In this document: piece by piece, positions 1-46,210 of the stretch | How positions within the stretch are numbered: the stretch's first letter is position 1 | Layout: each line of letters starts with the position of its first letter | Assembly (NCBI GenBank): GCA_902791985.1 | Contig: CADAYD010000013.1 | Span: 1-46,210 of the forward strand | Origin: an uncultured bacterium | GTDB taxonomy: Bacteria; Cyanobacteriota; Vampirovibrionia; Gastranaerophilales; Gastranaerophilaceae | DNA length: 46,210 bases | Direction: 5' to 3' | Program-made: the position numbers and the translations under genes | The notes under the pieces: generated by a model | Database searches by the model: none | What the model was told of the DNA's origin: nothing | What the model saw: only the letters and a program-made list of their open reading frames with translations

Positions 1-97
1 GGGATGTAGCACTCTGCCGAACAAAAAGTTGACTAAATGTCAAGTTTTTGTGAGAGGTGGTAGCGCACACAACAAAACGAAAGTTTTGTTGGTGGTA
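1..97 (+). pseudogene. Decayed tRNA-Pro-like copy (5' half) with two inserted hairpins
   Basis: Three blocks match the intact tRNA-Pro just downstream, in the same order. GGGATGTAGC (1-10) matches 111-120, TGGTAGCGCAC (58-68) matches 127-137, and GGTGGTA (91-97) matches 146-152. Between the blocks lie two hairpins absent from the intact gene. One spans 21-51, with ACAAAAA and TTTTTGT arms and one mismatch. The other spans 70-91, with a perfect 9-bp stem and a GAAA tetraloop. No 3' half (T arm, acceptor 3' strand) is visible before the intact tRNA begins. The window edge cuts the left side, so the full extent is unknown. Confidence 0.5.
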
Positions 98-101
98 AAA
101 T
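93..101 (+). promoter_or_regulatory. Possible extended -10 promoter of tRNA-Pro
   Basis: TGG followed by TAAAAT (96-101) ends 8 bases before the tRNA 5' end, the right distance for a start just upstream of the mature tRNA. The TGG comes from the tRNA-like remnant. No convincing -35 is seen. Confidence 0.3.
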
Positions 102-109
102 ATAAATAT

Positions 110-183
110 CGGGATGTAGCGCAGCTTGGTAGCGCACTATCATGGGGTGGTAGGGGCCGCTGGTTCGAATCCAGTCATCCCGA
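110..183 (+). tRNA. tRNA-Pro (anticodon GGG)
   Basis: The cloverleaf was folded by hand. The 7-bp acceptor is CGGGATG/CATCCCG. The D stem is GCGC/GCGC with loop AGCTTGGTA. The anticodon stem CTATC/GGTAG has one T-G pair and a seven-base loop ATGGGGT, giving anticodon GGG at 144-146. The variable loop has five bases, the T arm contains TTCGAAT, and the discriminator is A. The leading C and the GTAGCGCAG start are typical of bacterial tRNA-Pro. No CCA is encoded (TTT follows), so it must be added after transcription, unlike the tRNA-Val in this window. Confidence 0.95.
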
Positions 184-275
184 TTTATTTCAATATTTCA
201 CTTTTCTTGACTTAGCTTGACGTTTGTAATATATTTACCCCTAGAGAGATTTTACACTGTAAGAGGATTAGGGAA

Positions 276-1361
276 TTGGATTTTATATCATTAACAATAT
301 TATTTTTAAAGGGTTTAGCTAAACTTGTAGGCGGATATGGCATTGCAATTATTGTTTTGACAATAATCGTAAGGCTTGCGCTTTGGAGTCTAAATGTCAA
401 ACAACAGCGTTCAATGAAAATGATGCAGACTCTCCAGCCGAAACTAAAGGCTATTCAGGATAGATACAAGAGTAATCCGCAAATGATGCAGCAAAAAATG
501 ATGGAATTTTATAAAGAGCATCAATTCAATCCTATGAGCGGATGTTTGCCTTTGTTGATTCAAATGCCGATATTCATTTTACTTTATTCTGCTTTGATTA
601 GTCCCCAATTTATTGCGGAAGCAGGGAACCAAAAGTTCCTTTTTATAGACAGTTTAGCAACAACTTTAAGGGCTACTGCAGGGATTTCTAATGACGGAAA
701 ACTTGGGGCATCAGTTGGTGATAAATTTATTCTAGGACCTAATGCTTCTGTTTATATTGGAGATACGATTAAATCAGCCAAAATAAAAGATGGTGCGGTT
801 GCTCTGCATGTTGTTGGGGATTTGGTTCCCGGAGAAGATGTACAACTTTCTTTCAGTTTAGATAATTTTGTATTAGACAAGAATTTGAAGTTTAGTGAAC
901 TTGCTAAAGTTAATAAGGCAAAAGTTACCGTAACAAATTCCAATATAAGGGAAAATGAAGACATTATATTTACAAGAAATGCTGATGATGAGATGGAAGC
1001 AGTTGTTCCCACAGTTCCTATTAACAAATCTTGGCACTGGGACGTAATAGCATTAATTGTTTTGTTTGCTGTCACAATGTTTATTTCTCAGAAGATAATG
1101 ATGGCAATGACAAAAACTGACAATCAGGATCCTGCACAGGCTGCATTACAAAAGTCTATGGGCACATTTATGCCGCTAATGATTCTTGCAACATTTATTG
1201 TAATTCCTATTCCTGCAGGTGTTTTGCTTTATTTAATTACAAGTAATGTTATCCAAATAATTCAAACAATTATGATAAATAAACAGATTGATAATGAGCT
1301 TGCTGTAAAAAAAGAATCGGTTGACGATTCGGAGCTAAAAAACGCTAAAAAGATTAACTAA
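276..1361 (+). CDS. yidC: Membrane protein insertase YidC/Oxa1 family
   Basis: Inserts and folds proteins in the inner membrane, with or without SecYEG. The first membrane segment is followed by the cytosolic, Met/Gln/Lys-rich loop (about residues 45-85, ending QFNPMSGCLPLLIQMP) and the conserved membrane segment after it. A soluble extracytoplasmic insert of about 130 residues follows. The last segments carry the family pattern ending in LLYLITSNVIQIIQTIMI. At 361 residues it resembles the short Gram-positive/cyanobacterial form and lacks the large N-terminal domain of proteobacterial YidC. The start is TTG with AAGAGG at 261-266 about nine bases upstream. No rnpA or rpmH is adjacent, so the usual ribosomal-protein context is broken by the tRNA. 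Confidence 0.93.
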   Translation: MDFISLTILFLKGLAKLVGGYGIAIIVLTIIVRLALWSLNVKQQRSMKMMQTLQPKLKAIQDRYKSNPQMMQQKMMEFYKEHQFNPMSGCLPLLIQMPIFILLYSALISPQFIAEAGNQKFLFIDSLATTLRATAGISNDGKLGASVGDKFILGPNASVYIGDTIKSAKIKDGAVALHVVGDLVPGEDVQLSFSLDNFVLDKNLKFSELAKVNKAKVTVTNSNIRENEDIIFTRNADDEMEAVVPTVPINKSWHWDVIALIVLFAVTMFISQKIMMAMTKTDNQDPAQAALQKSMGTFMPLMILATFIVIPIPAGVLLYLITSNVIQIIQTIMINKQIDNELAVKKESVDDSELKNAKKIN

Positions 1362-1370
1362 AGAAAGGAT

Positions 1371-1390
1371 GTCGCCATAGCAATGGCGAC
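1371..1390 (+). other. Perfect 8-bp hairpin in the yidC-queA gap
   Basis: GTCGCCAT and ATGGCGAC are perfect complements around loop AGCA. A weaker stem (ACCTGC/GTAGGT, about 1389-1412) follows. No T tract comes after it, so it is not a standard intrinsic terminator. It could be an mRNA processing or leader structure of queA. Confidence 0.5.
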
Positions 1391-1437
1391 CTGCTATTAT
1401 TCATTGTAGGTCGATGTTGCCTCACCGACAGTGTAAT

Positions 1438-2493
1438 ATGAACATATCAGAATTTGATTATGAGTTGCCGGTTAATTTAATAGCACAAATGCCGGCTGAT
1501 AAAAGAGATAATTCAATGATGATGGTATTAGACAGATGTCATCATTCAATTTCTCATAAGCATTTTTTTGATATTGTGGATTATCTTGATGAAAATGATT
1601 TGCTTGTATTAAACGATACAAAGGTTATTCCTGCAAGACTTTTTGGAATTAAGGAAGGAACAGGTGCAAAGATTGAAGTTTTTCTGCTTAATCCGTCAAA
1701 GGGTGAAGAAATGAGCACTTGGGACGTTTTAGTTAAACCGTCAAAACGTATTAAAAGTGGTACGGTAATTAAAATTTGCGATGATTTAACTATTATTCCC
1801 GTTAAAAAACTTGAGGATGCAGGAGAATGGCAGGTTGAACTTCACTACAACGGAAATTTGTATGAAATATTAAACAAGGTCGGTAATATACCGCTTCCGC
1901 CTTATATTGAGCGTAAGGAACAAACTGAGGAATTGAGAGAGTTTGATAAAGTCAGATATCAGACTGTTTATGCGCATACCGAAGGTTCTGTTGCCGCTCC
2001 AACTGCAGGTTTACACTTTACTCCTGAAATTTTGCAAAAATTAAAAGATAAAGGGGTTGAGATTGCTTATATTACGTTGAACGTAGGTTTGGGAACTTTC
2101 CGCCCTGTCAAATGCGAAAACATTTTAGACCACAAGATGCACTCTGAAACATTTGAAATCTCAAAAGAAGCATCTGATAAAATTAATAATGCTAAAACTC
2201 AGGGTAAAAATATCGTTGCTGTTGGGACAACATCTGTCAGAACGCTTGAGACGGCTTATCAGAAATTCGGATGTATAAAACCATGCCATGATTCATCAGA
2301 ACTCTTTATTTACCCCCCATATGAATTTAAAGTTGTAGATAAATTAATTACGAATTTTCATTTGCCAAAATCTACTCTTCTTATGTTGGTGAGTGCATTT
2401 GCAGGTAAAGATTTTATATTTGAAGGCTATCGTCAGGCTGTAGAGAACAAATATCGCTTTTTTAGCTACGGCGACTGCATGTTTATAAAGTAA
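1438..2493 (+). CDS. queA: S-adenosylmethionine:tRNA ribosyltransferase-isomerase (QueA)
   Basis: Catalyses the transfer and isomerisation of the ribosyl moiety of SAM to preQ1 in tRNA, giving epoxyqueuosine, the penultimate step of queuosine synthesis. Family signatures read in order: FDYELPVNLIAQ at the N-terminus, LLVLNDTKVIPARLFG, the GNIPLPPYI segment, YQTVYAHTEGSVAAPTAGLHFT, and near the end ITNFHLPKSTLLMLVSAFAG. The open frame runs six to eight codons further upstream, but alignment to the family's usual MxxSDFDYELP start points to ATG 1438, giving 351 residues, the normal size. No obvious Shine-Dalgarno precedes it. Other queuosine genes are not in the window. Confidence 0.95.
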   Translation: MNISEFDYELPVNLIAQMPADKRDNSMMMVLDRCHHSISHKHFFDIVDYLDENDLLVLNDTKVIPARLFGIKEGTGAKIEVFLLNPSKGEEMSTWDVLVKPSKRIKSGTVIKICDDLTIIPVKKLEDAGEWQVELHYNGNLYEILNKVGNIPLPPYIERKEQTEELREFDKVRYQTVYAHTEGSVAAPTAGLHFTPEILQKLKDKGVEIAYITLNVGLGTFRPVKCENILDHKMHSETFEISKEASDKINNAKTQGKNIVAVGTTSVRTLETAYQKFGCIKPCHDSSELFIYPPYEFKVVDKLITNFHLPKSTLLMLVSAFAGKDFIFEGYRQAVENKYRFFSYGDCMFIK

Positions 2494-2542
2494 TAATCTT
2501 GACTTTAATTTTTAAATCATTAAACCATTTGGTGGATACATT

Positions 2543-2573
2543 TACACAAAATATTTAGTAATATATTTGTGTA
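2543..2573. repeat. Imperfect inverted repeat upstream of the lytic transglycosylase gene
   Basis: TACACAAA-ATATT and its near-complement AATAT-ATTTGTGTA are separated by TAG, with one extra base in the second arm. It ends three bases before the GGGAGG ribosome binding site. It could be a protein-binding operator or a leader hairpin. There is no T tract for termination. Confidence 0.4.
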
Positions 2574-2591
2574 GTGGGAGGTAGTAGTTAC

Positions 2592-3374
2592 ATGTTTTCA
2601 AAAATGATACAGAGTTTACTGAATTCTGGCGGCAAAACTGCAGCAATGCAACGTGCGGCTCAAATAAACTCTTACGTTAATAACATGTCAAGAGTTTTAA
2701 ATCCGGCACAGTCAAAGTCTAATCCTCTGGATACTATTTATCCTGCAAACGGTCAAAATGTCCAATCATTTGAAAAAGTTTTGTCGGGCACAAAACAAAC
2801 TAATTTCGGTTCGTTACTTTTGAATCCTGAAGTGTTGAAAAATTCCGCCCTTTCACCTGCTTCGCTTAATGTTAATGCTAATTTATATGATTCGGATGGA
2901 ATTGATACTTCATCTATCAATAATGATATTTTGAAGCGTGCGATTCAAGAAGTGAATGATGCTCGCAGGGATTATTCAAAGCCTGAAATAAGGACTTCTA
3001 ACAGCCAAATTTTGGACATGGTTAATACCGTCGCACGTAAACATGGTGTTGACGAAAAACTCGTACAAGCGGTAATTAAACAGGAATCAGGATTTAATCC
3101 CAAGGCTAAATCAAAAGTAGGTGCTATAGGTTTAATGCAGCTTATGCCGTCAACTGCAAAAGCGCTGGGTGTCAAAGACCCTTACAATCCTCAGCAAAAC
3201 GTTGAAGGCGGCGTTAAATATTTAAAATCCATGCTTAATAAGTATAATGGAAATGTAATTCTTGCTCTTGCGGCTTATAATGCCGGTCCTAATGCCGTTG
3301 ATAAGTATTCAGGTGTTCCGCCATATAAAGAAACTCAAAATTATGTAAAAAAGATTTTGTCTAATTACCTGTAA
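2592..3374 (+). CDS. Lytic transglycosylase (SLT-domain) protein
   Basis: Predicted to cleave the MurNAc-GlcNAc bond of peptidoglycan non-hydrolytically. The C-terminal ~115 residues are a textbook SLT domain. It includes the catalytic Glu in [10 protein letters not shown], the [16 protein letters not shown] motif, the NVEGGVKYL segment and the [12 protein letters not shown] motif. The N-terminal ~140 residues are low-complexity, Asn/Ser-rich and lack a recognisable signal peptide or lipobox. That is unusual for a wall enzyme and fits export through a flagellar-type or other specialised system. The start is ATG 2592 because GGGAGG (2576-2581) lies ten bases upstream; the frame opens at a GTG at 2574 inside that ribosome binding site. 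Its last ten bases overlap the convergent CheR-like gene. Confidence 0.9.
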
Positions 3375-4315
3375 TCAACTTCTTTAACTTTTTTCCATAT
3401 GCTTGGGTATTTGCTATCTGTTCTTATTGGTATAAACCCGTTGTCAATTAATGATTTTGAAATTATTGTAACATCGCTTTTTTGTTTATGCTCTTCTTCA
3501 CCCATGATAAATAATCCATTTTTATCAAGTGATTTGTTTATGTTTTGGAATATTTTATCAAGTATCGGTTTCGTTTGAGAATGTGGTTTTGAAAGTCTTT
3601 GTGCACCTTCGTCATTTGTAATAATGTGGTAAAAAGCATTTTTAAATGCGAAAAGTTGATTTTTTCTTTTTGTACTAAGAATTTTATTTAATTCCAAAAT
3701 GTCTCCGTTGACGAAAGTACAATTGCTATCTTTGCTTTTCAATTTGTATAGTTTTCTGTCAAATTCAACATATGCTATATCTAAAAATTTTCTGAATGCT
3801 TCTGTCAACTTATATATCATTTTATTTTTTGAATCAATATTTTTAAATAATTTGTTAAATTCTTCTTTCAGTGCTACTTGTTCCGGGCTCAAATTATCAC
3901 ATTCGTCAACTAAAAATTTGTCATTAAATGTGTTCATTTCAACAAATTGTGTATATTTTTGGGCTTTTTTATCATGTGGAATATAAAACTCAAATATCCC
4001 TGAACGTGCTCTTTTTATAGTATCTTTCCCGATATCAAACCCGAGAATTTTGACAGGGGCTTCATGCATCAGCATTTTAAGTGAATAAATATCTTCTCCT
4101 GTTGAACATGCTCCGACAACAAAACTCTTTTCCTTAACATCTCTGAACACCTCATTTATATAATTTATGGCATATTTAAGTGTCTTGTAGTCACGAAAGA
4201 AGCGGGTTTCAGTTGTTATATAATTGAATCTTCCGTTTTTTATAATTCTTTCACAGCCGCCATGCCCGCTAAATGCGGTATAATTTTGTTTATTATTTAT
4301 AGGTTGAATATTCAT
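3365..4315 (-). CDS. CheR-like SAM-dependent methyltransferase
   Basis: Resembles the catalytic half of CheR, which methylates glutamates of chemoreceptors using SAM. Visible signatures are an [12 protein letters not shown] segment matching the family's ITTNxTxFFRE, a SAM-binding [16 protein letters not shown] matching [36 protein letters not shown], and a later FKNAFYHI in place of the usual CRNVLIY. There is an insertion of roughly 80 residues between the last two. The start chosen is ATG 4315; the frame continues to a TTG at 4381, but the upstream residues add nothing family-like. The N-terminus MNIQPINN...TAFSGH matches the signature shared with other proteins here. No chemoreceptor or other che gene is in the window, so the substrate is unknown and the classical role is uncertain. 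Confidence 0.75.
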
Positions 4316-4455
4316 AGCATAATTAATGCTTAAACATAAAATATTTTGCTTAAAAGTGCCTGAAATTTTCTTTGCTAGCAAAAAAATTTTTTTTTGTGTT
4401 TTATAATGTTGTCTTTGAAGATATCGTAAAGATATATTAAATTCGTATATATTTG

Positions 4456-4484
4456 TTTACAAAACCTAAAACGGCTGATATAAT
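4456..4484 (+). promoter_or_regulatory. Sigma-70-type promoter
   Basis: TTTACA (4456-4461), a 17-base spacer, then a consensus TATAAT (4479-4484). Predicted start is near 4491, about 30 bases before the ATG at 4521, with AAAAGGGG between them. Confidence 0.7.
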
Positions 4485-4520
4485 AGAGAAAATTGGTAAA
4501 AGCATAAAAGGGGTTAATAT

Positions 4521-5234
4521 ATGAAAGTAGATGCAGTAAATAGTGTAAATTATTTTAACAGAGCAAGTTACGGACATAAAAATGCCGGAGTGTCCCCAAC
4601 ATTCATGGAAAATCCGTTAAGTACGTCGGATTTGGCAAAAGTTCCTGTGATAGTTATGCTTGCGATGAATCCGGCAACATTGAACAGTACAATTCCTATG
4701 GGACCTGAGTCTGAAGTTGCTAATAAGATTGAAGCATTAGCGCCTGCTTCTAAATCTCTTGATGCATCGACTTATGTTCTTTCTCCGATAACAGATGAAG
4801 TGGAACAGTCAGGAAAAGATTTTGTTGTTCCTGCCGGTAATCTTATGTATGTTCAGAATTTTGATTATTTCGGACATAAATATAATGTTGTTTATTCATC
4901 GACAAGCGATAGTCATTATGATGATATTAGTAATATTTATTTCTATAAAGATGGGGAAAAAGTCACTCCTGCAAAAATGTACGGATTAGTTTATCACGAA
5001 GATCCTGCGACGGGTAAGAATTTTTATGGCGCAATTATTTTAAAAGAATTTATTAAAAATAATAAACGTATTGGGGCTGTTGAATCAGAAATTGAGCTTC
5101 CATCGTATATCTCAGATTTTATAATAAAAGTTTTGAATGATGAAACTAAGTTCATAAACAATTTAACAACAATTGATTTATATAAATCTAAATCTTTAAG
5201 ATTAAAACATACAAGAACCATTAAGTATGATTAA
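4521..5234 (+). CDS. Hypothetical protein with YGHK-type N-terminal signature
   Basis: I recognise no family. It has 237 residues, no signal peptide and no clear membrane helix. The N-terminus MKVDAVNSVNYFNRASYGHKN matches, in layout, the N-termini of the CheR-like, RelA/SpoT-like and 102-residue proteins in this window. The middle (about residues 110-180) is rich in alternating aromatic and polar residues (YNVVYSS, DISNIYFYKDGEKVT, MYGLVYHED), suggesting a beta-rich fold. The start is ATG 4521 with AAAAGGGG just upstream and a strong promoter. It is transcribed alone before the 1135-residue protein gene; 90 bases separate them. Confidence 0.8.
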   Translation: MKVDAVNSVNYFNRASYGHKNAGVSPTFMENPLSTSDLAKVPVIVMLAMNPATLNSTIPMGPESEVANKIEALAPASKSLDASTYVLSPITDEVEQSGKDFVVPAGNLMYVQNFDYFGHKYNVVYSSTSDSHYDDISNIYFYKDGEKVTPAKMYGLVYHEDPATGKNFYGAIILKEFIKNNKRIGAVESEIELPSYISDFIIKVLNDETKFINNLTTIDLYKSKSLRLKHTRTIKYD

Positions 5235-5324
5235 TTTTACTTTTTAAGATTTGTAACAATTTTTTTTTATTGCGAAAAATTTTCATGTTCTAATTGTTTA
5301 AACTTATAGGACAAATTATAAGTT

Positions 5325-8300
5325 ATGGTTGATAATGTTAAAAAAAATCCAATAGTCGAACAGTCTTCGGTTGCTCCGGTGCCTACGCCATCGCCAAAAC
5401 CCGAAGAGTATAAACCTATGTTTCCTACTACCGGAAGTTCTCCTGCGCCAGCAACTGCAACTGAACCTTCTGAGGCACAAAACTTGGCTAGTGCTCGTTC
5501 TCAGGCTGCAAGAGCACAAAATCAGAAAAGAGAAGTTGAGCAGGAAAAACTTATGGCTGAAATCAACAAAATGCTTCAGGCTGATGATAAAGAAGCAACA
5601 TATGAAAATATTGTTGAATTTGCTCAATCAATGCGTGAGGCACTTTTGGAAAAACAAAAACAGGGAGAACTTACACAGGAAGAACAGGCTCAATTAGAAG
5701 CATTAAATACTTTTCTTAAACCTGAAACTCCTGAGGCTACTCCTGATGCTCCTGATGCTTTTGATGCCGCCGAAACAGAGGTAACTGATGAAGATAAAAA
5801 ATTAGAAGATGAGATTAATACCAGATTAAAAGAAAATAATCAGGAAATAACTCAGGATAATATAATTAAAATGGCTGAATCAATGCTTGAAGAATTATCG
5901 GCCATTGAATTGGAAGGAAATTTAACTCCTGAGCAGCAAAAAAGGTTGGATGCGTTAAATAAACTTTTAAATCCTGCACCTTTAGATGATGAAAATGTTA
6001 ATGATGTTGAAAACTTTACTCCTGTGCCTTCACAACCCTCTGAAATGCCTGTTCCTGAAGACAAAAATGGTGTTATAGAAAAGTTTCTGCTTGGAGATAT
6101 AAAAAAAGAAGATTTGAGTGCTTATATCCAAGAATACATTGAACAAAATATTCCGGGATATAAAGACATGTCAAAAGCAGAACAAGCCGCAAAAGCACGT
6201 TCATTACAGCAAGAGATTATAAAGTTATCAACTGACGGTAAAACAAATAATTATAACAAAATGACACCGGCAGAACTTACAAAGGCTGCTGAAATTATAA
6301 TGTTATGTCGTACTAAAAATATTTCCTTAGCAAAATTTTCCGAATTAAAGTCTGAGCAGAGAACTAAGATGCTTGGTGATTTTGAGCTTGGTGCTATAAA
6401 GTCATTAGTTGAAAAGTATACTCCCAAAGATATACCTCCGGACAAATTCAAAACGTATAGTCCGGAAAGTAAATTAAATTATTATCTTGATAATTTATTG
6501 GCTTCAAAATATCCGGAATATAGCTCTTGGTCAGAAGATGATAAACGCGCAAAAAGAAATGAACTAATTCAAAATCTGGTATCTAATAATTTAAATATAA
6601 AAAAATGGGATGGTTTACATGATGGAGAGAAAGCCGAATTTATACGAGCATTTGCTAAAGATTTAGATGTTGCAATTACTCTAAATAAGCCACTTTCAGA
6701 AGTTTTGAGTATGGATATTGGAGCTAAAAATGACTTAAGAAAACAATGTGCGCATAAAAATGGTTATAATATCGATTCAGCTGATGAAAGACTTAACAGT
6801 GCAATAGATGCTTGTCAGAAAAATGGTAAAAATATTACTTATCAAAATCTTGAAGCAGAATTAAAGAAGCTTGCTGATACTGGGGATCCAGATGCAAAAA
6901 GAGCCTTAGAAAGGTTAAAGTTGTCTCAAGAATGGGGCAAGTTTACGGCATCAACTGAATTTGATAATTCTGTTCAAAAATTTAATGATTATGTAACTAA
7001 CAATGGCTATAAAACTAACAATGACTGTATTAAGGATGCTATTGAAAAACGAAATGTTGAAATATTAACTTGGGCTGCTGCTTGGGCTCAAAGTTCTCCT
7101 GAAACTTGGGCTGAATTCAAGCAAATGATTGAAAAAGGCGGATTTACACCAGAGGAAATCCGTAATATTTACAGAGTGAGCGGTCAAATTATGACTTATA
7201 ATTTGTCATCTGCTGCTATTGATGGTAATGTTGCTCAATTTAATCATCAACAAAATATCTTACATTCAGCGGGTCGTCTTGATATTGCTGAAAATTCAAT
7301 AAGACATGCTTATCCGTATTTCCAAGATCAGGCATTTGTGGATGTATCCACCAATGCGATGAATGTTTGGGGTACACAAATTACTCCAGCGTTGACAGGA
7401 TGTTTGAATGACAGAAACATCATGACTTATGATGTGGCAAAAGAATTATCAGGTAAAATCGCTTCATCGTTTGATATTTCTGGTGAATGTCGTTCATCTT
7501 TTGCTACAAATTTAATTAAAAGTGCTAATAATACTCAAGAACAGTTGGGTTATGCTGATAATTTATCTACAATCTCTGATCCTGCCGTAACTGAGGGCTT
7601 GGCTGCTGCACTCCAATATGTTGATTCCAGCGCACAAAATCAATACAACAGTTATATTGACAGAGCAATTCAGAATAATGGTTACAGTCAGGAAGAAATT
7701 AACAATATAAACACTGCAAGAGAAACCGGACAAACTTCTTATCAGAGAGGAACAACTTCATCAGCAAACGGAAATTCACCGGCTAATTCGCCTTCTTCGG
7801 CATCTTCGCCAAGAAATCAAGCCAGTACAACTTCTTCTGCGACCCCAACTACATCTGCTGCAACTCCGGTATCTTCAACCCCTGCTAATGTTGTGAAAGT
7901 TTCGCCGCAAAATTCTAATGCGGTTACAGAAATGCGCCAAACTCTTGCACAACTTCAGTATGAAGAAAGCGTTGCCAAAAAAGAAAAAGCAATGCAAGAT
8001 TTGCAAAATATAATTGAAAAGATACAGAATGATCAAGAAGTAAGAGCACAGAAAAAAGCAGAGCTTGCTGCTAAAGAAGCAAAAACTGATGAAGAAATTG
8101 CACAGGCAATAAAAGAGACCGAGAAAAAATCGGTTAAAGAACAAGAAGATGTTCAGGCGAAAGTTGCTGTTGAAGTAGTTGAAGAACTTGACCAAGAAGA
8201 AAAACTTGAAAAGAAATTTAATATTTCTATTGATACAATTAACAGAATTCGTACGGCTGCACGCAATGGCGATTTATCAACTATTTACAATGTATTGGGC

Positions 8301-8732
8301 TCTATTAGTACTGATGCTCAAAGACATTTTGTACAGCGATTGTCACGCAAAGACACTGCTACGATTATTGGTTTTATTCGCAGCCAATCAACAAATAAAT
8401 CACTTATCAGAGAGTTATGCAGATTAAATCCGGGGTTAATAAAGGCTCTTTCTCCTGATTTGCTCATAAGCTGCGGAATACAAAAATCAGAAATTATTAA
8501 ATATGCAGATTCTAAGATGCTTGCATCTTATCTTGCCGAATTACAAAGAACAGGTAATACAAGAGAGCTTAATCAGTTCTATGAAGCACTCGGGTACGAT
8601 ACCCAAACTATTGCAAATTTTGAGAGTAAACCTATTCCTGGGAGCGATGAGTGGTTGACGGCGTATATGCCGGTTAAAGTTTCTATGCGCCATTATATTG
8701 ATAAACATGTACCTCGCAAATTTTGGGGCTAA
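5325..8732 (+). CDS. Very large hypothetical protein with internal duplication
   Basis: I recognise no family. It has 1135 residues, is acidic, and has no signal peptide or membrane helix. Residues 1-50 are Pro/Thr/Ala-rich. Two related alpha-helical units follow, about 75-132 and 158-217, each with the pattern of a Met/Leu helix, a T-x-ENI or T-x-DNI helix, a GELTQEEQ or GNLTPEQQ turn and an ALN-x-LLKP/NP ending. Residues ~230-800 look all-helical. A Ser/Thr/Pro/Asn linker (~805-860) precedes a Glu/Lys-rich coiled coil (~866-955) and a helical C-terminal domain containing RKDTATIIGFIRSQ. The layout suggests a scaffold or cytoskeletal/envelope structural protein, but that is inference. The start has only a weak AGG at 5308. 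Confidence 0.85.
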   Translation: MVDNVKKNPIVEQSSVAPVPTPSPKPEEYKPMFPTTGSSPAPATATEPSEAQNLASARSQAARAQNQKREVEQEKLMAEINKMLQADDKEATYENIVEFAQSMREALLEKQKQGELTQEEQAQLEALNTFLKPETPEATPDAPDAFDAAETEVTDEDKKLEDEINTRLKENNQEITQDNIIKMAESMLEELSAIELEGNLTPEQQKRLDALNKLLNPAPLDDENVNDVENFTPVPSQPSEMPVPEDKNGVIEKFLLGDIKKEDLSAYIQEYIEQNIPGYKDMSKAEQAAKARSLQQEIIKLSTDGKTNNYNKMTPAELTKAAEIIMLCRTKNISLAKFSELKSEQRTKMLGDFELGAIKSLVEKYTPKDIPPDKFKTYSPESKLNYYLDNLLASKYPEYSSWSEDDKRAKRNELIQNLVSNNLNIKKWDGLHDGEKAEFIRAFAKDLDVAITLNKPLSEVLSMDIGAKNDLRKQCAHKNGYNIDSADERLNSAIDACQKNGKNITYQNLEAELKKLADTGDPDAKRALERLKLSQEWGKFTASTEFDNSVQKFNDYVTNNGYKTNNDCIKDAIEKRNVEILTWAAAWAQSSPETWAEFKQMIEKGGFTPEEIRNIYRVSGQIMTYNLSSAAIDGNVAQFNHQQNILHSAGRLDIAENSIRHAYPYFQDQAFVDVSTNAMNVWGTQITPALTGCLNDRNIMTYDVAKELSGKIASSFDISGECRSSFATNLIKSANNTQEQLGYADNLSTISDPAVTEGLAAALQYVDSSAQNQYNSYIDRAIQNNGYSQEEINNINTARETGQTSYQRGTTSSANGNSPANSPSSASSPRNQASTTSSATPTTSAATPVSSTPANVVKVSPQNSNAVTEMRQTLAQLQYEESVAKKEKAMQDLQNIIEKIQNDQEVRAQKKAELAAKEAKTDEEIAQAIKETEKKSVKEQEDVQAKVAVEVVEELDQEEKLEKKFNISIDTINRIRTAARNGDLSTIYNVLGSISTDAQRHFVQRLSRKDTATIIGFIRSQSTNKSLIRELCRLNPGLIKALSPDLLISCGIQKSEIIKYADSKMLASYLAELQRTGNTRELNQFYEALGYDTQTIANFESKPIPGSDEWLTAYMPVKVSMRHYIDKHVPRKFWG

Positions 8733-8827
8733 TTCTTGATTTTTTAATTTTTTCGTGTTGTAATAGTCGTACAGGGAAGGGAATTTTAATATTTACCCCC
8801 GAGTCCACTTGAAAGAAGCCAATTTAA

Positions 8828-9694
8828 TTGACTGATACAAAAGAAATTACATTAGCGAAATATGCGGGTTTTTGTTACGGCGTAAAACGTGCGGTTGATA
8901 CCGTGAAAAAAATTAAAGCCGAAAACCCAGATAAAAATGTCTATGTCTTGGGCGAACTTATTCATAACGCTCAGGTCATTGATGAATTGGAGTCTTTTGG
9001 GGTGATTTCACTTGATAAATTGCCTGAACATGGCGAAGGAATTTGTGTTGTTCGCAGTCATGGTGAAAGCCCGCAAACATTTGAACAGATTAAAGATGCA
9101 GGGTTTGAGGTCTATGATTTAACTTGTCCTGATGTTAAAAAAGTTCAGCAAAAGGCGGTAGAACTTGTTAAAGGCGGCTATTATCTCGTAATTGTAGGGA
9201 AAGAGGAACATCCAGAAGTTAGTGCAATAAAGGCGAATGCACTTATTTATGGAGATAAAGTCTTTGTTGCTGCTACTGTAGAAGATTTGTATAATCATAC
9301 TGCGGAATTAAAAGAACATAAAAATATCGGTGTTGTGGTCCAAACAACTCAGACATTAGCGACGTTAAGCCCGATTATTGAGTATTTAATGTCAATTTCA
9401 AAGGAGTTGCGTATTATTAATACGATTTGTCCCAGTACTTCAAGACGTCAGGCTGAAGCAAAAGAACTTGCCCAAAATAATGACCTTATGATTGTAGTTG
9501 GCTCAAAAAACAGTGCAAATACAACTCATTTAGCAGATATAGCAAGAGAATACACAAAAACAATTCATATTGAGACTTCCGATGAATTATCTCAATATGA
9601 AGATTTAATTAAATGTTCATCTAAAATCGGAGTGACAGCAGGTGCATCAACTCCGCAAAATGTTATAGATAACGTAGTTAAAATGCTGATATAA
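8828..9694 (+). CDS. ispH: 4-hydroxy-3-methylbut-2-enyl diphosphate reductase (IspH/LytB)
   Basis: Last step of the MEP isoprenoid pathway: reduces HMBPP to IPP and DMAPP with a [4Fe-4S] enzyme. The three cluster cysteines are in place: Cys16 in AGFCYGVKRAV, Cys100 in DLTCPDVKKVQ and Cys201 in NTICPSTSRRQ. The catalytic Glu lies in the HPE motif near residue 130. At 288 residues it is the normal size. The start is TTG with GAAAGAAG about nine bases upstream. The rpsA gene follows 21 bases later; in many Firmicutes the two are fused into one LytB-S1 protein, so this pair is the unfused version of the same arrangement. Confidence 0.96.
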   Translation: MTDTKEITLAKYAGFCYGVKRAVDTVKKIKAENPDKNVYVLGELIHNAQVIDELESFGVISLDKLPEHGEGICVVRSHGESPQTFEQIKDAGFEVYDLTCPDVKKVQQKAVELVKGGYYLVIVGKEEHPEVSAIKANALIYGDKVFVAATVEDLYNHTAELKEHKNIGVVVQTTQTLATLSPIIEYLMSISKELRIINTICPSTSRRQAEAKELAQNNDLMIVVGSKNSANTTHLADIAREYTKTIHIETSDELSQYEDLIKCSSKIGVTAGASTPQNVIDNVVKMLI

Positions 9695-9715
9695 AAAGAA
9701 AAGGAGAAAATAAAA

Positions 9716-10807
9716 ATGACAACAGCAACATTAGACGAATTTGAAAAACTATTAGAAGAAAGTTTTTCTAAATCACACACAGTGGCAGACATTGTAGAAG
9801 GTACTGTCTTAAAAAAAGAAAAAGACGGTTATTTGGTAAGTGTTCATGGAACAAAAACGGAAGCATTCTTACCTGAAAAAGAAGTATCTTCATCTGAAGA
9901 AGGCGGTTCTTTAGAAATCGGAGATGTTAAAGAGTTCTACGTATTAAAAGAAGAAACAGATGAAGATGGTATGTTGTTATCACTGAAAAGACTTGCTTTT
10001 GCTCAGGCTTGGGCTCAACTTAATGATGCAAAAGTTCAAGGTGATACAATCTTGGCAAAAGTTGTCAGCGTTGTAAAAGGCGGCGTTCTAGTTGATATTG
10101 CAGATTTAAAAGGTTTTATCCCTTCATCTCAATTAAGAACAGGTACACCATTTGATGGTCTCTTAGATCAAAAAATTGAGGTTAAAGTTCTTGAGGCTGA
10201 TCCTAAGAAAAATAAACTTATCTTATCTCAAAGACAGGCTATAGCAGAACAACGTGATCAAGTTGTTGATAATATTCTTTCAACTCTTGAAGAAGGTATG
10301 GTTGTTAAAGGTGAAGTTGTCAGAATCGCTGATTTTGGTGCATTTATTGATATAAATGGTATTGATGGCTTATTGCCTATTTCTGAAATTTCTTGGTCAA
10401 GAATTAAACATCCTTCAGATGTAATTTCTTTGGGTGAAACTTTAGAAGTTAAAATTATTAAAATCGACAGCGAATTAAAACGTATTTCATTGTCATTAAA
10501 GAGAATGGGTGAAGATCCATGGCAGCAAATCGAAGGTCAATTTTCAGAAGGTCAGGTTATTACCGGCACTGTTAATAAAGTAACCGGATTCGGAGCATTT
10601 ATTAACATATTCCCTGGAGTTGAAGCATTATTGCCTGTTTCTGAGATGGCTGAAGAAAATGTTAATCCGTTTAACAAATTTAAAGTCGGTGATAGTGTAG
10701 AAGTTCTTATTAAGAAATTTACACCGCAAGAACACAGAATTGCGTTGAGTATTAAAGACATAGGTGCTGAACCCTCAAAAGAAGCAGCGCCTGCTGAAGA
10801 AGAATAA
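9716..10807 (+). CDS. rpsA: 30S ribosomal protein S1 (four S1 motifs)
   Basis: Binds mRNA on the small subunit and helps recruit structured or weakly Shine-Dalgarno-led messages. Four S1 RNA-binding repeats are visible, starting near residues 24, 106, 193 and 278. The last two have the strongest consensus (GEVVRIADFGAFIDI and GTVNKVTGFGAFINI). Four repeats and an acidic Ala/Glu tail fit the short S1 of Gram-positive and cyanobacterial-type bacteria rather than the six-repeat E. coli protein. The strong ribosome binding site AAGGAG sits about ten bases before the ATG. It is co-transcribed with ispH and ends at a terminator hairpin. S1 is of interest here because several genes lack Shine-Dalgarno sequences. 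Confidence 0.93.
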   Translation: MTTATLDEFEKLLEESFSKSHTVADIVEGTVLKKEKDGYLVSVHGTKTEAFLPEKEVSSSEEGGSLEIGDVKEFYVLKEETDEDGMLLSLKRLAFAQAWAQLNDAKVQGDTILAKVVSVVKGGVLVDIADLKGFIPSSQLRTGTPFDGLLDQKIEVKVLEADPKKNKLILSQRQAIAEQRDQVVDNILSTLEEGMVVKGEVVRIADFGAFIDINGIDGLLPISEISWSRIKHPSDVISLGETLEVKIIKIDSELKRISLSLKRMGEDPWQQIEGQFSEGQVITGTVNKVTGFGAFINIFPGVEALLPVSEMAEENVNPFNKFKVGDSVEVLIKKFTPQEHRIALSIKDIGAEPSKEAAPAEEE

Positions 10808-10832
10808 TATTTAAATTCTTTATTGAATAGAT

Positions 10833-10865
10833 AAGCGCCATTGTTTTAATAAAACAATGGCGCTT
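10833..10865. terminator. Bidirectional terminator between rpsA and the phosphatase gene
   Basis: AAGCGCCATTGTTTTA and its perfect complement are separated by one base, followed by CATTTTAA on the plus strand. The genes on both sides converge on it (plus-strand rpsA, minus-strand phosphatase), so it can serve both. The T tract is weak. Confidence 0.75.
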
Positions 10866-10901
10866 CATTTTAATAATTTTAAAATTATTAACGGCTCTAT
10901 T

Positions 10902-11525
10902 TTATATTGGAACATGCCCGCAGTATACAAGGCTTGCCCAATTTTCATAGTAACTGATTTGAGTAACGCTGCCTGTCCTAATATAAATTTTAAGCAGCAT
11001 ATCAGCTGGTATATCAAGGGCAGCACAAATTGCAGCCTGAATTACATCCGGATGCGTTACAATAATAATCCTATCGCCTTGATTTTTCTTAAGTAATTCA
11101 TCAATGATTACTTTTATTCTTGCTATAAATTTGTTTGCGTTTTCACCGGAGGATGAATCATCAGATAATAGAGATGAAAGAATTTCTCGTACTCCGTTTG
11201 GATATTTCTCAAAAATCTGAGAGTAAGTTAATCCATCCCATTCCCCTAAAATTCGCGGAGTTAAATCTTCTAATACTTCAAAATCTTGTTTAAACAATTT
11301 TGAAATCATTTCTGCTGATTGTTGCGTCCTTAAAGCGGGAGAAGAATATATCGCATCATTTTTTATTGCACGTTTTTTTAAGTATAAAACTACATTCTCC
11401 ATTTCTTCTATTCCCAAATCTGACAATGGCGGATAGTTTTGAGCATCAGAGAATCTGCCTTCCTCAGAGTGAATAGTTGCTCCATGGCATATAAAAGTTA
11501 TTTTACATTTTCTATTAAAATACAT
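10902..11525 (-). CDS. Histidine phosphatase (phosphoglycerate mutase-like) with altered RHG motif
   Basis: Histidine phosphatase superfamily, which uses a phospho-histidine intermediate. The N-terminal strand reads KITFICHGAT, so the catalytic His14 is present, but the Arg of the defining RHG triplet is Cys13. Other family motifs are normal: YSSPALRTQQSAEMI, the LGEWDGLTYSQI segment with the acidic catalytic region, and the second His in VTHPDVIQAA. It has 207 residues. The substrate cannot be deduced; relatives include alpha-ribazole phosphatase and broad-specificity phosphatases. A strong AAAGGAG ribosome binding site and an extended -10 promoter precede it. Confidence 0.85.
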   Translation of the reverse strand: MYFNRKCKITFICHGATIHSEEGRFSDAQNYPPLSDLGIEEMENVVLYLKKRAIKNDAIYSSPALRTQQSAEMISKLFKQDFEVLEDLTPRILGEWDGLTYSQIFEKYPNGVREILSSLLSDDSSSGENANKFIARIKVIIDELLKKNQGDRIIIVTHPDVIQAAICAALDIPADMLLKIYIRTGSVTQISYYENWASLVYCGHVPI

Positions 11526-11542
11526 TGTCTTTCTCCTTTTAT

Positions 11543-11551
11543 ATTATAGCA
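11543..11551 (-). promoter_or_regulatory. Extended -10 promoter of the histidine phosphatase gene
   Basis: On the minus strand TGC is followed directly by consensus TATAAT (11548 to 11543). The ATG is 18 bases further on, with an AAAGGAG ribosome binding site between. Confidence 0.6.
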
Positions 11552-11594
11552 TGGATTTTATTTTTGCGGTAGTATAAAGAAAAAGGAGTGTATT

Positions 11595-12092
11595 ATGAAA
11601 GGTAGAGCTTTTAAATTTGGTGATAATATTTCAACAGATCATATTGCGCCGGGAAGGTTGTATCATTTGCGTTCGGACTTGAATGAATTTGCGAAACACG
11701 TACTTGAAGATGCGGATGAAACATTTGCTTCTCGCATGCAAAAGGGTGATTTTGTTGTAGCTGGAAATAATTTCGGTTTGGGTTCTTCAAGAGAACATGC
11801 TCCGAGAATCATGAAAATTGCTGGGATTGGGGCGGTTTTAGCAAAATCATTCGCAAGAATATTTTATAGAAATGCAATTAATATCGGTTTACTTGCAATT
11901 GAATGTGATACTGATTCTATTGATGAGGGTGATGAATTAGAATTAGATATAGAAAAAGGAATTATAACAAATCTTACTAACGGTGCTATTATTCAGATTG
12001 AACCGCTGCCTCCTGTTATGATAAAGCTTTTAAATGATGGCGGACTTGTTGAGCATATTAAGAAAAACGGAGATTTCAAACTAACCGACTAA
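11595..12092 (+). CDS. leuD: 3-isopropylmalate dehydratase small subunit family (LeuD-like)
   Basis: Swivel-domain subunit of the aconitase-like isomerases. With LeuC it converts 2-isopropylmalate to 3-isopropylmalate in leucine synthesis, or acts on the homoaconitate analogue. Signatures: GRAFKFGDNISTDHIAPGR near the start, then NNFGLGSSREHAPRIMK (substrate-binding swivel loop) and AKSFARIFYRNAINIGLLAI. It has 165 residues, the size of the prokaryotic LeuD/HacB small subunit rather than the longer proteobacterial LeuD. The start is ATG 11595 with AAAAAGGAG upstream. No leuC, leuA or leuB is adjacent, so the partner must be encoded elsewhere; leucine versus lysine/methanogen-type homologue cannot be separated from sequence alone. 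Confidence 0.9.
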   Translation: MKGRAFKFGDNISTDHIAPGRLYHLRSDLNEFAKHVLEDADETFASRMQKGDFVVAGNNFGLGSSREHAPRIMKIAGIGAVLAKSFARIFYRNAINIGLLAIECDTDSIDEGDELELDIEKGIITNLTNGAIIQIEPLPPVMIKLLNDGGLVEHIKKNGDFKLTD

Positions 12093-12185
12093 TTGATTTT
12101 ATCTGCGAAATTTCTTAATATATTTGTGATTTTTTAAAATTAATTATATTCTTTTAATAGATATACGACGAAGGGGAATAAATAT

Positions 12186-13478
12186 ATGAATATACAAGAA
12201 AGAACTGACGAAATTAATCGTGTAATAAGAAATATTGCCGAATTTATTCAAGTTCATAAAGATATTAAAGATGATTTTAATGAATATATAAGAACATTAG
12301 GCAGAGAGGCTCAAAGCGGGGTATCATTTCAAGCTGCTTGTTTTAGCTATATATTAGAACGAAATATTGGGGAGGATTTTAAAAGTATTCCTGAATTATA
12401 TTTAGAAAATAATAAAGGATTGGATAAAGAAACAAAAAAAATTGTAGAGGCAATGCAGGATTCAATTTCTTCTGTTTTTGAAATTAAACGTGTTACCCGC
12501 AGTGGATTTGATTTTCTCAATATTATAAATGAACGTCGTTATATGGTCACCTCTTTAATGAAAATGACTGCGTTTCGTGGGATTGGTGCAGGTAGCTTTA
12601 TAATTGCAAGAATATTAACCCTTGATGGTGATGTTTATTTACTCGAAATTTCCGGTGTTTTGCCTGCTTCACGTAAAAATGATGCATATAGGTTTGCGGT
12701 TGCAAAAATTATTCAAAATCCCGAGCTTGTATACTTGGATAATCCTGAAATGCAAAAAGAAATTGAACAGGATGTTGAAAATATTTATCATAAGTTTGTC
12801 GAATTTTTTGGTAAGACTGAGATTATTACTACAAATAAAAATGCTGATGAATTAATAGGCATTTTTAATGATTATGCAGAAGAAGGGGTAAAAAATTCTT
12901 ACGAAGAATTTGTAACAGAGCCTGCTGAGTACAAATTTTTTAATGTGCAGGAATTTAACAATTCTTATGATAATTTCTTGGAAAATTCATTGGGAGGTTT
13001 TTCTTCCCATCAGGAAGAATATGATGTCGGAATTGTATATGACAGAGAGTTAGGTTTATATGCTATACCGTTTTATGGTACATTCAATAAAATATTTGAG
13101 GTTAAAGATTATACCAAAATATTAAATTACGATGAGTGTATAAAGTATTTCCTCAGAAATGATAAATATCCTGCCAATTTGATAAGAACGGTTGCACAAA
13201 AGTATAAAAATTTTATGCCTATAGTGAATTCTGTGCTTGGTAAAAACTATACATTGGATGAATTATTGAGAACTTATAAAAGAAGATATTTAAATAACAA
13301 GATTATGTCTTCTACAACTGTGCTTTATCGTTCAAGTGCATTTTCAAATACTTTAGGTTTAATTGAGGATATTGAAAATGCGCCTGAAGTTGATTTGACA
13401 CAAAAAGTTGGCAGAAATGACCCCTGTCCATGTGGAAGCGGTAAAAAATTTAAAAAATGCTGCGGCGCTAATTTGTAA
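12186..13478 (+). CDS. Protein of unknown function with C-terminal SEC-C zinc motif
   Basis: It has 430 residues with no signal peptide. The only recognisable part is the last ~20 residues, [19 protein letters not shown], the SEC-C metal-binding motif first described at the C-terminus of SecA and found on many unrelated proteins, where it binds zinc and often contacts ribosomes or SecB-like partners. The main body is charged and mostly helical with no motif I recognise. AGGGG lies about eight bases before the start. The recN start is ten bases after the stop, so the two are probably co-transcribed; a joint role in DNA repair is only a guess. Confidence 0.85.
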
Positions 13479-13487
13479 AATAAAACT

Positions 13488-15140
13488 ATGATTAAACAGC
13501 TTAGACTCAAAAATTATATACTTATTGATGAATTGTGCGCCAATTTTGACTGCGGACTGAATGTAATTACCGGTGAAACAGGAGCCGGCAAAAGCATATT
13601 GCTCAATGCAATCGATTTGGTGTTTTCAAATCGTGTTTCGAAAGATGTTATAAAGTCGGGTTGTGATAAGGCCACAATTGAGTTAACTCTTGAAAATTCT
13701 AATAATAATTTGTCTGAATTATTTGAACAAAATGGAATTGATGATTGCGGAAATTTAATAGAAATATCAAAAGAAATCACTCAGAATTCAGTGCGCTCAA
13801 GGATTAATGGGACACTTGTTAACCAAGAATTATTAAAGAGTTTAAGAACTTTATTCGTAGATATTCATTCTCAGCACCAAACATATACTTTTCTGCAGCC
13901 TCAGTACCATATTACGCTTCTTGATTCTTATGCCAAAGAATTTTATGGCTCGCTGCTTTTGGAGTATACAAATAAATATTCAATTTATAATCAGCTGAAA
14001 AAGCAATTAGAAATTGCTCAAAACAGCGCCAATGCAACAGAAACACAAATCGATTTTTTAAAGTTCCAAATATCTGAAATTGAAGAAGCACAGATTCAGT
14101 CTAATACAGAAGATATTGAACTGGAAAGCGAATTGGAAATTCTTAATAATGCAGAAAAATTGAAAGAACTCACTGGCAGTGCATATTGGGCAATTAACGG
14201 CGATGAAGGCTCAATTATTGAATCTCTTACCCATATTAAATCAGATATTTCAAAGGCTGCTTCATTAGATTCAAGATTAGAGGATATATTAGGTGATTTT
14301 TCTTCCGTTGGAGAAACTTTAAGAGAAATTTCATCTTATTTGCGCAATTATTCTCAAAATATGGATAATGATACACAAAGATTAAATGATATCCAAGAAA
14401 GACTTTTTCTTCTTGATAAACTAAAGCGTAAGTATGGTGGTTCTCTTGAATCTGTCTTAACTTCATATAATCACGCAAGTGAGGAATTATCAAAAATTGA
14501 GTATTCGTCAAAGAATGTTGAAGAACTCCAACAAAAAATTGATGCAATTGAAAAAGAATTATATAAAATTGGCGAACAAATCAGCATTTCAAGAAAAAAT
14601 TATGCTCAAGTTCTATCTGTCCTTATTCAAGACAAATTATCTTTTCTGGAATTACCTAAAACACGATTTGAAATTAGTATTACCTCAAAGCCTTTAAGCA
14701 ATGACGGCATCGATAATGTTGAGTTTTTGATATCTACAAATGTTTCAGAGGATTTGAAGCCTCTTGCAAAGGTTGCATCAGGTGGAGAAATTTCAAGAGT
14801 TATGCTCGCAATTAAATCCATATTTGCTCATAATGATGATATTGATACCGTGATATTTGATGAAATTGATACCGGAATTTCAGGTCATGCTGCTCAAAGT
14901 GTTGCTGACGAGATTGCTCAATTATCTATGCACCATCAGGTAATTGTAATTACTCATCAACCTATAATTGCTTCAAAAGCAAATAAACATTTTTATGTAA
15001 GAAAATCGCAAAATGATGAAACTAAAGTTGATGTTTATGTTTTAACAGGTGAAAACAGAGTAAAGGCATTGGCTGAACTTGCCGGAGGAGAAATAAATAA
15101 TCAATCTGTCGAATTTGCGAAGTCTTTATTATCACGCTAA
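13488..15140 (+). CDS. recN: DNA repair protein RecN
   Basis: SMC-like ATPase acting early in double-strand break repair. The Walker A is at the N-terminus (VITGETGAGKSILLNAIDLVF). A central Glu/Lys-rich coiled coil (about residues 155-375) carries the hinge-like region. The C-terminal half has the ABC signature VASGGEISRVMLAIK, Walker B VIFDEIDTGISGHAAQSV and the His-switch VIVITHQPIIAS. At 550 residues it is the usual size. The stop of the SEC-C protein is ten bases upstream, and no strong ribosome binding site is visible, which fits translational coupling. Confidence 0.95.
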   Translation: MIKQLRLKNYILIDELCANFDCGLNVITGETGAGKSILLNAIDLVFSNRVSKDVIKSGCDKATIELTLENSNNNLSELFEQNGIDDCGNLIEISKEITQNSVRSRINGTLVNQELLKSLRTLFVDIHSQHQTYTFLQPQYHITLLDSYAKEFYGSLLLEYTNKYSIYNQLKKQLEIAQNSANATETQIDFLKFQISEIEEAQIQSNTEDIELESELEILNNAEKLKELTGSAYWAINGDEGSIIESLTHIKSDISKAASLDSRLEDILGDFSSVGETLREISSYLRNYSQNMDNDTQRLNDIQERLFLLDKLKRKYGGSLESVLTSYNHASEELSKIEYSSKNVEELQQKIDAIEKELYKIGEQISISRKNYAQVLSVLIQDKLSFLELPKTRFEISITSKPLSNDGIDNVEFLISTNVSEDLKPLAKVASGGEISRVMLAIKSIFAHNDDIDTVIFDEIDTGISGHAAQSVADEIAQLSMHHQVIVITHQPIIASKANKHFYVRKSQNDETKVDVYVLTGENRVKALAELAGGEINNQSVEFAKSLLSR

Positions 15141-15229
15141 ATTTGTAAATAAATGTTAAGAACACGCATTTTTCAGGCAATTTTTAATTTCAGGGAACTT
15201 TAATTTATTGAAAATACAGGAAAATTCAT

Positions 15230-16459
15230 ATGCTAATAAGTAGATTACCCCAAACAAATTTTAATGCGCATAAAAAGCAGCAAGCGCAGGAAGCTGTACC
15301 TCAGTTGCATTTACGACCGCAATTGCAAGCTGATACGGTTTCTTTTGGGGCGAAAATTCCAAAGTATGATAAGACTTTTTTTATGGATGCAATTTCCAGA
15401 GGTTATGATAGTGCAGAGTCATCATTAATTTCTGCGGCAAAAGAATTTCATAGGGCTTTAAAAAAGGTTGTTAATAAACTTAAAGCGTACGGATTTGAAT
15501 ATGACGAAGCATACAACACGAAATGTCCTTTAAAGAAAAAGGATTCCGTTTTAGATAAATATGAAAGACAGGGTTGTGCTCAGGATATGATTAGAGGTAC
15601 AATATATTGGCAAGACCAGCAGGATGTTTTAGCCTTTAAAAAATTTCTGGATGCAATGAAAGAAGAGGGTTGGTCTATCTCAAGAGTTAGGAAAATAGAT
15701 CCTAAAACTGGAAATTTCATTAAAGGTATTAGTTTCCCAGACTTAGAAATTCGCCAAGAAGGTTTGACTACTGAGTCCCTTGCTCCTTTAGGTGAATTTA
15801 TACAGCGTGCTGAAATATCAAAACCTAGAGAATCAACTTACGCTGATTGGCAAGTCCGATTTGTCAGCCCGAAGGATAAGGACCATGAATGTGAAGTAAT
15901 TTTCCTGTATGGACCGCATTATAAGGATGCAAAAGAATTAGAACATAAATTTGTTTATGAACCTATTAGAAAACTGAAAAAGCTTCATGTTGACAGAAAT
16001 ATTGAACATCATCAAAAGGGCTCCCCAGGGTATGTGATAGCGTCTAATTTCCATGAAATCCAGAAGCGACTTATTCAATTCATTTCTCAGCCGTTATTTA
16101 CAAATGCTTTCAATGCGGACTTAAAAATAAAAGATGCCGAAAAGTTGCCTGTAGAAATAAGTAAAAGTTATGCCGCACTGATTATGAATTATGCCAAAGG
16201 CATTTCAAAAGTGCTGCCTTCGTATTATTCGCAAGTAACAAAAGAGTTACTAAAAGAAGAACAGATTGTTTCTTCAATTAAGGCTTCCCCTTCTTATCAA
16301 ATAAGACCGGATAAAACTATTTCAAAAAGAGAAATTATAGAAACAAGAAAAGAAGTTAAGGACAGGCTTGCACACTGCAAAGAACGTGATACTACAAAAA
16401 TTGCAGAAGTAATTAACGATTTAAAACAAACTATAGATAGATTTGTAATTAAAGATTAG
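15230..16459 (+). CDS. RelA/SpoT-like nucleotidyltransferase-fold protein with SFGAK N-terminal signature
   Basis: It has 409 residues. Residues 35-42 read DTVSFGAK, the FGAK signature shared with other proteins in this window. From about residue 75 the order of motifs resembles RelA/SpoT-fold synthetases: a Lys-rich stretch KKKDSVLDKY (102-111), then DMIRGTIYW (119-127, compared with the family's D-x-x-RG-x-I strand). Later a beta strand QVRFVS leads to ECEVIFLY (220-227) in the place of the catalytic ExQ strand, then HYKDAKELEHKFVYEPIRKL (compared with the K-x-x-x-H-x-x-YE-x-x-R helix). If correct it would transfer pyrophosphate or nucleotidyl groups to an unknown acceptor. Full RelA HD, TGS and ACT domains are absent. 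The ribosome binding site is AGGA, eight bases upstream. The homology is from pattern reading and needs a profile search. Confidence 0.6.
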   Translation: MLISRLPQTNFNAHKKQQAQEAVPQLHLRPQLQADTVSFGAKIPKYDKTFFMDAISRGYDSAESSLISAAKEFHRALKKVVNKLKAYGFEYDEAYNTKCPLKKKDSVLDKYERQGCAQDMIRGTIYWQDQQDVLAFKKFLDAMKEEGWSISRVRKIDPKTGNFIKGISFPDLEIRQEGLTTESLAPLGEFIQRAEISKPRESTYADWQVRFVSPKDKDHECEVIFLYGPHYKDAKELEHKFVYEPIRKLKKLHVDRNIEHHQKGSPGYVIASNFHEIQKRLIQFISQPLFTNAFNADLKIKDAEKLPVEISKSYAALIMNYAKGISKVLPSYYSQVTKELLKEEQIVSSIKASPSYQIRPDKTISKREIIETRKEVKDRLAHCKERDTTKIAEVINDLKQTIDRFVIKD

Positions 16460-17805
16460 ACTTTAATTATTGCAACATTTTCTATGTGATATGTGTGACA
16501 AAACATGTCAAAAGGTTGAATTGATTGTATATTGCAATTATTTTCTTTTAAATATTTTAAATCTCTTGCAAGTGTAGCAGGATTGCAAGATACATAAATA
16601 ATATGCCCCTTGCATAGTTTTAAAGCATAATTTAGTGAATCGGGGGTGCATCCTTTTCTTGGCGGGTCAAGTATAATTATATCGAATTCCCTTTTTTCGT
16701 TTTTAAAATATTCTTGAGCATCTCCACTGTGTATTTCAATATTATCAATGTTGTTAACTTTTAAACTTTCTTTTGCAAGTTTGACTGATTTTTTATTTTC
16801 TTCAATTGTGACTACGGATTTTGCTATATCTGATAAACAAATCCCGATGGTGCTGATTCCTGAATACGCATCAAGTATTGTTGGTGTTTTATAATTTGTT
16901 TTTATGAAATTTTTGATGTAGTCAAATATGTTTTCTGCACTCTTAGGATTTACCTGAAAGAAAGTTTCTGAGGCTATTTTGAATACTTTTGAACATATTT
17001 TTTCAAGAATAAATTCATCTCCAACTATACATTCGGTTTGTTCACCGAGTATAATATTAGAGCGTTTTTGGTTGAAGTTTACACATACACCTGATATTTC
17101 ATTAAATTTGTTAAAAATAGCATGCGAAAATTCTTTTATAATGTCTGATACTGTATTGTTATTTATTACCAGAGTAATCAAGCATTTTTGATTATAATTT
17201 GAATGTCTTATTAAGACATGTCTTAATTCTCCTTGATGTTTTTTTTCATCATAAGCAGTTATGTTATATTTTTGCGATGCTTCCCTTATGAATTCAATAA
17301 TATCATCACAAATTTTGGGTTGTATAGGACAATATTTTATATTAACAATTTCATGTGAAGCAGGTTTATAATATCCTGCAAGGAGTCTTTTTGAATTTTT
17401 TGTTTGAGATACCGGATATTGAATTTTATGTCTGTAATTCTTTATATCAGGACTTGGTATTGTCTTGGGTATATCCATTTCTAAATTTGCAATTGTTTGT
17501 ATGGTTTCTTTAACAATATCTTTCTTAAGTTCAAGTTGATAATCGTAGTCTATAAATTGAATTTGACAAGAGCCGCATATTTTTTGCATCGGGCAAAACG
17601 GTTTTATTCTGTGCGGCGATGGCTCAAGTATTTCTTCAATTTTTGCATTCGCAAAATTTTTATTTACTTTTGTGATTTTTATTTTAACAATATCTTCAGG
17701 GCAAGCATTATCAACAAATACAACCATACCATCTATTCTTGCCAAACCCAAGCCTAAATTCGTTAATTTTTCTATTTTTGATTGATAAATTTCACCGGTA
17801 ATCAT
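16456..17805 (-). CDS. rlmD: 23S rRNA (uracil-5-)-methyltransferase, RumA/RlmD family
   Basis: Methylates C5 of a uridine in 23S rRNA using SAM. The N-terminal ~60 residues form a TRAM RNA-binding domain. An Fe-S motif follows (CPMQKICGSCQ plus a Cys in the YCPIQ segment). The C-terminal methyltransferase domain shows LDAYSGISTIGICLS for SAM, then ILDPPRKGC, and YVSCNPATLARDL with the catalytic Cys. At 449 residues it fits RlmD/RlmCD; the exact target uridine cannot be read from sequence. It converges with the RelA/SpoT-like gene and overlaps it by four bases. There is no Shine-Dalgarno; an extended -10 lies immediately upstream of the ATG. Confidence 0.9.
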   Translation of the reverse strand: MITGEIYQSKIEKLTNLGLGLARIDGMVVFVDNACPEDIVKIKITKVNKNFANAKIEEILEPSPHRIKPFCPMQKICGSCQIQFIDYDYQLELKKDIVKETIQTIANLEMDIPKTIPSPDIKNYRHKIQYPVSQTKNSKRLLAGYYKPASHEIVNIKYCPIQPKICDDIIEFIREASQKYNITAYDEKKHQGELRHVLIRHSNYNQKCLITLVINNNTVSDIIKEFSHAIFNKFNEISGVCVNFNQKRSNIILGEQTECIVGDEFILEKICSKVFKIASETFFQVNPKSAENIFDYIKNFIKTNYKTPTILDAYSGISTIGICLSDIAKSVVTIEENKKSVKLAKESLKVNNIDNIEIHSGDAQEYFKNEKREFDIIILDPPRKGCTPDSLNYALKLCKGHIIYVSCNPATLARDLKYLKENNCNIQSIQPFDMFCHTYHIENVAIIKV

Positions 17806-17811
17806 AATTGA

Positions 17812-17820
17812 ATTTTAACA
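17812..17820 (-). promoter_or_regulatory. Extended -10 promoter giving a leaderless rlmD mRNA
   Basis: On the minus strand TGT is followed by TAAAAT (17817 to 17812), ending six bases before the ATG at 17805. Transcription would start at or within a base of the initiation codon. Confidence 0.5.
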
Positions 17821-17829
17821 CGAATAATA

Positions 17830-17858
17830 TTAACTTTTTAAATCAAATATGCTATTAT
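17830..17858 (+). promoter_or_regulatory. Promoter of the lipoprotein gene
   Basis: TTAACT (17830-17835), a 17-base spacer ending in TGC, then TATTAT (17853-17858). AAGGGG follows at 17872-17877 before the ATG at 17883. It is divergent from the rlmD promoter. Confidence 0.6.
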
Positions 17859-17882
17859 ATAGAAAATATCTAAGGGGTATGC

Positions 17883-18755
17883 ATGAAAAAAATTATAGTA
17901 ACTCTTATATTTTTGTTGCCTTTTATGTCAGGTTGTACAAAAGTTGATTCGACGTTAACAATTAACAACAATAAGTCTGCGCAAATTGAGGTCAAAGTTT
18001 TGACTGATAAAACCGCCCGACCATTAGAGATGGCAACTGTTAGGGCAAATATTGATAAATTTGTCGATAAATCATATAAAATTGTTGATAATTCTAATCC
18101 TCAGAAAATTGATTTAATTGCAAAAAAAACTGTTGATAATCTCAAGAATGAAGATTTGGATATGTCTTCACTCGGTTTTAAATCCAAGCTTCCCTCCGGT
18201 AAATTTATTGAGGTTCGACGGAATATTTTTGTTACTTCGTTCAATATTCATATGATTTACAAATTATCTGATGCTGAGAAAAAAATTAAATATATTAATG
18301 ATGTTAAGTTAATTAAGGACGGAGGACTAACTCCTGAATATTTTCAAAAATACGCAGATGAAAGTTTAATTCCTGATGTTGAGCATGTGGGGAGAGCAGA
18401 TTTTATTGCAAATTTTGACGAAAATTTAATCAGCGAAGAAGAAATAAAAAATTCAAATACAAAGGTAATTGAAGTTAATGATGACTATAAATTATTCGAT
18501 ATAAATAATTTCGAATCCAAATTTTCTATATTATTGCCCACTTTTGCTTCATATAACAATGCTCAGATGCATAACGGGAATATTTACACTTGGGTAATCA
18601 GTAAGAACTCTCCTACAGAAATTAAACTCCAATATGTTGTATATAATGGTTTTACAATTTCTTTATTGTTGTTAGTAGGTATATTACTCCTGATATATCT
18701 TGCAAAACGTATACACAGACATGATACTTTAAAGCGCATTGGGAATAATAATTGA
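17883..18755 (+). CDS. Membrane-anchored lipoprotein, LppM/DUF3153-like
   Basis: A lipoprotein signal peptide is clear: a Lys-Lys start, a hydrophobic core and a lipobox ending MSGC, with Cys18 the lipidated residue. The mature part starts with KVDSTLTINNNKSAQIEVKV, the pattern of LppM-type domains (a short strand-rich domain with 'C-x-VD-x-x-LTIN-x-x-x-S'). Cyanobacterial DUF3153 lipoproteins share this plan. A single transmembrane helix lies near the C-terminus (ISLLLLVGILLLIYLAKRI) followed by a basic tail, so the protein is held at both ends. It has 290 residues. Function is unknown; location is the extracytoplasmic face of the inner membrane. The family assignment is a resemblance, not certain. 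Confidence 0.75.
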   Translation: MKKIIVTLIFLLPFMSGCTKVDSTLTINNNKSAQIEVKVLTDKTARPLEMATVRANIDKFVDKSYKIVDNSNPQKIDLIAKKTVDNLKNEDLDMSSLGFKSKLPSGKFIEVRRNIFVTSFNIHMIYKLSDAEKKIKYINDVKLIKDGGLTPEYFQKYADESLIPDVEHVGRADFIANFDENLISEEEIKNSNTKVIEVNDDYKLFDINNFESKFSILLPTFASYNNAQMHNGNIYTWVISKNSPTEIKLQYVVYNGFTISLLLLVGILLLIYLAKRIHRHDTLKRIGNNN

Positions 18756-18780
18756 TATTATATTTATTATTGGTAAGTGA

Positions 18781-18850
18781 GCGCTAAGCAAGATTTGTCT
18801 CTTGTAAAACAATTTACAGGATTGTTTTGCTCGACAGATTACGCTTGGCT
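18781..18850. repeat. Imperfect long inverted repeat with AAAACAAT/ATTGTTTT core
   Basis: The core is a perfect 8-bp stem, AAAACAAT (18806-18813) with ATTGTTTT (18821-18828). Outer arms AAGCAAGATTTGTC and GACAGATTACGCTT pair imperfectly. It is located downstream of the tRNA-Val terminator copies. The arms resemble the hairpins inside the tRNA-like remnants. Confidence 0.5.
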
Positions 18851-18860
18851 TGATTGCATT

Positions 18861-18948
18861 GAACTTAAAAACGTAAGTTCTCGTCAGGATAACTGACCAT
18901 TAAAAAAGAACCCGAATGGGTTCTTTCTTAATGGTGGGCGTTATAAGA
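18861..18948. repeat. 88-bp direct repeat, copy 1 (tRNA-Val 3' end plus terminator)
   Basis: Matches 19073-19160 at a constant offset of 212 bases with two mismatches (18867 and 18888). It includes the last 17 bases of tRNA-Val with its CCA, and the terminator hairpin. Confidence 0.9.
18905..18926 (-). terminator. Duplicate copy of the tRNA-Val terminator
   Basis: Identical hairpin to 19117-19138 (AAGAACCC/GGGTTCTT with a GAAT loop), with a run of T on the minus strand. It is part of the 88-bp direct repeat. Confidence 0.75.
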
Positions 18949-18984
18949 TTTTGTAAAACAAAACTGCGCCTCGCAATAAACGCC
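18932..18984 (-). pseudogene. Shrunken tRNA-Val-like remnant with CCA end
   Basis: Read on the minus strand, it starts GGCGTTTA (the tRNA-Val 5' end minus one G) and ends TCTTATAACGCCCACCA (the exact 17-base 3' end of tRNA-Val). The interior of the tRNA is replaced by about 28 bases. These hold a small GCG/CGC hairpin and a TTTTGT-TTT-ACAAAA hairpin. The acceptor stem GGCGTT/AACGCC can still pair and a terminator follows. At 53 bases it lacks an anticodon arm, so it cannot be a normal tRNA. It is either decay or a tRNA-like small RNA. Confidence 0.5.
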
Positions 18985-19072
18985 ACCGCCTCCACTACCA
19001 ACGCCGTCACCGTCGTGACGTCGTTTCAGTGTCGGACTCTCACTATCGCTCGTGGCTCTGCTCGGCTTGCTC
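18985..19072. other. GC-rich patch between the direct repeats
   Basis: It is markedly richer in G and C than the rest of the window, with a CGTCAC-CGTC-GTGACG hairpin (about 19006-19021). The short open frame crossing it (18916-19104) has no ribosome binding site and runs through the repeat, so I do not call it a gene. No recognisable origin is seen. Confidence 0.5.
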
Positions 19073-19160
19073 GAACTTCAAAACGTAAGTTCTCGTCAGA
19101 ATAACTGACCATTAAAAAAGAACCCGAATGGGTTCTTTCTTAATGGTGGGCGTTATAAGA
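19073..19160. repeat. 88-bp direct repeat, copy 2 (at the intact tRNA-Val)
   Basis: Copy of 18861-18948. It overlaps the 3' end of the intact tRNA-Val by 17 bases, like the att-site duplications left by elements that integrate at tRNA 3' ends. However, only 124 bases lie between the copies and no integrase gene is present. Confidence 0.9.
19117..19138 (-). terminator. Intrinsic terminator of tRNA-Val
   Basis: The hairpin AAGAACCC/GGGTTCTT with loop GAAT is extended by two A-T pairs. On the minus strand it is followed by six T. It starts six bases after the tRNA CCA end. Confidence 0.85.
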
Positions 19161-19219
19161 CTCGAACTTATGACCCTCTCCTTGTAAGGGAGACGCTCTA
19201 CCAACTGAGCTAAACGCCC
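19144..19219 (-). tRNA. tRNA-Val (anticodon UAC), CCA encoded
   Basis: Folded on the minus strand. The acceptor is GGGCGTT/AACGCCC. The D stem is GCTC/GAGC with loop AGTTGGTA. The anticodon stem is TCTCC/GGAGA with loop CTTACAA, giving anticodon TAC for GUA/GUG valine codons. The T arm is ATAAG/CTTAT with loop TTCGAGT, and the discriminator is A, followed by an encoded CCA (19144-19146). It has 76 bases. A terminator follows, and the 3' end is duplicated 212 bases away. Confidence 0.96.
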
Positions 19220-19379
19220 TTAATAACTATTTATTTTTCAGCAATAGCTAAGTTCCTTAGCAAGAATTATACTAGCAAGAACATTTTTTGATGTCAAGGG
19301 GTAAATGTTTTGGGAACCTTTTTAATTTGTTTACGTCTTTGTATTTGGAAGTTTAATTTATGTGTAGAGGAGAGGACAA

Positions 19380-20285
19380 ATGACTATAGAGTTGTTTGAT
19401 TATGAAAAGATAAATTTGGAAGACGATGGGAATAAATATTTTGATAATATTGTTTTTGAGGATGATATTTTGCAAGACTACTTAAAAGACATCAGCCATT
19501 TTAAACTGCTTAAAACTGATCAGGAAAAAGAGTTGGGGAGACTTATTAAAGAACAAAAAGATAACAATGCAATGAAAAAACTCGTTCAGGCTAATCTGCG
19601 CCTTGTAGTCAGTATTGCAAAAAAATATACAGGGCGCGGAGTTCTTTTTATGGATTTATTACAGGAAGGTTCATTAGGACTAATGAGGGCGGCTGAGAAA
19701 TTTGATTATAAAAAGAATTTTAAATTTTCTACTTATGCAACTTGGTGGATTAAACAATCGATTGCCCGTGCGATTTCCAATTATTCAAAAACAATCAGAA
19801 TCCCTGTTCACATGAATGATAAGATAAAAAAATATAAATATGCACTTACAAAGTTGACAGAAATGTTTGACAGAATCCCGACAGATGAGGAATTGTGCGA
19901 ATTTTTGGATGTTGAATTAAAGCAGCTCGAAAAAATTAAACAATCAATAATTTTAGAACCGCTCAGTTTAGAATCTGCGGTTACTGATGATCTTTGTATA
20001 GGGGATTTTGTTGAAGATTCTTCAAATCATTCTCCTGAGGCTGCAGTATCAGATGCCTGCTTAAAGAAAAACTTATCTGAGTTGTTCAAAGTATTAACTC
20101 CGAGGGAAAAGGAAGTCATCGTACAACGATTTGGTTTAGGGGAAAATAATTCTAAAACCCTGCTTGAAATCGGCAATAATATGGGATATTCAAAAGAACG
20201 AATCAGACAACTTGAGACTACTGCTCTTTCTAAAATGCGTATGAATCCCAAAACACGCCATTTTAAAGATTTCTTGACGGATTAA
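19380..20285 (+). CDS. RNA polymerase sigma factor, RpoD/SigA-like (no region 1.1)
   Basis: Sigma-70 family of the group 1/2 type. Region 1.2 reads [20 protein letters not shown]. Region 2 has [36 protein letters not shown] and the -10 reading helix [18 protein letters not shown]. Region 3 covers residues ~150-200. Region 4 shows [15 protein letters not shown] and the helix-turn-helix [20 protein letters not shown]. The acidic region 1.1 of true housekeeping factors is missing. The C-terminus ends [14 protein letters not shown] rather than the usual LRRLRHP..R..LR..L, so an alternative (group 2) role is possible. AGGAGAGG just before the ATG is a strong ribosome binding site. It converges with the next gene, overlapping four bases. 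Confidence 0.92.
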
Positions 20286-21124
20286 AATACAAAATCATCT
20301 AAATCAAAATCTCTAAAATATCTGTTCGAATTTTCTTTTTCAAGTTCTTTTCTAATATGCGGGTCGGAAAGGTGATCAAGTGCATTTGGTACAAATTTTG
20401 GTTGAGATGAGGAATCGGTTTGCGGTTTTGTTAGAGAAAATGTTCTAACTTCTTTAGGGAAAAATCTCATATATACGTTCTGGCTTATATTATTAGCGAT
20501 TGTGTCATGTGAATAAATTTTAATCTTTTCCAGTTTTGAAAGTGCTTCAGTTTGGTTTGATGCATTGTAATAACCAAAGCTATCTGAAACATTTTTACTG
20601 TATTTACCGCTCCACATAACAAGACCATTCACACAGTCTGTTAATACTGCATTAGTTTTAAGAGTAAACGGGTATGTTATTTTGAATGCGCTTGTTATTT
20701 CCAGGGTATCCCACAAATTACGTCTTAAAGTTGTTTTATCATTTATTGCATAAGTATCAATCAGAAGAACTGATTTTACGTTAAACTCTTTTGCAATTTC
20801 ATTTAGAGTCGCAAAATCAATTTTATCATTTTTACCATATGTTTCAATTACTTTTATTGTCTTTTGCTTTAAATTGTAATCAGAATTTATTTTTTGCCTG
20901 ACTTGTGATAGGTTTTTTACGTTGATTTTATCATACTCTTTTAGGTTATTGATAACATCTTCTGCCACAAGATTTGATACTTCCGGAAAACAAAAATAGT
21001 TATCACAAACCGAAAAAATATCAGTAGGTAAAACAAGTACATCAAATTCTACGGCATGCACGTTTAGTGCAGAAAATAATATAATTGCACACGATAAAAA
21101 AAACTTTAAAAATATATTTCTCAT
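20282..21124 (-). CDS. Periplasmic protein of unknown function (CsgG/TolB-N-like pattern)
   Basis: A clear signal peptide (MRNIFLKFF...ALNVHA, cleaved near residue 24) is followed by a 255-residue mature protein. The early part ([27 protein letters not shown], then [16 protein letters not shown]) has the layout of CsgG/FlgO/TolB-N-type domains, where a strand-helix unit senses or assembles at the outer membrane; this is a weak resemblance. A middle segment with [22 protein letters not shown] fits the same fold. The C-terminal ~50 residues are Ser/Pro/Asp-rich. It is divergent from the WecG-family gene, with an extended -10 three to ten bases before its ATG and no Shine-Dalgarno. Confidence 0.75.
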
Positions 21125-21133
21125 AGTAATAAA

Positions 21134-21142
21134 ATTATAGCA
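21134..21142 (-). promoter_or_regulatory. Extended -10 promoter of the periplasmic protein gene
   Basis: On the minus strand TGC is followed by consensus TATAAT (21139 to 21134). The ATG is at 21124, so the transcript start is expected within about three bases of it. Confidence 0.55.
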
Positions 21143-21157
21143 TAATTATCAATAATG

Positions 21158-21166
21158 TGGTATAAT
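21158..21166 (+). promoter_or_regulatory. Extended -10 promoter giving a leaderless WecG-family mRNA
   Basis: TGG is followed by consensus TATAAT (21161-21166). The ATG at 21173 begins six bases after the hexamer, where the transcript itself should start. No Shine-Dalgarno is possible in this space. Confidence 0.6.
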
Positions 21167-21172
21167 AACATT

Positions 21173-21889
21173 ATGGACAGAAATCTTGTTGATATGTTGG
21201 GATATGGAGTTGATACTTTTTCGTTTGAGGATGCAGTCGAATATATCATGAGTCATCACGGTCAGATTGTAACAATTAATCCTGAAATGATTGAATATGC
21301 AAATAAAAATTCCGATTTAAAGAAGGTTATAAATAACGCTGAAATGGTTGTACCTGATGGAATAGGTGTTCAAATTGGTCTAAAAATTTTAGGACATAAT
21401 GTGAAACGTGTACCCGGAGTTGATTTAGGCAAGGAATTACTAAAAAGAGCAAATTACCAGAAAAAGTCAGTCGCTTTTATCGGTGCCAAACCGGAAGTTG
21501 TTAAAAAAGCTGTAAATAATATTAAATCTGAATTAGCCGATTTGAATGTTGTTTATTCACATGACGGATATTTTGAGAATAACCTGGAAATTTTTAATGA
21601 ATTAAAATCCTGCTCGCCTGATTTGGTATTAGTAGCTTTGGGTTCGCCTAAGCAGGAATTTTTTATAAGTGAATTAAAATCATTGCTTCCTGATTCTGTA
21701 ATGATAGGTCTTGGCGGAAGTTTTGACGTATGGGCAGGTGCTGTTAAAAGGGCTCCGGTAATTTATCAAAAATTAGGACTAGAATGGTTATACAGAACAA
21801 TCACTGAACCTAAAAGATTTAAGCGAATATTTCCGGCGTTACCGATTTTTGCGTTAAAAGTATTTAAAGAAAGGTTATTAAATAAGTAA
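21173..21889 (+). CDS. WecG/TagA/CpsF family glycosyltransferase
   Basis: GT26 family: transfers a sugar (ManNAc or ManNAcA in characterised members) from a UDP-sugar to an undecaprenyl-PP-linked acceptor in teichoic acid, enterobacterial common antigen or capsule assembly. Signatures: VTINPEMIEYANK near the N-terminus, the catalytic-site region VVPDGIGVQIGLKILG and KRVPGVDLGKELL, then SVAFIGAKPEVV and DLVLVALGSPKQEFFI, and GLGGSFDVWAGAVKRAP with WLYRTITEPKRFKR near the end. The start is taken as MDRNLVD at 21173; an in-frame ATG at 21155 lies upstream of the -10. The stop lies two bases before the transketolase gene. Confidence 0.92.
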   Translation: MDRNLVDMLGYGVDTFSFEDAVEYIMSHHGQIVTINPEMIEYANKNSDLKKVINNAEMVVPDGIGVQIGLKILGHNVKRVPGVDLGKELLKRANYQKKSVAFIGAKPEVVKKAVNNIKSELADLNVVYSHDGYFENNLEIFNELKSCSPDLVLVALGSPKQEFFISELKSLLPDSVMIGLGGSFDVWAGAVKRAPVIYQKLGLEWLYRTITEPKRFKRIFPALPIFALKVFKERLLNK

Positions 21890-21891
21890 TT

Positions 21892-22716
21892 ATGTTAACA
21901 GAAAATGAAATAAATGAATTAAAATCATATTGCAAAGAGAATAGACGAAACATTATTGAAATGGTTTATTTGGCACAATCCGGTCATATTGGCGGTTCAC
22001 TTTCATCATGCGAAATTTTGACAGTTTTGTACCATAAAATTATGAACCATGTACTAAAATGGCAGGATTCAAAAGATTTCGATTCAAGAGACAGATTTGT
22101 ATTATCAAAAGGTCATGTTTCGCCGTTATTGTACTCTGTTATGGCACAAGTCGGTTATTTTGATAAAAAAGAACTTAAAACGTTCAGAAAGCTCGGAACT
22201 CGCTTGCAGGGTCACCCTGCACCGTTTATGCCCGGAGTTGAAATAGCTACAGGTTCGCTGGGACAAGGTCTTTCTTTTGCTTGCGGAATTGCAATGTCAT
22301 TAAAACTTGATAATAACCCTGCAAAGGTTTATGTCTTGCTCGGAGACGGTGAAATGCAGGAAGGTAATATATGGGAGGCTTTAATGCAGGCGCCTCACCG
22401 TAAATTAAATAATCTTATTGCAATTGTTGACAGAAATCGTTTACAAATAGACGGTAATACAGAGGATGTTATGGCTCTTGGTGATATTTCCCAAAAATTA
22501 AAAGCTTTTGGTTGGGAAGTTATAGAAATTGACGGTCATGATTTGAATGCAATATATGATGCATTTATTGCTGCAAAATCAAGTAATTTGCCTTGTGTTA
22601 TTGTTGCTAACACTATAAAAGGGAAAGGGGTAAGTTTTATGGAAAATAATGCCGGATGGCATGGTACTGCTCCTAAAGAACCAGATTATCTGAAAGCAAT
22701 GTCAGAATTAAGTTAA
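21892..22716 (+). CDS. Transketolase, N-terminal (TPP-binding) subunit
   Basis: Split-transketolase N-terminal half, binding thiamine diphosphate and Mg. Visible: GHIGGSLSSCEILTVLYHKIM, the catalytic-His segment SKGHVSPLLYSVM, RLQGHPAPFMPGVEIATGSLGQGLSFACGIA, and the cofactor motif VLLGDGEMQEGNIWEALM...LNNLIAIVDRN. It has 274 residues, the usual size for the half-enzyme. Normally the C-terminal half follows directly; here the next gene is a prepilin, and no C-terminal transketolase half is anywhere in the window. It starts two bases after the glycosyltransferase stop with no Shine-Dalgarno, consistent with coupling. Confidence 0.93.
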   Translation: MLTENEINELKSYCKENRRNIIEMVYLAQSGHIGGSLSSCEILTVLYHKIMNHVLKWQDSKDFDSRDRFVLSKGHVSPLLYSVMAQVGYFDKKELKTFRKLGTRLQGHPAPFMPGVEIATGSLGQGLSFACGIAMSLKLDNNPAKVYVLLGDGEMQEGNIWEALMQAPHRKLNNLIAIVDRNRLQIDGNTEDVMALGDISQKLKAFGWEVIEIDGHDLNAIYDAFIAAKSSNLPCVIVANTIKGKGVSFMENNAGWHGTAPKEPDYLKAMSELS

Positions 22717-22738
22717 TTATTTTGGGAGTATGATGCGA

Positions 22739-24778
22739 ATGAATAATCCGAAATTTAATTTAAAAAAAGCATTTACGATGATGGAAATAGGCTTGGGTTT
22801 GTTAATTGTAAGTATCCTTGTAATGTTGTGTATACCTATAATAGGCAATCAAGTAAAGAAAACTGATGAATATGCTTATTATTTAGCCTTTAAAACTGTG
22901 GAAAAAATGGCATCACAAATTATTGTTTTTGGAGACCCTGAAACAGAGGTAGATGAGGATTTGGGTTATATAAACAATAATTCTATTATTGCTAAAATTT
23001 TGTCTTATTTCTATCCAAAGGCTTATGCAGAAGAAAGAACTTCTGTAATAGTTTCATACCCCAAATATGAATACGATTATGTGAGATTGTGTCTGGGAAA
23101 TACAAACGTTTCAAAAGGTTCAGGTCAAACATATTCTCAAGCTGAAATCGATTCAATAAGTAGTGAGCCATTATGTGTTACATATAAGGCTAACTATAAT
23201 GCATATATTAAGAAAAGATTTATGTGTCCTTTATCAATGAGAACATTAACAGATCAGGATGTCATTAGTCATTTGCAAACTACTTACATGACTTCGAATG
23301 ATTATTGTCATTGGGTTGCAGAACATTGTTCAGGGGATGCAAATTCATATACAGTAGATGATTTATCATATTGTGTTGTTACTGTTAAGAATGCAGAAGA
23401 AGATTTTCCTGAAGTGATTGAAACCTTGACTGATTCGGCTCCAACTTTCGACCCAATATCATGTTCAAATTATGGATTTTTCGGAGCAAGTTTATCCGGT
23501 GCTACAGGCATAGATAGGTGCTCCTGTACTAGTACGGCAGGTGCTTTAAATAATACAGGTTATTGTCATGATGCTACTGAAGGAAAATATCCATATTATA
23601 TTCCCGCAACAGCAACTACCGAAGAAACGTCAGTAAGCTGTGATTTTGATTCATTTGATGAATCTTCCGGTACTTGTTGCCATGCTAATTCAAGATACAG
23701 CAAAGCACTGGGAAAGTGCATTTGTATGGACGGCTATACACCTAATGACGATAACACTGCTTGTGTTGCATCAAATGAAAGCTGCCCAGCAGGTTCTCAT
23801 ATGGAGGAAAATCATTGTACTCAAAATTTACCGATTGTGAGCGCAAAGCGTTTTTGTCAGCTTGTCCATTATAATTGGAATACATCAAAAAATAACTGTG
23901 ATGTTTACACGACAAGTGAAGGTGTTGATTACTACTCCGATTTATACAATGCTATAACTGCAAATGGCACTCCATATTTATCTGCAAAGGCGGTTGTGGG
24001 TGCGTTTAATGATGTTGAGCCTAACATAATTTTTGCAAACGGACTAAGAATGTGGATTCTTGATGATAAATCGGCGTCTATTCCTGGATTATCATTTAAT
24101 CCGGCGGACTTTGAACCAACTGTTAATACCTGTAAAGTTGTCGGTAATTCAGAAGATTCTTGTTCTTCAAGTATAGATTTTTATTGTCCTCAAGATTCAA
24201 AATGTTTTACGATTAATCAAGGAAATGGAACCAGTAAGCTTTCAGATGCAAGGAACTGTTGTTCTACAACTGATTTTAAAGATATTATGAGTAACTATGC
24301 TGCCAGTGATTATTTAAGAGTACCAATAACATATGCCATAAGTGGTTTTACGGTATTTGTCGACATAAACGGAACTAAAGATAATGATGAATTGGGCGGT
24401 GGCGGAACACTTTGGAAAGATGTTTTTCCGTTTTATATAAGTACGAATGGCCGTGTGTATCCGGGGTATCCTTTAAATGCTTCAAAGGCTAATGTAAATG
24501 AAGAAGGCAGTAAAGACAGCTCTTCATTGTATCAGGGAGGAAACAGTTCTGCATTGAGTTCTGATGTATATTACTTTGATATGGTAAATGGACAGCGTAA
24601 AAAAATTATTGCTTATCCTTCTGTTCCATATGCAAGAGCGTTATGTTTATCAAAAAATATAAGTGAATATACTCCATATTGTTTAAATTTAGGCACAAAA
24701 TTCAGAACTTCCGGGGAAAATCCTTGTTTAACGCACAGATGCTTTATTAAACTCAAAAATAAGATTAAATATTTGTAG
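22739..24778 (+). CDS. Large Cys-rich type IV prepilin-like protein
   Basis: A short basic leader ends KKA, followed by FTMMEIGLGLLIVSILVMLCIPIIG, the class of hydrophobic N-terminus cut and methylated by prepilin peptidase. Phe12 would be the first mature residue and Glu16 the conserved Glu5. The -1 residue is Ala instead of Gly, which is tolerated in some prepilins. The remaining ~640 residues are far larger than a normal pilin. They contain many cysteines, including EGF-like patterns (C-x-C-x-x-G-Y, about residue 325), so disulfide-linked surface modules are likely. The start is ATG 22739 (ten bases from GGGAG); 22730 and 22733 are possible alternatives. A cognate peptidase gene lies at 31594. 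Confidence 0.82.
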   Translation: MNNPKFNLKKAFTMMEIGLGLLIVSILVMLCIPIIGNQVKKTDEYAYYLAFKTVEKMASQIIVFGDPETEVDEDLGYINNNSIIAKILSYFYPKAYAEERTSVIVSYPKYEYDYVRLCLGNTNVSKGSGQTYSQAEIDSISSEPLCVTYKANYNAYIKKRFMCPLSMRTLTDQDVISHLQTTYMTSNDYCHWVAEHCSGDANSYTVDDLSYCVVTVKNAEEDFPEVIETLTDSAPTFDPISCSNYGFFGASLSGATGIDRCSCTSTAGALNNTGYCHDATEGKYPYYIPATATTEETSVSCDFDSFDESSGTCCHANSRYSKALGKCICMDGYTPNDDNTACVASNESCPAGSHMEENHCTQNLPIVSAKRFCQLVHYNWNTSKNNCDVYTTSEGVDYYSDLYNAITANGTPYLSAKAVVGAFNDVEPNIIFANGLRMWILDDKSASIPGLSFNPADFEPTVNTCKVVGNSEDSCSSSIDFYCPQDSKCFTINQGNGTSKLSDARNCCSTTDFKDIMSNYAASDYLRVPITYAISGFTVFVDINGTKDNDELGGGGTLWKDVFPFYISTNGRVYPGYPLNASKANVNEEGSKDSSSLYQGGNSSALSSDVYYFDMVNGQRKKIIAYPSVPYARALCLSKNISEYTPYCLNLGTKFRTSGENPCLTHRCFIKLKNKIKYL

Positions 24779-24785
24779 GCTTTTT

Positions 24786-25241
24786 ATGATAACAGATAAA
24801 TTGGAGAACATTCAAAATTATACTGATTTACCAAAGGTTGTACTTGATTTTATAAAATCACTCAACATAGGTATACAATTAGGCAAGCAAATTTTGAGTG
24901 AAGATGTTTATGTGAATATTGAAGAATACAGTACAAAATTAGTATCAGATGCAAAGTTTGAAACACATAAAGAATATATTGATATACAGATTCTTCTTAA
25001 GGGTTCGGAAGAAATATATTATGCTGATAATAAAGAATTAAATGTAGATGTACCATATGATACCAGTCGAGACATCGCTTTTTATTCTGACAGAGTAGCA
25101 GAGTATCCAAAATTTAGGCTTGATGGTACTAATTTTATAATTTTGTATCCGCCTGAGGCTCATGCTCCACAAGTCAGTATAGATGAAAAACCTCAGAAAG
25201 TTAAAAAGGTCGTTGTAAAAATAAAAAAAGATTATAAATAA
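24786..25241 (+). CDS. YhcH/YjgK/YiaL family protein
   Basis: Beta-sandwich (cupin-like) family; characterised members include sialic-acid-linked anomerases and the beta subunit of evolved beta-galactosidase. Key patterns: HKEYIDIQILLKGSEEIYYAD in the middle and FIILYPPEAHAPQVS near the end, whose His and Glu residues form the metal site in this family, ending KKVVVKI. It has 151 residues, the normal length. It starts seven bases after the prepilin stop, but the two have no obvious functional link. No sialic-acid catabolism genes surround it, so the sugar it handles is unknown. Confidence 0.88.
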   Translation: MITDKLENIQNYTDLPKVVLDFIKSLNIGIQLGKQILSEDVYVNIEEYSTKLVSDAKFETHKEYIDIQILLKGSEEIYYADNKELNVDVPYDTSRDIAFYSDRVAEYPKFRLDGTNFIILYPPEAHAPQVSIDEKPQKVKKVVVKIKKDYK

Positions 25242-25253
25242 TTATATTGTTTC

Positions 25254-26138
25254 TTATTTTTTGCGCTTTTCAGGATAAATATCCCATTTTATTTCATCGT
25301 TTTTTCTAAACCATGTCAGCTGGCGTTTTGCATAATTACGAGTATTTTTCTTGAGAAGTTCAATACTTTCGTCAAGTGACAATTCTCCATCTATAAACTT
25401 TAAAATTTCTCTATAACCAATTGTATTTACAAGATTGTAGATTCTTCCGTATTTATTTAAGAGTTTTTTTGTTTCTTCGATTAAACCGTTATTAAGCATT
25501 TCATCAACTCGATTATTTATCCTGCTATAGAGCACATCCCTTTCAAAATTCTTGCCTATCCATTCAACATCATATTCGCTCTCTTGAACTCCTCTAAGCT
25601 GATTTAGTTTTTTCCCTGAATGTGAAGTTAATTCTATTGCCCTAATAATTTTCTTCTTATCATTCGGTTCGATATTTACTGCACCTGCAGGATCATTATT
25701 CTTTAAAATATTATAAAGCTCATGGGCTGGTAGTTTATCTAAATTCTCCCGAAGTTGATAATCAGCTTCTATCCCAGGAAGTACAAAGCCTTTTAATAAT
25801 ATATCAATATATAAACCGGTTCCTCCGACAATTATTGGAAGTTTTTCTTTTAAGGTTATTTGCTTAATTATTTTAGAAGCTTCTTCTTTATATAAACCGG
25901 CAGAATAGTCAAAGGTTGGCTCAACAATGTCAATCATATGGTGCGGAACTCCATCCATTTCATCAATGGTTGGTTTAGCTGTCCCGATGTTAAAGTCTTT
26001 GTATACTAATCTTGAATCTGCTGAAATTATTTCTCCATTCAGCTTCTTTGCCAATTCGATTGAATATTTAGTCTTGCCGCTTGCTGTGGCCCCGACAATT
26101 GCAATTACTTTAATTTTTTGTGACATAGTTTCTTTCAT
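25254..26138 (-). CDS. miaA: tRNA dimethylallyltransferase (MiaA)
   Basis: Adds a dimethylallyl group to N6 of A37 in tRNAs reading UNN codons, using DMAPP (supplied by the MEP pathway; ispH is in this window). Walker A VGATASGKTKYSIELAKKL, then ISADSRLVYKDFNIGTAKPT (catalytic Asp), GVPHHMIDIVEP, IIVGGTGLYIDILLKG, and C-terminal TRNYAKRQLTWFRKN. It has 294 residues. Its first 29 bases overlap the end of the upstream membrane-protein gene, implying coupling. An internal ATG at 26126 is an equally good start. It converges with the YhcH-family gene. Confidence 0.95.
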   Translation of the reverse strand: MKETMSQKIKVIAIVGATASGKTKYSIELAKKLNGEIISADSRLVYKDFNIGTAKPTIDEMDGVPHHMIDIVEPTFDYSAGLYKEEASKIIKQITLKEKLPIIVGGTGLYIDILLKGFVLPGIEADYQLRENLDKLPAHELYNILKNNDPAGAVNIEPNDKKKIIRAIELTSHSGKKLNQLRGVQESEYDVEWIGKNFERDVLYSRINNRVDEMLNNGLIEETKKLLNKYGRIYNLVNTIGYREILKFIDGELSLDESIELLKKNTRNYAKRQLTWFRKNDEIKWDIYPEKRKK

Positions 26139-26847
26139 AATCTCTGAATATAATCAAAATGAAATATAATAGGTAATAGTAAGTAAGAATTATGAGTAAA
26201 AAGTATGTGAAAGGATTATCTTCAGCCATAAAGATAATTATTCGGAGTAAAATTCCAATTAACACCATAAATATGTATAGCGGGAATGTATTTTTGAATG
26301 ATAAAATAGTCATTTTAACCGAATTTATCATAGCCTTGAAAGCGTTTGTATAATTATATACAATTTCAGGTATCCAATAGATAAAAAAGTACCAAAAAAT
26401 AAGAACAATAGCGATGCTTATAATTGAAACTTGAGATATATCGAGTTTATATGGTAACTTGAAAAGAGATAACAACAGTCCGTATTTAAGCAATTTAAAG
26501 CAGAAGCATACAGCAACCATGATTAAAAATGATACAAAGAACTTCCCTACACCTTTGAATAAGCACAAAAATAATTTTGTTAGAGCTGTGCTCCTGTCTG
26601 TATCATACAAAAAAGTTTTTTTTGAAAATTGCAGTGTTTTTTTTGTCATATAAAACCAGCCTGCAAAACAACCGCTAATCCAAATCCACAATGTTAAATA
26701 AAATGCAATGTTGTTTGCCGGTAGTGATAAAATATTTTGAAAAGTCTGGATAAACCATTGTATTGATATAAAAAAAATAACCATTGGAGTTGCTAAAATT
26801 ATACAATCATTAGTAATTTTAAAATTTTCCCGAAGAAATTTCAGCAC
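26110..26847 (-). CDS. Integral membrane protein of unknown function
   Basis: It has 245 residues and about six hydrophobic helices (near residues 20-40, 48-66, 92-118, 140-165, 195-210 and 220-238). Charged loops carry Lys/Arg on the presumed cytosolic side. I recognise no transporter or enzyme motif; the pattern is that of small, poorly characterised membrane-protein families. The start is GTG, with an AGGAG inside the end of the preceding gene, four bases after that gene's stop. It overlaps miaA, so the three minus-strand genes from 28003 to 25254 are likely one operon. Confidence 0.8.
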   Translation of the reverse strand: MLKFLRENFKITNDCIILATPMVIFFISIQWFIQTFQNILSLPANNIAFYLTLWIWISGCFAGWFYMTKKTLQFSKKTFLYDTDRSTALTKLFLCLFKGVGKFFVSFLIMVAVCFCFKLLKYGLLLSLFKLPYKLDISQVSIISIAIVLIFWYFFIYWIPEIVYNYTNAFKAMINSVKMTILSFKNTFPLYIFMVLIGILLRIIIFMAEDNPFTYFLLIILTYYYLLYFILIIFRDYERNYVTKN

Positions 26848-26851
26848 CTTA

Positions 26852-28003
26852 TTAAACTCCTACTGTTTGCTTAGAATTTGTCAATTCTTGTTTTTGTTTC
26901 ATCTTTCTGCGCCGCATTAAGTCAACAAAAGCCTCAATTCTTGTTATATAACCCGCCCTACCTGTTTGTTCATCCATAATTAAAGCAAGTATAGGAATAT
27001 CACAATTTTCTCTCATTGCAGGAAAAATGTTCTGTGACATAATTTCAGGCATACAAGTAAACGGACTAAGGTGAATTATTCCGTCGGCACCTTTTTCCTG
27101 AGCATAAACTACATCTGAAACGCACTCTAAAGAATCCCCGCCAATATCTCGAACCAAATATGGTTTTGCGAGTCTAAAAGCACGTTGTAAGTGAGTTTCA
27201 CCCTTTCTGAAAATTTTTGGAATGATCGCATCTTTTAGAAAGCTTGTCAAAGTTAAACTTCGCCTTACTTGAACACCCATCCTGCCTAATTCACGTTCAA
27301 TATTTTGATTTGAAAATTCATCATTAACAATATAAATTTCTCCGGTTATATCAACATAAAGGACATCTTTTTTAGGGTCAATAGCAACTTTTTTCATTTC
27401 CTCATCAACAAGTTTCTTTGCTTTTTTCAAGCCTAAAAATGTATCATTTTCATCAATTATGCGGAGGGCTGCTTTATAATGTTTTTCAGCATCTCCAAAG
27501 TTTAATTCTCTTGCCCTGTAATATGATAATTTTGTTTCAAGTGAATCAAGCATGAATGTCTTAATTATTGCTATAAGAATTGCTCTTGTAAAAAGTAAAA
27601 TATTATTTGTACCGCTGACTTTATGCAAGAAATCATACATACCTTTGATACCGTCATAGAGTTGCATTTCAATATATTTTGCATCGTAGCCAAGATCTTT
27701 TAAGGCATTTGCTATGCATTTCCCATATTCTCCAAGTCTGCAGCACCCAGGAGATGTTATCATCGCTACATAATCTGCTCCACCATTAATTGCTTCAATA
27801 AAATTACCCAAAATTAATTTATAAGGTATACAAATTGCTTCCGGAGAATGTTTTGTTCCAAGTGAAAGAGTTTTTTTGCTTGTATATGGTTCTATATATG
27901 GCTCGCAGCCAATAATTCTAAGTGCTGCTGACCAAGCATAACAAACCGTACCCATATGAGGAAATGAAACTTTTTTCTTAACTTTATTTATATTATTATT
28001 CAT
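26852..28003 (-). CDS. 2-hydroxyacyl-CoA dehydratase/DUF2229-like iron-sulfur protein
   Basis: Resembles the HgdB/BadF-associated family (COG3581/DUF2229) of radical acyl-CoA dehydratase-like proteins. It opens with SFPHMGTVCYAW; early cysteines are at 21, 33, 58, 87 and 88 (the last two in MITSPGCCRLGEYGK). Late in the protein are GADGIIHLSPFTCMPEIM and IPILALIMDEQTGRAGYITRIEAFVD, which are typical of the family's C-terminal half. It has 383 residues. Related systems pair this protein with a second subunit and an ATP-dependent activator (HgdC/BadF type); neither is in the window. Substrate unknown. The ribosome binding site is AAGGA. Confidence 0.82.
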   Translation of the reverse strand: MNNNINKVKKKVSFPHMGTVCYAWSAALRIIGCEPYIEPYTSKKTLSLGTKHSPEAICIPYKLILGNFIEAINGGADYVAMITSPGCCRLGEYGKCIANALKDLGYDAKYIEMQLYDGIKGMYDFLHKVSGTNNILLFTRAILIAIIKTFMLDSLETKLSYYRARELNFGDAEKHYKAALRIIDENDTFLGLKKAKKLVDEEMKKVAIDPKKDVLYVDITGEIYIVNDEFSNQNIERELGRMGVQVRRSLTLTSFLKDAIIPKIFRKGETHLQRAFRLAKPYLVRDIGGDSLECVSDVVYAQEKGADGIIHLSPFTCMPEIMSQNIFPAMRENCDIPILALIMDEQTGRAGYITRIEAFVDLMRRRKMKQKQELTNSKQTVGV

Positions 28004-28053
28004 TATTATTCCTTAAAACACATATTCCGAAACGACCTTTAATACCGCTAAAA

Positions 28054-28686
28054 TTATATAATTCCTTGTTTAGCAAGGTCTTTTTTAATTTTATCAAGGC
28101 CGGATTGAATAATTCTTGATATTCTGGATTGAGAAATATCAAATTCATCGGCAATTTCTCTAAGCTTTTTATCTTTAAAAAATTTACATTCTATAAATTC
28201 TTTTTCTCGGGCAGGTAATTTTTGCATTGCTTCAAGTATACCTTTTTTTAATTCCGTAAAAACAATGCTTTCTTCAGGATTCCTGTCATTTGATTTTATT
28301 TGTGTTGGAACTTCCGCATCTTGCAGTTCATCAATAGAAAGTATGTTTTTATAAACTTCTGCACGCAGTTCAACCGGATCAGGTTCAATTATTCCATCAT
28401 TTTCGTTAATTTCAGCCTCATCCTGTTTTTTGTTTTTTAGAGTATACCACTTATATCGTCTTCTTACTTCATTACGGATTGCCCATTTTATTGCAGTTGA
28501 TAAATAAGTATTGTTATACTTCTCAGGAGGATTATTTTTAAATAATATATAAAGAGCATGAGTCCCAATATTTACAAGCTCAGGCAATTCAATTAAATGC
28601 GAAGTAGAAAATTTTTGATATTCAACTTTTGCAATTATTTCAATTAAATCTTTATATTCTCTGAGTCTTCTGTCTTCAATTGCCAT
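28054..28686 (-). CDS. Alternative sigma-70 family factor
   Basis: It has 210 residues. Region 2: LPELVNIGTHALYILFKN, then YLSTAIKWAIRNEVRRRY, the -10-recognition helix. Region 4: LPAREKEFIECKFFKDKKLREIADEFDISQSRISRIIQSGLDKI, a classic helix-turn-helix. Region 1 is missing and region 3 reduced to an acidic linker with Glu/Asp/Pro (about residues 90-150). This fits a group 3 factor (general stress, flagellar or sporulation-like type), but which regulon it serves cannot be read. It stands 51 bases upstream of the dehydratase-like gene on the same strand and may be its operon leader. Confidence 0.85.
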   Translation of the reverse strand: MAIEDRRLREYKDLIEIIAKVEYQKFSTSHLIELPELVNIGTHALYILFKNNPPEKYNNTYLSTAIKWAIRNEVRRRYKWYTLKNKKQDEAEINENDGIIEPDPVELRAEVYKNILSIDELQDAEVPTQIKSNDRNPEESIVFTELKKGILEAMQKLPAREKEFIECKFFKDKKLREIADEFDISQSRISRIIQSGLDKIKKDLAKQGII

Positions 28687-28912
28687 TTTAAAAAATAACC
28701 CGTAATATTACTCTATCATCATACCAAAAAAATATTATAATGCCAGTTAATGTAATTTTACTTAACATTAAGTCTCTTGGTAATAAAATTATATTTGTAT
28801 TTTGAATATAAACTATTGTAACAAATTTTATGTGTATGCGCAAAAACTTAAAAAATGATGTTTTATTATATATGTGTAGGAAAATTTTTAATGAAAGTGT
28901 ATTAGGTGCAAC

Positions 28913-29062
28913 ATGTACAGCAAAGAATTTATGAAATTTTTGTTTGGCTATCAAAAAGAAAATTTTAATCCCAATGAACCAAAATCCTATAAAATAAGAT
29001 TCAAAAATAAAGGAGGAGGAAAACCTGCTGAAGTTTTATTAGTTGCGCAAGACAACAAATAA
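28913..29062 (+). CDS. Small basic protein, 49 residues
   Basis: A short frame reading MYSKEFMKFLFGYQKEN, then a Pro/Lys stretch, then a strand-like end with GGGKPAEVLLVAQDNK. Support: an AGGTG ribosome binding site six bases before the ATG, codon use like its neighbours, and a terminator hairpin shortly after the stop. I recognise no family. The longer minus-strand frame across the same bases (28688-28954) has no ribosome binding site and unusual composition and is rejected. Confidence 0.6.
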   Translation: MYSKEFMKFLFGYQKENFNPNEPKSYKIRFKNKGGGKPAEVLLVAQDNK

Positions 29063-29085
29063 TTATCATAAAATTTAAGTACTTT

Positions 29086-29119
29086 AAAGTAATAATCATA
29101 AATTGATTGTTACTTTTTT
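29086..29119 (+). terminator. Terminator after the 49-residue protein gene
   Basis: AAAGTAA and TTACTTT arms (with an inner ATCA/TGAT pair) run into TTTTTT at 29114-29119. It is AU-rich, so moderate strength. Confidence 0.55.
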
Positions 29120-29178
29120 AATAGTTAAATAGCAAAAAATATTTTTATATGTTTTACTAGCTGTATATGGAGGTAAAT

Positions 29179-29487
29179 ATGCATATTTATTCTGTGAATA
29201 ATACAGCTTTCGGGGCAAAAATTAAACTTGATAAGAATATAGCAAATGATTTATTATATTCAGGTACGATTTCAAGTATTGGTTCCTCTGCAATTGGAAG
29301 TGGTATTGCATCGTCTGCACCTGTATTAGATCCTGTTCATCACATCCATTCTGCCGCAAAAGTTGTTGATGGAGCCTTTGCATTAACCGGACTTGGATTT
29401 GGTGGCGTTGCATCTTCTTGTTTTAAGCTTAGTCTTGAATTTTTAAAAAGTGCTCTTTCAAAAATGAAGGCTAAAATCCCTTCGTAA
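29179..29487 (+). CDS. Small hypothetical protein with FGAK N-terminal signature
   Basis: It has 102 residues: MHIYSVNNTAFGAKIKLDKN at the N-terminus, then a Ser/Gly/Ala/Ile-rich segment (about residues 28-50: SGTISSIGSSAIGSGIASS), a His-rich turn (PVHHIHSAA), a hydrophobic Gly/Ala stretch (GAFALTGLGFGGVASS) and a Lys-rich amphipathic end. The composition of the middle resembles membrane-active or pore-forming small proteins. The start is ATG 29179 because GGAGG (29169-29173) is placed correctly for it; an upstream ATG at 29167 overlaps that GGAGG. I recognise no family. Confidence 0.75.
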   Translation: MHIYSVNNTAFGAKIKLDKNIANDLLYSGTISSIGSSAIGSGIASSAPVLDPVHHIHSAAKVVDGAFALTGLGFGGVASSCFKLSLEFLKSALSKMKAKIPS

Positions 29488-29549
29488 ATAATAATTACAA
29501 AACTTTAATATATGTTTAAAACAATTATTATTTATTGTAGTATTTTATT

Positions 29550-30971
29550 ATGGATATTTTGCAAGTAAAAGAAGTATGGGATAATGTAAAAGAGCAGCTT
29601 GAGCAAACAATGCCTGAGCATGTTTATTGTACATGGATAACTCCGCTTGAGGCTGTTGATTTTGAAAATAATACTCTTGTTCTTTTATCACCACAGCAAA
29701 TGTCTGTTAATATTCTGAAAAATTCTTGGACAGATACAATAAAAACTGCGATATCCACTGTTACAGGCGAAAAATCAACATTTTCCTTAAATTATGATGC
29801 GGAATTAGGGAAAAAGTATATTCAATCAAAGAAAAAACAAAGTGCCAAAATATTATCCGGACAAACTCAGGAAGATATTAAAGAGGATGAGGCAAAAAAA
29901 TCACTTGCACAAATGCAATCTGAGGCAAACTTAAATTTGAATTTAAAGTTCGAAAATTTTGTTGTCGGTGATAATTCAAAATTCGCATATAACGCTGCTC
30001 TCGCAGTTGCAAAAAATCCTGCTCAAAAATATAATCCATTATTTATATATGGGGCATCAGGGCTAGGGAAAACCCATCTACTTCAGGCAATAGGACATTA
30101 TATACTTTTTAACACAAAATTAAAAGTTCGATATGTAAGGATGGAAGAGTATTTTAAAGAATGGATAAAATGTTTTCAGCTAAATGATTCAAACGGGTCA
30201 AAGCGACACAGTTGTAATGAACAACAAATGCGAAAATTTAGACAAAAATTCCAAAACATTGATGTGCTTTTAATGGATGATATTCAATTCATTGAGTCTC
30301 GCGCTAAAACCATGGAGGATTTTTTCTCAACATTTGAGGCACTGTATACCAAAAATAAACATATCGTAATTGCGTCTGATAGGTTACCAAAAGATATTCC
30401 GAGTCTTGATAACAGACTTAGAACTCGTTTTGAAATGGGACTTGTTGTTAATATTGTATCTCCTGATTATGAAACAAGATTTGCAATTGTAAAAGCATAT
30501 GCAAAAGAGCTTCAAGTTAATGCCGATGATGAAGTCTTTGAGTATATTGCGCAAAACTTTACTGATAATGTCAGAGAGTTAAAAGGCGCATTTAATAAAG
30601 TTAGTGCTTATGCTGAATTTTTCGGCGGTGATATAAATATTGAAATGACGCAAAAAGCACTCAAATTGGAGATGAAAAAACGAGAAATTACCCCAGATAT
30701 TCTTGCACAAAAAGTTGCTCAATACTTTAGTGTCACTGTAGGTGATTTAAAAGGAAATGCAAGAAATCAAAAAGTTGCCAAAGCAAGACAAATAGCATTA
30801 TATTTGTGTAGGGAAATATTAAAAATGAGCTATGAGAGTATTGGAGATTTCTTTAATAAGAAACATACTACTGTAATTTATTCTTGCAGAGATGTTATAA
30901 CAGAAAAAATTAAGACTGATACTCAATTAAAGCAAATGATTGATGATATTACTCTGACATTAAAGGACTAA
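29550..30971 (+). CDS. dnaA: Chromosomal replication initiator DnaA
   Basis: AAA+ initiator that binds DnaA boxes and melts oriC. Domain I spans about residues 1-80 (VWDNVKEQLEQTMPEHVYCTWITPL). The AAA+ core has Walker A YGASGLGKTHLLQAIGHYI, Walker B VLLMDDIQFIESRAKTMEDFF, sensor I IVIASDRLPKDIPSLDNRLRTRFEMGL, and domain IV has KARQIALYLCREILKMSYESIGDFFNKKHTTVIYSC for DNA binding. An insertion with NDSNGSKRHSCNEQQ lies just before the Walker B strand. It has 473 residues. There is no Shine-Dalgarno; a TAGTAT about six bases upstream could be a leaderless promoter. Downstream is ruvA rather than dnaN. Confidence 0.97.
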   Translation: MDILQVKEVWDNVKEQLEQTMPEHVYCTWITPLEAVDFENNTLVLLSPQQMSVNILKNSWTDTIKTAISTVTGEKSTFSLNYDAELGKKYIQSKKKQSAKILSGQTQEDIKEDEAKKSLAQMQSEANLNLNLKFENFVVGDNSKFAYNAALAVAKNPAQKYNPLFIYGASGLGKTHLLQAIGHYILFNTKLKVRYVRMEEYFKEWIKCFQLNDSNGSKRHSCNEQQMRKFRQKFQNIDVLLMDDIQFIESRAKTMEDFFSTFEALYTKNKHIVIASDRLPKDIPSLDNRLRTRFEMGLVVNIVSPDYETRFAIVKAYAKELQVNADDEVFEYIAQNFTDNVRELKGAFNKVSAYAEFFGGDINIEMTQKALKLEMKKREITPDILAQKVAQYFSVTVGDLKGNARNQKVAKARQIALYLCREILKMSYESIGDFFNKKHTTVIYSCRDVITEKIKTDTQLKQMIDDITLTLKD

Positions 30972-30976
30972 ATATT

Positions 30977-31597
30977 ATGTATGATTATATAAAAGGTTTG
31001 TATATTTCAAAAAATGCTTCATCAAGAGGCTTTTGCGCAACATTTGAGGCAAACGGGATAGGTTATTTAGCTGAAATAATGGAAAGGGATTATGCTCTAT
31101 TAAATAATGAAAATTCTGAAACAAAAATTTATGTATCTTTGATTCATAAAGAGGACAAAATGTCATTGTGCGGCTTTTTGAAACGTGAAGACCGTGATAT
31201 GTTTAATATATTGACTTCAGTTTCCGGTGTAGGATTGAAAATGGCTCTTGCATTATTAAACTCATTTCCTGTAACAGATTTAGTTAGTTTTGTTTTAGAT
31301 GAGGATTACAAATCTCTTACTGCTGCAAAAGGAGTAGGGCAAAAACTTGCGCAAAAAATAATACTGGAGTTAAAAGGTAAGCTTAATTCTTGTAAAGAAT
31401 TCAATGTCGATTTCAAACCTGTTGTTAATCATAATTTTTGCGGGGCGAATATTGAAGATGCACAAATGGTTCTTGCTTCTTTGGGATATGAATCTAAAGA
31501 GATAAATTTTGCACTTGAACAAGCATTAAAAAGTTTAGATTCCACTGCCGGTGCAGAGTTAATCTTGAAAAAAGCACTTCAAACATTATCAATTTAA
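30977..31597 (+). CDS. ruvA: Holliday junction branch-migration protein RuvA
   Basis: Tetramer that binds Holliday junctions and loads the RuvB helicase. The N-terminal OB fold is followed by the two helix-hairpin-helix motifs, FNILTSVSGVGLKMALALLNSF and the AAKGVGQKLAQKIILELKGKL segment that grip DNA. The C-terminal three-helix RuvB-contacting domain starts near residue 155 (IEDAQMVLASLGY). It has 206 residues. It begins five bases after dnaA ends, with no ribosome binding site of its own, so it is probably coupled to dnaA. The ruvB gene is not in the window. It converges with the prepilin peptidase gene, overlapping four bases. Confidence 0.95.
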   Translation: MYDYIKGLYISKNASSRGFCATFEANGIGYLAEIMERDYALLNNENSETKIYVSLIHKEDKMSLCGFLKREDRDMFNILTSVSGVGLKMALALLNSFPVTDLVSFVLDEDYKSLTAAKGVGQKLAQKIILELKGKLNSCKEFNVDFKPVVNHNFCGANIEDAQMVLASLGYESKEINFALEQALKSLDSTAGAELILKKALQTLSI

Positions 31598-32658
31598 CCC
31601 AATGCTAAAAACACAGGAAGTGCCAATAAGAGTATAAGTCCCGAAGTACAAAGCCAAGGCCCGAACGGAATTTGTGTACCGCCATTGTTTTCTTTTCTTT
31701 TTATACTCAAAATCATTTCAACACATAGAGTAATTCCAAGTAAAACCAGAATTGATGTTGAAATTACAAACATTAATGTATTATAGAACCAATATGCGTT
31801 AATCCCGTATAAATGAATTGTTGTATATATGATAAACGCTGCTAATGTGCATAACAAGAACCAATTTTTAGATTTAATAATATTTTTAATATAAAATGGC
31901 AATGAAAAAATAACCGCAACAATAATACTTAAAAGAAGCAGTACAAGCAGTATTATTGCGATATAGGTAAAATTCTTAGCCCCGAATAGAGGTGCAATTA
32001 CAGCAGTTATGCCTGCATATATATATGAATCCCCATCTCCAAATGTTTCTGCTTTGATTAAATAGCCTGAAATACGTCTTAATATTTCCATAAGAACAAA
32101 TGCTATGATTGTTGCTGCAATTGTGTATAAAACAGGAATAAAAAATAAGTCCCATTTTAAAAATCCAAATTTGTAATCAGAATAAAAATTAATGCTGCCA
32201 ATTATAATACTATAGAGAAGTCCAAGTCCAATTAATAAAAATGTATGCTTATCACTCACTTGCATTTCTATAATATCTGTACCGGAAATTGCGATAAACA
32301 AGGACACAGAGATAATTGACGTTAAATACATTAAAATAAATATGGACATTGTTTCGGGGGCATTTATTATATTACTTAGATATAAATATCCTAAAATAGT
32401 GAATATTGTAGCGGTAAAAAGTTCTACAAGCGGATATTGGATACTTATTTTTTCATGGCAAAATGCACATTTACCTCTCAGAAATATATATGAAAATAGC
32501 GGGATATTATGATACCATTTTAGTGATGTTTGGCATTTAGGACACTTTGAGCCGGGAAAAACAATAGATTCTCCGCTGACAGTCCTTAGTATAACAACAT
32601 TTAAAAAGCTACCTATAATAAGACCTATTATAAATATGAATCCTAAAATCCCTATCAT
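31594..32658 (-). CDS. Prepilin peptidase (A24 family, PilD/TadV-like bifunctional)
   Basis: Membrane aspartyl protease that cuts prepilin leaders and N-methylates the first mature residue. The N-terminal methyltransferase/zinc region has CPKC and CAFC pairs (about residues 39-67) after the FLNVVI segment. The catalytic Asp is in SGTDIIEMQVSD, and the second in the FGDGD motif at residue ~204, which matches the family GxGD. Eight or more membrane helices, 354 residues; the C-terminal ~90 residues are longer than in PilD. The large prepilin at 22739 is the obvious substrate. It overlaps the upstream sigma-factor gene by four bases, so they share an operon. Confidence 0.92.
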   Translation of the reverse strand: MIGILGFIFIIGLIIGSFLNVVILRTVSGESIVFPGSKCPKCQTSLKWYHNIPLFSYIFLRGKCAFCHEKISIQYPLVELFTATIFTILGYLYLSNIINAPETMSIFILMYLTSIISVSLFIAISGTDIIEMQVSDKHTFLLIGLGLLYSIIIGSINFYSDYKFGFLKWDLFFIPVLYTIAATIIAFVLMEILRRISGYLIKAETFGDGDSYIYAGITAVIAPLFGAKNFTYIAIILLVLLLLSIIVAVIFSLPFYIKNIIKSKNWFLLCTLAAFIIYTTIHLYGINAYWFYNTLMFVISTSILVLLGITLCVEMILSIKRKENNGGTQIPFGPWLCTSGLILLLALPVFLALG

Positions 32659-33434
32659 TTCCCCTCCATATAATTCATATCATTTGTTATAATTTCATAC
32701 ATTTTGTTTAATGCACGTTTAATTAGTCGTGCAACTTGCGTTTGCGAAACATTTAATTCTTTTGCTATATTCTTTTTAGTTTCGCCTTCAATATAGTACT
32801 TTAATATTGCAATTTTCTCATTATCAGGTAATTTATTCATTGCAAATTCCAGAACTTTTTTGTTTTCATAATCATTTTCATAATTTTTTTCGTTATCGGT
32901 CAGAATTCTGTCAGCCAGTGTTTCAATACCGTCGGCTGAATAAACCTTTTGGTCTAAAGAAACAATATTCTTCAGTAATTCGGCATTTAATATATCTTGA
33001 ACTTTATTAACAGGAATATTCAACGCTTTTGAAATTTCTTTTGCATCAGGTATATTATCAGAATTAAGATTATCTATATAATTCTTCACTACATTAATAT
33101 TTTCTGAGGTTTCACGAGGGGGTTTAACAAGATTAGCCTTATCTCTTAAATATTGCAGTATTTTTCCTCTTATAAATTTCGATGCGTATGTTTTAAAGCT
33201 CCCTTTTTCTTTAACCTCATAAGTTTTTATTGCATTTAAAACTCCTATTGCACCAACCTGAACAAGATCATCACGAGATACTGAGATTGGAATGGGATAA
33301 ACAGTAGAAACAATTTTATTAACAAGCTTTAAAGATTCTTCAACAAGATTCAAATAAAATATGTGTTTCTTTTTTGAGTCATTTTCGTGTTGAAACAGGT
33401 ATATTTTTTCTTCAAGCGTTTCTATATCTGTCAT
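32655..33434 (-). CDS. Alternative sigma-70 family factor (group 3, SigF/SigB/FliA-type)
   Basis: It has 259 residues from the selected ATG. Region 2: DDLVQVGAIGVLNAIKTYE and GSFKTYASKFIRGKILQYLRDK; region 3: PPRETSENINVVKNYIDNL and AKEISKALNIPVNKVQDIL; region 4: LPDNEKIAILKYYIEGETKKNIAKELNVSQTQVARLIKRAL. The spacing and lack of region 1.1 fit a sporulation/general-stress/flagellar sigma. Because its last bases overlap the prepilin-peptidase gene, and flagellar genes lie nearby, control of surface-structure genes is a plausible guess. The start is ATG 33434, with AGAGGG ten bases upstream; an open extension to 33494 lacks support. Confidence 0.88.
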   Translation of the reverse strand: MTDIETLEEKIYLFQHENDSKKKHIFYLNLVEESLKLVNKIVSTVYPIPISVSRDDLVQVGAIGVLNAIKTYEVKEKGSFKTYASKFIRGKILQYLRDKANLVKPPRETSENINVVKNYIDNLNSDNIPDAKEISKALNIPVNKVQDILNAELLKNIVSLDQKVYSADGIETLADRILTDNEKNYENDYENKKVLEFAMNKLPDNEKIAILKYYIEGETKKNIAKELNVSQTQVARLIKRALNKMYEIITNDMNYMEGK

Positions 33435-33545
33435 TATATCTATCCCTCTAAATAACCCTTTATCTTTCATAAATAACGTATCATGCGATAACATTACCTG
33501 TCAATTAATATTTTCCTTCAAAAATTATAATATTTCAAATAAAAA

Positions 33546-33564
33546 AGCAAGTTAAAAACTTGCT
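33546..33564 (-). terminator. Terminator of the AMIN-like gene
   Basis: AGCAAGTT/AACTTGCT perfect 8-bp stem with a three-base loop; on the minus strand it is followed by a run of T. It lies between the stop at 33615 and the next minus-strand gene. Confidence 0.8.
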
Positions 33565-33614
33565 CATAGATATTATAAATGTTTTAGGGATATATTAAAT
33601 ATTTGAGATAAAAT

Positions 33615-34259
33615 TTATTTTACAGACATTGATAGTCTTTCATCAATCTTTCGGTCAATTTTATTTAACATATTTTTTAGTCTTGCATCTTTGTACGGCA
33701 AACTCATTTCTTCATCAATATTTTGCTTATATTTTTTGTATAAAGCGATTTCTCTATCTTTTATGTCACGTTTAATAAGTAAGCTGTTTTCTTCTTTTGT
33801 TCTTACTATAGAGCACTTTATTACATAACCTAAAATTGCCAGCACAAATATGCTCCAAATTGCCTTTTGCACAGGGAAACTTTCGCCAACGAGTGTACGC
33901 GTACCGTTGTTTGGCTGCATTAAAACAGATGCAGACTTAATATTTGCTGCAGAAATATAAATCTTTAATTTATTTAAACCTGCATTTTCAATTACTAAAT
34001 TATCTATGCTGGTATTGCCTTTATATAAAGCATTGATAGTATCAGTTGAACTGATTCCTGATAAATTTAATACAATTTCATTATCTGAAATAACTTTTTT
34101 GGTAACCTTTGATATTGAATCAGTATCAAGAATAATATTATAACTTCCGTTAGTTTTTTCTAAAGTTATTGTATGTAATTGGTTAGCATTTGCTTTGCAT
34201 AACGAACCTGTAAGCAATAAAGTTATTAAGAATCCGAGTATTAAAAATGTTCTTTTCAT
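33615..34259 (-). CDS. AMIN-domain-like membrane protein
   Basis: A signal peptide (MKRTFLILGF...CKANA) is followed by about 95 residues with alternating strands (ITLEKTNGSYNIILDTDS, EIVLNLSGISST, INALYKGNTSIDNLVIEN, NKLKIYISAANIKSASV). This matches the beta-rich AMIN layout seen at the N-terminus of AmiC and cyanobacterial PilQ/amidases, where it binds peptidoglycan. A transmembrane helix (AIWSIFVLAILGYVIKCSIV, about residues 133-152) leads to a basic, helical cytosolic tail with many charged residues. It has 214 residues, with GGGAGGTGAG just before the ATG. It may tie the cell wall to a cytosolic partner; AMIN identity is a resemblance only. Confidence 0.65.
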   Translation of the reverse strand: MKRTFLILGFLITLLLTGSLCKANANQLHTITLEKTNGSYNIILDTDSISKVTKKVISDNEIVLNLSGISSTDTINALYKGNTSIDNLVIENAGLNKLKIYISAANIKSASVLMQPNNGTRTLVGESFPVQKAIWSIFVLAILGYVIKCSIVRTKEENSLLIKRDIKDREIALYKKYKQNIDEEMSLPYKDARLKNMLNKIDRKIDERLSMSVK

Positions 34260-34349
34260 TTTCTCACCTCCCTAATCTCCACACTTATACTAAAGCTATT
34301 TATTATAAAGCACATCAATCCATAGGTTTAAATTTTTTCAATCTAAAAA

Positions 34350-34691
34350 TTAACCTATAGAAGAAAATCCGCCGCAATCACCACAGCTAAATCCACCGAA
34401 GTCACCGCCAAAAGAACAATCAGAGTAAGAAGCAACTTCGCTCATCCCTGACAAGGCCAGTGAATATTCGCTAACATAATTTGAATTTCCCATTGTATAA
34501 TCAGAATTGAAATATTGAGAATAATCAATATCAGCCTGAACAGAAAACATGTACATGTCATATTCGTTTGCGGCTAATAAACTCTTTGGTTGAGTGCTTC
34601 TTGCAAGAATTCCTGAATTTTCAATCGGATGATTTTTAATATTTGTGTTTTTGTGTGATTTTGAAGCCTTTTCACCAAATAATAGAATCAT
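34350..34691 (-). CDS. Small protein with Gly/Cys/Phe-rich C-terminus
   Basis: It has 113 residues. It starts MILLFGEKASKSHKN and has a central Tyr/Asn/Ser-rich part (DMYMFSVQADIDYSQYFNSDYTMGNSNYVSEYSLALSGM). It ends in a striking SDCSFGGDFGGFSCGDCGGFSSIG-like tail rich in Gly, Cys and Phe. The ribosome binding site AGGAG is seven bases upstream of the ATG, so it is a genuine gene. I recognise no family. The tail could be a metal-binding, disulfide or modified-peptide region; no modifying enzyme lies nearby. A separate observation is the FGEK near the N-terminus, similar to the FGAK motif. Confidence 0.7.
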   Translation of the reverse strand: MILLFGEKASKSHKNTNIKNHPIENSGILARSTQPKSLLAANEYDMYMFSVQADIDYSQYFNSDYTMGNSNYVSEYSLALSGMSEVASYSDCSFGGDFGGFSCGDCGGFSSIG

Positions 34692-34802
34692 AATATTCTC
34701 CTAATATCTCGTTTATTCTTACATTTATATAAAGTTTTCTAATTTGTTTAAATTTCAGCATGTATTATTTTTGTTACATTTTGTAATATATAGTGATTAA
34801 AA

Positions 34803-34832
34803 AAAAATCGGATGCATTTGCACCCGATTTTT
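34803..34832 (-). terminator. Terminator of the Spy-like/ECF operon
   Basis: AAAAATCGG with CCGATTTTT, and an inner TGC/GCA pair around ATTT. On the minus strand the hairpin ends in a long T run (A-run at 34799-34807 on plus). It is five bases after the Spy-like stop. Confidence 0.85.
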
Positions 34833-34836
34833 ATGT

Positions 34837-35403
34837 TTATTTTTCAAATTTCGGAGGTAAAATAGGTCTGGGTACAGGGTATACCGGTTTTTCACCCTCT
34901 TTAAATCCCAGTCCAAACATCCCAAATGGCGGTCTTGGCGGATGATTCATTTCAAAACGTTTACGGCCTTCGGCCTTCATTTTGGCAAGTTCCTCTTTTT
35001 GCTCTTTTGTTAATATTTTTTCAAATTCCTTACTGTTTTGCTTTCTGATTTCTTTCGCTTTAGAATCAAGCTTTTTCATTTCTTCAAATTTCTTATCGAT
35101 TTGCTGCTGTTTTGCGGATTCTTCTAAATCAGATTTTTTTATTTGACCAATTTCTTTTCTTAATTCTGCCATTTTTTTCATGATAGGTTTCATTTGTTCC
35201 GCACCTTTTTGATGGATTTTTTGTGCTTTTTCTTTTTGCTTTTCGGTCAAATTTAGTCGTTTTTCAAAATCTTGTCTTATTTTTTGCTTTTCGGGCATCT
35301 GTTTCTTTGCCGGACAATCCGCACATTCTGCTGCAATTGTCTGATTTACGCCTACCAATCCGAGCGTAAGAGTCAGGATTAAAATAGAAAGTATTTTTTT
35401 CAT
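34837..35403 (-). CDS. Spy/CpxP-like periplasmic protein
   Basis: A signal peptide (MKKILSILILTLTLGL...TIAA) is followed by a Cys pair (CADC, near residues 27-30). Next comes a mostly helical, Lys/Glu/Met-rich domain with LNLTEKQKEKAQKI and ILTKEQKEELAKM, the LTxxQ repeats that define Spy/CpxP/CnrX proteins. It has a Pro-rich tail. These proteins act as periplasmic chaperones or as metal/misfolding sensors. Position after an ECF sigma and its anti-sigma fits a CnrX-type sensor or an envelope-stress target. The start is ATG 35403 (AAGGAG nearby); the frame opens 18 codons further up, overlapping the ECF gene end. Confidence 0.85.
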   Translation of the reverse strand: MKKILSILILTLTLGLVGVNQTIAAECADCPAKKQMPEKQKIRQDFEKRLNLTEKQKEKAQKIHQKGAEQMKPIMKKMAELRKEIGQIKKSDLEESAKQQQIDKKFEEMKKLDSKAKEIRKQNSKEFEKILTKEQKEELAKMKAEGRKRFEMNHPPRPPFGMFGLGFKEGEKPVYPVPRPILPPKFEK

Positions 35404-35413
35404 AATGTTCTCC

Positions 35414-35911
35414 TTATAGTAGATGTTGTAATTTTTCTGCGAGTTCTTTCTTTGCATTAAATATTCTTGATTTTACTGTACCTATAGGACATTTCAGTTT
35501 TTGTGCACATTCTTCATATGAATATCCGTCTATTTCCGTCATAATTATCACTTGTTTAAATTTTGGTTTTAGTGAATCTATAGCATTGATTATTTGTCTT
35601 TTTCTTTCGAGATTTATAATATTATCTTCCGGAGATAATTTTCTATCCTTTATATCATTAAGAGTGTTTTCATCTGAATCAGATTTCACTGAGGTTTTGT
35701 AATATTTTGACTTTAGGTAATCAAGCGAAGTATTTTTTGTAATCATTGAAATCCAGCTCTTTAGAGAGCCTTTTTCTTCATAATTATCAGATTTTTTCCA
35801 AATTTTTAAATATACTTCCTGCTCAATATCTTCATTATCTTCTCTGGTAATTAACCTGATAATATTTTTTATATTATTTTTGTTGTCATTAATAATTTTG
35901 TTGAAATCCAT
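35414..35911 (-). CDS. ECF sigma factor
   Basis: It has 165 residues. Region 2 has EDNEDIEQEVYLKIWKKSDNYEEKGSLKSWISMITKNTSLDYL. The linker is acidic. Region 4 has SLKPKFKQVIIMTEIDGYSYEECAQKLKCPIGTVKSRIFNAKKEL. This is the two-domain architecture of extracytoplasmic-function factors. The anti-sigma gene ends with TAG immediately before its ATG, so translation is coupled and sigma is made after its inhibitor; the more common order puts sigma first. The target is probably its own operon and the Spy-like gene. Confidence 0.93.
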   Translation of the reverse strand: MDFNKIINDNKNNIKNIIRLITREDNEDIEQEVYLKIWKKSDNYEEKGSLKSWISMITKNTSLDYLKSKYYKTSVKSDSDENTLNDIKDRKLSPEDNIINLERKRQIINAIDSLKPKFKQVIIMTEIDGYSYEECAQKLKCPIGTVKSRIFNAKKELAEKLQHLL

Positions 35912-36259
35912 CTACTCTACCATTATAAGTCCGTACGAATCAACAGGGAAGCCTAAATCCTCAGCACTCAAGGTTGTCCCGTATTTTATAGTATCTGAAA
36001 TGTCGGTATTGGTGCTCATAATACCGGTTGCAGTCCCTAAAAATGCAAATAATAATAATATTGAACAAGCAATTTTAAGTATTTTCTTATCGCTACGTTT
36101 CTTTCTGTAATGAGGTTTAACTTCCTGAATAAGCGATGATATTTTTTGCATTTTTTCGTACTGTTCTCTGCAATCTGCACAAGTTTCAATATGCTTTTGT
36201 AAGTCTTCTTCGCTTCCAAAAGTAAATAATGCTTCATATTTGGTACATTTTTCACTCAT
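35912..36259 (-). CDS. Anti-sigma factor with zinc-finger (ZAS) motif
   Basis: It has 115 residues. The N-terminal cytosolic part holds His23-x3-Cys27-x2-Cys30 (HIETCADC), the zinc-binding anti-sigma signature that masks the sigma factor. A single transmembrane helix (KIACSILLLFAFLGTATGIM) places ~30 residues (TDISDTIKYG...) outside. It would hold the ECF factor at the membrane until an envelope signal releases it. First gene of a three-gene operon. Its extracytoplasmic part is short, so the sensing domain may be the Spy-like protein. Confidence 0.85.
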   Translation of the reverse strand: MSEKCTKYEALFTFGSEEDLQKHIETCADCREQYEKMQKISSLIQEVKPHYRKKRSDKKILKIACSILLLFAFLGTATGIMSTNTDISDTIKYGTTLSAEDLGFPVDSYGLIMVE

Positions 36260-36422
36260 AATTTTATCCTTTACATGATTATAACGATTTCAAAATAAAA
36301 ATGTTCATTTTCTATAATTTTTTGTAAATTTATATGTAGAAATCTGCTTTTTTTATCAAAAAATATTTTGTTTTGACTTTTATTTTGATATATTAGGTAA
36401 AAACAAAGGAACAGGAAACAGA

Positions 36423-37286
36423 ATGTTAAATTCTATAAAAATGACGGAAGATAAACAAAAGTCAGGCAGACTTTATGTTTCCGATCCAAGTCAAAAGCTA
36501 TCTCATATTGAAATCCGTTTAAAAAGTATATTTGAAAGCGAACTAAAATCAAAAGATTCGATTTTGGTCAGTTATAAACCTGAAATAATACATAAATTAG
36601 CTAATTACATATCAGGGAATATCTCCAGACCTGCATCAATCGGTATAGCGGGTGAAACTGCAAGCGGGAAATCAACTATTACTCTGGATATAATTGATAC
36701 GATAAATGATTTTGCACAATATTATAATTTAAAGAATATTATAACTCGTGTCAATACAGATGATTATTACTATGATCGTTCAGATATGGTAAAAGCAGCA
36801 GGAAGTTTTGCGCAATTTGCAAAAAATTATGATTTAGATATCCCTGATGCTTTAGAATTGGAACTTATGTGTACGCATATAAAGGAATTATTATCAGGCA
36901 ACACAGTTTATCTTCCTAAGTACGATATGTCAGGTACCGCGATCAGGTATGATAATTACACAAAGGCTGAGCCGTCTAAAATAATAATTTCGGAGGGCCT
37001 ATTCACCTTAACAGAAAAAATTAAAAGTGCGTTCGACTTTAAAATATATGTTGATGTAAGACACCATGTCCAAAAAGAGAGATTCTTTGTAAGAGCAGAA
37101 GAACGCCATTTAGGCAACAGTGCTCATAAAATTTATAGTAATGCATCCAAAAAGGCCGATATATATATAAGACCCTGCAAAATTGATGCTGATATTGTTT
37201 TATCCGGAGAAGCAATTAGAATAAAATATAAGAATTTTTTAAACAAAATAATTGATATTATCAAAGAAGAATACTTTGTTCAATAA
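36423..37286 (+). CDS. Uridine kinase/phosphoribulokinase family protein
   Basis: P-loop kinase family. Walker A GIAGETASGKSTITLDIIDTI is followed by TRVNTDDYYYDR (the uridine-kinase metal/nucleoside region) and DIPDALELELM, then YLPKYDMSGTAIR, KIIISEGLFTL and ERFFVRAEERHL. An N-terminal ~70-residue extension precedes the kinase core, so at 287 residues it is longer than Udk (~210). Whether it phosphorylates uridine, cytidine or another substrate is not clear. AGGAA lies about six bases before the ATG. It stands alone between the divergent ECF operon and the flagellar operon. Confidence 0.82.
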   Translation: MLNSIKMTEDKQKSGRLYVSDPSQKLSHIEIRLKSIFESELKSKDSILVSYKPEIIHKLANYISGNISRPASIGIAGETASGKSTITLDIIDTINDFAQYYNLKNIITRVNTDDYYYDRSDMVKAAGSFAQFAKNYDLDIPDALELELMCTHIKELLSGNTVYLPKYDMSGTAIRYDNYTKAEPSKIIISEGLFTLTEKIKSAFDFKIYVDVRHHVQKERFFVRAEERHLGNSAHKIYSNASKKADIYIRPCKIDADIVLSGEAIRIKYKNFLNKIIDIIKEEYFVQ

Positions 37287-37290
37287 AATA

Positions 37291-37318
37291 TTGACTTTTT
37301 ATTTAAAATTATTAAATA
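37291..37318 (+). promoter_or_regulatory. Possible promoter of the flagellar operon
   Basis: TTGACT (37291-37296), a 16-base spacer, then TAAATA (37313-37318), giving a start near 37325 about 60 bases before fliJ. A sigma-28-type flagellar promoter is not seen. Confidence 0.4.
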
Positions 37319-37385
37319 TCTCATACGTTTAGATGTTTATTGCATCTTTAAAATCATACATAATATGGTAGAAAGAGTAGTAGAC

Positions 37386-37829
37386 ATGCCATTTCGTTAC
37401 AGATTGCAGAAAATTTTGAACTATAGAGAAAATCAAAGAGAAGAACAAAGATTAAGAGTTCAAAAGGCACAAGCGGCAGTTAACGAAGCAGAAAACAACA
37501 TTAAAAAGAATGATCAGGCAATTGCTGATACAAAAAATGGCATGCGTACAGCAGATCCATCTCTTTATGACTATTATGACAAATACCTGAAGCATTTATA
37601 TGAAGAAGCAGAAAGGTTGGAACAGATAAGGCAAGAACTTCAAAAAATATTGGAAGAAGAAATTGTAAAACTGGTAAAATGTGAACAAAATGTCAAAGTA
37701 TTAGAAAAACACAAGGATAAAAATAAAGAGATATATTTAGAAGAAGAAAAAGCTCAAGAACTAAAAAATTTCTCTGAAATTGGTATAACAAGATTTTATA
37801 GAAATAAACAAGAAAACGCACAACAATAA
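37386..37829 (+). CDS. fliJ: Flagellar FliJ-like protein
   Basis: FliJ is the coiled-coil stalk of the flagellar type III export ATPase, coupling FliI to the export gate. It starts MPFRYRLQKILNYRENQRE, the family's N-terminal signature, followed by a continuous Glu/Lys/Gln-rich coiled coil over ~140 residues. A 'FYRNK' near the end fits as well. The start is ATG 37386 from that signature; the frame opens at 37365 with seven less likely residues. The fliK-like gene starts 16 bases after the stop, matching the common fliJ-fliK order. Confidence 0.82.
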   Translation: MPFRYRLQKILNYRENQREEQRLRVQKAQAAVNEAENNIKKNDQAIADTKNGMRTADPSLYDYYDKYLKHLYEEAERLEQIRQELQKILEEEIVKLVKCEQNVKVLEKHKDKNKEIYLEEEKAQELKNFSEIGITRFYRNKQENAQQ

Positions 37830-37845
37830 AGAAAAGGTAGAAATT

Positions 37846-38715
37846 ATGGGTATAGAGGCATCACCAGCAGCAATATCAGCATCGGCAACGGCACAAGCGG
37901 CGCCATCGACAACATCTTCATCAAAAGTTTCATCTTCTGATAAATCTTTTAAAGACGAAATGTCTAAGGTTTCAAAATCAGAAACAAAAAATGAAACAAA
38001 ATCTGAGGATAAAGATACAAAAAATTTGAAAAGTGAAAAAAAATCCGATACTGATAATAAGTCATCTTCTGTTAATGAAGATAAGAATACTATGCATTTA
38101 ACAGAAAATAGAGATAAAAACGTATCTCAAGATACTATGTTAAATGGACAATTTTCAATAAATGACGCAAATTTTATGTTATCGAATGATATTGCCCAAA
38201 TGATTGAAAATGTTGAGGCCACTGGGGAAGTTAATATTAAAAATTGGTCATTCGGATTTGGAGAAAATGATGCTAAATCGTCGTTAAAAATGAATGAATC
38301 AGATGCGGATTTCTTCATTAATCTGACACAAAATGACAATATTAATTTGCAAACTGTAACCGCTCAAGCACAAACAATGTTAAATAATGGTGCACAAATT
38401 TCGGATGTAAAGCAAAATGTCAGAATTTCACAAGCATTACTAAATGCTTTAAGTGAAGCGAGAGAAAATAACCAGCCACTAAGAATTGATTTCGACCAAA
38501 ATATATCTGTAATACTTAGAGTTGGTAGAGATGGGGCTATATCAGCACATTTTATCCCCGGAGATAAGGCTGTAGAACAATATCTGAGAAATAATCTTGA
38601 AACACTAAAATCAACTTTAGATGAACAAGAGTTACCTTATAGCGAACTTTCGTACTCTAATGCATCAAAAGAACAAAATCAAAGAAGACGAGAAGAAAAA
38701 CGACAAGGAGAATAA
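37846..38715 (+). CDS. fliK: Flagellar hook-length control protein FliK-like
   Basis: It has 289 residues. The N-terminal half is very Ser/Lys/Asp/Thr-rich and disordered, as in FliK rulers. The C-terminal ~110 residues contain ALSEARENNQPLRIDFDQNISVILRVGRDGAISAHFIPGDKAVEQYLRNNLETLKSTL. This is the FliK C-domain plan in which the switch of export substrate is signalled (compare L-x-P-x-x-LG-x-v-x-V and LR-x-x-L-x-x-L). Its place between fliJ and a hook/rod gene supports the call. AAAGG precedes the ATG. The hook protein gene starts three bases later. Confidence 0.75.
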   Translation: MGIEASPAAISASATAQAAPSTTSSSKVSSSDKSFKDEMSKVSKSETKNETKSEDKDTKNLKSEKKSDTDNKSSSVNEDKNTMHLTENRDKNVSQDTMLNGQFSINDANFMLSNDIAQMIENVEATGEVNIKNWSFGFGENDAKSSLKMNESDADFFINLTQNDNINLQTVTAQAQTMLNNGAQISDVKQNVRISQALLNALSEARENNQPLRIDFDQNISVILRVGRDGAISAHFIPGDKAVEQYLRNNLETLKSTLDEQELPYSELSYSNASKEQNQRRREEKRQGE

Positions 38716-38718
38716 TAT

Positions 38719-39558
38719 ATGAATGATGCTTTTATTACGGCATTAAATACCCAATACGCTACCGTTAACTGGATTGATGTTTTGTCAGAAAATATGACAA
38801 ATACATATACTCCTGGATATCGGGAAAAACAGGTTAATTTTAAGACCTTTTTAAACGGTGCGATTGTTGATGATTTTGAAAAAAATAACGGACAAGGTAA
38901 ATCAACTCCTGGTACTTCAAAAAATAACTTGTTTATTGAAGGTAAAGGGTATTTTCTGACTAAAACAGCGGAAGGCAAAAGTGTTTATACCCGTCTTGGC
39001 GATTTTGATTTTGATGGTCAAGGTATTTACCGTTCGAAAAATGGTAACACTGTTCAAGGCTATATTTTGAACGACAAAGGTGAAATTATGCAAGGTACTC
39101 GTTCAATCAGCTCTGATTTATATCAAGAAACAGCAATGAAGGGTGGAGCACTTGATATTCCGACCACAACAATAAAGATGTGGATTGACCCTAATAACGG
39201 TAAATATCTCGGTAAATATGATGAATATGAGATTAAAAATGATGGAACAATAGTAGGTAAAGCTGAAAGCGGTAAAAAAGTTGTTCCATTATACAAAATT
39301 ACAACCCGCAACTTTCATAATTGTTCCGGATTATACGAATATAAAGACGGATTATTCCTTGAAACAGAAGAATCAGGCAAACCTGTTCTCGGAGTTGGGG
39401 AAATTCGTTCCGGCTTACTGGAATTGTCAAATGCTGATTTAAAAGCTAACATATCGTATTATCAAATGGCAAAACAACAAATGGAAGTTGTTAATAAAAT
39501 TATTTCATCTAATAAAGATTTATTACAACAAGCATTACAGCTTGTCGGAGGTTCGTAA
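38719..39558 (+). CDS. Flagellar hook/basal-body rod protein (FlgE/FlgF/FlgG family)
   Basis: It has 279 residues. The N-terminus (ITALNTQYATVNWIDVLSENMTNTYTPGYREKQVNFKTF) is a variant of the rod/hook N-terminal helix with 'NxxNxxTPGY'. FIEGKGYFLTKTAEGKSVYTRLGDFDFDGQGIYRSKNGNTVQGY is the conserved central segment (G-x-GFF-x-v, YTR-x-G-F). The C-terminal helix LLELSNADLKANISYYQMAKQQMEVVNKIISSNKDLLQQALQL completes the D0 coiled coil. The length fits FlgG or a small FlgE. A rod or hook role cannot be decided from sequence. Only this segment of the flagellar operon is visible. Confidence 0.88.
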   Translation: MNDAFITALNTQYATVNWIDVLSENMTNTYTPGYREKQVNFKTFLNGAIVDDFEKNNGQGKSTPGTSKNNLFIEGKGYFLTKTAEGKSVYTRLGDFDFDGQGIYRSKNGNTVQGYILNDKGEIMQGTRSISSDLYQETAMKGGALDIPTTTIKMWIDPNNGKYLGKYDEYEIKNDGTIVGKAESGKKVVPLYKITTRNFHNCSGLYEYKDGLFLETEESGKPVLGVGEIRSGLLELSNADLKANISYYQMAKQQMEVVNKIISSNKDLLQQALQLVGGS

Positions 39559-39595
39559 GTTTAAAGTTTTTTTACACAGTATTAAACTCCATTAC

Positions 39596-39619
39596 AAGAG
39601 GCATATATGCCTCTTTTTT
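39596..39619 (+). terminator. Intrinsic terminator of the flagellar operon
   Basis: AAGAGGC/GCCTCTT with an ATATAT loop, running into TTTTTT (39614-39619). Confidence 0.9.
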
Positions 39620-39620
39620 A

Positions 39621-39653
39621 TTACCTATTTACAATTTTGCAGTAAATAGGTAA
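39621..39653. promoter_or_regulatory. Operator-like perfect palindrome over the rpiB promoter
   Basis: TTACCTATTTAC (39621-39632) and GTAAATAGGTAA (39642-39653) are a perfect 12-bp inverted repeat around a nine-base spacer. It covers the -35 and reaches the -10, the classical position for a repressor site. No regulator is encoded next to it. Confidence 0.7.
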
Positions 39654-39656
39654 AAT
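39628..39656 (+). promoter_or_regulatory. Sigma-70-type promoter of rpiB-rsfS
   Basis: TTTACA (39628-39633), a 17-base spacer, TAAAAT (39651-39656). Predicted start is near 39663, with AAGGAG at 39677-39682 and ATG at 39689. Confidence 0.7.
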
Positions 39657-39688
39657 ATATATGTAGTTTATCTAATAAGGAGTTATGA

Positions 39689-40123
39689 ATGGATAACGTA
39701 AAAGTTGTAATAGGATGTGATCATGCAGGCTTGCATTACAAAGAAACAATTATGGATTATTTAAAATACAGGGGAATAGAATTTGAAGATATGGGTACTT
39801 ATACCCCTGAATCTTGCGATTATCCTGATATTGCAAGAAAAGTTTGTGAAAAAATAATTCATAATGAGGCTGACAGAGGTATACTTATTTGCGGAACAGG
39901 AATTGGCATGTCAATTGTCGCTAATAAGGTTTATGGTATTAGAGCAGCATTGTGTGGTGACACATATAGTGCTCGTGTATCAAGAGCACATAACAAAGCA
40001 AATGTTTTGTGTCTTGGTTCAAGAGTAATAGGTGAACATTTAGCGCTGGACATTGTTGATGTATGGTTAAAAACCCCATTTGAAGGCGGTCGCCATAAAA
40101 AACGTGTTGATATGATTGAGTAG
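39689..40123 (+). CDS. rpiB: Ribose-5-phosphate isomerase B (RpiB)
   Basis: Interconverts ribose-5-phosphate and ribulose-5-phosphate in the pentose phosphate pathway; works alongside the transketolase in this window. Motifs: VIGCDHAGLHYKETI with the catalytic-site Asp/His pair, FEDMGTYTPESCDYPD, GILICGTGIGMSIVANKVYGIRAALCGDTYSARVSRAHNKANVLCLGSRVIG. The Cys in LICGTGIG is the active-site base, marking it as RpiB rather than a galactose isomerase. It has 144 residues. The rsfS start lies just past the stop (TTG with AGAGG inside the stop region), so the pair is coupled. Confidence 0.95.
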   Translation: MDNVKVVIGCDHAGLHYKETIMDYLKYRGIEFEDMGTYTPESCDYPDIARKVCEKIIHNEADRGILICGTGIGMSIVANKVYGIRAALCGDTYSARVSRAHNKANVLCLGSRVIGEHLALDIVDVWLKTPFEGGRHKKRVDMIE

Positions 40124-40133
40124 AGGTAGTTCA

Positions 40134-40532
40134 TTGGATAAAGAGATTGTATCGCACAAATTGGCTTGCGTAATCGCACAAATTTTAGATGATAAATTAG
40201 CAAAAGATATTACAATATTGAATATAAGCCACGTATCATCTCTTGCTGATTATTTTGTTATTGCCTCCGGAGATTCAACTCCGCAAGTAAAAGCGCTTAT
40301 GGAAACCGTAAAAGATAAGGTAAAAAAACATTTCACAAGGTTACCGCTCCGCAATGAAAATGATCAGAAAAATCGCTGGAATTTGCTTGATTATGGCGAT
40401 GTCGTTGTCCACATTCTCCATAAAGAAGAACGTGAAAATTATGCGCTCGAAAAATTCTGGAGTCATGCTTTTAGTATAACCGAAGAAGAATGGCGCAAAG
40501 AAGCCGCTGAGTACAGTGAATATACAAAGTAA
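40134..40532 (+). CDS. rsfS: Ribosomal silencing factor RsfS
   Basis: Binds L14 of the large subunit and blocks joining with the small subunit during nutrient limitation. Family pattern: DDKLAKDITILNISHVSSLADYFVIASGDSTPQVKALMETV, then RNENDQKNRWNLLDYGDVVVHILHKEERENYALEKFW. It has 132 residues. The start is TTG 40134 with AGAGG (40122-40126) seven bases before; an upstream TTG-type extension at 40116 lies inside rpiB and is less likely. Confidence 0.93.
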   Translation: MDKEIVSHKLACVIAQILDDKLAKDITILNISHVSSLADYFVIASGDSTPQVKALMETVKDKVKKHFTRLPLRNENDQKNRWNLLDYGDVVVHILHKEERENYALEKFWSHAFSITEEEWRKEAAEYSEYTK

Positions 40533-40551
40533 TTTTATTTATAAATTTACA

Positions 40552-41982
40552 TTAAACCTGTGCTTTCAGATACTCGTCCAAGCAACCAATCATTGTGTCT
40601 TTAAACCGATTACATTCAGCCTCATTATTTGCCTCAAATCGGAGAGTAAATACAGGTTCGGTATTACTTTGCCTGATTAATGCAAAACCGCCCTTAAAAA
40701 CAATCCTCATACCGTCTAAAGTTACGATATCTTCAATTTTTGATCCAAACATATTAGGATTTTGCTCAACCATTGATTTAACATACTCCAAAGTTGATTT
40801 TTTTTGCTCATTCGGACAAGGATAACGAACCTCAGAACTTGTATACACTTGATTAAACGGCTCTAAAAGGTTTTCTATTTTAAATTGGGGATTATTTAAT
40901 TTTTTCTTTGAGATAATCTCAATCATGCGACAACCAGCATAAACTGCGTCATCATAGCCGTAATATCGATCTTTAAAGAAGGTATGACCGCTCATTTCTC
41001 CGCCTAAGAGAGCACCTGTCTCTTTCATTTTTTCTTTTATATAACCGTGTCCTGTTTTGCACATAATTGCATGTGCACCGGTTGCGTTTATTGTGTCATA
41101 TAATACTTGAGAACATTTTACTTCGGATACAACATTAACGTCTTTACCGAGTTTATCAATCATATCAAGCGCATAGATTAAAAGGAGTTTATCTCCTGTC
41201 ATAGGATTACCTTTAGAATCAACAACTCCAATTCTGTCCGAATCACCGTCAAAAGCGATGCCTAAATCAGCTTTTTCATCAACAACACGCTTACAAAGGT
41301 CTTTTAATGTCGCAAAAACGCTCGGATTAGGGTGGTGGTTTGGAAATCTTCCATCAGGTTCTGAGTAAAGTTCAATAACCTCACACCCAATTTGTCTGTA
41401 CAATTCAGGTCCTACAACTCCTCCGGTACCGTTTGCACTGTCTACAACAACTTTTATACCTTTTCCGGCATTTAAAAATCTATTTTTCATATCTGCAATA
41501 TATTCAGGTATAATATCTGTTTTAAAGTCAGGGATGTCCTTATTTTGATAATCTTGCCAAAGATTAAATGTTTCTTGTTTAACTTCTTTAATTTGTGCCT
41601 CATTTAGTGTTTGGTGATTATAAGTCATTTTCAGACCATTGTATTCGCTAGGGTTATGACTAGCCGTAATAACCATAGCCCCGTCTAAATCATGCGCAAA
41701 TTCGGAATAATATCCGATTGGTGACGGTGCAATACCGTAATCTTCAATATGTTTTACACCGGAATCCAGCAGCCCTGTAATAAGTGCTTGCTTTAAAGGC
41801 TCTGAATGTAATCTTGCATCCATACAAACACTGATTTTTAAATCAGACGGGCGTTTACCGTTTTGATTTACGAGCCAATTTATATAACCCAATCCAATGT
41901 TATAAAACAGTTCTTCCGTTATATCATCTCCGTAAATCCCTCTTATATCATTTTTACCGAAAGCGTGTTCATATTTTTGCAT
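40552..41982 (-). CDS. Phosphomannomutase/phosphoglucomutase
   Basis: Alpha-D-phosphohexomutase family; interconverts mannose (or glucose) 1- and 6-phosphates, supplying sugar nucleotides for surface polymers (WecG-type transferase nearby in the window). Four signatures: FGKNDIRGIYGDDITEE at the N-terminus, the phosphoserine loop MVITASHNPSEYNG, the Mg loop LGIAFDGDSDRIGVVD, the sugar-binding LGGEMSGHTFF, and the phosphate-binding RQSNTEPVFTLRFE. It has 476 residues. AAAGGGG lies about eight bases before the ATG. It converges with rsfS and is divergent from the ABC permease. Confidence 0.93.
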   Translation of the reverse strand: MQKYEHAFGKNDIRGIYGDDITEELFYNIGLGYINWLVNQNGKRPSDLKISVCMDARLHSEPLKQALITGLLDSGVKHIEDYGIAPSPIGYYSEFAHDLDGAMVITASHNPSEYNGLKMTYNHQTLNEAQIKEVKQETFNLWQDYQNKDIPDFKTDIIPEYIADMKNRFLNAGKGIKVVVDSANGTGGVVGPELYRQIGCEVIELYSEPDGRFPNHHPNPSVFATLKDLCKRVVDEKADLGIAFDGDSDRIGVVDSKGNPMTGDKLLLIYALDMIDKLGKDVNVVSEVKCSQVLYDTINATGAHAIMCKTGHGYIKEKMKETGALLGGEMSGHTFFKDRYYGYDDAVYAGCRMIEIISKKKLNNPQFKIENLLEPFNQVYTSSEVRYPCPNEQKKSTLEYVKSMVEQNPNMFGSKIEDIVTLDGMRIVFKGGFALIRQSNTEPVFTLRFEANNEAECNRFKDTMIGCLDEYLKAQV

Positions 41983-41999
41983 ATTATATCCCCTTTATT

Positions 42000-42005
42000 T
42001 ATAAT
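42000..42005 (+). promoter_or_regulatory. -10 of the ABC permease gene (near-leaderless)
   Basis: Consensus TATAAT ends 11 bases before the ATG at 42017, so a transcript starting at about +7 would have only some five bases of leader. No Shine-Dalgarno. No clear -35 identified. Confidence 0.45.
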
Positions 42006-42016
42006 AAAATCATACC

Positions 42017-42898
42017 ATGAAAGCACTTTTAAATAAAATTTTTAATAACGAAGCTATATGCGGCTTGATATTCATTCTGCCGGCAATTTTAGGCATTTTT
42101 ATATTCATAATAATACCGATATTTTGTTCTTTTGGTTTAAGTTTTACAAAATGGGATTTATTAAACCCGATTGAATTTGTCGGACTTGCTAACTATAAAC
42201 TCATTTTTAGTGAATCACTCTTTTACAAAATACTGTTAAATACAGTTGTTTTTGCACTTTCTGTTTCTATTTTTGGTGTTATTATTCCGCTAATTCTTGC
42301 ATCAATAATAAACACAAAAATAAGAGGAAGTGAATTTTTTAAAAGTGCATATTTTTTGCCTTTTATCACTCCGATGGTAGTTGTAGGGATTGTTTGGGCA
42401 TGGATTTTTGACCCAAATATCGGCTTTTTGAGCCAATTACTCCATATACATATAAACTGGCTTTATGACTCAAAATTTGCACTTCCGGCACTTATTATAG
42501 TAAATGTATGGAAGTTAATAGGTTATAATATGATAATTTTTTTATCCGGATTTTCCAATATATCGCAGAGTTTGTTTGAATCGGCAAAAATTGATGGAGC
42601 AAACCAAATACAAATTTTTAAAAACATTACTGTTCCCTTACTATCGCCCACAATATTTTTTGTTGTAATAATTACAGCAATCAGTTCATTTCAAGTATTT
42701 GATTTGATATACCTCATGACTGAAGGCGGACCTTTTGATTCTACAAATGTGCTGGTTTATGCGATTTATAAGAATGCATTTGAATATTTTAATATTGGAA
42801 AAGCAAGTGCAATTGCATATGTTCTGTGTGCTATAATTCTTGTTTTAACACTGATTCAGTGGCATTTGCGTAAAAAAATTGTTTATAATGAAGAATAA
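42017..42898 (+). CDS. Sugar-type ABC transporter permease (MalF/UgpA family)
   Basis: It has 293 residues and six membrane helices (first near residues 13-38, others around 70-95, 105-130, 155-175, 205-225 and 260-280). The EAA loop, contacting the ATPase, reads SLFESAKIDGANQIQIFKNITVPLLSPTIFF, matching EAAxxDGAxxxQxFxxIxLPxLxP. It would be one half of a permease for sugar or sugar-phosphate import with a MalG/UgpE partner, a solute-binding protein and an ATPase; none are here, because the next gene runs on the opposite strand one base after the stop. Orphan subunit, partner elsewhere or lost. Confidence 0.9.
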   Translation: MKALLNKIFNNEAICGLIFILPAILGIFIFIIIPIFCSFGLSFTKWDLLNPIEFVGLANYKLIFSESLFYKILLNTVVFALSVSIFGVIIPLILASIINTKIRGSEFFKSAYFLPFITPMVVVGIVWAWIFDPNIGFLSQLLHIHINWLYDSKFALPALIIVNVWKLIGYNMIIFLSGFSNISQSLFESAKIDGANQIQIFKNITVPLLSPTIFFVVIITAISSFQVFDLIYLMTEGGPFDSTNVLVYAIYKNAFEYFNIGKASAIAYVLCAIILVLTLIQWHLRKKIVYNEE

Positions 42899-43285
42899 TT
42901 ATAATCCGAAAAATTCTTTTGGTGGAATTATTGGGACTAAGCCCGATTCTTTATTAATTCTTTTAACTTCTTTTGCTGCCATATCGGTCATAACATTGTG
43001 AGCATAGATAAATGGTTTTGACTTTATAAATCTTTCTGCTATCTTTGTTACACCTTCATCATTATATTTTTTTCTGTAGTATGATAATGTTTTTTTTAGT
43101 TTACAAACTTTGTTTGCAACATCAAAAATCTCTGGAATTACCTTATTAATAAACTTTTGTTCGGAAATTAAATATTGAGGGGTTGGTTTTATCATATTTT
43201 CTTCTTTCCCCTGTATTATTGTATTTACTGCTTTCATAAGCTTATATTGATTTCTTTGTGCTATTTTATATGTTGTATTTATCAT
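42899..43285 (-). CDS. Hypothetical protein, 128 residues
   Basis: I recognise no family. It is basic, helical and without a signal peptide or membrane segment. Features are MINTTYKIAQRNQYKLMKAVNTII at the start, a central KVCKLKKTLSYYRKKYNDEGVTKI helix, and an ending VPIIPPKEFFGL with two prolines. The ribosome binding site AAGGAG precedes the ATG, so it is likely expressed. It lies tail to tail with the permease gene (stops one base apart). Confidence 0.7.
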   Translation of the reverse strand: MINTTYKIAQRNQYKLMKAVNTIIQGKEENMIKPTPQYLISEQKFINKVIPEIFDVANKVCKLKKTLSYYRKKYNDEGVTKIAERFIKSKPFIYAHNVMTDMAAKEVKRINKESGLVPIIPPKEFFGL

Positions 43286-43408
43286 CGAAAACTCCTTTTT
43301 TATTTATTAAAAACATGATAAATTTTTTTTTTGCTATTCGGTTTTATTAAAGTTTTTTATATTTGTGCCGTACTAATACATGTGAAGTTAATAAAGGGCA
43401 TGTGTATT

Positions 43409-43549
43409 ATGTATGATGAATTAGTTAAAAAGCGTATTATTATTGAGTTTGAAAACCTTATCAATAGTGCAAAAGATGAAAATAATGATGTCGATTCTTA
43501 TGCTCAATTTATGAAAGAAGTTATCTTAAATACCTATGGTGTAAACTAA
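43409..43549 (+). CDS. Small hypothetical protein, 46 residues
   Basis: Acidic helical protein starting MYDELVKKRIIIEFENLIN and ending VILNTYGVN. The start is ATG 43409, ten bases after AAAGGG; the longer frame from 43331 lacks support. It lies in the gap between the 128-residue protein and the flavoprotein. I recognise no family. It is a plausible small protein, though a shadow cannot be fully excluded. Confidence 0.55.
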   Translation: MYDELVKKRIIIEFENLINSAKDENNDVDSYAQFMKEVILNTYGVN

Positions 43550-43595
43550 TCACTCAGGGAATAAAATTTTTATAACATTATTCAAAGAATATAAT

Positions 43596-44945
43596 ATGAA
43601 TATTGTTATAATCGGTGGTGTAGCATCAGGTGCAAAGGCGGCTGCAAAAGTTAAGCGTTTACTTCCACACGCAAGTGTAAAGATTTATACAGATGATACT
43701 CATGTGTCTTATTCTTCCTGCGGGTTGCCATATTATATACAAGGGAACTTTAGTGATTATACCGCACTTTTGGTACGTTCTCCGGAAGAATTTAAGTCTT
43801 CAGGTATAGATGTATTTCTTAACTCGAAAGTAAAGAAAATTATTCCCGATAAGAAAAAAATTTTAATTTCAGGAGATGAATTGGTTTGTTATGACAAACT
43901 TATTATCGCTACCGGAGCGCATCCTATTCGCCCGAATATTACAGGAATTGATGACTTCGAAAATATTTTTACGGTTCGAAGAATTGAAGATGGAATCAAA
44001 ATTCGTAATAAAATGCTAAAGTCAAAGAAGGCAGTAATAATTGGTGCAGGTTATATTGGAATTGAGCTCCTTGAGGCATTTTCCAGAAATAATATATATG
44101 TTCACGTATTTGAAAAAAGCACACAAATTATGCCTGTAATTGATGCTGAAATGTCTGAAATAGTTAAAAAACGATTAAACTCAATTGAAAATAAAAATTT
44201 TGAATTACACACAGACACTATTGTAAATGAATTTATTGGTGCTAACGGAGTATTAACGGGGGTAAGAACTTCAGATGGTAAAGAGTATGATTGCGAGATG
44301 GCTGTAGTTTGCGCCGGAGTTAAACCAAATATTGAATTAGCTCAAGATGCAGGTATTGAAATCGGCGAAACAGGTTCAATAAAAGTAAATAAGCTTATGC
44401 GAACATCTATTGAAAATATTTTTGCCTGTGGTGATTGCGCCGAAAAAACACATATCGTATCAGGGAAAAAAGTATGGATACCATTAGGCTCTACCGCAAA
44501 TAAAGAAGGACGATGCGCCGCAATGAACGCTGCAGGAGTGTATTGCGAATTTGAAGGCGTTCTTGGGTCAATGGTTACAAGATGCCTTAATACCACTATT
44601 GCAATGACAGGTTTAACAGAGAGAGAGGCGGAAGAAATTGGTTTTAAACCTGTTTCAGTTATTGTAAATAAATATGATAAGGTCGCATATATGCCTGATA
44701 CCGGAGAAATTGCCCTAAAAGTTGTAGCAGATAAAATTACTGGATTGCTTCTTGGGGCACAAGCAGTCGGCTCTATTGGGGCAGATAAGCGTGTAAATAC
44801 AGTAACTTCCGGCTTAATAGGGCATTTAACTGTTGAAGAATTTAGTAATAATGACCTTACATATTCTCCTGCGTATTCTCCAACAATAGACCCGTTATTA
44901 AACGCAATGCAAATATTATGCAACAAAACCGCCCGTTCATGTTAA
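43596..44945 (+). CDS. CoA-disulfide reductase/NADH oxidase-like flavoprotein
   Basis: Pyridine nucleotide-disulfide oxidoreductase family of the single-Cys type. The FAD-binding GGVASGAKAAAKVKRLLP opens the protein. The redox-active Cys42 sits in SYSSCGLPYYI. The NAD(P)H-binding site is VIIGAGYIGIELLEAF, and the second FAD motif IFACGDCAE. The C-terminal dimer domain includes TRCLNTTIAMTGLTEREA. Relatives reduce CoA disulfide, CoA persulfides or act as NADH oxidases; the exact activity cannot be distinguished. It has 449 residues. Useful for oxygen or sulfur stress in an anaerobe. No Shine-Dalgarno seen. Confidence 0.93.
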   Translation: MNIVIIGGVASGAKAAAKVKRLLPHASVKIYTDDTHVSYSSCGLPYYIQGNFSDYTALLVRSPEEFKSSGIDVFLNSKVKKIIPDKKKILISGDELVCYDKLIIATGAHPIRPNITGIDDFENIFTVRRIEDGIKIRNKMLKSKKAVIIGAGYIGIELLEAFSRNNIYVHVFEKSTQIMPVIDAEMSEIVKKRLNSIENKNFELHTDTIVNEFIGANGVLTGVRTSDGKEYDCEMAVVCAGVKPNIELAQDAGIEIGETGSIKVNKLMRTSIENIFACGDCAEKTHIVSGKKVWIPLGSTANKEGRCAAMNAAGVYCEFEGVLGSMVTRCLNTTIAMTGLTEREAEEIGFKPVSVIVNKYDKVAYMPDTGEIALKVVADKITGLLLGAQAVGSIGADKRVNTVTSGLIGHLTVEEFSNNDLTYSPAYSPTIDPLLNAMQILCNKTARSC

Positions 44946-44959
44946 AAAATATCACATGT

Positions 44960-45922
44960 TTACTCTTTTCTATTTATATTTTCAATATATTTACATAAGG
45001 CTTCACAATCAATAGCTTTTCCTGCAAAATTACCCTCAGCATCATTCACTGGTACCCCTGTTTTAAGAGCATAATCCCAAAATAATTTTGGGGTTAATTT
45101 TACACCATTTTCATCGGCACATTGTAATGCACAGGTATAAATTCCTGCAAGTGCAGGAACTGTCCAACTTGTTGATCCTTTGCTATCATGGCGATATTGA
45201 GAGGGGTTCATTGCACTTGCAACTGTTTCAGTGTTGTTACTAACGCACCAACTCGCAACATAGTTAGAAAAATCATTTTGAGGTTTAGTTTGGTCTTCTT
45301 TTTCTAATATATTCCATCCAAAATCAGCCCCTGTAATACTCTCATTTGTCATTGCCATTCCACCACAGGCAACAAAAACATCATCTTCATATAATCTTTT
45401 TACCATATCTTTAAATTCATCATATCCATAATCACCTTCATTCAATCCCCAACTCAATGAAACAACCCTAATTTTATCTTGTGGCTCACATTTTGAATTG
45501 TGCTCTATTATTTGTCTTAGACCTCTCAATCTATCATCAGTTTGGCTATTTTTATTCCCTTGTATTCCGGCAGTAGCATAATAATGGAGATTAGCATCAG
45601 GTGCTACACCATCTTTATCTCCTGCTAAAATATCACTTACAGCTTGCCCGTGATAATACGCATCAGGACTTGTTTGCTTGACATTAGCCATTTTGTTGTA
45701 TGACACTAAACTCGATTTTAAGTCATTATGTAAAATAATGGGACTGTCTATTATTGCAACTGAAATGCCTTTACCTGTGTAGCCCATCTCATGCATTTTA
45801 TCTGAATTTTGCCCTATACTTCTGCCTTGTTCAATTATTTCATCAGGGTTCCAACCTTTGGGCAAATTTTCTTTTGGAGTGTTTAGAAAAGTCGCAGAAT
45901 TAAAGTTTAAAAATTTTAACAT
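44960..45922 (-). CDS. Subtilisin-like serine protease (S8), no signal peptide
   Basis: Catalytic triad in family order: Asp59 in GKGISVAIIDSPI, His91 in YYHGQAVSDILAG, Ser252 in GSTSWTVPALAG. The SLSWGLNEG segment follows the substrate-binding strand. The residue that normally is the oxyanion Asn in AAGN appears as Gly in VACGG (about 185-188), so activity could be weakened or altered. It has 320 residues, with no signal peptide and no long propeptide, so it may act inside the cell or be exported unusually. It overlaps the small upstream gene by seven bases. Confidence 0.88.
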   Translation of the reverse strand: MLKFLNFNSATFLNTPKENLPKGWNPDEIIEQGRSIGQNSDKMHEMGYTGKGISVAIIDSPIILHNDLKSSLVSYNKMANVKQTSPDAYYHGQAVSDILAGDKDGVAPDANLHYYATAGIQGNKNSQTDDRLRGLRQIIEHNSKCEPQDKIRVVSLSWGLNEGDYGYDEFKDMVKRLYEDDVFVACGGMAMTNESITGADFGWNILEKEDQTKPQNDFSNYVASWCVSNNTETVASAMNPSQYRHDSKGSTSWTVPALAGIYTCALQCADENGVKLTPKLFWDYALKTGVPVNDAEGNFAGKAIDCEALCKYIENINRKE

Positions 45923-46152
45923 GTATTTGCCCTTAGGATTGTTAAAGCTTTCAATTTTTTTTGAGGTTGAGACATTTGTTGCTCAATAGGTTTTTCTTCT
46001 GGTACATCTTCATTAGGTTGAACAACACAACCTTTCATTTCGTCATATTTATTCGGCTGCCGTTTAAATTTAATTTGAACAGTTTGTTGCGTTGTTTGAG
46101 TTTTATCAACTTTATACTCAAATATTTTTCTAAATATATTTGCTACTTTCAT
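45916..46152 (-). CDS. Small basic protein coupled to the subtilase
   Basis: It has 78 residues: MKVANIFRKIFEYKVDK, then a Gln/Lys/Thr-rich stretch (TQTTQQTVQIKFKRQPNKYDEMKG), an acidic/Pro part (NEDVPEEKPIEQQMSQPQKK) and a LKALTILRANTC end. No recognised family. Its stop overlaps the subtilase start, so the two are translated together; it could be a partner, inhibitor or detached propeptide of the protease. There is no Shine-Dalgarno; a TATAAA-type -10 lies about five bases upstream. Confidence 0.6.
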   Translation of the reverse strand: MKVANIFRKIFEYKVDKTQTTQQTVQIKFKRQPNKYDEMKGCVVQPNEDVPEEKPIEQQMSQPQKKLKALTILRANTC

Positions 46153-46157
46153 AAATA

Positions 46158-46163
46158 TTTATA
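46158..46163 (-). promoter_or_regulatory. -10 of the small protein/subtilase operon (leaderless type)
   Basis: On the minus strand TATAAA (46163 to 46158) ends five bases before the ATG at 46152, so transcription would start at or near the initiation codon. No -35 identified. Confidence 0.4.
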
Positions 46164-46210
46164 CGGCAAAATATAATAAAACTTTAAATTAAATTACGAA
46201 TATATTTTGC

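Follow-up and report, generated by a model that had tools for sequence, protein, structure and literature searches.

Effectors of the Salmonella SPI-2 system carry a common N-terminal motif, WEK(I/M)xxFF, on unrelated passengers, as does the tag described here, from which that motif differs in sequence and in that its type III route is known from experiment. A bipartite signal has been described for Salmonella FlgD, in which, according to the part of the account drawn on here, an N-terminal hydrophobic signal and a gate recognition motif lie at least 19-24 residues apart (PMC8983047). This early flagellar export signal resembles the tag in having a hydrophobic start and two near-N-terminal elements joined by a linker; the cargo differs, being flagellar rod and hook subunits for the FlgD type and free enzymes for the tag. 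Alarmone synthetases linked to the Sec, T7SS and T3SS routes are also described, within the portion of the source consulted (PMC12691689).

The window, a stretch of 46,210 nucleotides from an uncultured bacterium of the order Gastranaerophilales, encodes proteins that begin with a shared leader. Its corrected consensus is a head M-x-[IVL]..., an Asn/Gln-rich linker and a tail [VIP]-[SNTA]-F-x-[GA], often DTVSF[GST][GA], in which position F+2 is small and position +3 frequently basic. The linker varies in length, is rich in Asn, Gln, Ser, Thr and Pro and is poor in acidic residues. Judged by this composition, in which Leu and Val are not raised and Ile stands at -0.9 and +0.1 log2 relative to the rest of the protein, the linkers contain no Sec-type hydrophobic core. 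The initial annotation, whose quoted N termini are all present in the window, had described M-x-[IV]-x-x-[IV]-N followed by an aromatic residue, Gly and a basic residue; head and tail are retained, and it is F-x-[GA], not the basic residue, that defines the tag. We read the tag as a modular N-terminal sorting leader of this order, most likely an export signal for which the most likely machine is a type III apparatus, T3SS-2, at a probability of about 0.55, roughly half of which belongs to T3SS-2 as the carrier. The Met-led hydrophobic head and the tail, held apart by the acid-poor linker, would be read jointly by a receptor. The same leader precedes at least eight passenger families without detectable mutual similarity, and these would leave the cytoplasm through a divergent flagellar-type export apparatus retained where flagellin has been lost.

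The protein at 15230-16459 (plus strand) has a leader of 42 residues (15230-15355), comprising a head MLIxxL, an acid-poor linker and the tail DTVSFGAK at residues 35-42. The remainder (15356-16459) is modelled as a RelA/SpoT-type (p)ppGpp-synthetase-like fold with long C-terminal helices. VIA-align places the model closest to an exported alarmone synthetase (8vx3, chain 8vx3_B; Z 11.9, 3.8 A, 176 aligned residues), then to RelP (Z 11.3) and to 5f2v and CapRel (both 9.5); the listing opens with eleven rows of synthetase type, and an unrelated entry first appears at Z 8.2. The fold assignment rests on VIA-align, as Foldseek gave no row at E<=0.001 (best 3.6e-3, to 8vx3), and the predicted structure has the synthetase fold, with the activity itself a prediction. 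No Pfam family, RelA_SpoT included, matches the protein over its cut-off; a tagged protein from group f7 (L091:3646-4752) scores 30.6 against RelA_SpoT (cut-off 27). Among exported alarmone synthetases, SaEAS (8vx3) and the forms linked to XopAD, LXG and Sec share this fold and an extra N-terminal module, and the 15230 leader differs from the N-terminal pieces named for them in the consulted portion of the source (PMC12691689). Because its closest match in fold is an exported synthetase, this passenger supports the export reading.

The 15230 leader is conserved. In an alignment of 19 sequences with 24-69% identity to the 15230 protein, D35, V37 and F39 are invariant. The strict tail is kept in 68 of 77 orthologues from named genomes, the other nine being variants as judged by eye, and M-x(1-2)-[IVLMF] is found in 77/77, by a loose expression that accepts any Met ahead of the tail. 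Acidic residues make up 2.3% of the alarmone-family leaders versus 15.1% of the remainder of the proteins. Residues 1-46 are unstructured in the AlphaFold model (pLDDT <50), so that here the tag is not the first strand of the fold.

A second family shows a similar arrangement. Within the open reading frame at 3365-4381 (minus strand), an internal Met at 4315 opens the CheR-like protein (3368-4315) with a leader of 18 residues (4262-4315), followed by a CheR-type SAM methyltransferase catalytic domain (3365-4261; PF01739, 40.1 bits, cut-off 27; VIA Z 18.8 to Bacillus subtilis CheR, 5ftw). This domain is common to chemotaxis CheR, and the leader occupies the place of the usual N-terminal helical domain, which is absent from the Pfam matches of the window protein up to E=0.1. 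Across 28 aligned CheR-like sequences F15 is invariant, and the tail motif lies within the first 80 residues of 28/29 homologues versus 5/82 internal windows, using an expression drawn up after the sequences were seen. The Phe position ranges from 8 to 65 (median 31.5) in 28 leaders, most of which meet the 19-24 residue spacing, and the acidic share is 4.6% in leaders versus 13.8% in the remainder. An apparently ordinary chemotaxis CheR (L275) lacks the tag. In the predicted model, structure starts near residue 15 with a strand from F15 on; the objection that the tag is simply the first strand of each fold, disposed of for 15230, is thus not refuted for this protein.

Of the four proteins initially proposed to share the tag, 15230, the CheR-like protein and a third at 29179 bear it, and the fourth, at 4521, is a possible variant. 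In the open reading frame at 29167-29487 (plus strand), an internal Met at 29179 opens MHIYSVNNTAFGAK; the resulting 102-residue protein (29179-29487) carries the short-linker tag MHIYSVNNTAFGAKIKL (29179-29229), has no Pfam match and is the top row of the A1 profile search described below, in which it is itself a training row. The 237-residue protein at 4521-5234 (plus strand) begins with MKVDAVNSVNYFNRASYGHKN (4521-4583), with Tyr in place of Phe and His in place of Gly/Ala. Judged from these letters, it may be a variant of the tag; the protein has no homologue among the sequences compared and no Pfam match. A suggested fifth member, 34691, is rejected, as MILLFGEKASKSHK has neither head nor linker and its single homologue found (L122) begins differently. 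The subtilase at 44960-45922 (MLKFLNFNSATFLNTP) is without F-x-[GA] and was left out of the tagged set.

N-terminal enrichment was assessed in several ways. In a sample of the bacterium's own genome, 7/733 N-terminal windows contain an FGAK, FSGH or YGHK string versus 4/3860 internal ones, four of the seven being proteins already named. The tail F[GKTSR][AGS] tends to accompany the head M-x-[IVLM]-x-x-[IVLM]-[NQGS] in this sample (odds ratio 4.8, p=1.2e-4); in four small samples of relatives the association is not significant. A detector combining head, acid-poor leader and tail, designed after members had been seen, matched 17/746 N termini versus 8/1742 pseudo-N-termini (p=9e-5), three of the 17 being the window's own proteins. 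The same detector gave 3/101 versus 0/251 in group f9 (p=0.02), 0/70 in f3, and no significant result in small samples of G040, f6, f14 and f8.

Searches across 194 genomes of the class set the order apart. The A1 profile, 17 positions built from ten short tags with Phe at residue 11-15, gave 54 matches at E<=0.02, all in the 98 order genomes and none in the other 96; ten of the 54 are training rows, and the cut-off sits just below the first match outside the order (0.0205). At E<=1, 83/98 order genomes are matched versus 19/96 others. A DNA pattern for DT[VI]SF[SGT][GA] gave 165 matches versus 11 for the reversed control in the 98 order genomes, a count that includes copies of the alarmone family, 67 versus 47 in 50 genomes of group f8, and 20 versus 11 in the remaining 46 genomes of the class. 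Codons vary among the matched strings, which therefore points to selection on the protein. Among 30 pattern loci inspected, 25 come from the order, 18 of these being N-terminal leaders, with Asp at residue 32-40 in 16/18; 0/5 loci outside the order are N-terminal. The A1 profile, the DNA pattern and the detector overturn the absence of enrichment that the initial annotation had named as its refutation, and in the tests run convincing matches are nearly restricted to Gastranaerophilales, in line with the lineage-specific system it proposed.

The tail by itself generalises less. A tail matrix trained on the alarmone family plus the four tails of the window matched 10/242 N termini versus 5/825 internal windows in held-out f7 (p=3e-4), the only significant result among the other groups, and did not carry over to the remaining own-genome proteins (11/515 versus 23/1710, p=0.14). 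A matrix seeded from the own genome is circular there (odds ratio 3.3, seeds from the same set); on hold-outs it gave 3.5 in the same genus (p=0.03), 2.0 in f7 (p=0.056) and 3.3 in G029 (p=0.15), with no excess in G040 (0.9) or in f3, f9, f14 and f8 (0-1). Unsupervised discovery on N termini (gapped 3-mer enrichment, random-start EM) recovered hydrophobic starts and Cys- or Gly-rich motifs, not the tag.

Leaders match across families, and their cores do not. Four proteins, L232, L233, L226 and L231, match the alarmone-family profile over its positions 1-86 (E 9e-9 to 1e-5), which cover the leader and the first part beyond it; L233 also matches 141-160. No match was obtained between this profile and 16 proteins from which the leaders had been removed. 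The cores behind 15 non-alarmone leaders (of 18), together with L239, included although its frame opens two codons ahead of the motif, fall into eight BLAST groups, or seven if a weak L232-L240 match is counted. The leader is thus a module common to proteins of unrelated fold, as had been proposed. That it is no signal at all, arising by chance, from AT-rich start composition or as ordinary first strands, is highly improbable: the modest enrichment of the tail alone (odds ratios 0-3.5 on own-seed hold-outs) and the strand opened by F15 in the CheR-like protein would fit, whereas the tail is kept across 77 and 29 distant homologues within an otherwise poorly alignable leader, the pattern excess is 165:11 and the 15230 leader is disordered in its predicted model. 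Given the conservation, the pattern excess and the cross-family profile matches, this reading is already largely refuted.

The enzymatic nature of the passengers, also anticipated, holds for the alarmone-synthetase-like and CheR-like proteins and is less certain for a kinase-like protein, an alpha-amylase and 5'-nucleotidases. Candidates from outside the window were picked by eye for Pfam scanning, so that the counts carry no enrichment of passenger types. Among 20 (19 from the own genome, one from G006), a CheR (L047) and an alpha-amylase (L004:10221) exceed their cut-offs; another ten yielded two 5'-nucleotidases and one RelA_SpoT, and a further ten none, the protein kinase family reaching 25.3 bits (cut-off 31.7). 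The amylase tail is TNFKG, and those of the 5'-nucleotidases are SSFGN (L052:7811) and ISFRG at residue 4-8 (L083); not all fit the strict tag, and none were detector matches.

These passengers bear on a further alternative, in which the leader docks enzymes onto a cytoplasmic or membrane scaffold and gathers them at one site with no export. CheR-like and alarmone-synthetase-like enzymes act on cytoplasmic substrates (SAM, NTPs), and a paralogue of the FlhA C-terminal domain, which exists without the membrane part, could serve as a platform. Export, by contrast, is the better fit for the acid-poor, N/Q/S/T/P-rich leader, as it is for the candidate passengers of 5'-nucleotidase and amylase type, and we consider docking improbable.

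Within the export reading, the candidate machine is T3SS-2. The own genome (G000) has FliE, FliF, FliH, FlhA2, FlhB and FliP of this apparatus, with FHIPEP, Bac_export_2 and FliP over their cut-offs, indicating that the type III export gate families are present; neighbouring open reading frames of L246 probably supply FliO, FliQ and FliR. Its one FlhB includes NPTH. The T3SS-2 of G124 additionally has rod genes, a lytic transglycosylase and FliI. Flagellin (PF00669) was not found in G000 and is present in 43/117 order genomes; T3SS-2 genes thus occur without it. FlhA2 scores below the cut-offs of both the flagellar FlhA equivalog TIGR01398 (686.6 bits, cut-off 772.1) and the injectisome SctV equivalog TIGR01399 (572.2, cut-off 692.25), which, together with the identities, suggests a separate lineage. 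A full FlhA2 match is found in 96/98 order genomes, G068 having fragments only and G116 none.

The window itself contains genes related to those of this apparatus. An SLT lytic transglycosylase (2592-3374, plus strand; PF01464, 118 bits) has homologues among rod genes in T3SS-2 loci (L293:14719, L294:14923, L090:1487). Further along the plus strand, a weakly FliJ-like protein (37365-37829; PF02050, E=0.005, below cut-off) adjoins a weakly FliK-like one (37846-38715; PF02120, E=7e-5, below cut-off), both putative parts of T3SS-2, and an FlgE/F/G-type rod/hook protein (38719-39558; TIGR03506, 105 bits, cut-off 70.25).

T3SS-2 is the best candidate because FHIPEP proteins occur in 117/117 order genomes, whereas VirB4 occurs in 0/117, ruling out a VirB4 T4SS as universal carrier, and the contractile sheath in 19/117 (none in G000), ruling out contractile systems likewise; these three markers made up the survey. 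The link is weakened because components of the apparatus itself are mostly untagged, because tagged genes show no clustering around flhA2 and because the tail departs from the classical FxxxPhi motif. The tail is found on 7/24 FliE2, 0/3 FlgB2 and 0/8 SLT matches, the last including some SLTs from outside T3SS-2. Around flhA2, 331 open reading frames of 20 loci contain seven detector matches, one of them convincing by eye, and linkage is not supported. In favour of the link, a tagged gene of 89 residues at L294 lies immediately 3' of fliI. The FlgD-type motif is FxxxPhi, and the +4 position of the alarmone family, mostly P/N/T/K (most frequently P13 N9 T9 I7 K7 L6 A5 among 76), rules it out for the tail. 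In that family Phe lies at residue 26 or beyond in 75/76 leaders, which are thus compatible with the FlgD spacing, and its median position of 41, about 40 residues in, is a point of likeness between the long-leader tag and the FlgD type; the short-linker form, with Phe at residue 11-15, breaks the FlgD spacing as given in the part of the account consulted (PMC8983047).

These observations would also suit a different exporter or a processing protease that reads the same leader, with F-x-[GA] plus K/R/H as recognition or cleavage site and T3SS-2 unrelated. The small residue at F+2 and frequent basic residue at +3, the mostly untagged structural substrates and the scattered tagged genes favour it. 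So does the wider spread of FlhA2 relatives, which are present in other families of the class where, the f9 detector result notwithstanding, the tag is not convincingly seen; G116, where no FlhA2 match is found, has two weak A1 matches (0.028, 0.13). Against it, neither of the two other export markers surveyed, VirB4 and the contractile sheath, is found throughout the order. We regard this alternative as unlikely, though less so than docking.

Export by T3SS-2 remains our preferred reading. In its fullest form, which is tentative and also rather unlikely as a whole, the order, whose members are relatives of Cyanobacteria living in the gut, would run a near-universal non-flagellar, flagellum-derived T3SS that exports lineage-specific effectors, among them an alarmone synthetase and CheR-derived methyltransferases, through a bipartite signal, and recruitment may use the FlhA cytoplasmic-domain paralogue. 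An export leader, if true, would explain the conserved export gate in flagellin-free members, FlhA2 in 95 other order genomes being 74-98% identical to the own-genome protein. For an order that is abundant in the gut and mostly uncultured, a conserved modular leader would allow candidate secreted proteins to be listed from sequence alone.

The leader studied here consists of an M-x-[IVL] head, an acid-poor linker rich in Asn and Gln, and a tail of the form [VIP]-[SNTA]-F-x-[GA]; the four N-termini quoted in the initial annotation are found in the window sequence as given there. Its conservation was followed in the family of the alarmone-synthetase-like protein (15230-16459, forward strand), which a single-sequence search detected in 20 of 40 genomes, its own included and all 20 belonging to one genus, and in none of the 15 genomes from other families. 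Nineteen of the 20 copies were aligned (24-69% identity; the broken G001 copy was omitted): M1, D35, V37, and F39 are invariant, and residues 8-33 mostly align poorly. Of the 98 loci matched in named genomes, 80 were retained, and 77 have a readable ORF. Most record titles name Candidatus Gastranaerophilales, Melainabacteria, or uncultured bacteria of the rumen or gut; one is titled Muribaculaceae, with a start identical to that of a locus from an order genome (L035), and one Heliobacteriaceae. The motif [DN]-x-[VI]-[SC]-F lies within the first 110 residues of 68 of the 77 orthologues, and the remaining nine have what by eye are tail variants, such as SVHFTS and TPSFGQ.

The CheR-like family (window protein 3368-4315, reverse strand), matched in 37 of 97 family genomes, is an independent test of leader conservation. 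Fetched loci yielded 31 matching ORFs, or 29 once two fragments without an N-terminus were removed, and the tail, searched with a regular expression chosen after the sequences had been seen, occurs in the first 80 residues of 28 of these 29 versus 5 of 82 internal windows. The lone untagged ORF (L275) resembles an ordinary chemotaxis CheR.

An alternative raised by the initial annotation, that the tail is just the first strand of each separate fold, divides the two families. The AlphaFold2 model of the alarmone-synthetase-like protein, with 19 sequences as input, leaves residues 1-46 unstructured (pLDDT of <50), with the first helix starting at residue 49; by VIA-align the fold is that of alarmone synthetases (8vx3, Z 11.9; RelP, 11.3; CapRel, 9.5), and Foldseek alone likewise gives 8vx3 as best match, at an E value of 3.6e-3. 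For the CheR-like protein (CheR-like fold, Z 18.8), residues 1-11 are below 50, and the model starts a strand at residue 15, the Phe of the tail, such that the tail may belong to the fold in this family.

The leader is not only conserved but modular. A DNA pattern for DT[VI]SF[SGT][GA] was used to fetch 30 loci, 25 of them in the order; 18 of the 25 are N-terminal leaders behind an M-x-[IVL]-like head (the other 7 were not counted), with the Asp at residue 32-40 in 16, and only 3 belong to the alarmone family. The cores behind the other 15, plus that of L239, fall into 8 groups without between-group BLAST similarity at 1e-3. With leaders left on, L232 and L240 match weakly (28% over 174 aa), and 7 is therefore the safer figure. 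The alarmone-family profile matches 4 of these 16 proteins at model positions 1-86, L233 additionally at 141-160, and none of the 16 after leader removal. As the amylase and 5'-nucleotidases are only candidate members, the kinds of passenger make a weak argument for export.

A 17-position profile built from ten short tags (A1) gave 54 matches at an E value of ≤0.02 among 194 class genomes, 10 of them training rows. All lie within the 98 order genomes, with none in the 96 others, where ~2 were expected by chance, at a cutoff that sits just under the best nonorder match; at an E value of ≤1, 83 of 98 order genomes match versus 19 of 96. Scanned without regard to genes, the DNA pattern occurs 165 times in the order, partly as alarmone-family copies, versus 11 for the reversed control, compared to 67 versus 47 in 50 f8 genomes and 20 versus 11 in the remaining 46.

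A detector (M-x(1-2)-[IVLMF], an acid-poor nonhydrophobic leader, then [VIPTNAS]-x-F-[GSTKRCNQH]-[AGS]), its rules fixed only once members had been seen, was applied to the window, contig C13 of a 1.91-Mb genome, and to 43 further stretches of that genome. It found 17 of 746 N-termini versus 8 of 1,742 pseudo-N-termini (P = 9e-5); 3 of the 17 are window proteins, and those in L002, L044, and L049 resemble chance by eye. Counts elsewhere were 4/114 versus 2/312 for G006 and G023 (P = 0.046), 4/217 versus 2/450 for G040, 1/89 versus 2/181 for G029, 6/343 versus 2/750 for f7 (P = 0.014), 3/101 versus 0/251 for f9 (P = 0.02), 1/102 versus 3/223 for f14, 2/139 versus 2/346 for f8, and 0/70 versus 4/183 for f3. 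The clearest tagged set is four adjacent genes (L048:10249-12235) with starts MQ[IV]Q[RA]V[QN]NN...F[GK][AG]. These short genes, matched by A1, have near-identical heads and different bodies; G021:C71:3647-9321 is another such cluster. The clusters suggest local duplication with the passenger part swapped.

The leaders are acid-poor and rich in N, Q, S, T, and P, a composition known from type III signals. FHIPEP proteins are encoded in all 117 order genomes searched, and flagellin was found in 43; VirB4 was found in none, and a contractile sheath, found in 19, is not universal. The FHIPEP protein of the window's genome, FlhA2, scores under the NCBIfam cutoffs for flagellar FlhA and injectisome SctV and has full-length matches (74-100% identity) in 96 of 98 order genomes, its own included, the exceptions being G068 (fragments only) and G116 (a weaker match only). 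Further class families have matches at 58-66% or 43-48% identity; those at 39-41% were taken as putative canonical FlhA. In its own genome, flhA2 follows fliE, fliF, a fliG-like gene without a clear Pfam match, and fliH, apart from flhB and from fliP, which sits amid ORFs resembling fliO/Q/R. The G124 locus of this divergent flagellar-type export apparatus (T3SS-2) adds rod genes, an SLT transglycosylase, fliI, and then a tagged 89-aa gene, and in G023 the gene facing the flhA2 end begins MINKIGLQTNNKAFGAK. The window holds an SLT relative (2592-3374) and weakly FliJ-like, weakly FliK-like, and FlgE/F/G-like genes (37365-39558).

The single flhB detected, on contig C6 of the window's genome, has candidate tagged genes within ~4 kb on both sides (L052:6312-14887), including a 5'-nucleotidase. 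A 490-aa FlhA-cytoplasmic-domain protein without the membrane part was observed in two genomes only (L004:13563-15032, on contig C3 of the window's own, and L073:4264-5742, in G029); it matches FHIPEP positions 316-655 only (171 bits), with 27% identity to FlhA2 over 364 aa. It may be widespread, given that two FHIPEP matches were found in many of the genomes without flagellin, and it could possibly serve as a soluble docking platform. Prepilin-like starts (GFTLAEVLITLGIIG and similar), often close together, occur in the window's genome and relatives (L085:7030-8358, L088:13021-17928, and L094:8778-10243); export by a type IV pilus or type II-like system is therefore also probable. Also in the window are a 1,135-aa protein with a Pro/Ser-rich start (5325-8732), lacking a Pfam match or a homologue among the sequences compared, and a 113-aa protein with a Gly/Cys-rich tail (34350-34691), whose single distant homologue (L122:17927-18304; E value of 2e-7) has a different start.

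Several observations count against T3SS-2 as the machine. Unlike the FxxxPhi gate motif of flagellar export, the order's tail mostly lacks a hydrophobic residue at +4, and short tags violate the spacing rule for flagellar export signals as set out in PMC8983047. FliE2, FlgB2, and T3SS-2-locus SLTs, likely the apparatus's own substrates, have segments resembling FxxxPhi, and most lack the tag. Tagged genes do not cluster near flhA2 (7 detector matches, one convincing, among 331 ORFs of 20 loci), and FlhA2 relatives range wider than the tag. Given this evidence, we place the probability that the tag is a sorting or export leader slightly above even, at about 0.55, and consider T3SS-2 as its machine about half as probable, a tentative assignment.

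Partial flagella gene sets were reported by Soo et al. (2014), a statement repeated in a termite paper (PMC5877343). In the open-access literature searched, we found no description of the leader for Gastranaerophilales or Melainabacteria and no reading of the partial set as a leader-linked export apparatus. G116, a flagellated family genome that has weak A1 matches but yielded no full FlhA2 match, is a natural test of the link between the tag and T3SS-2.
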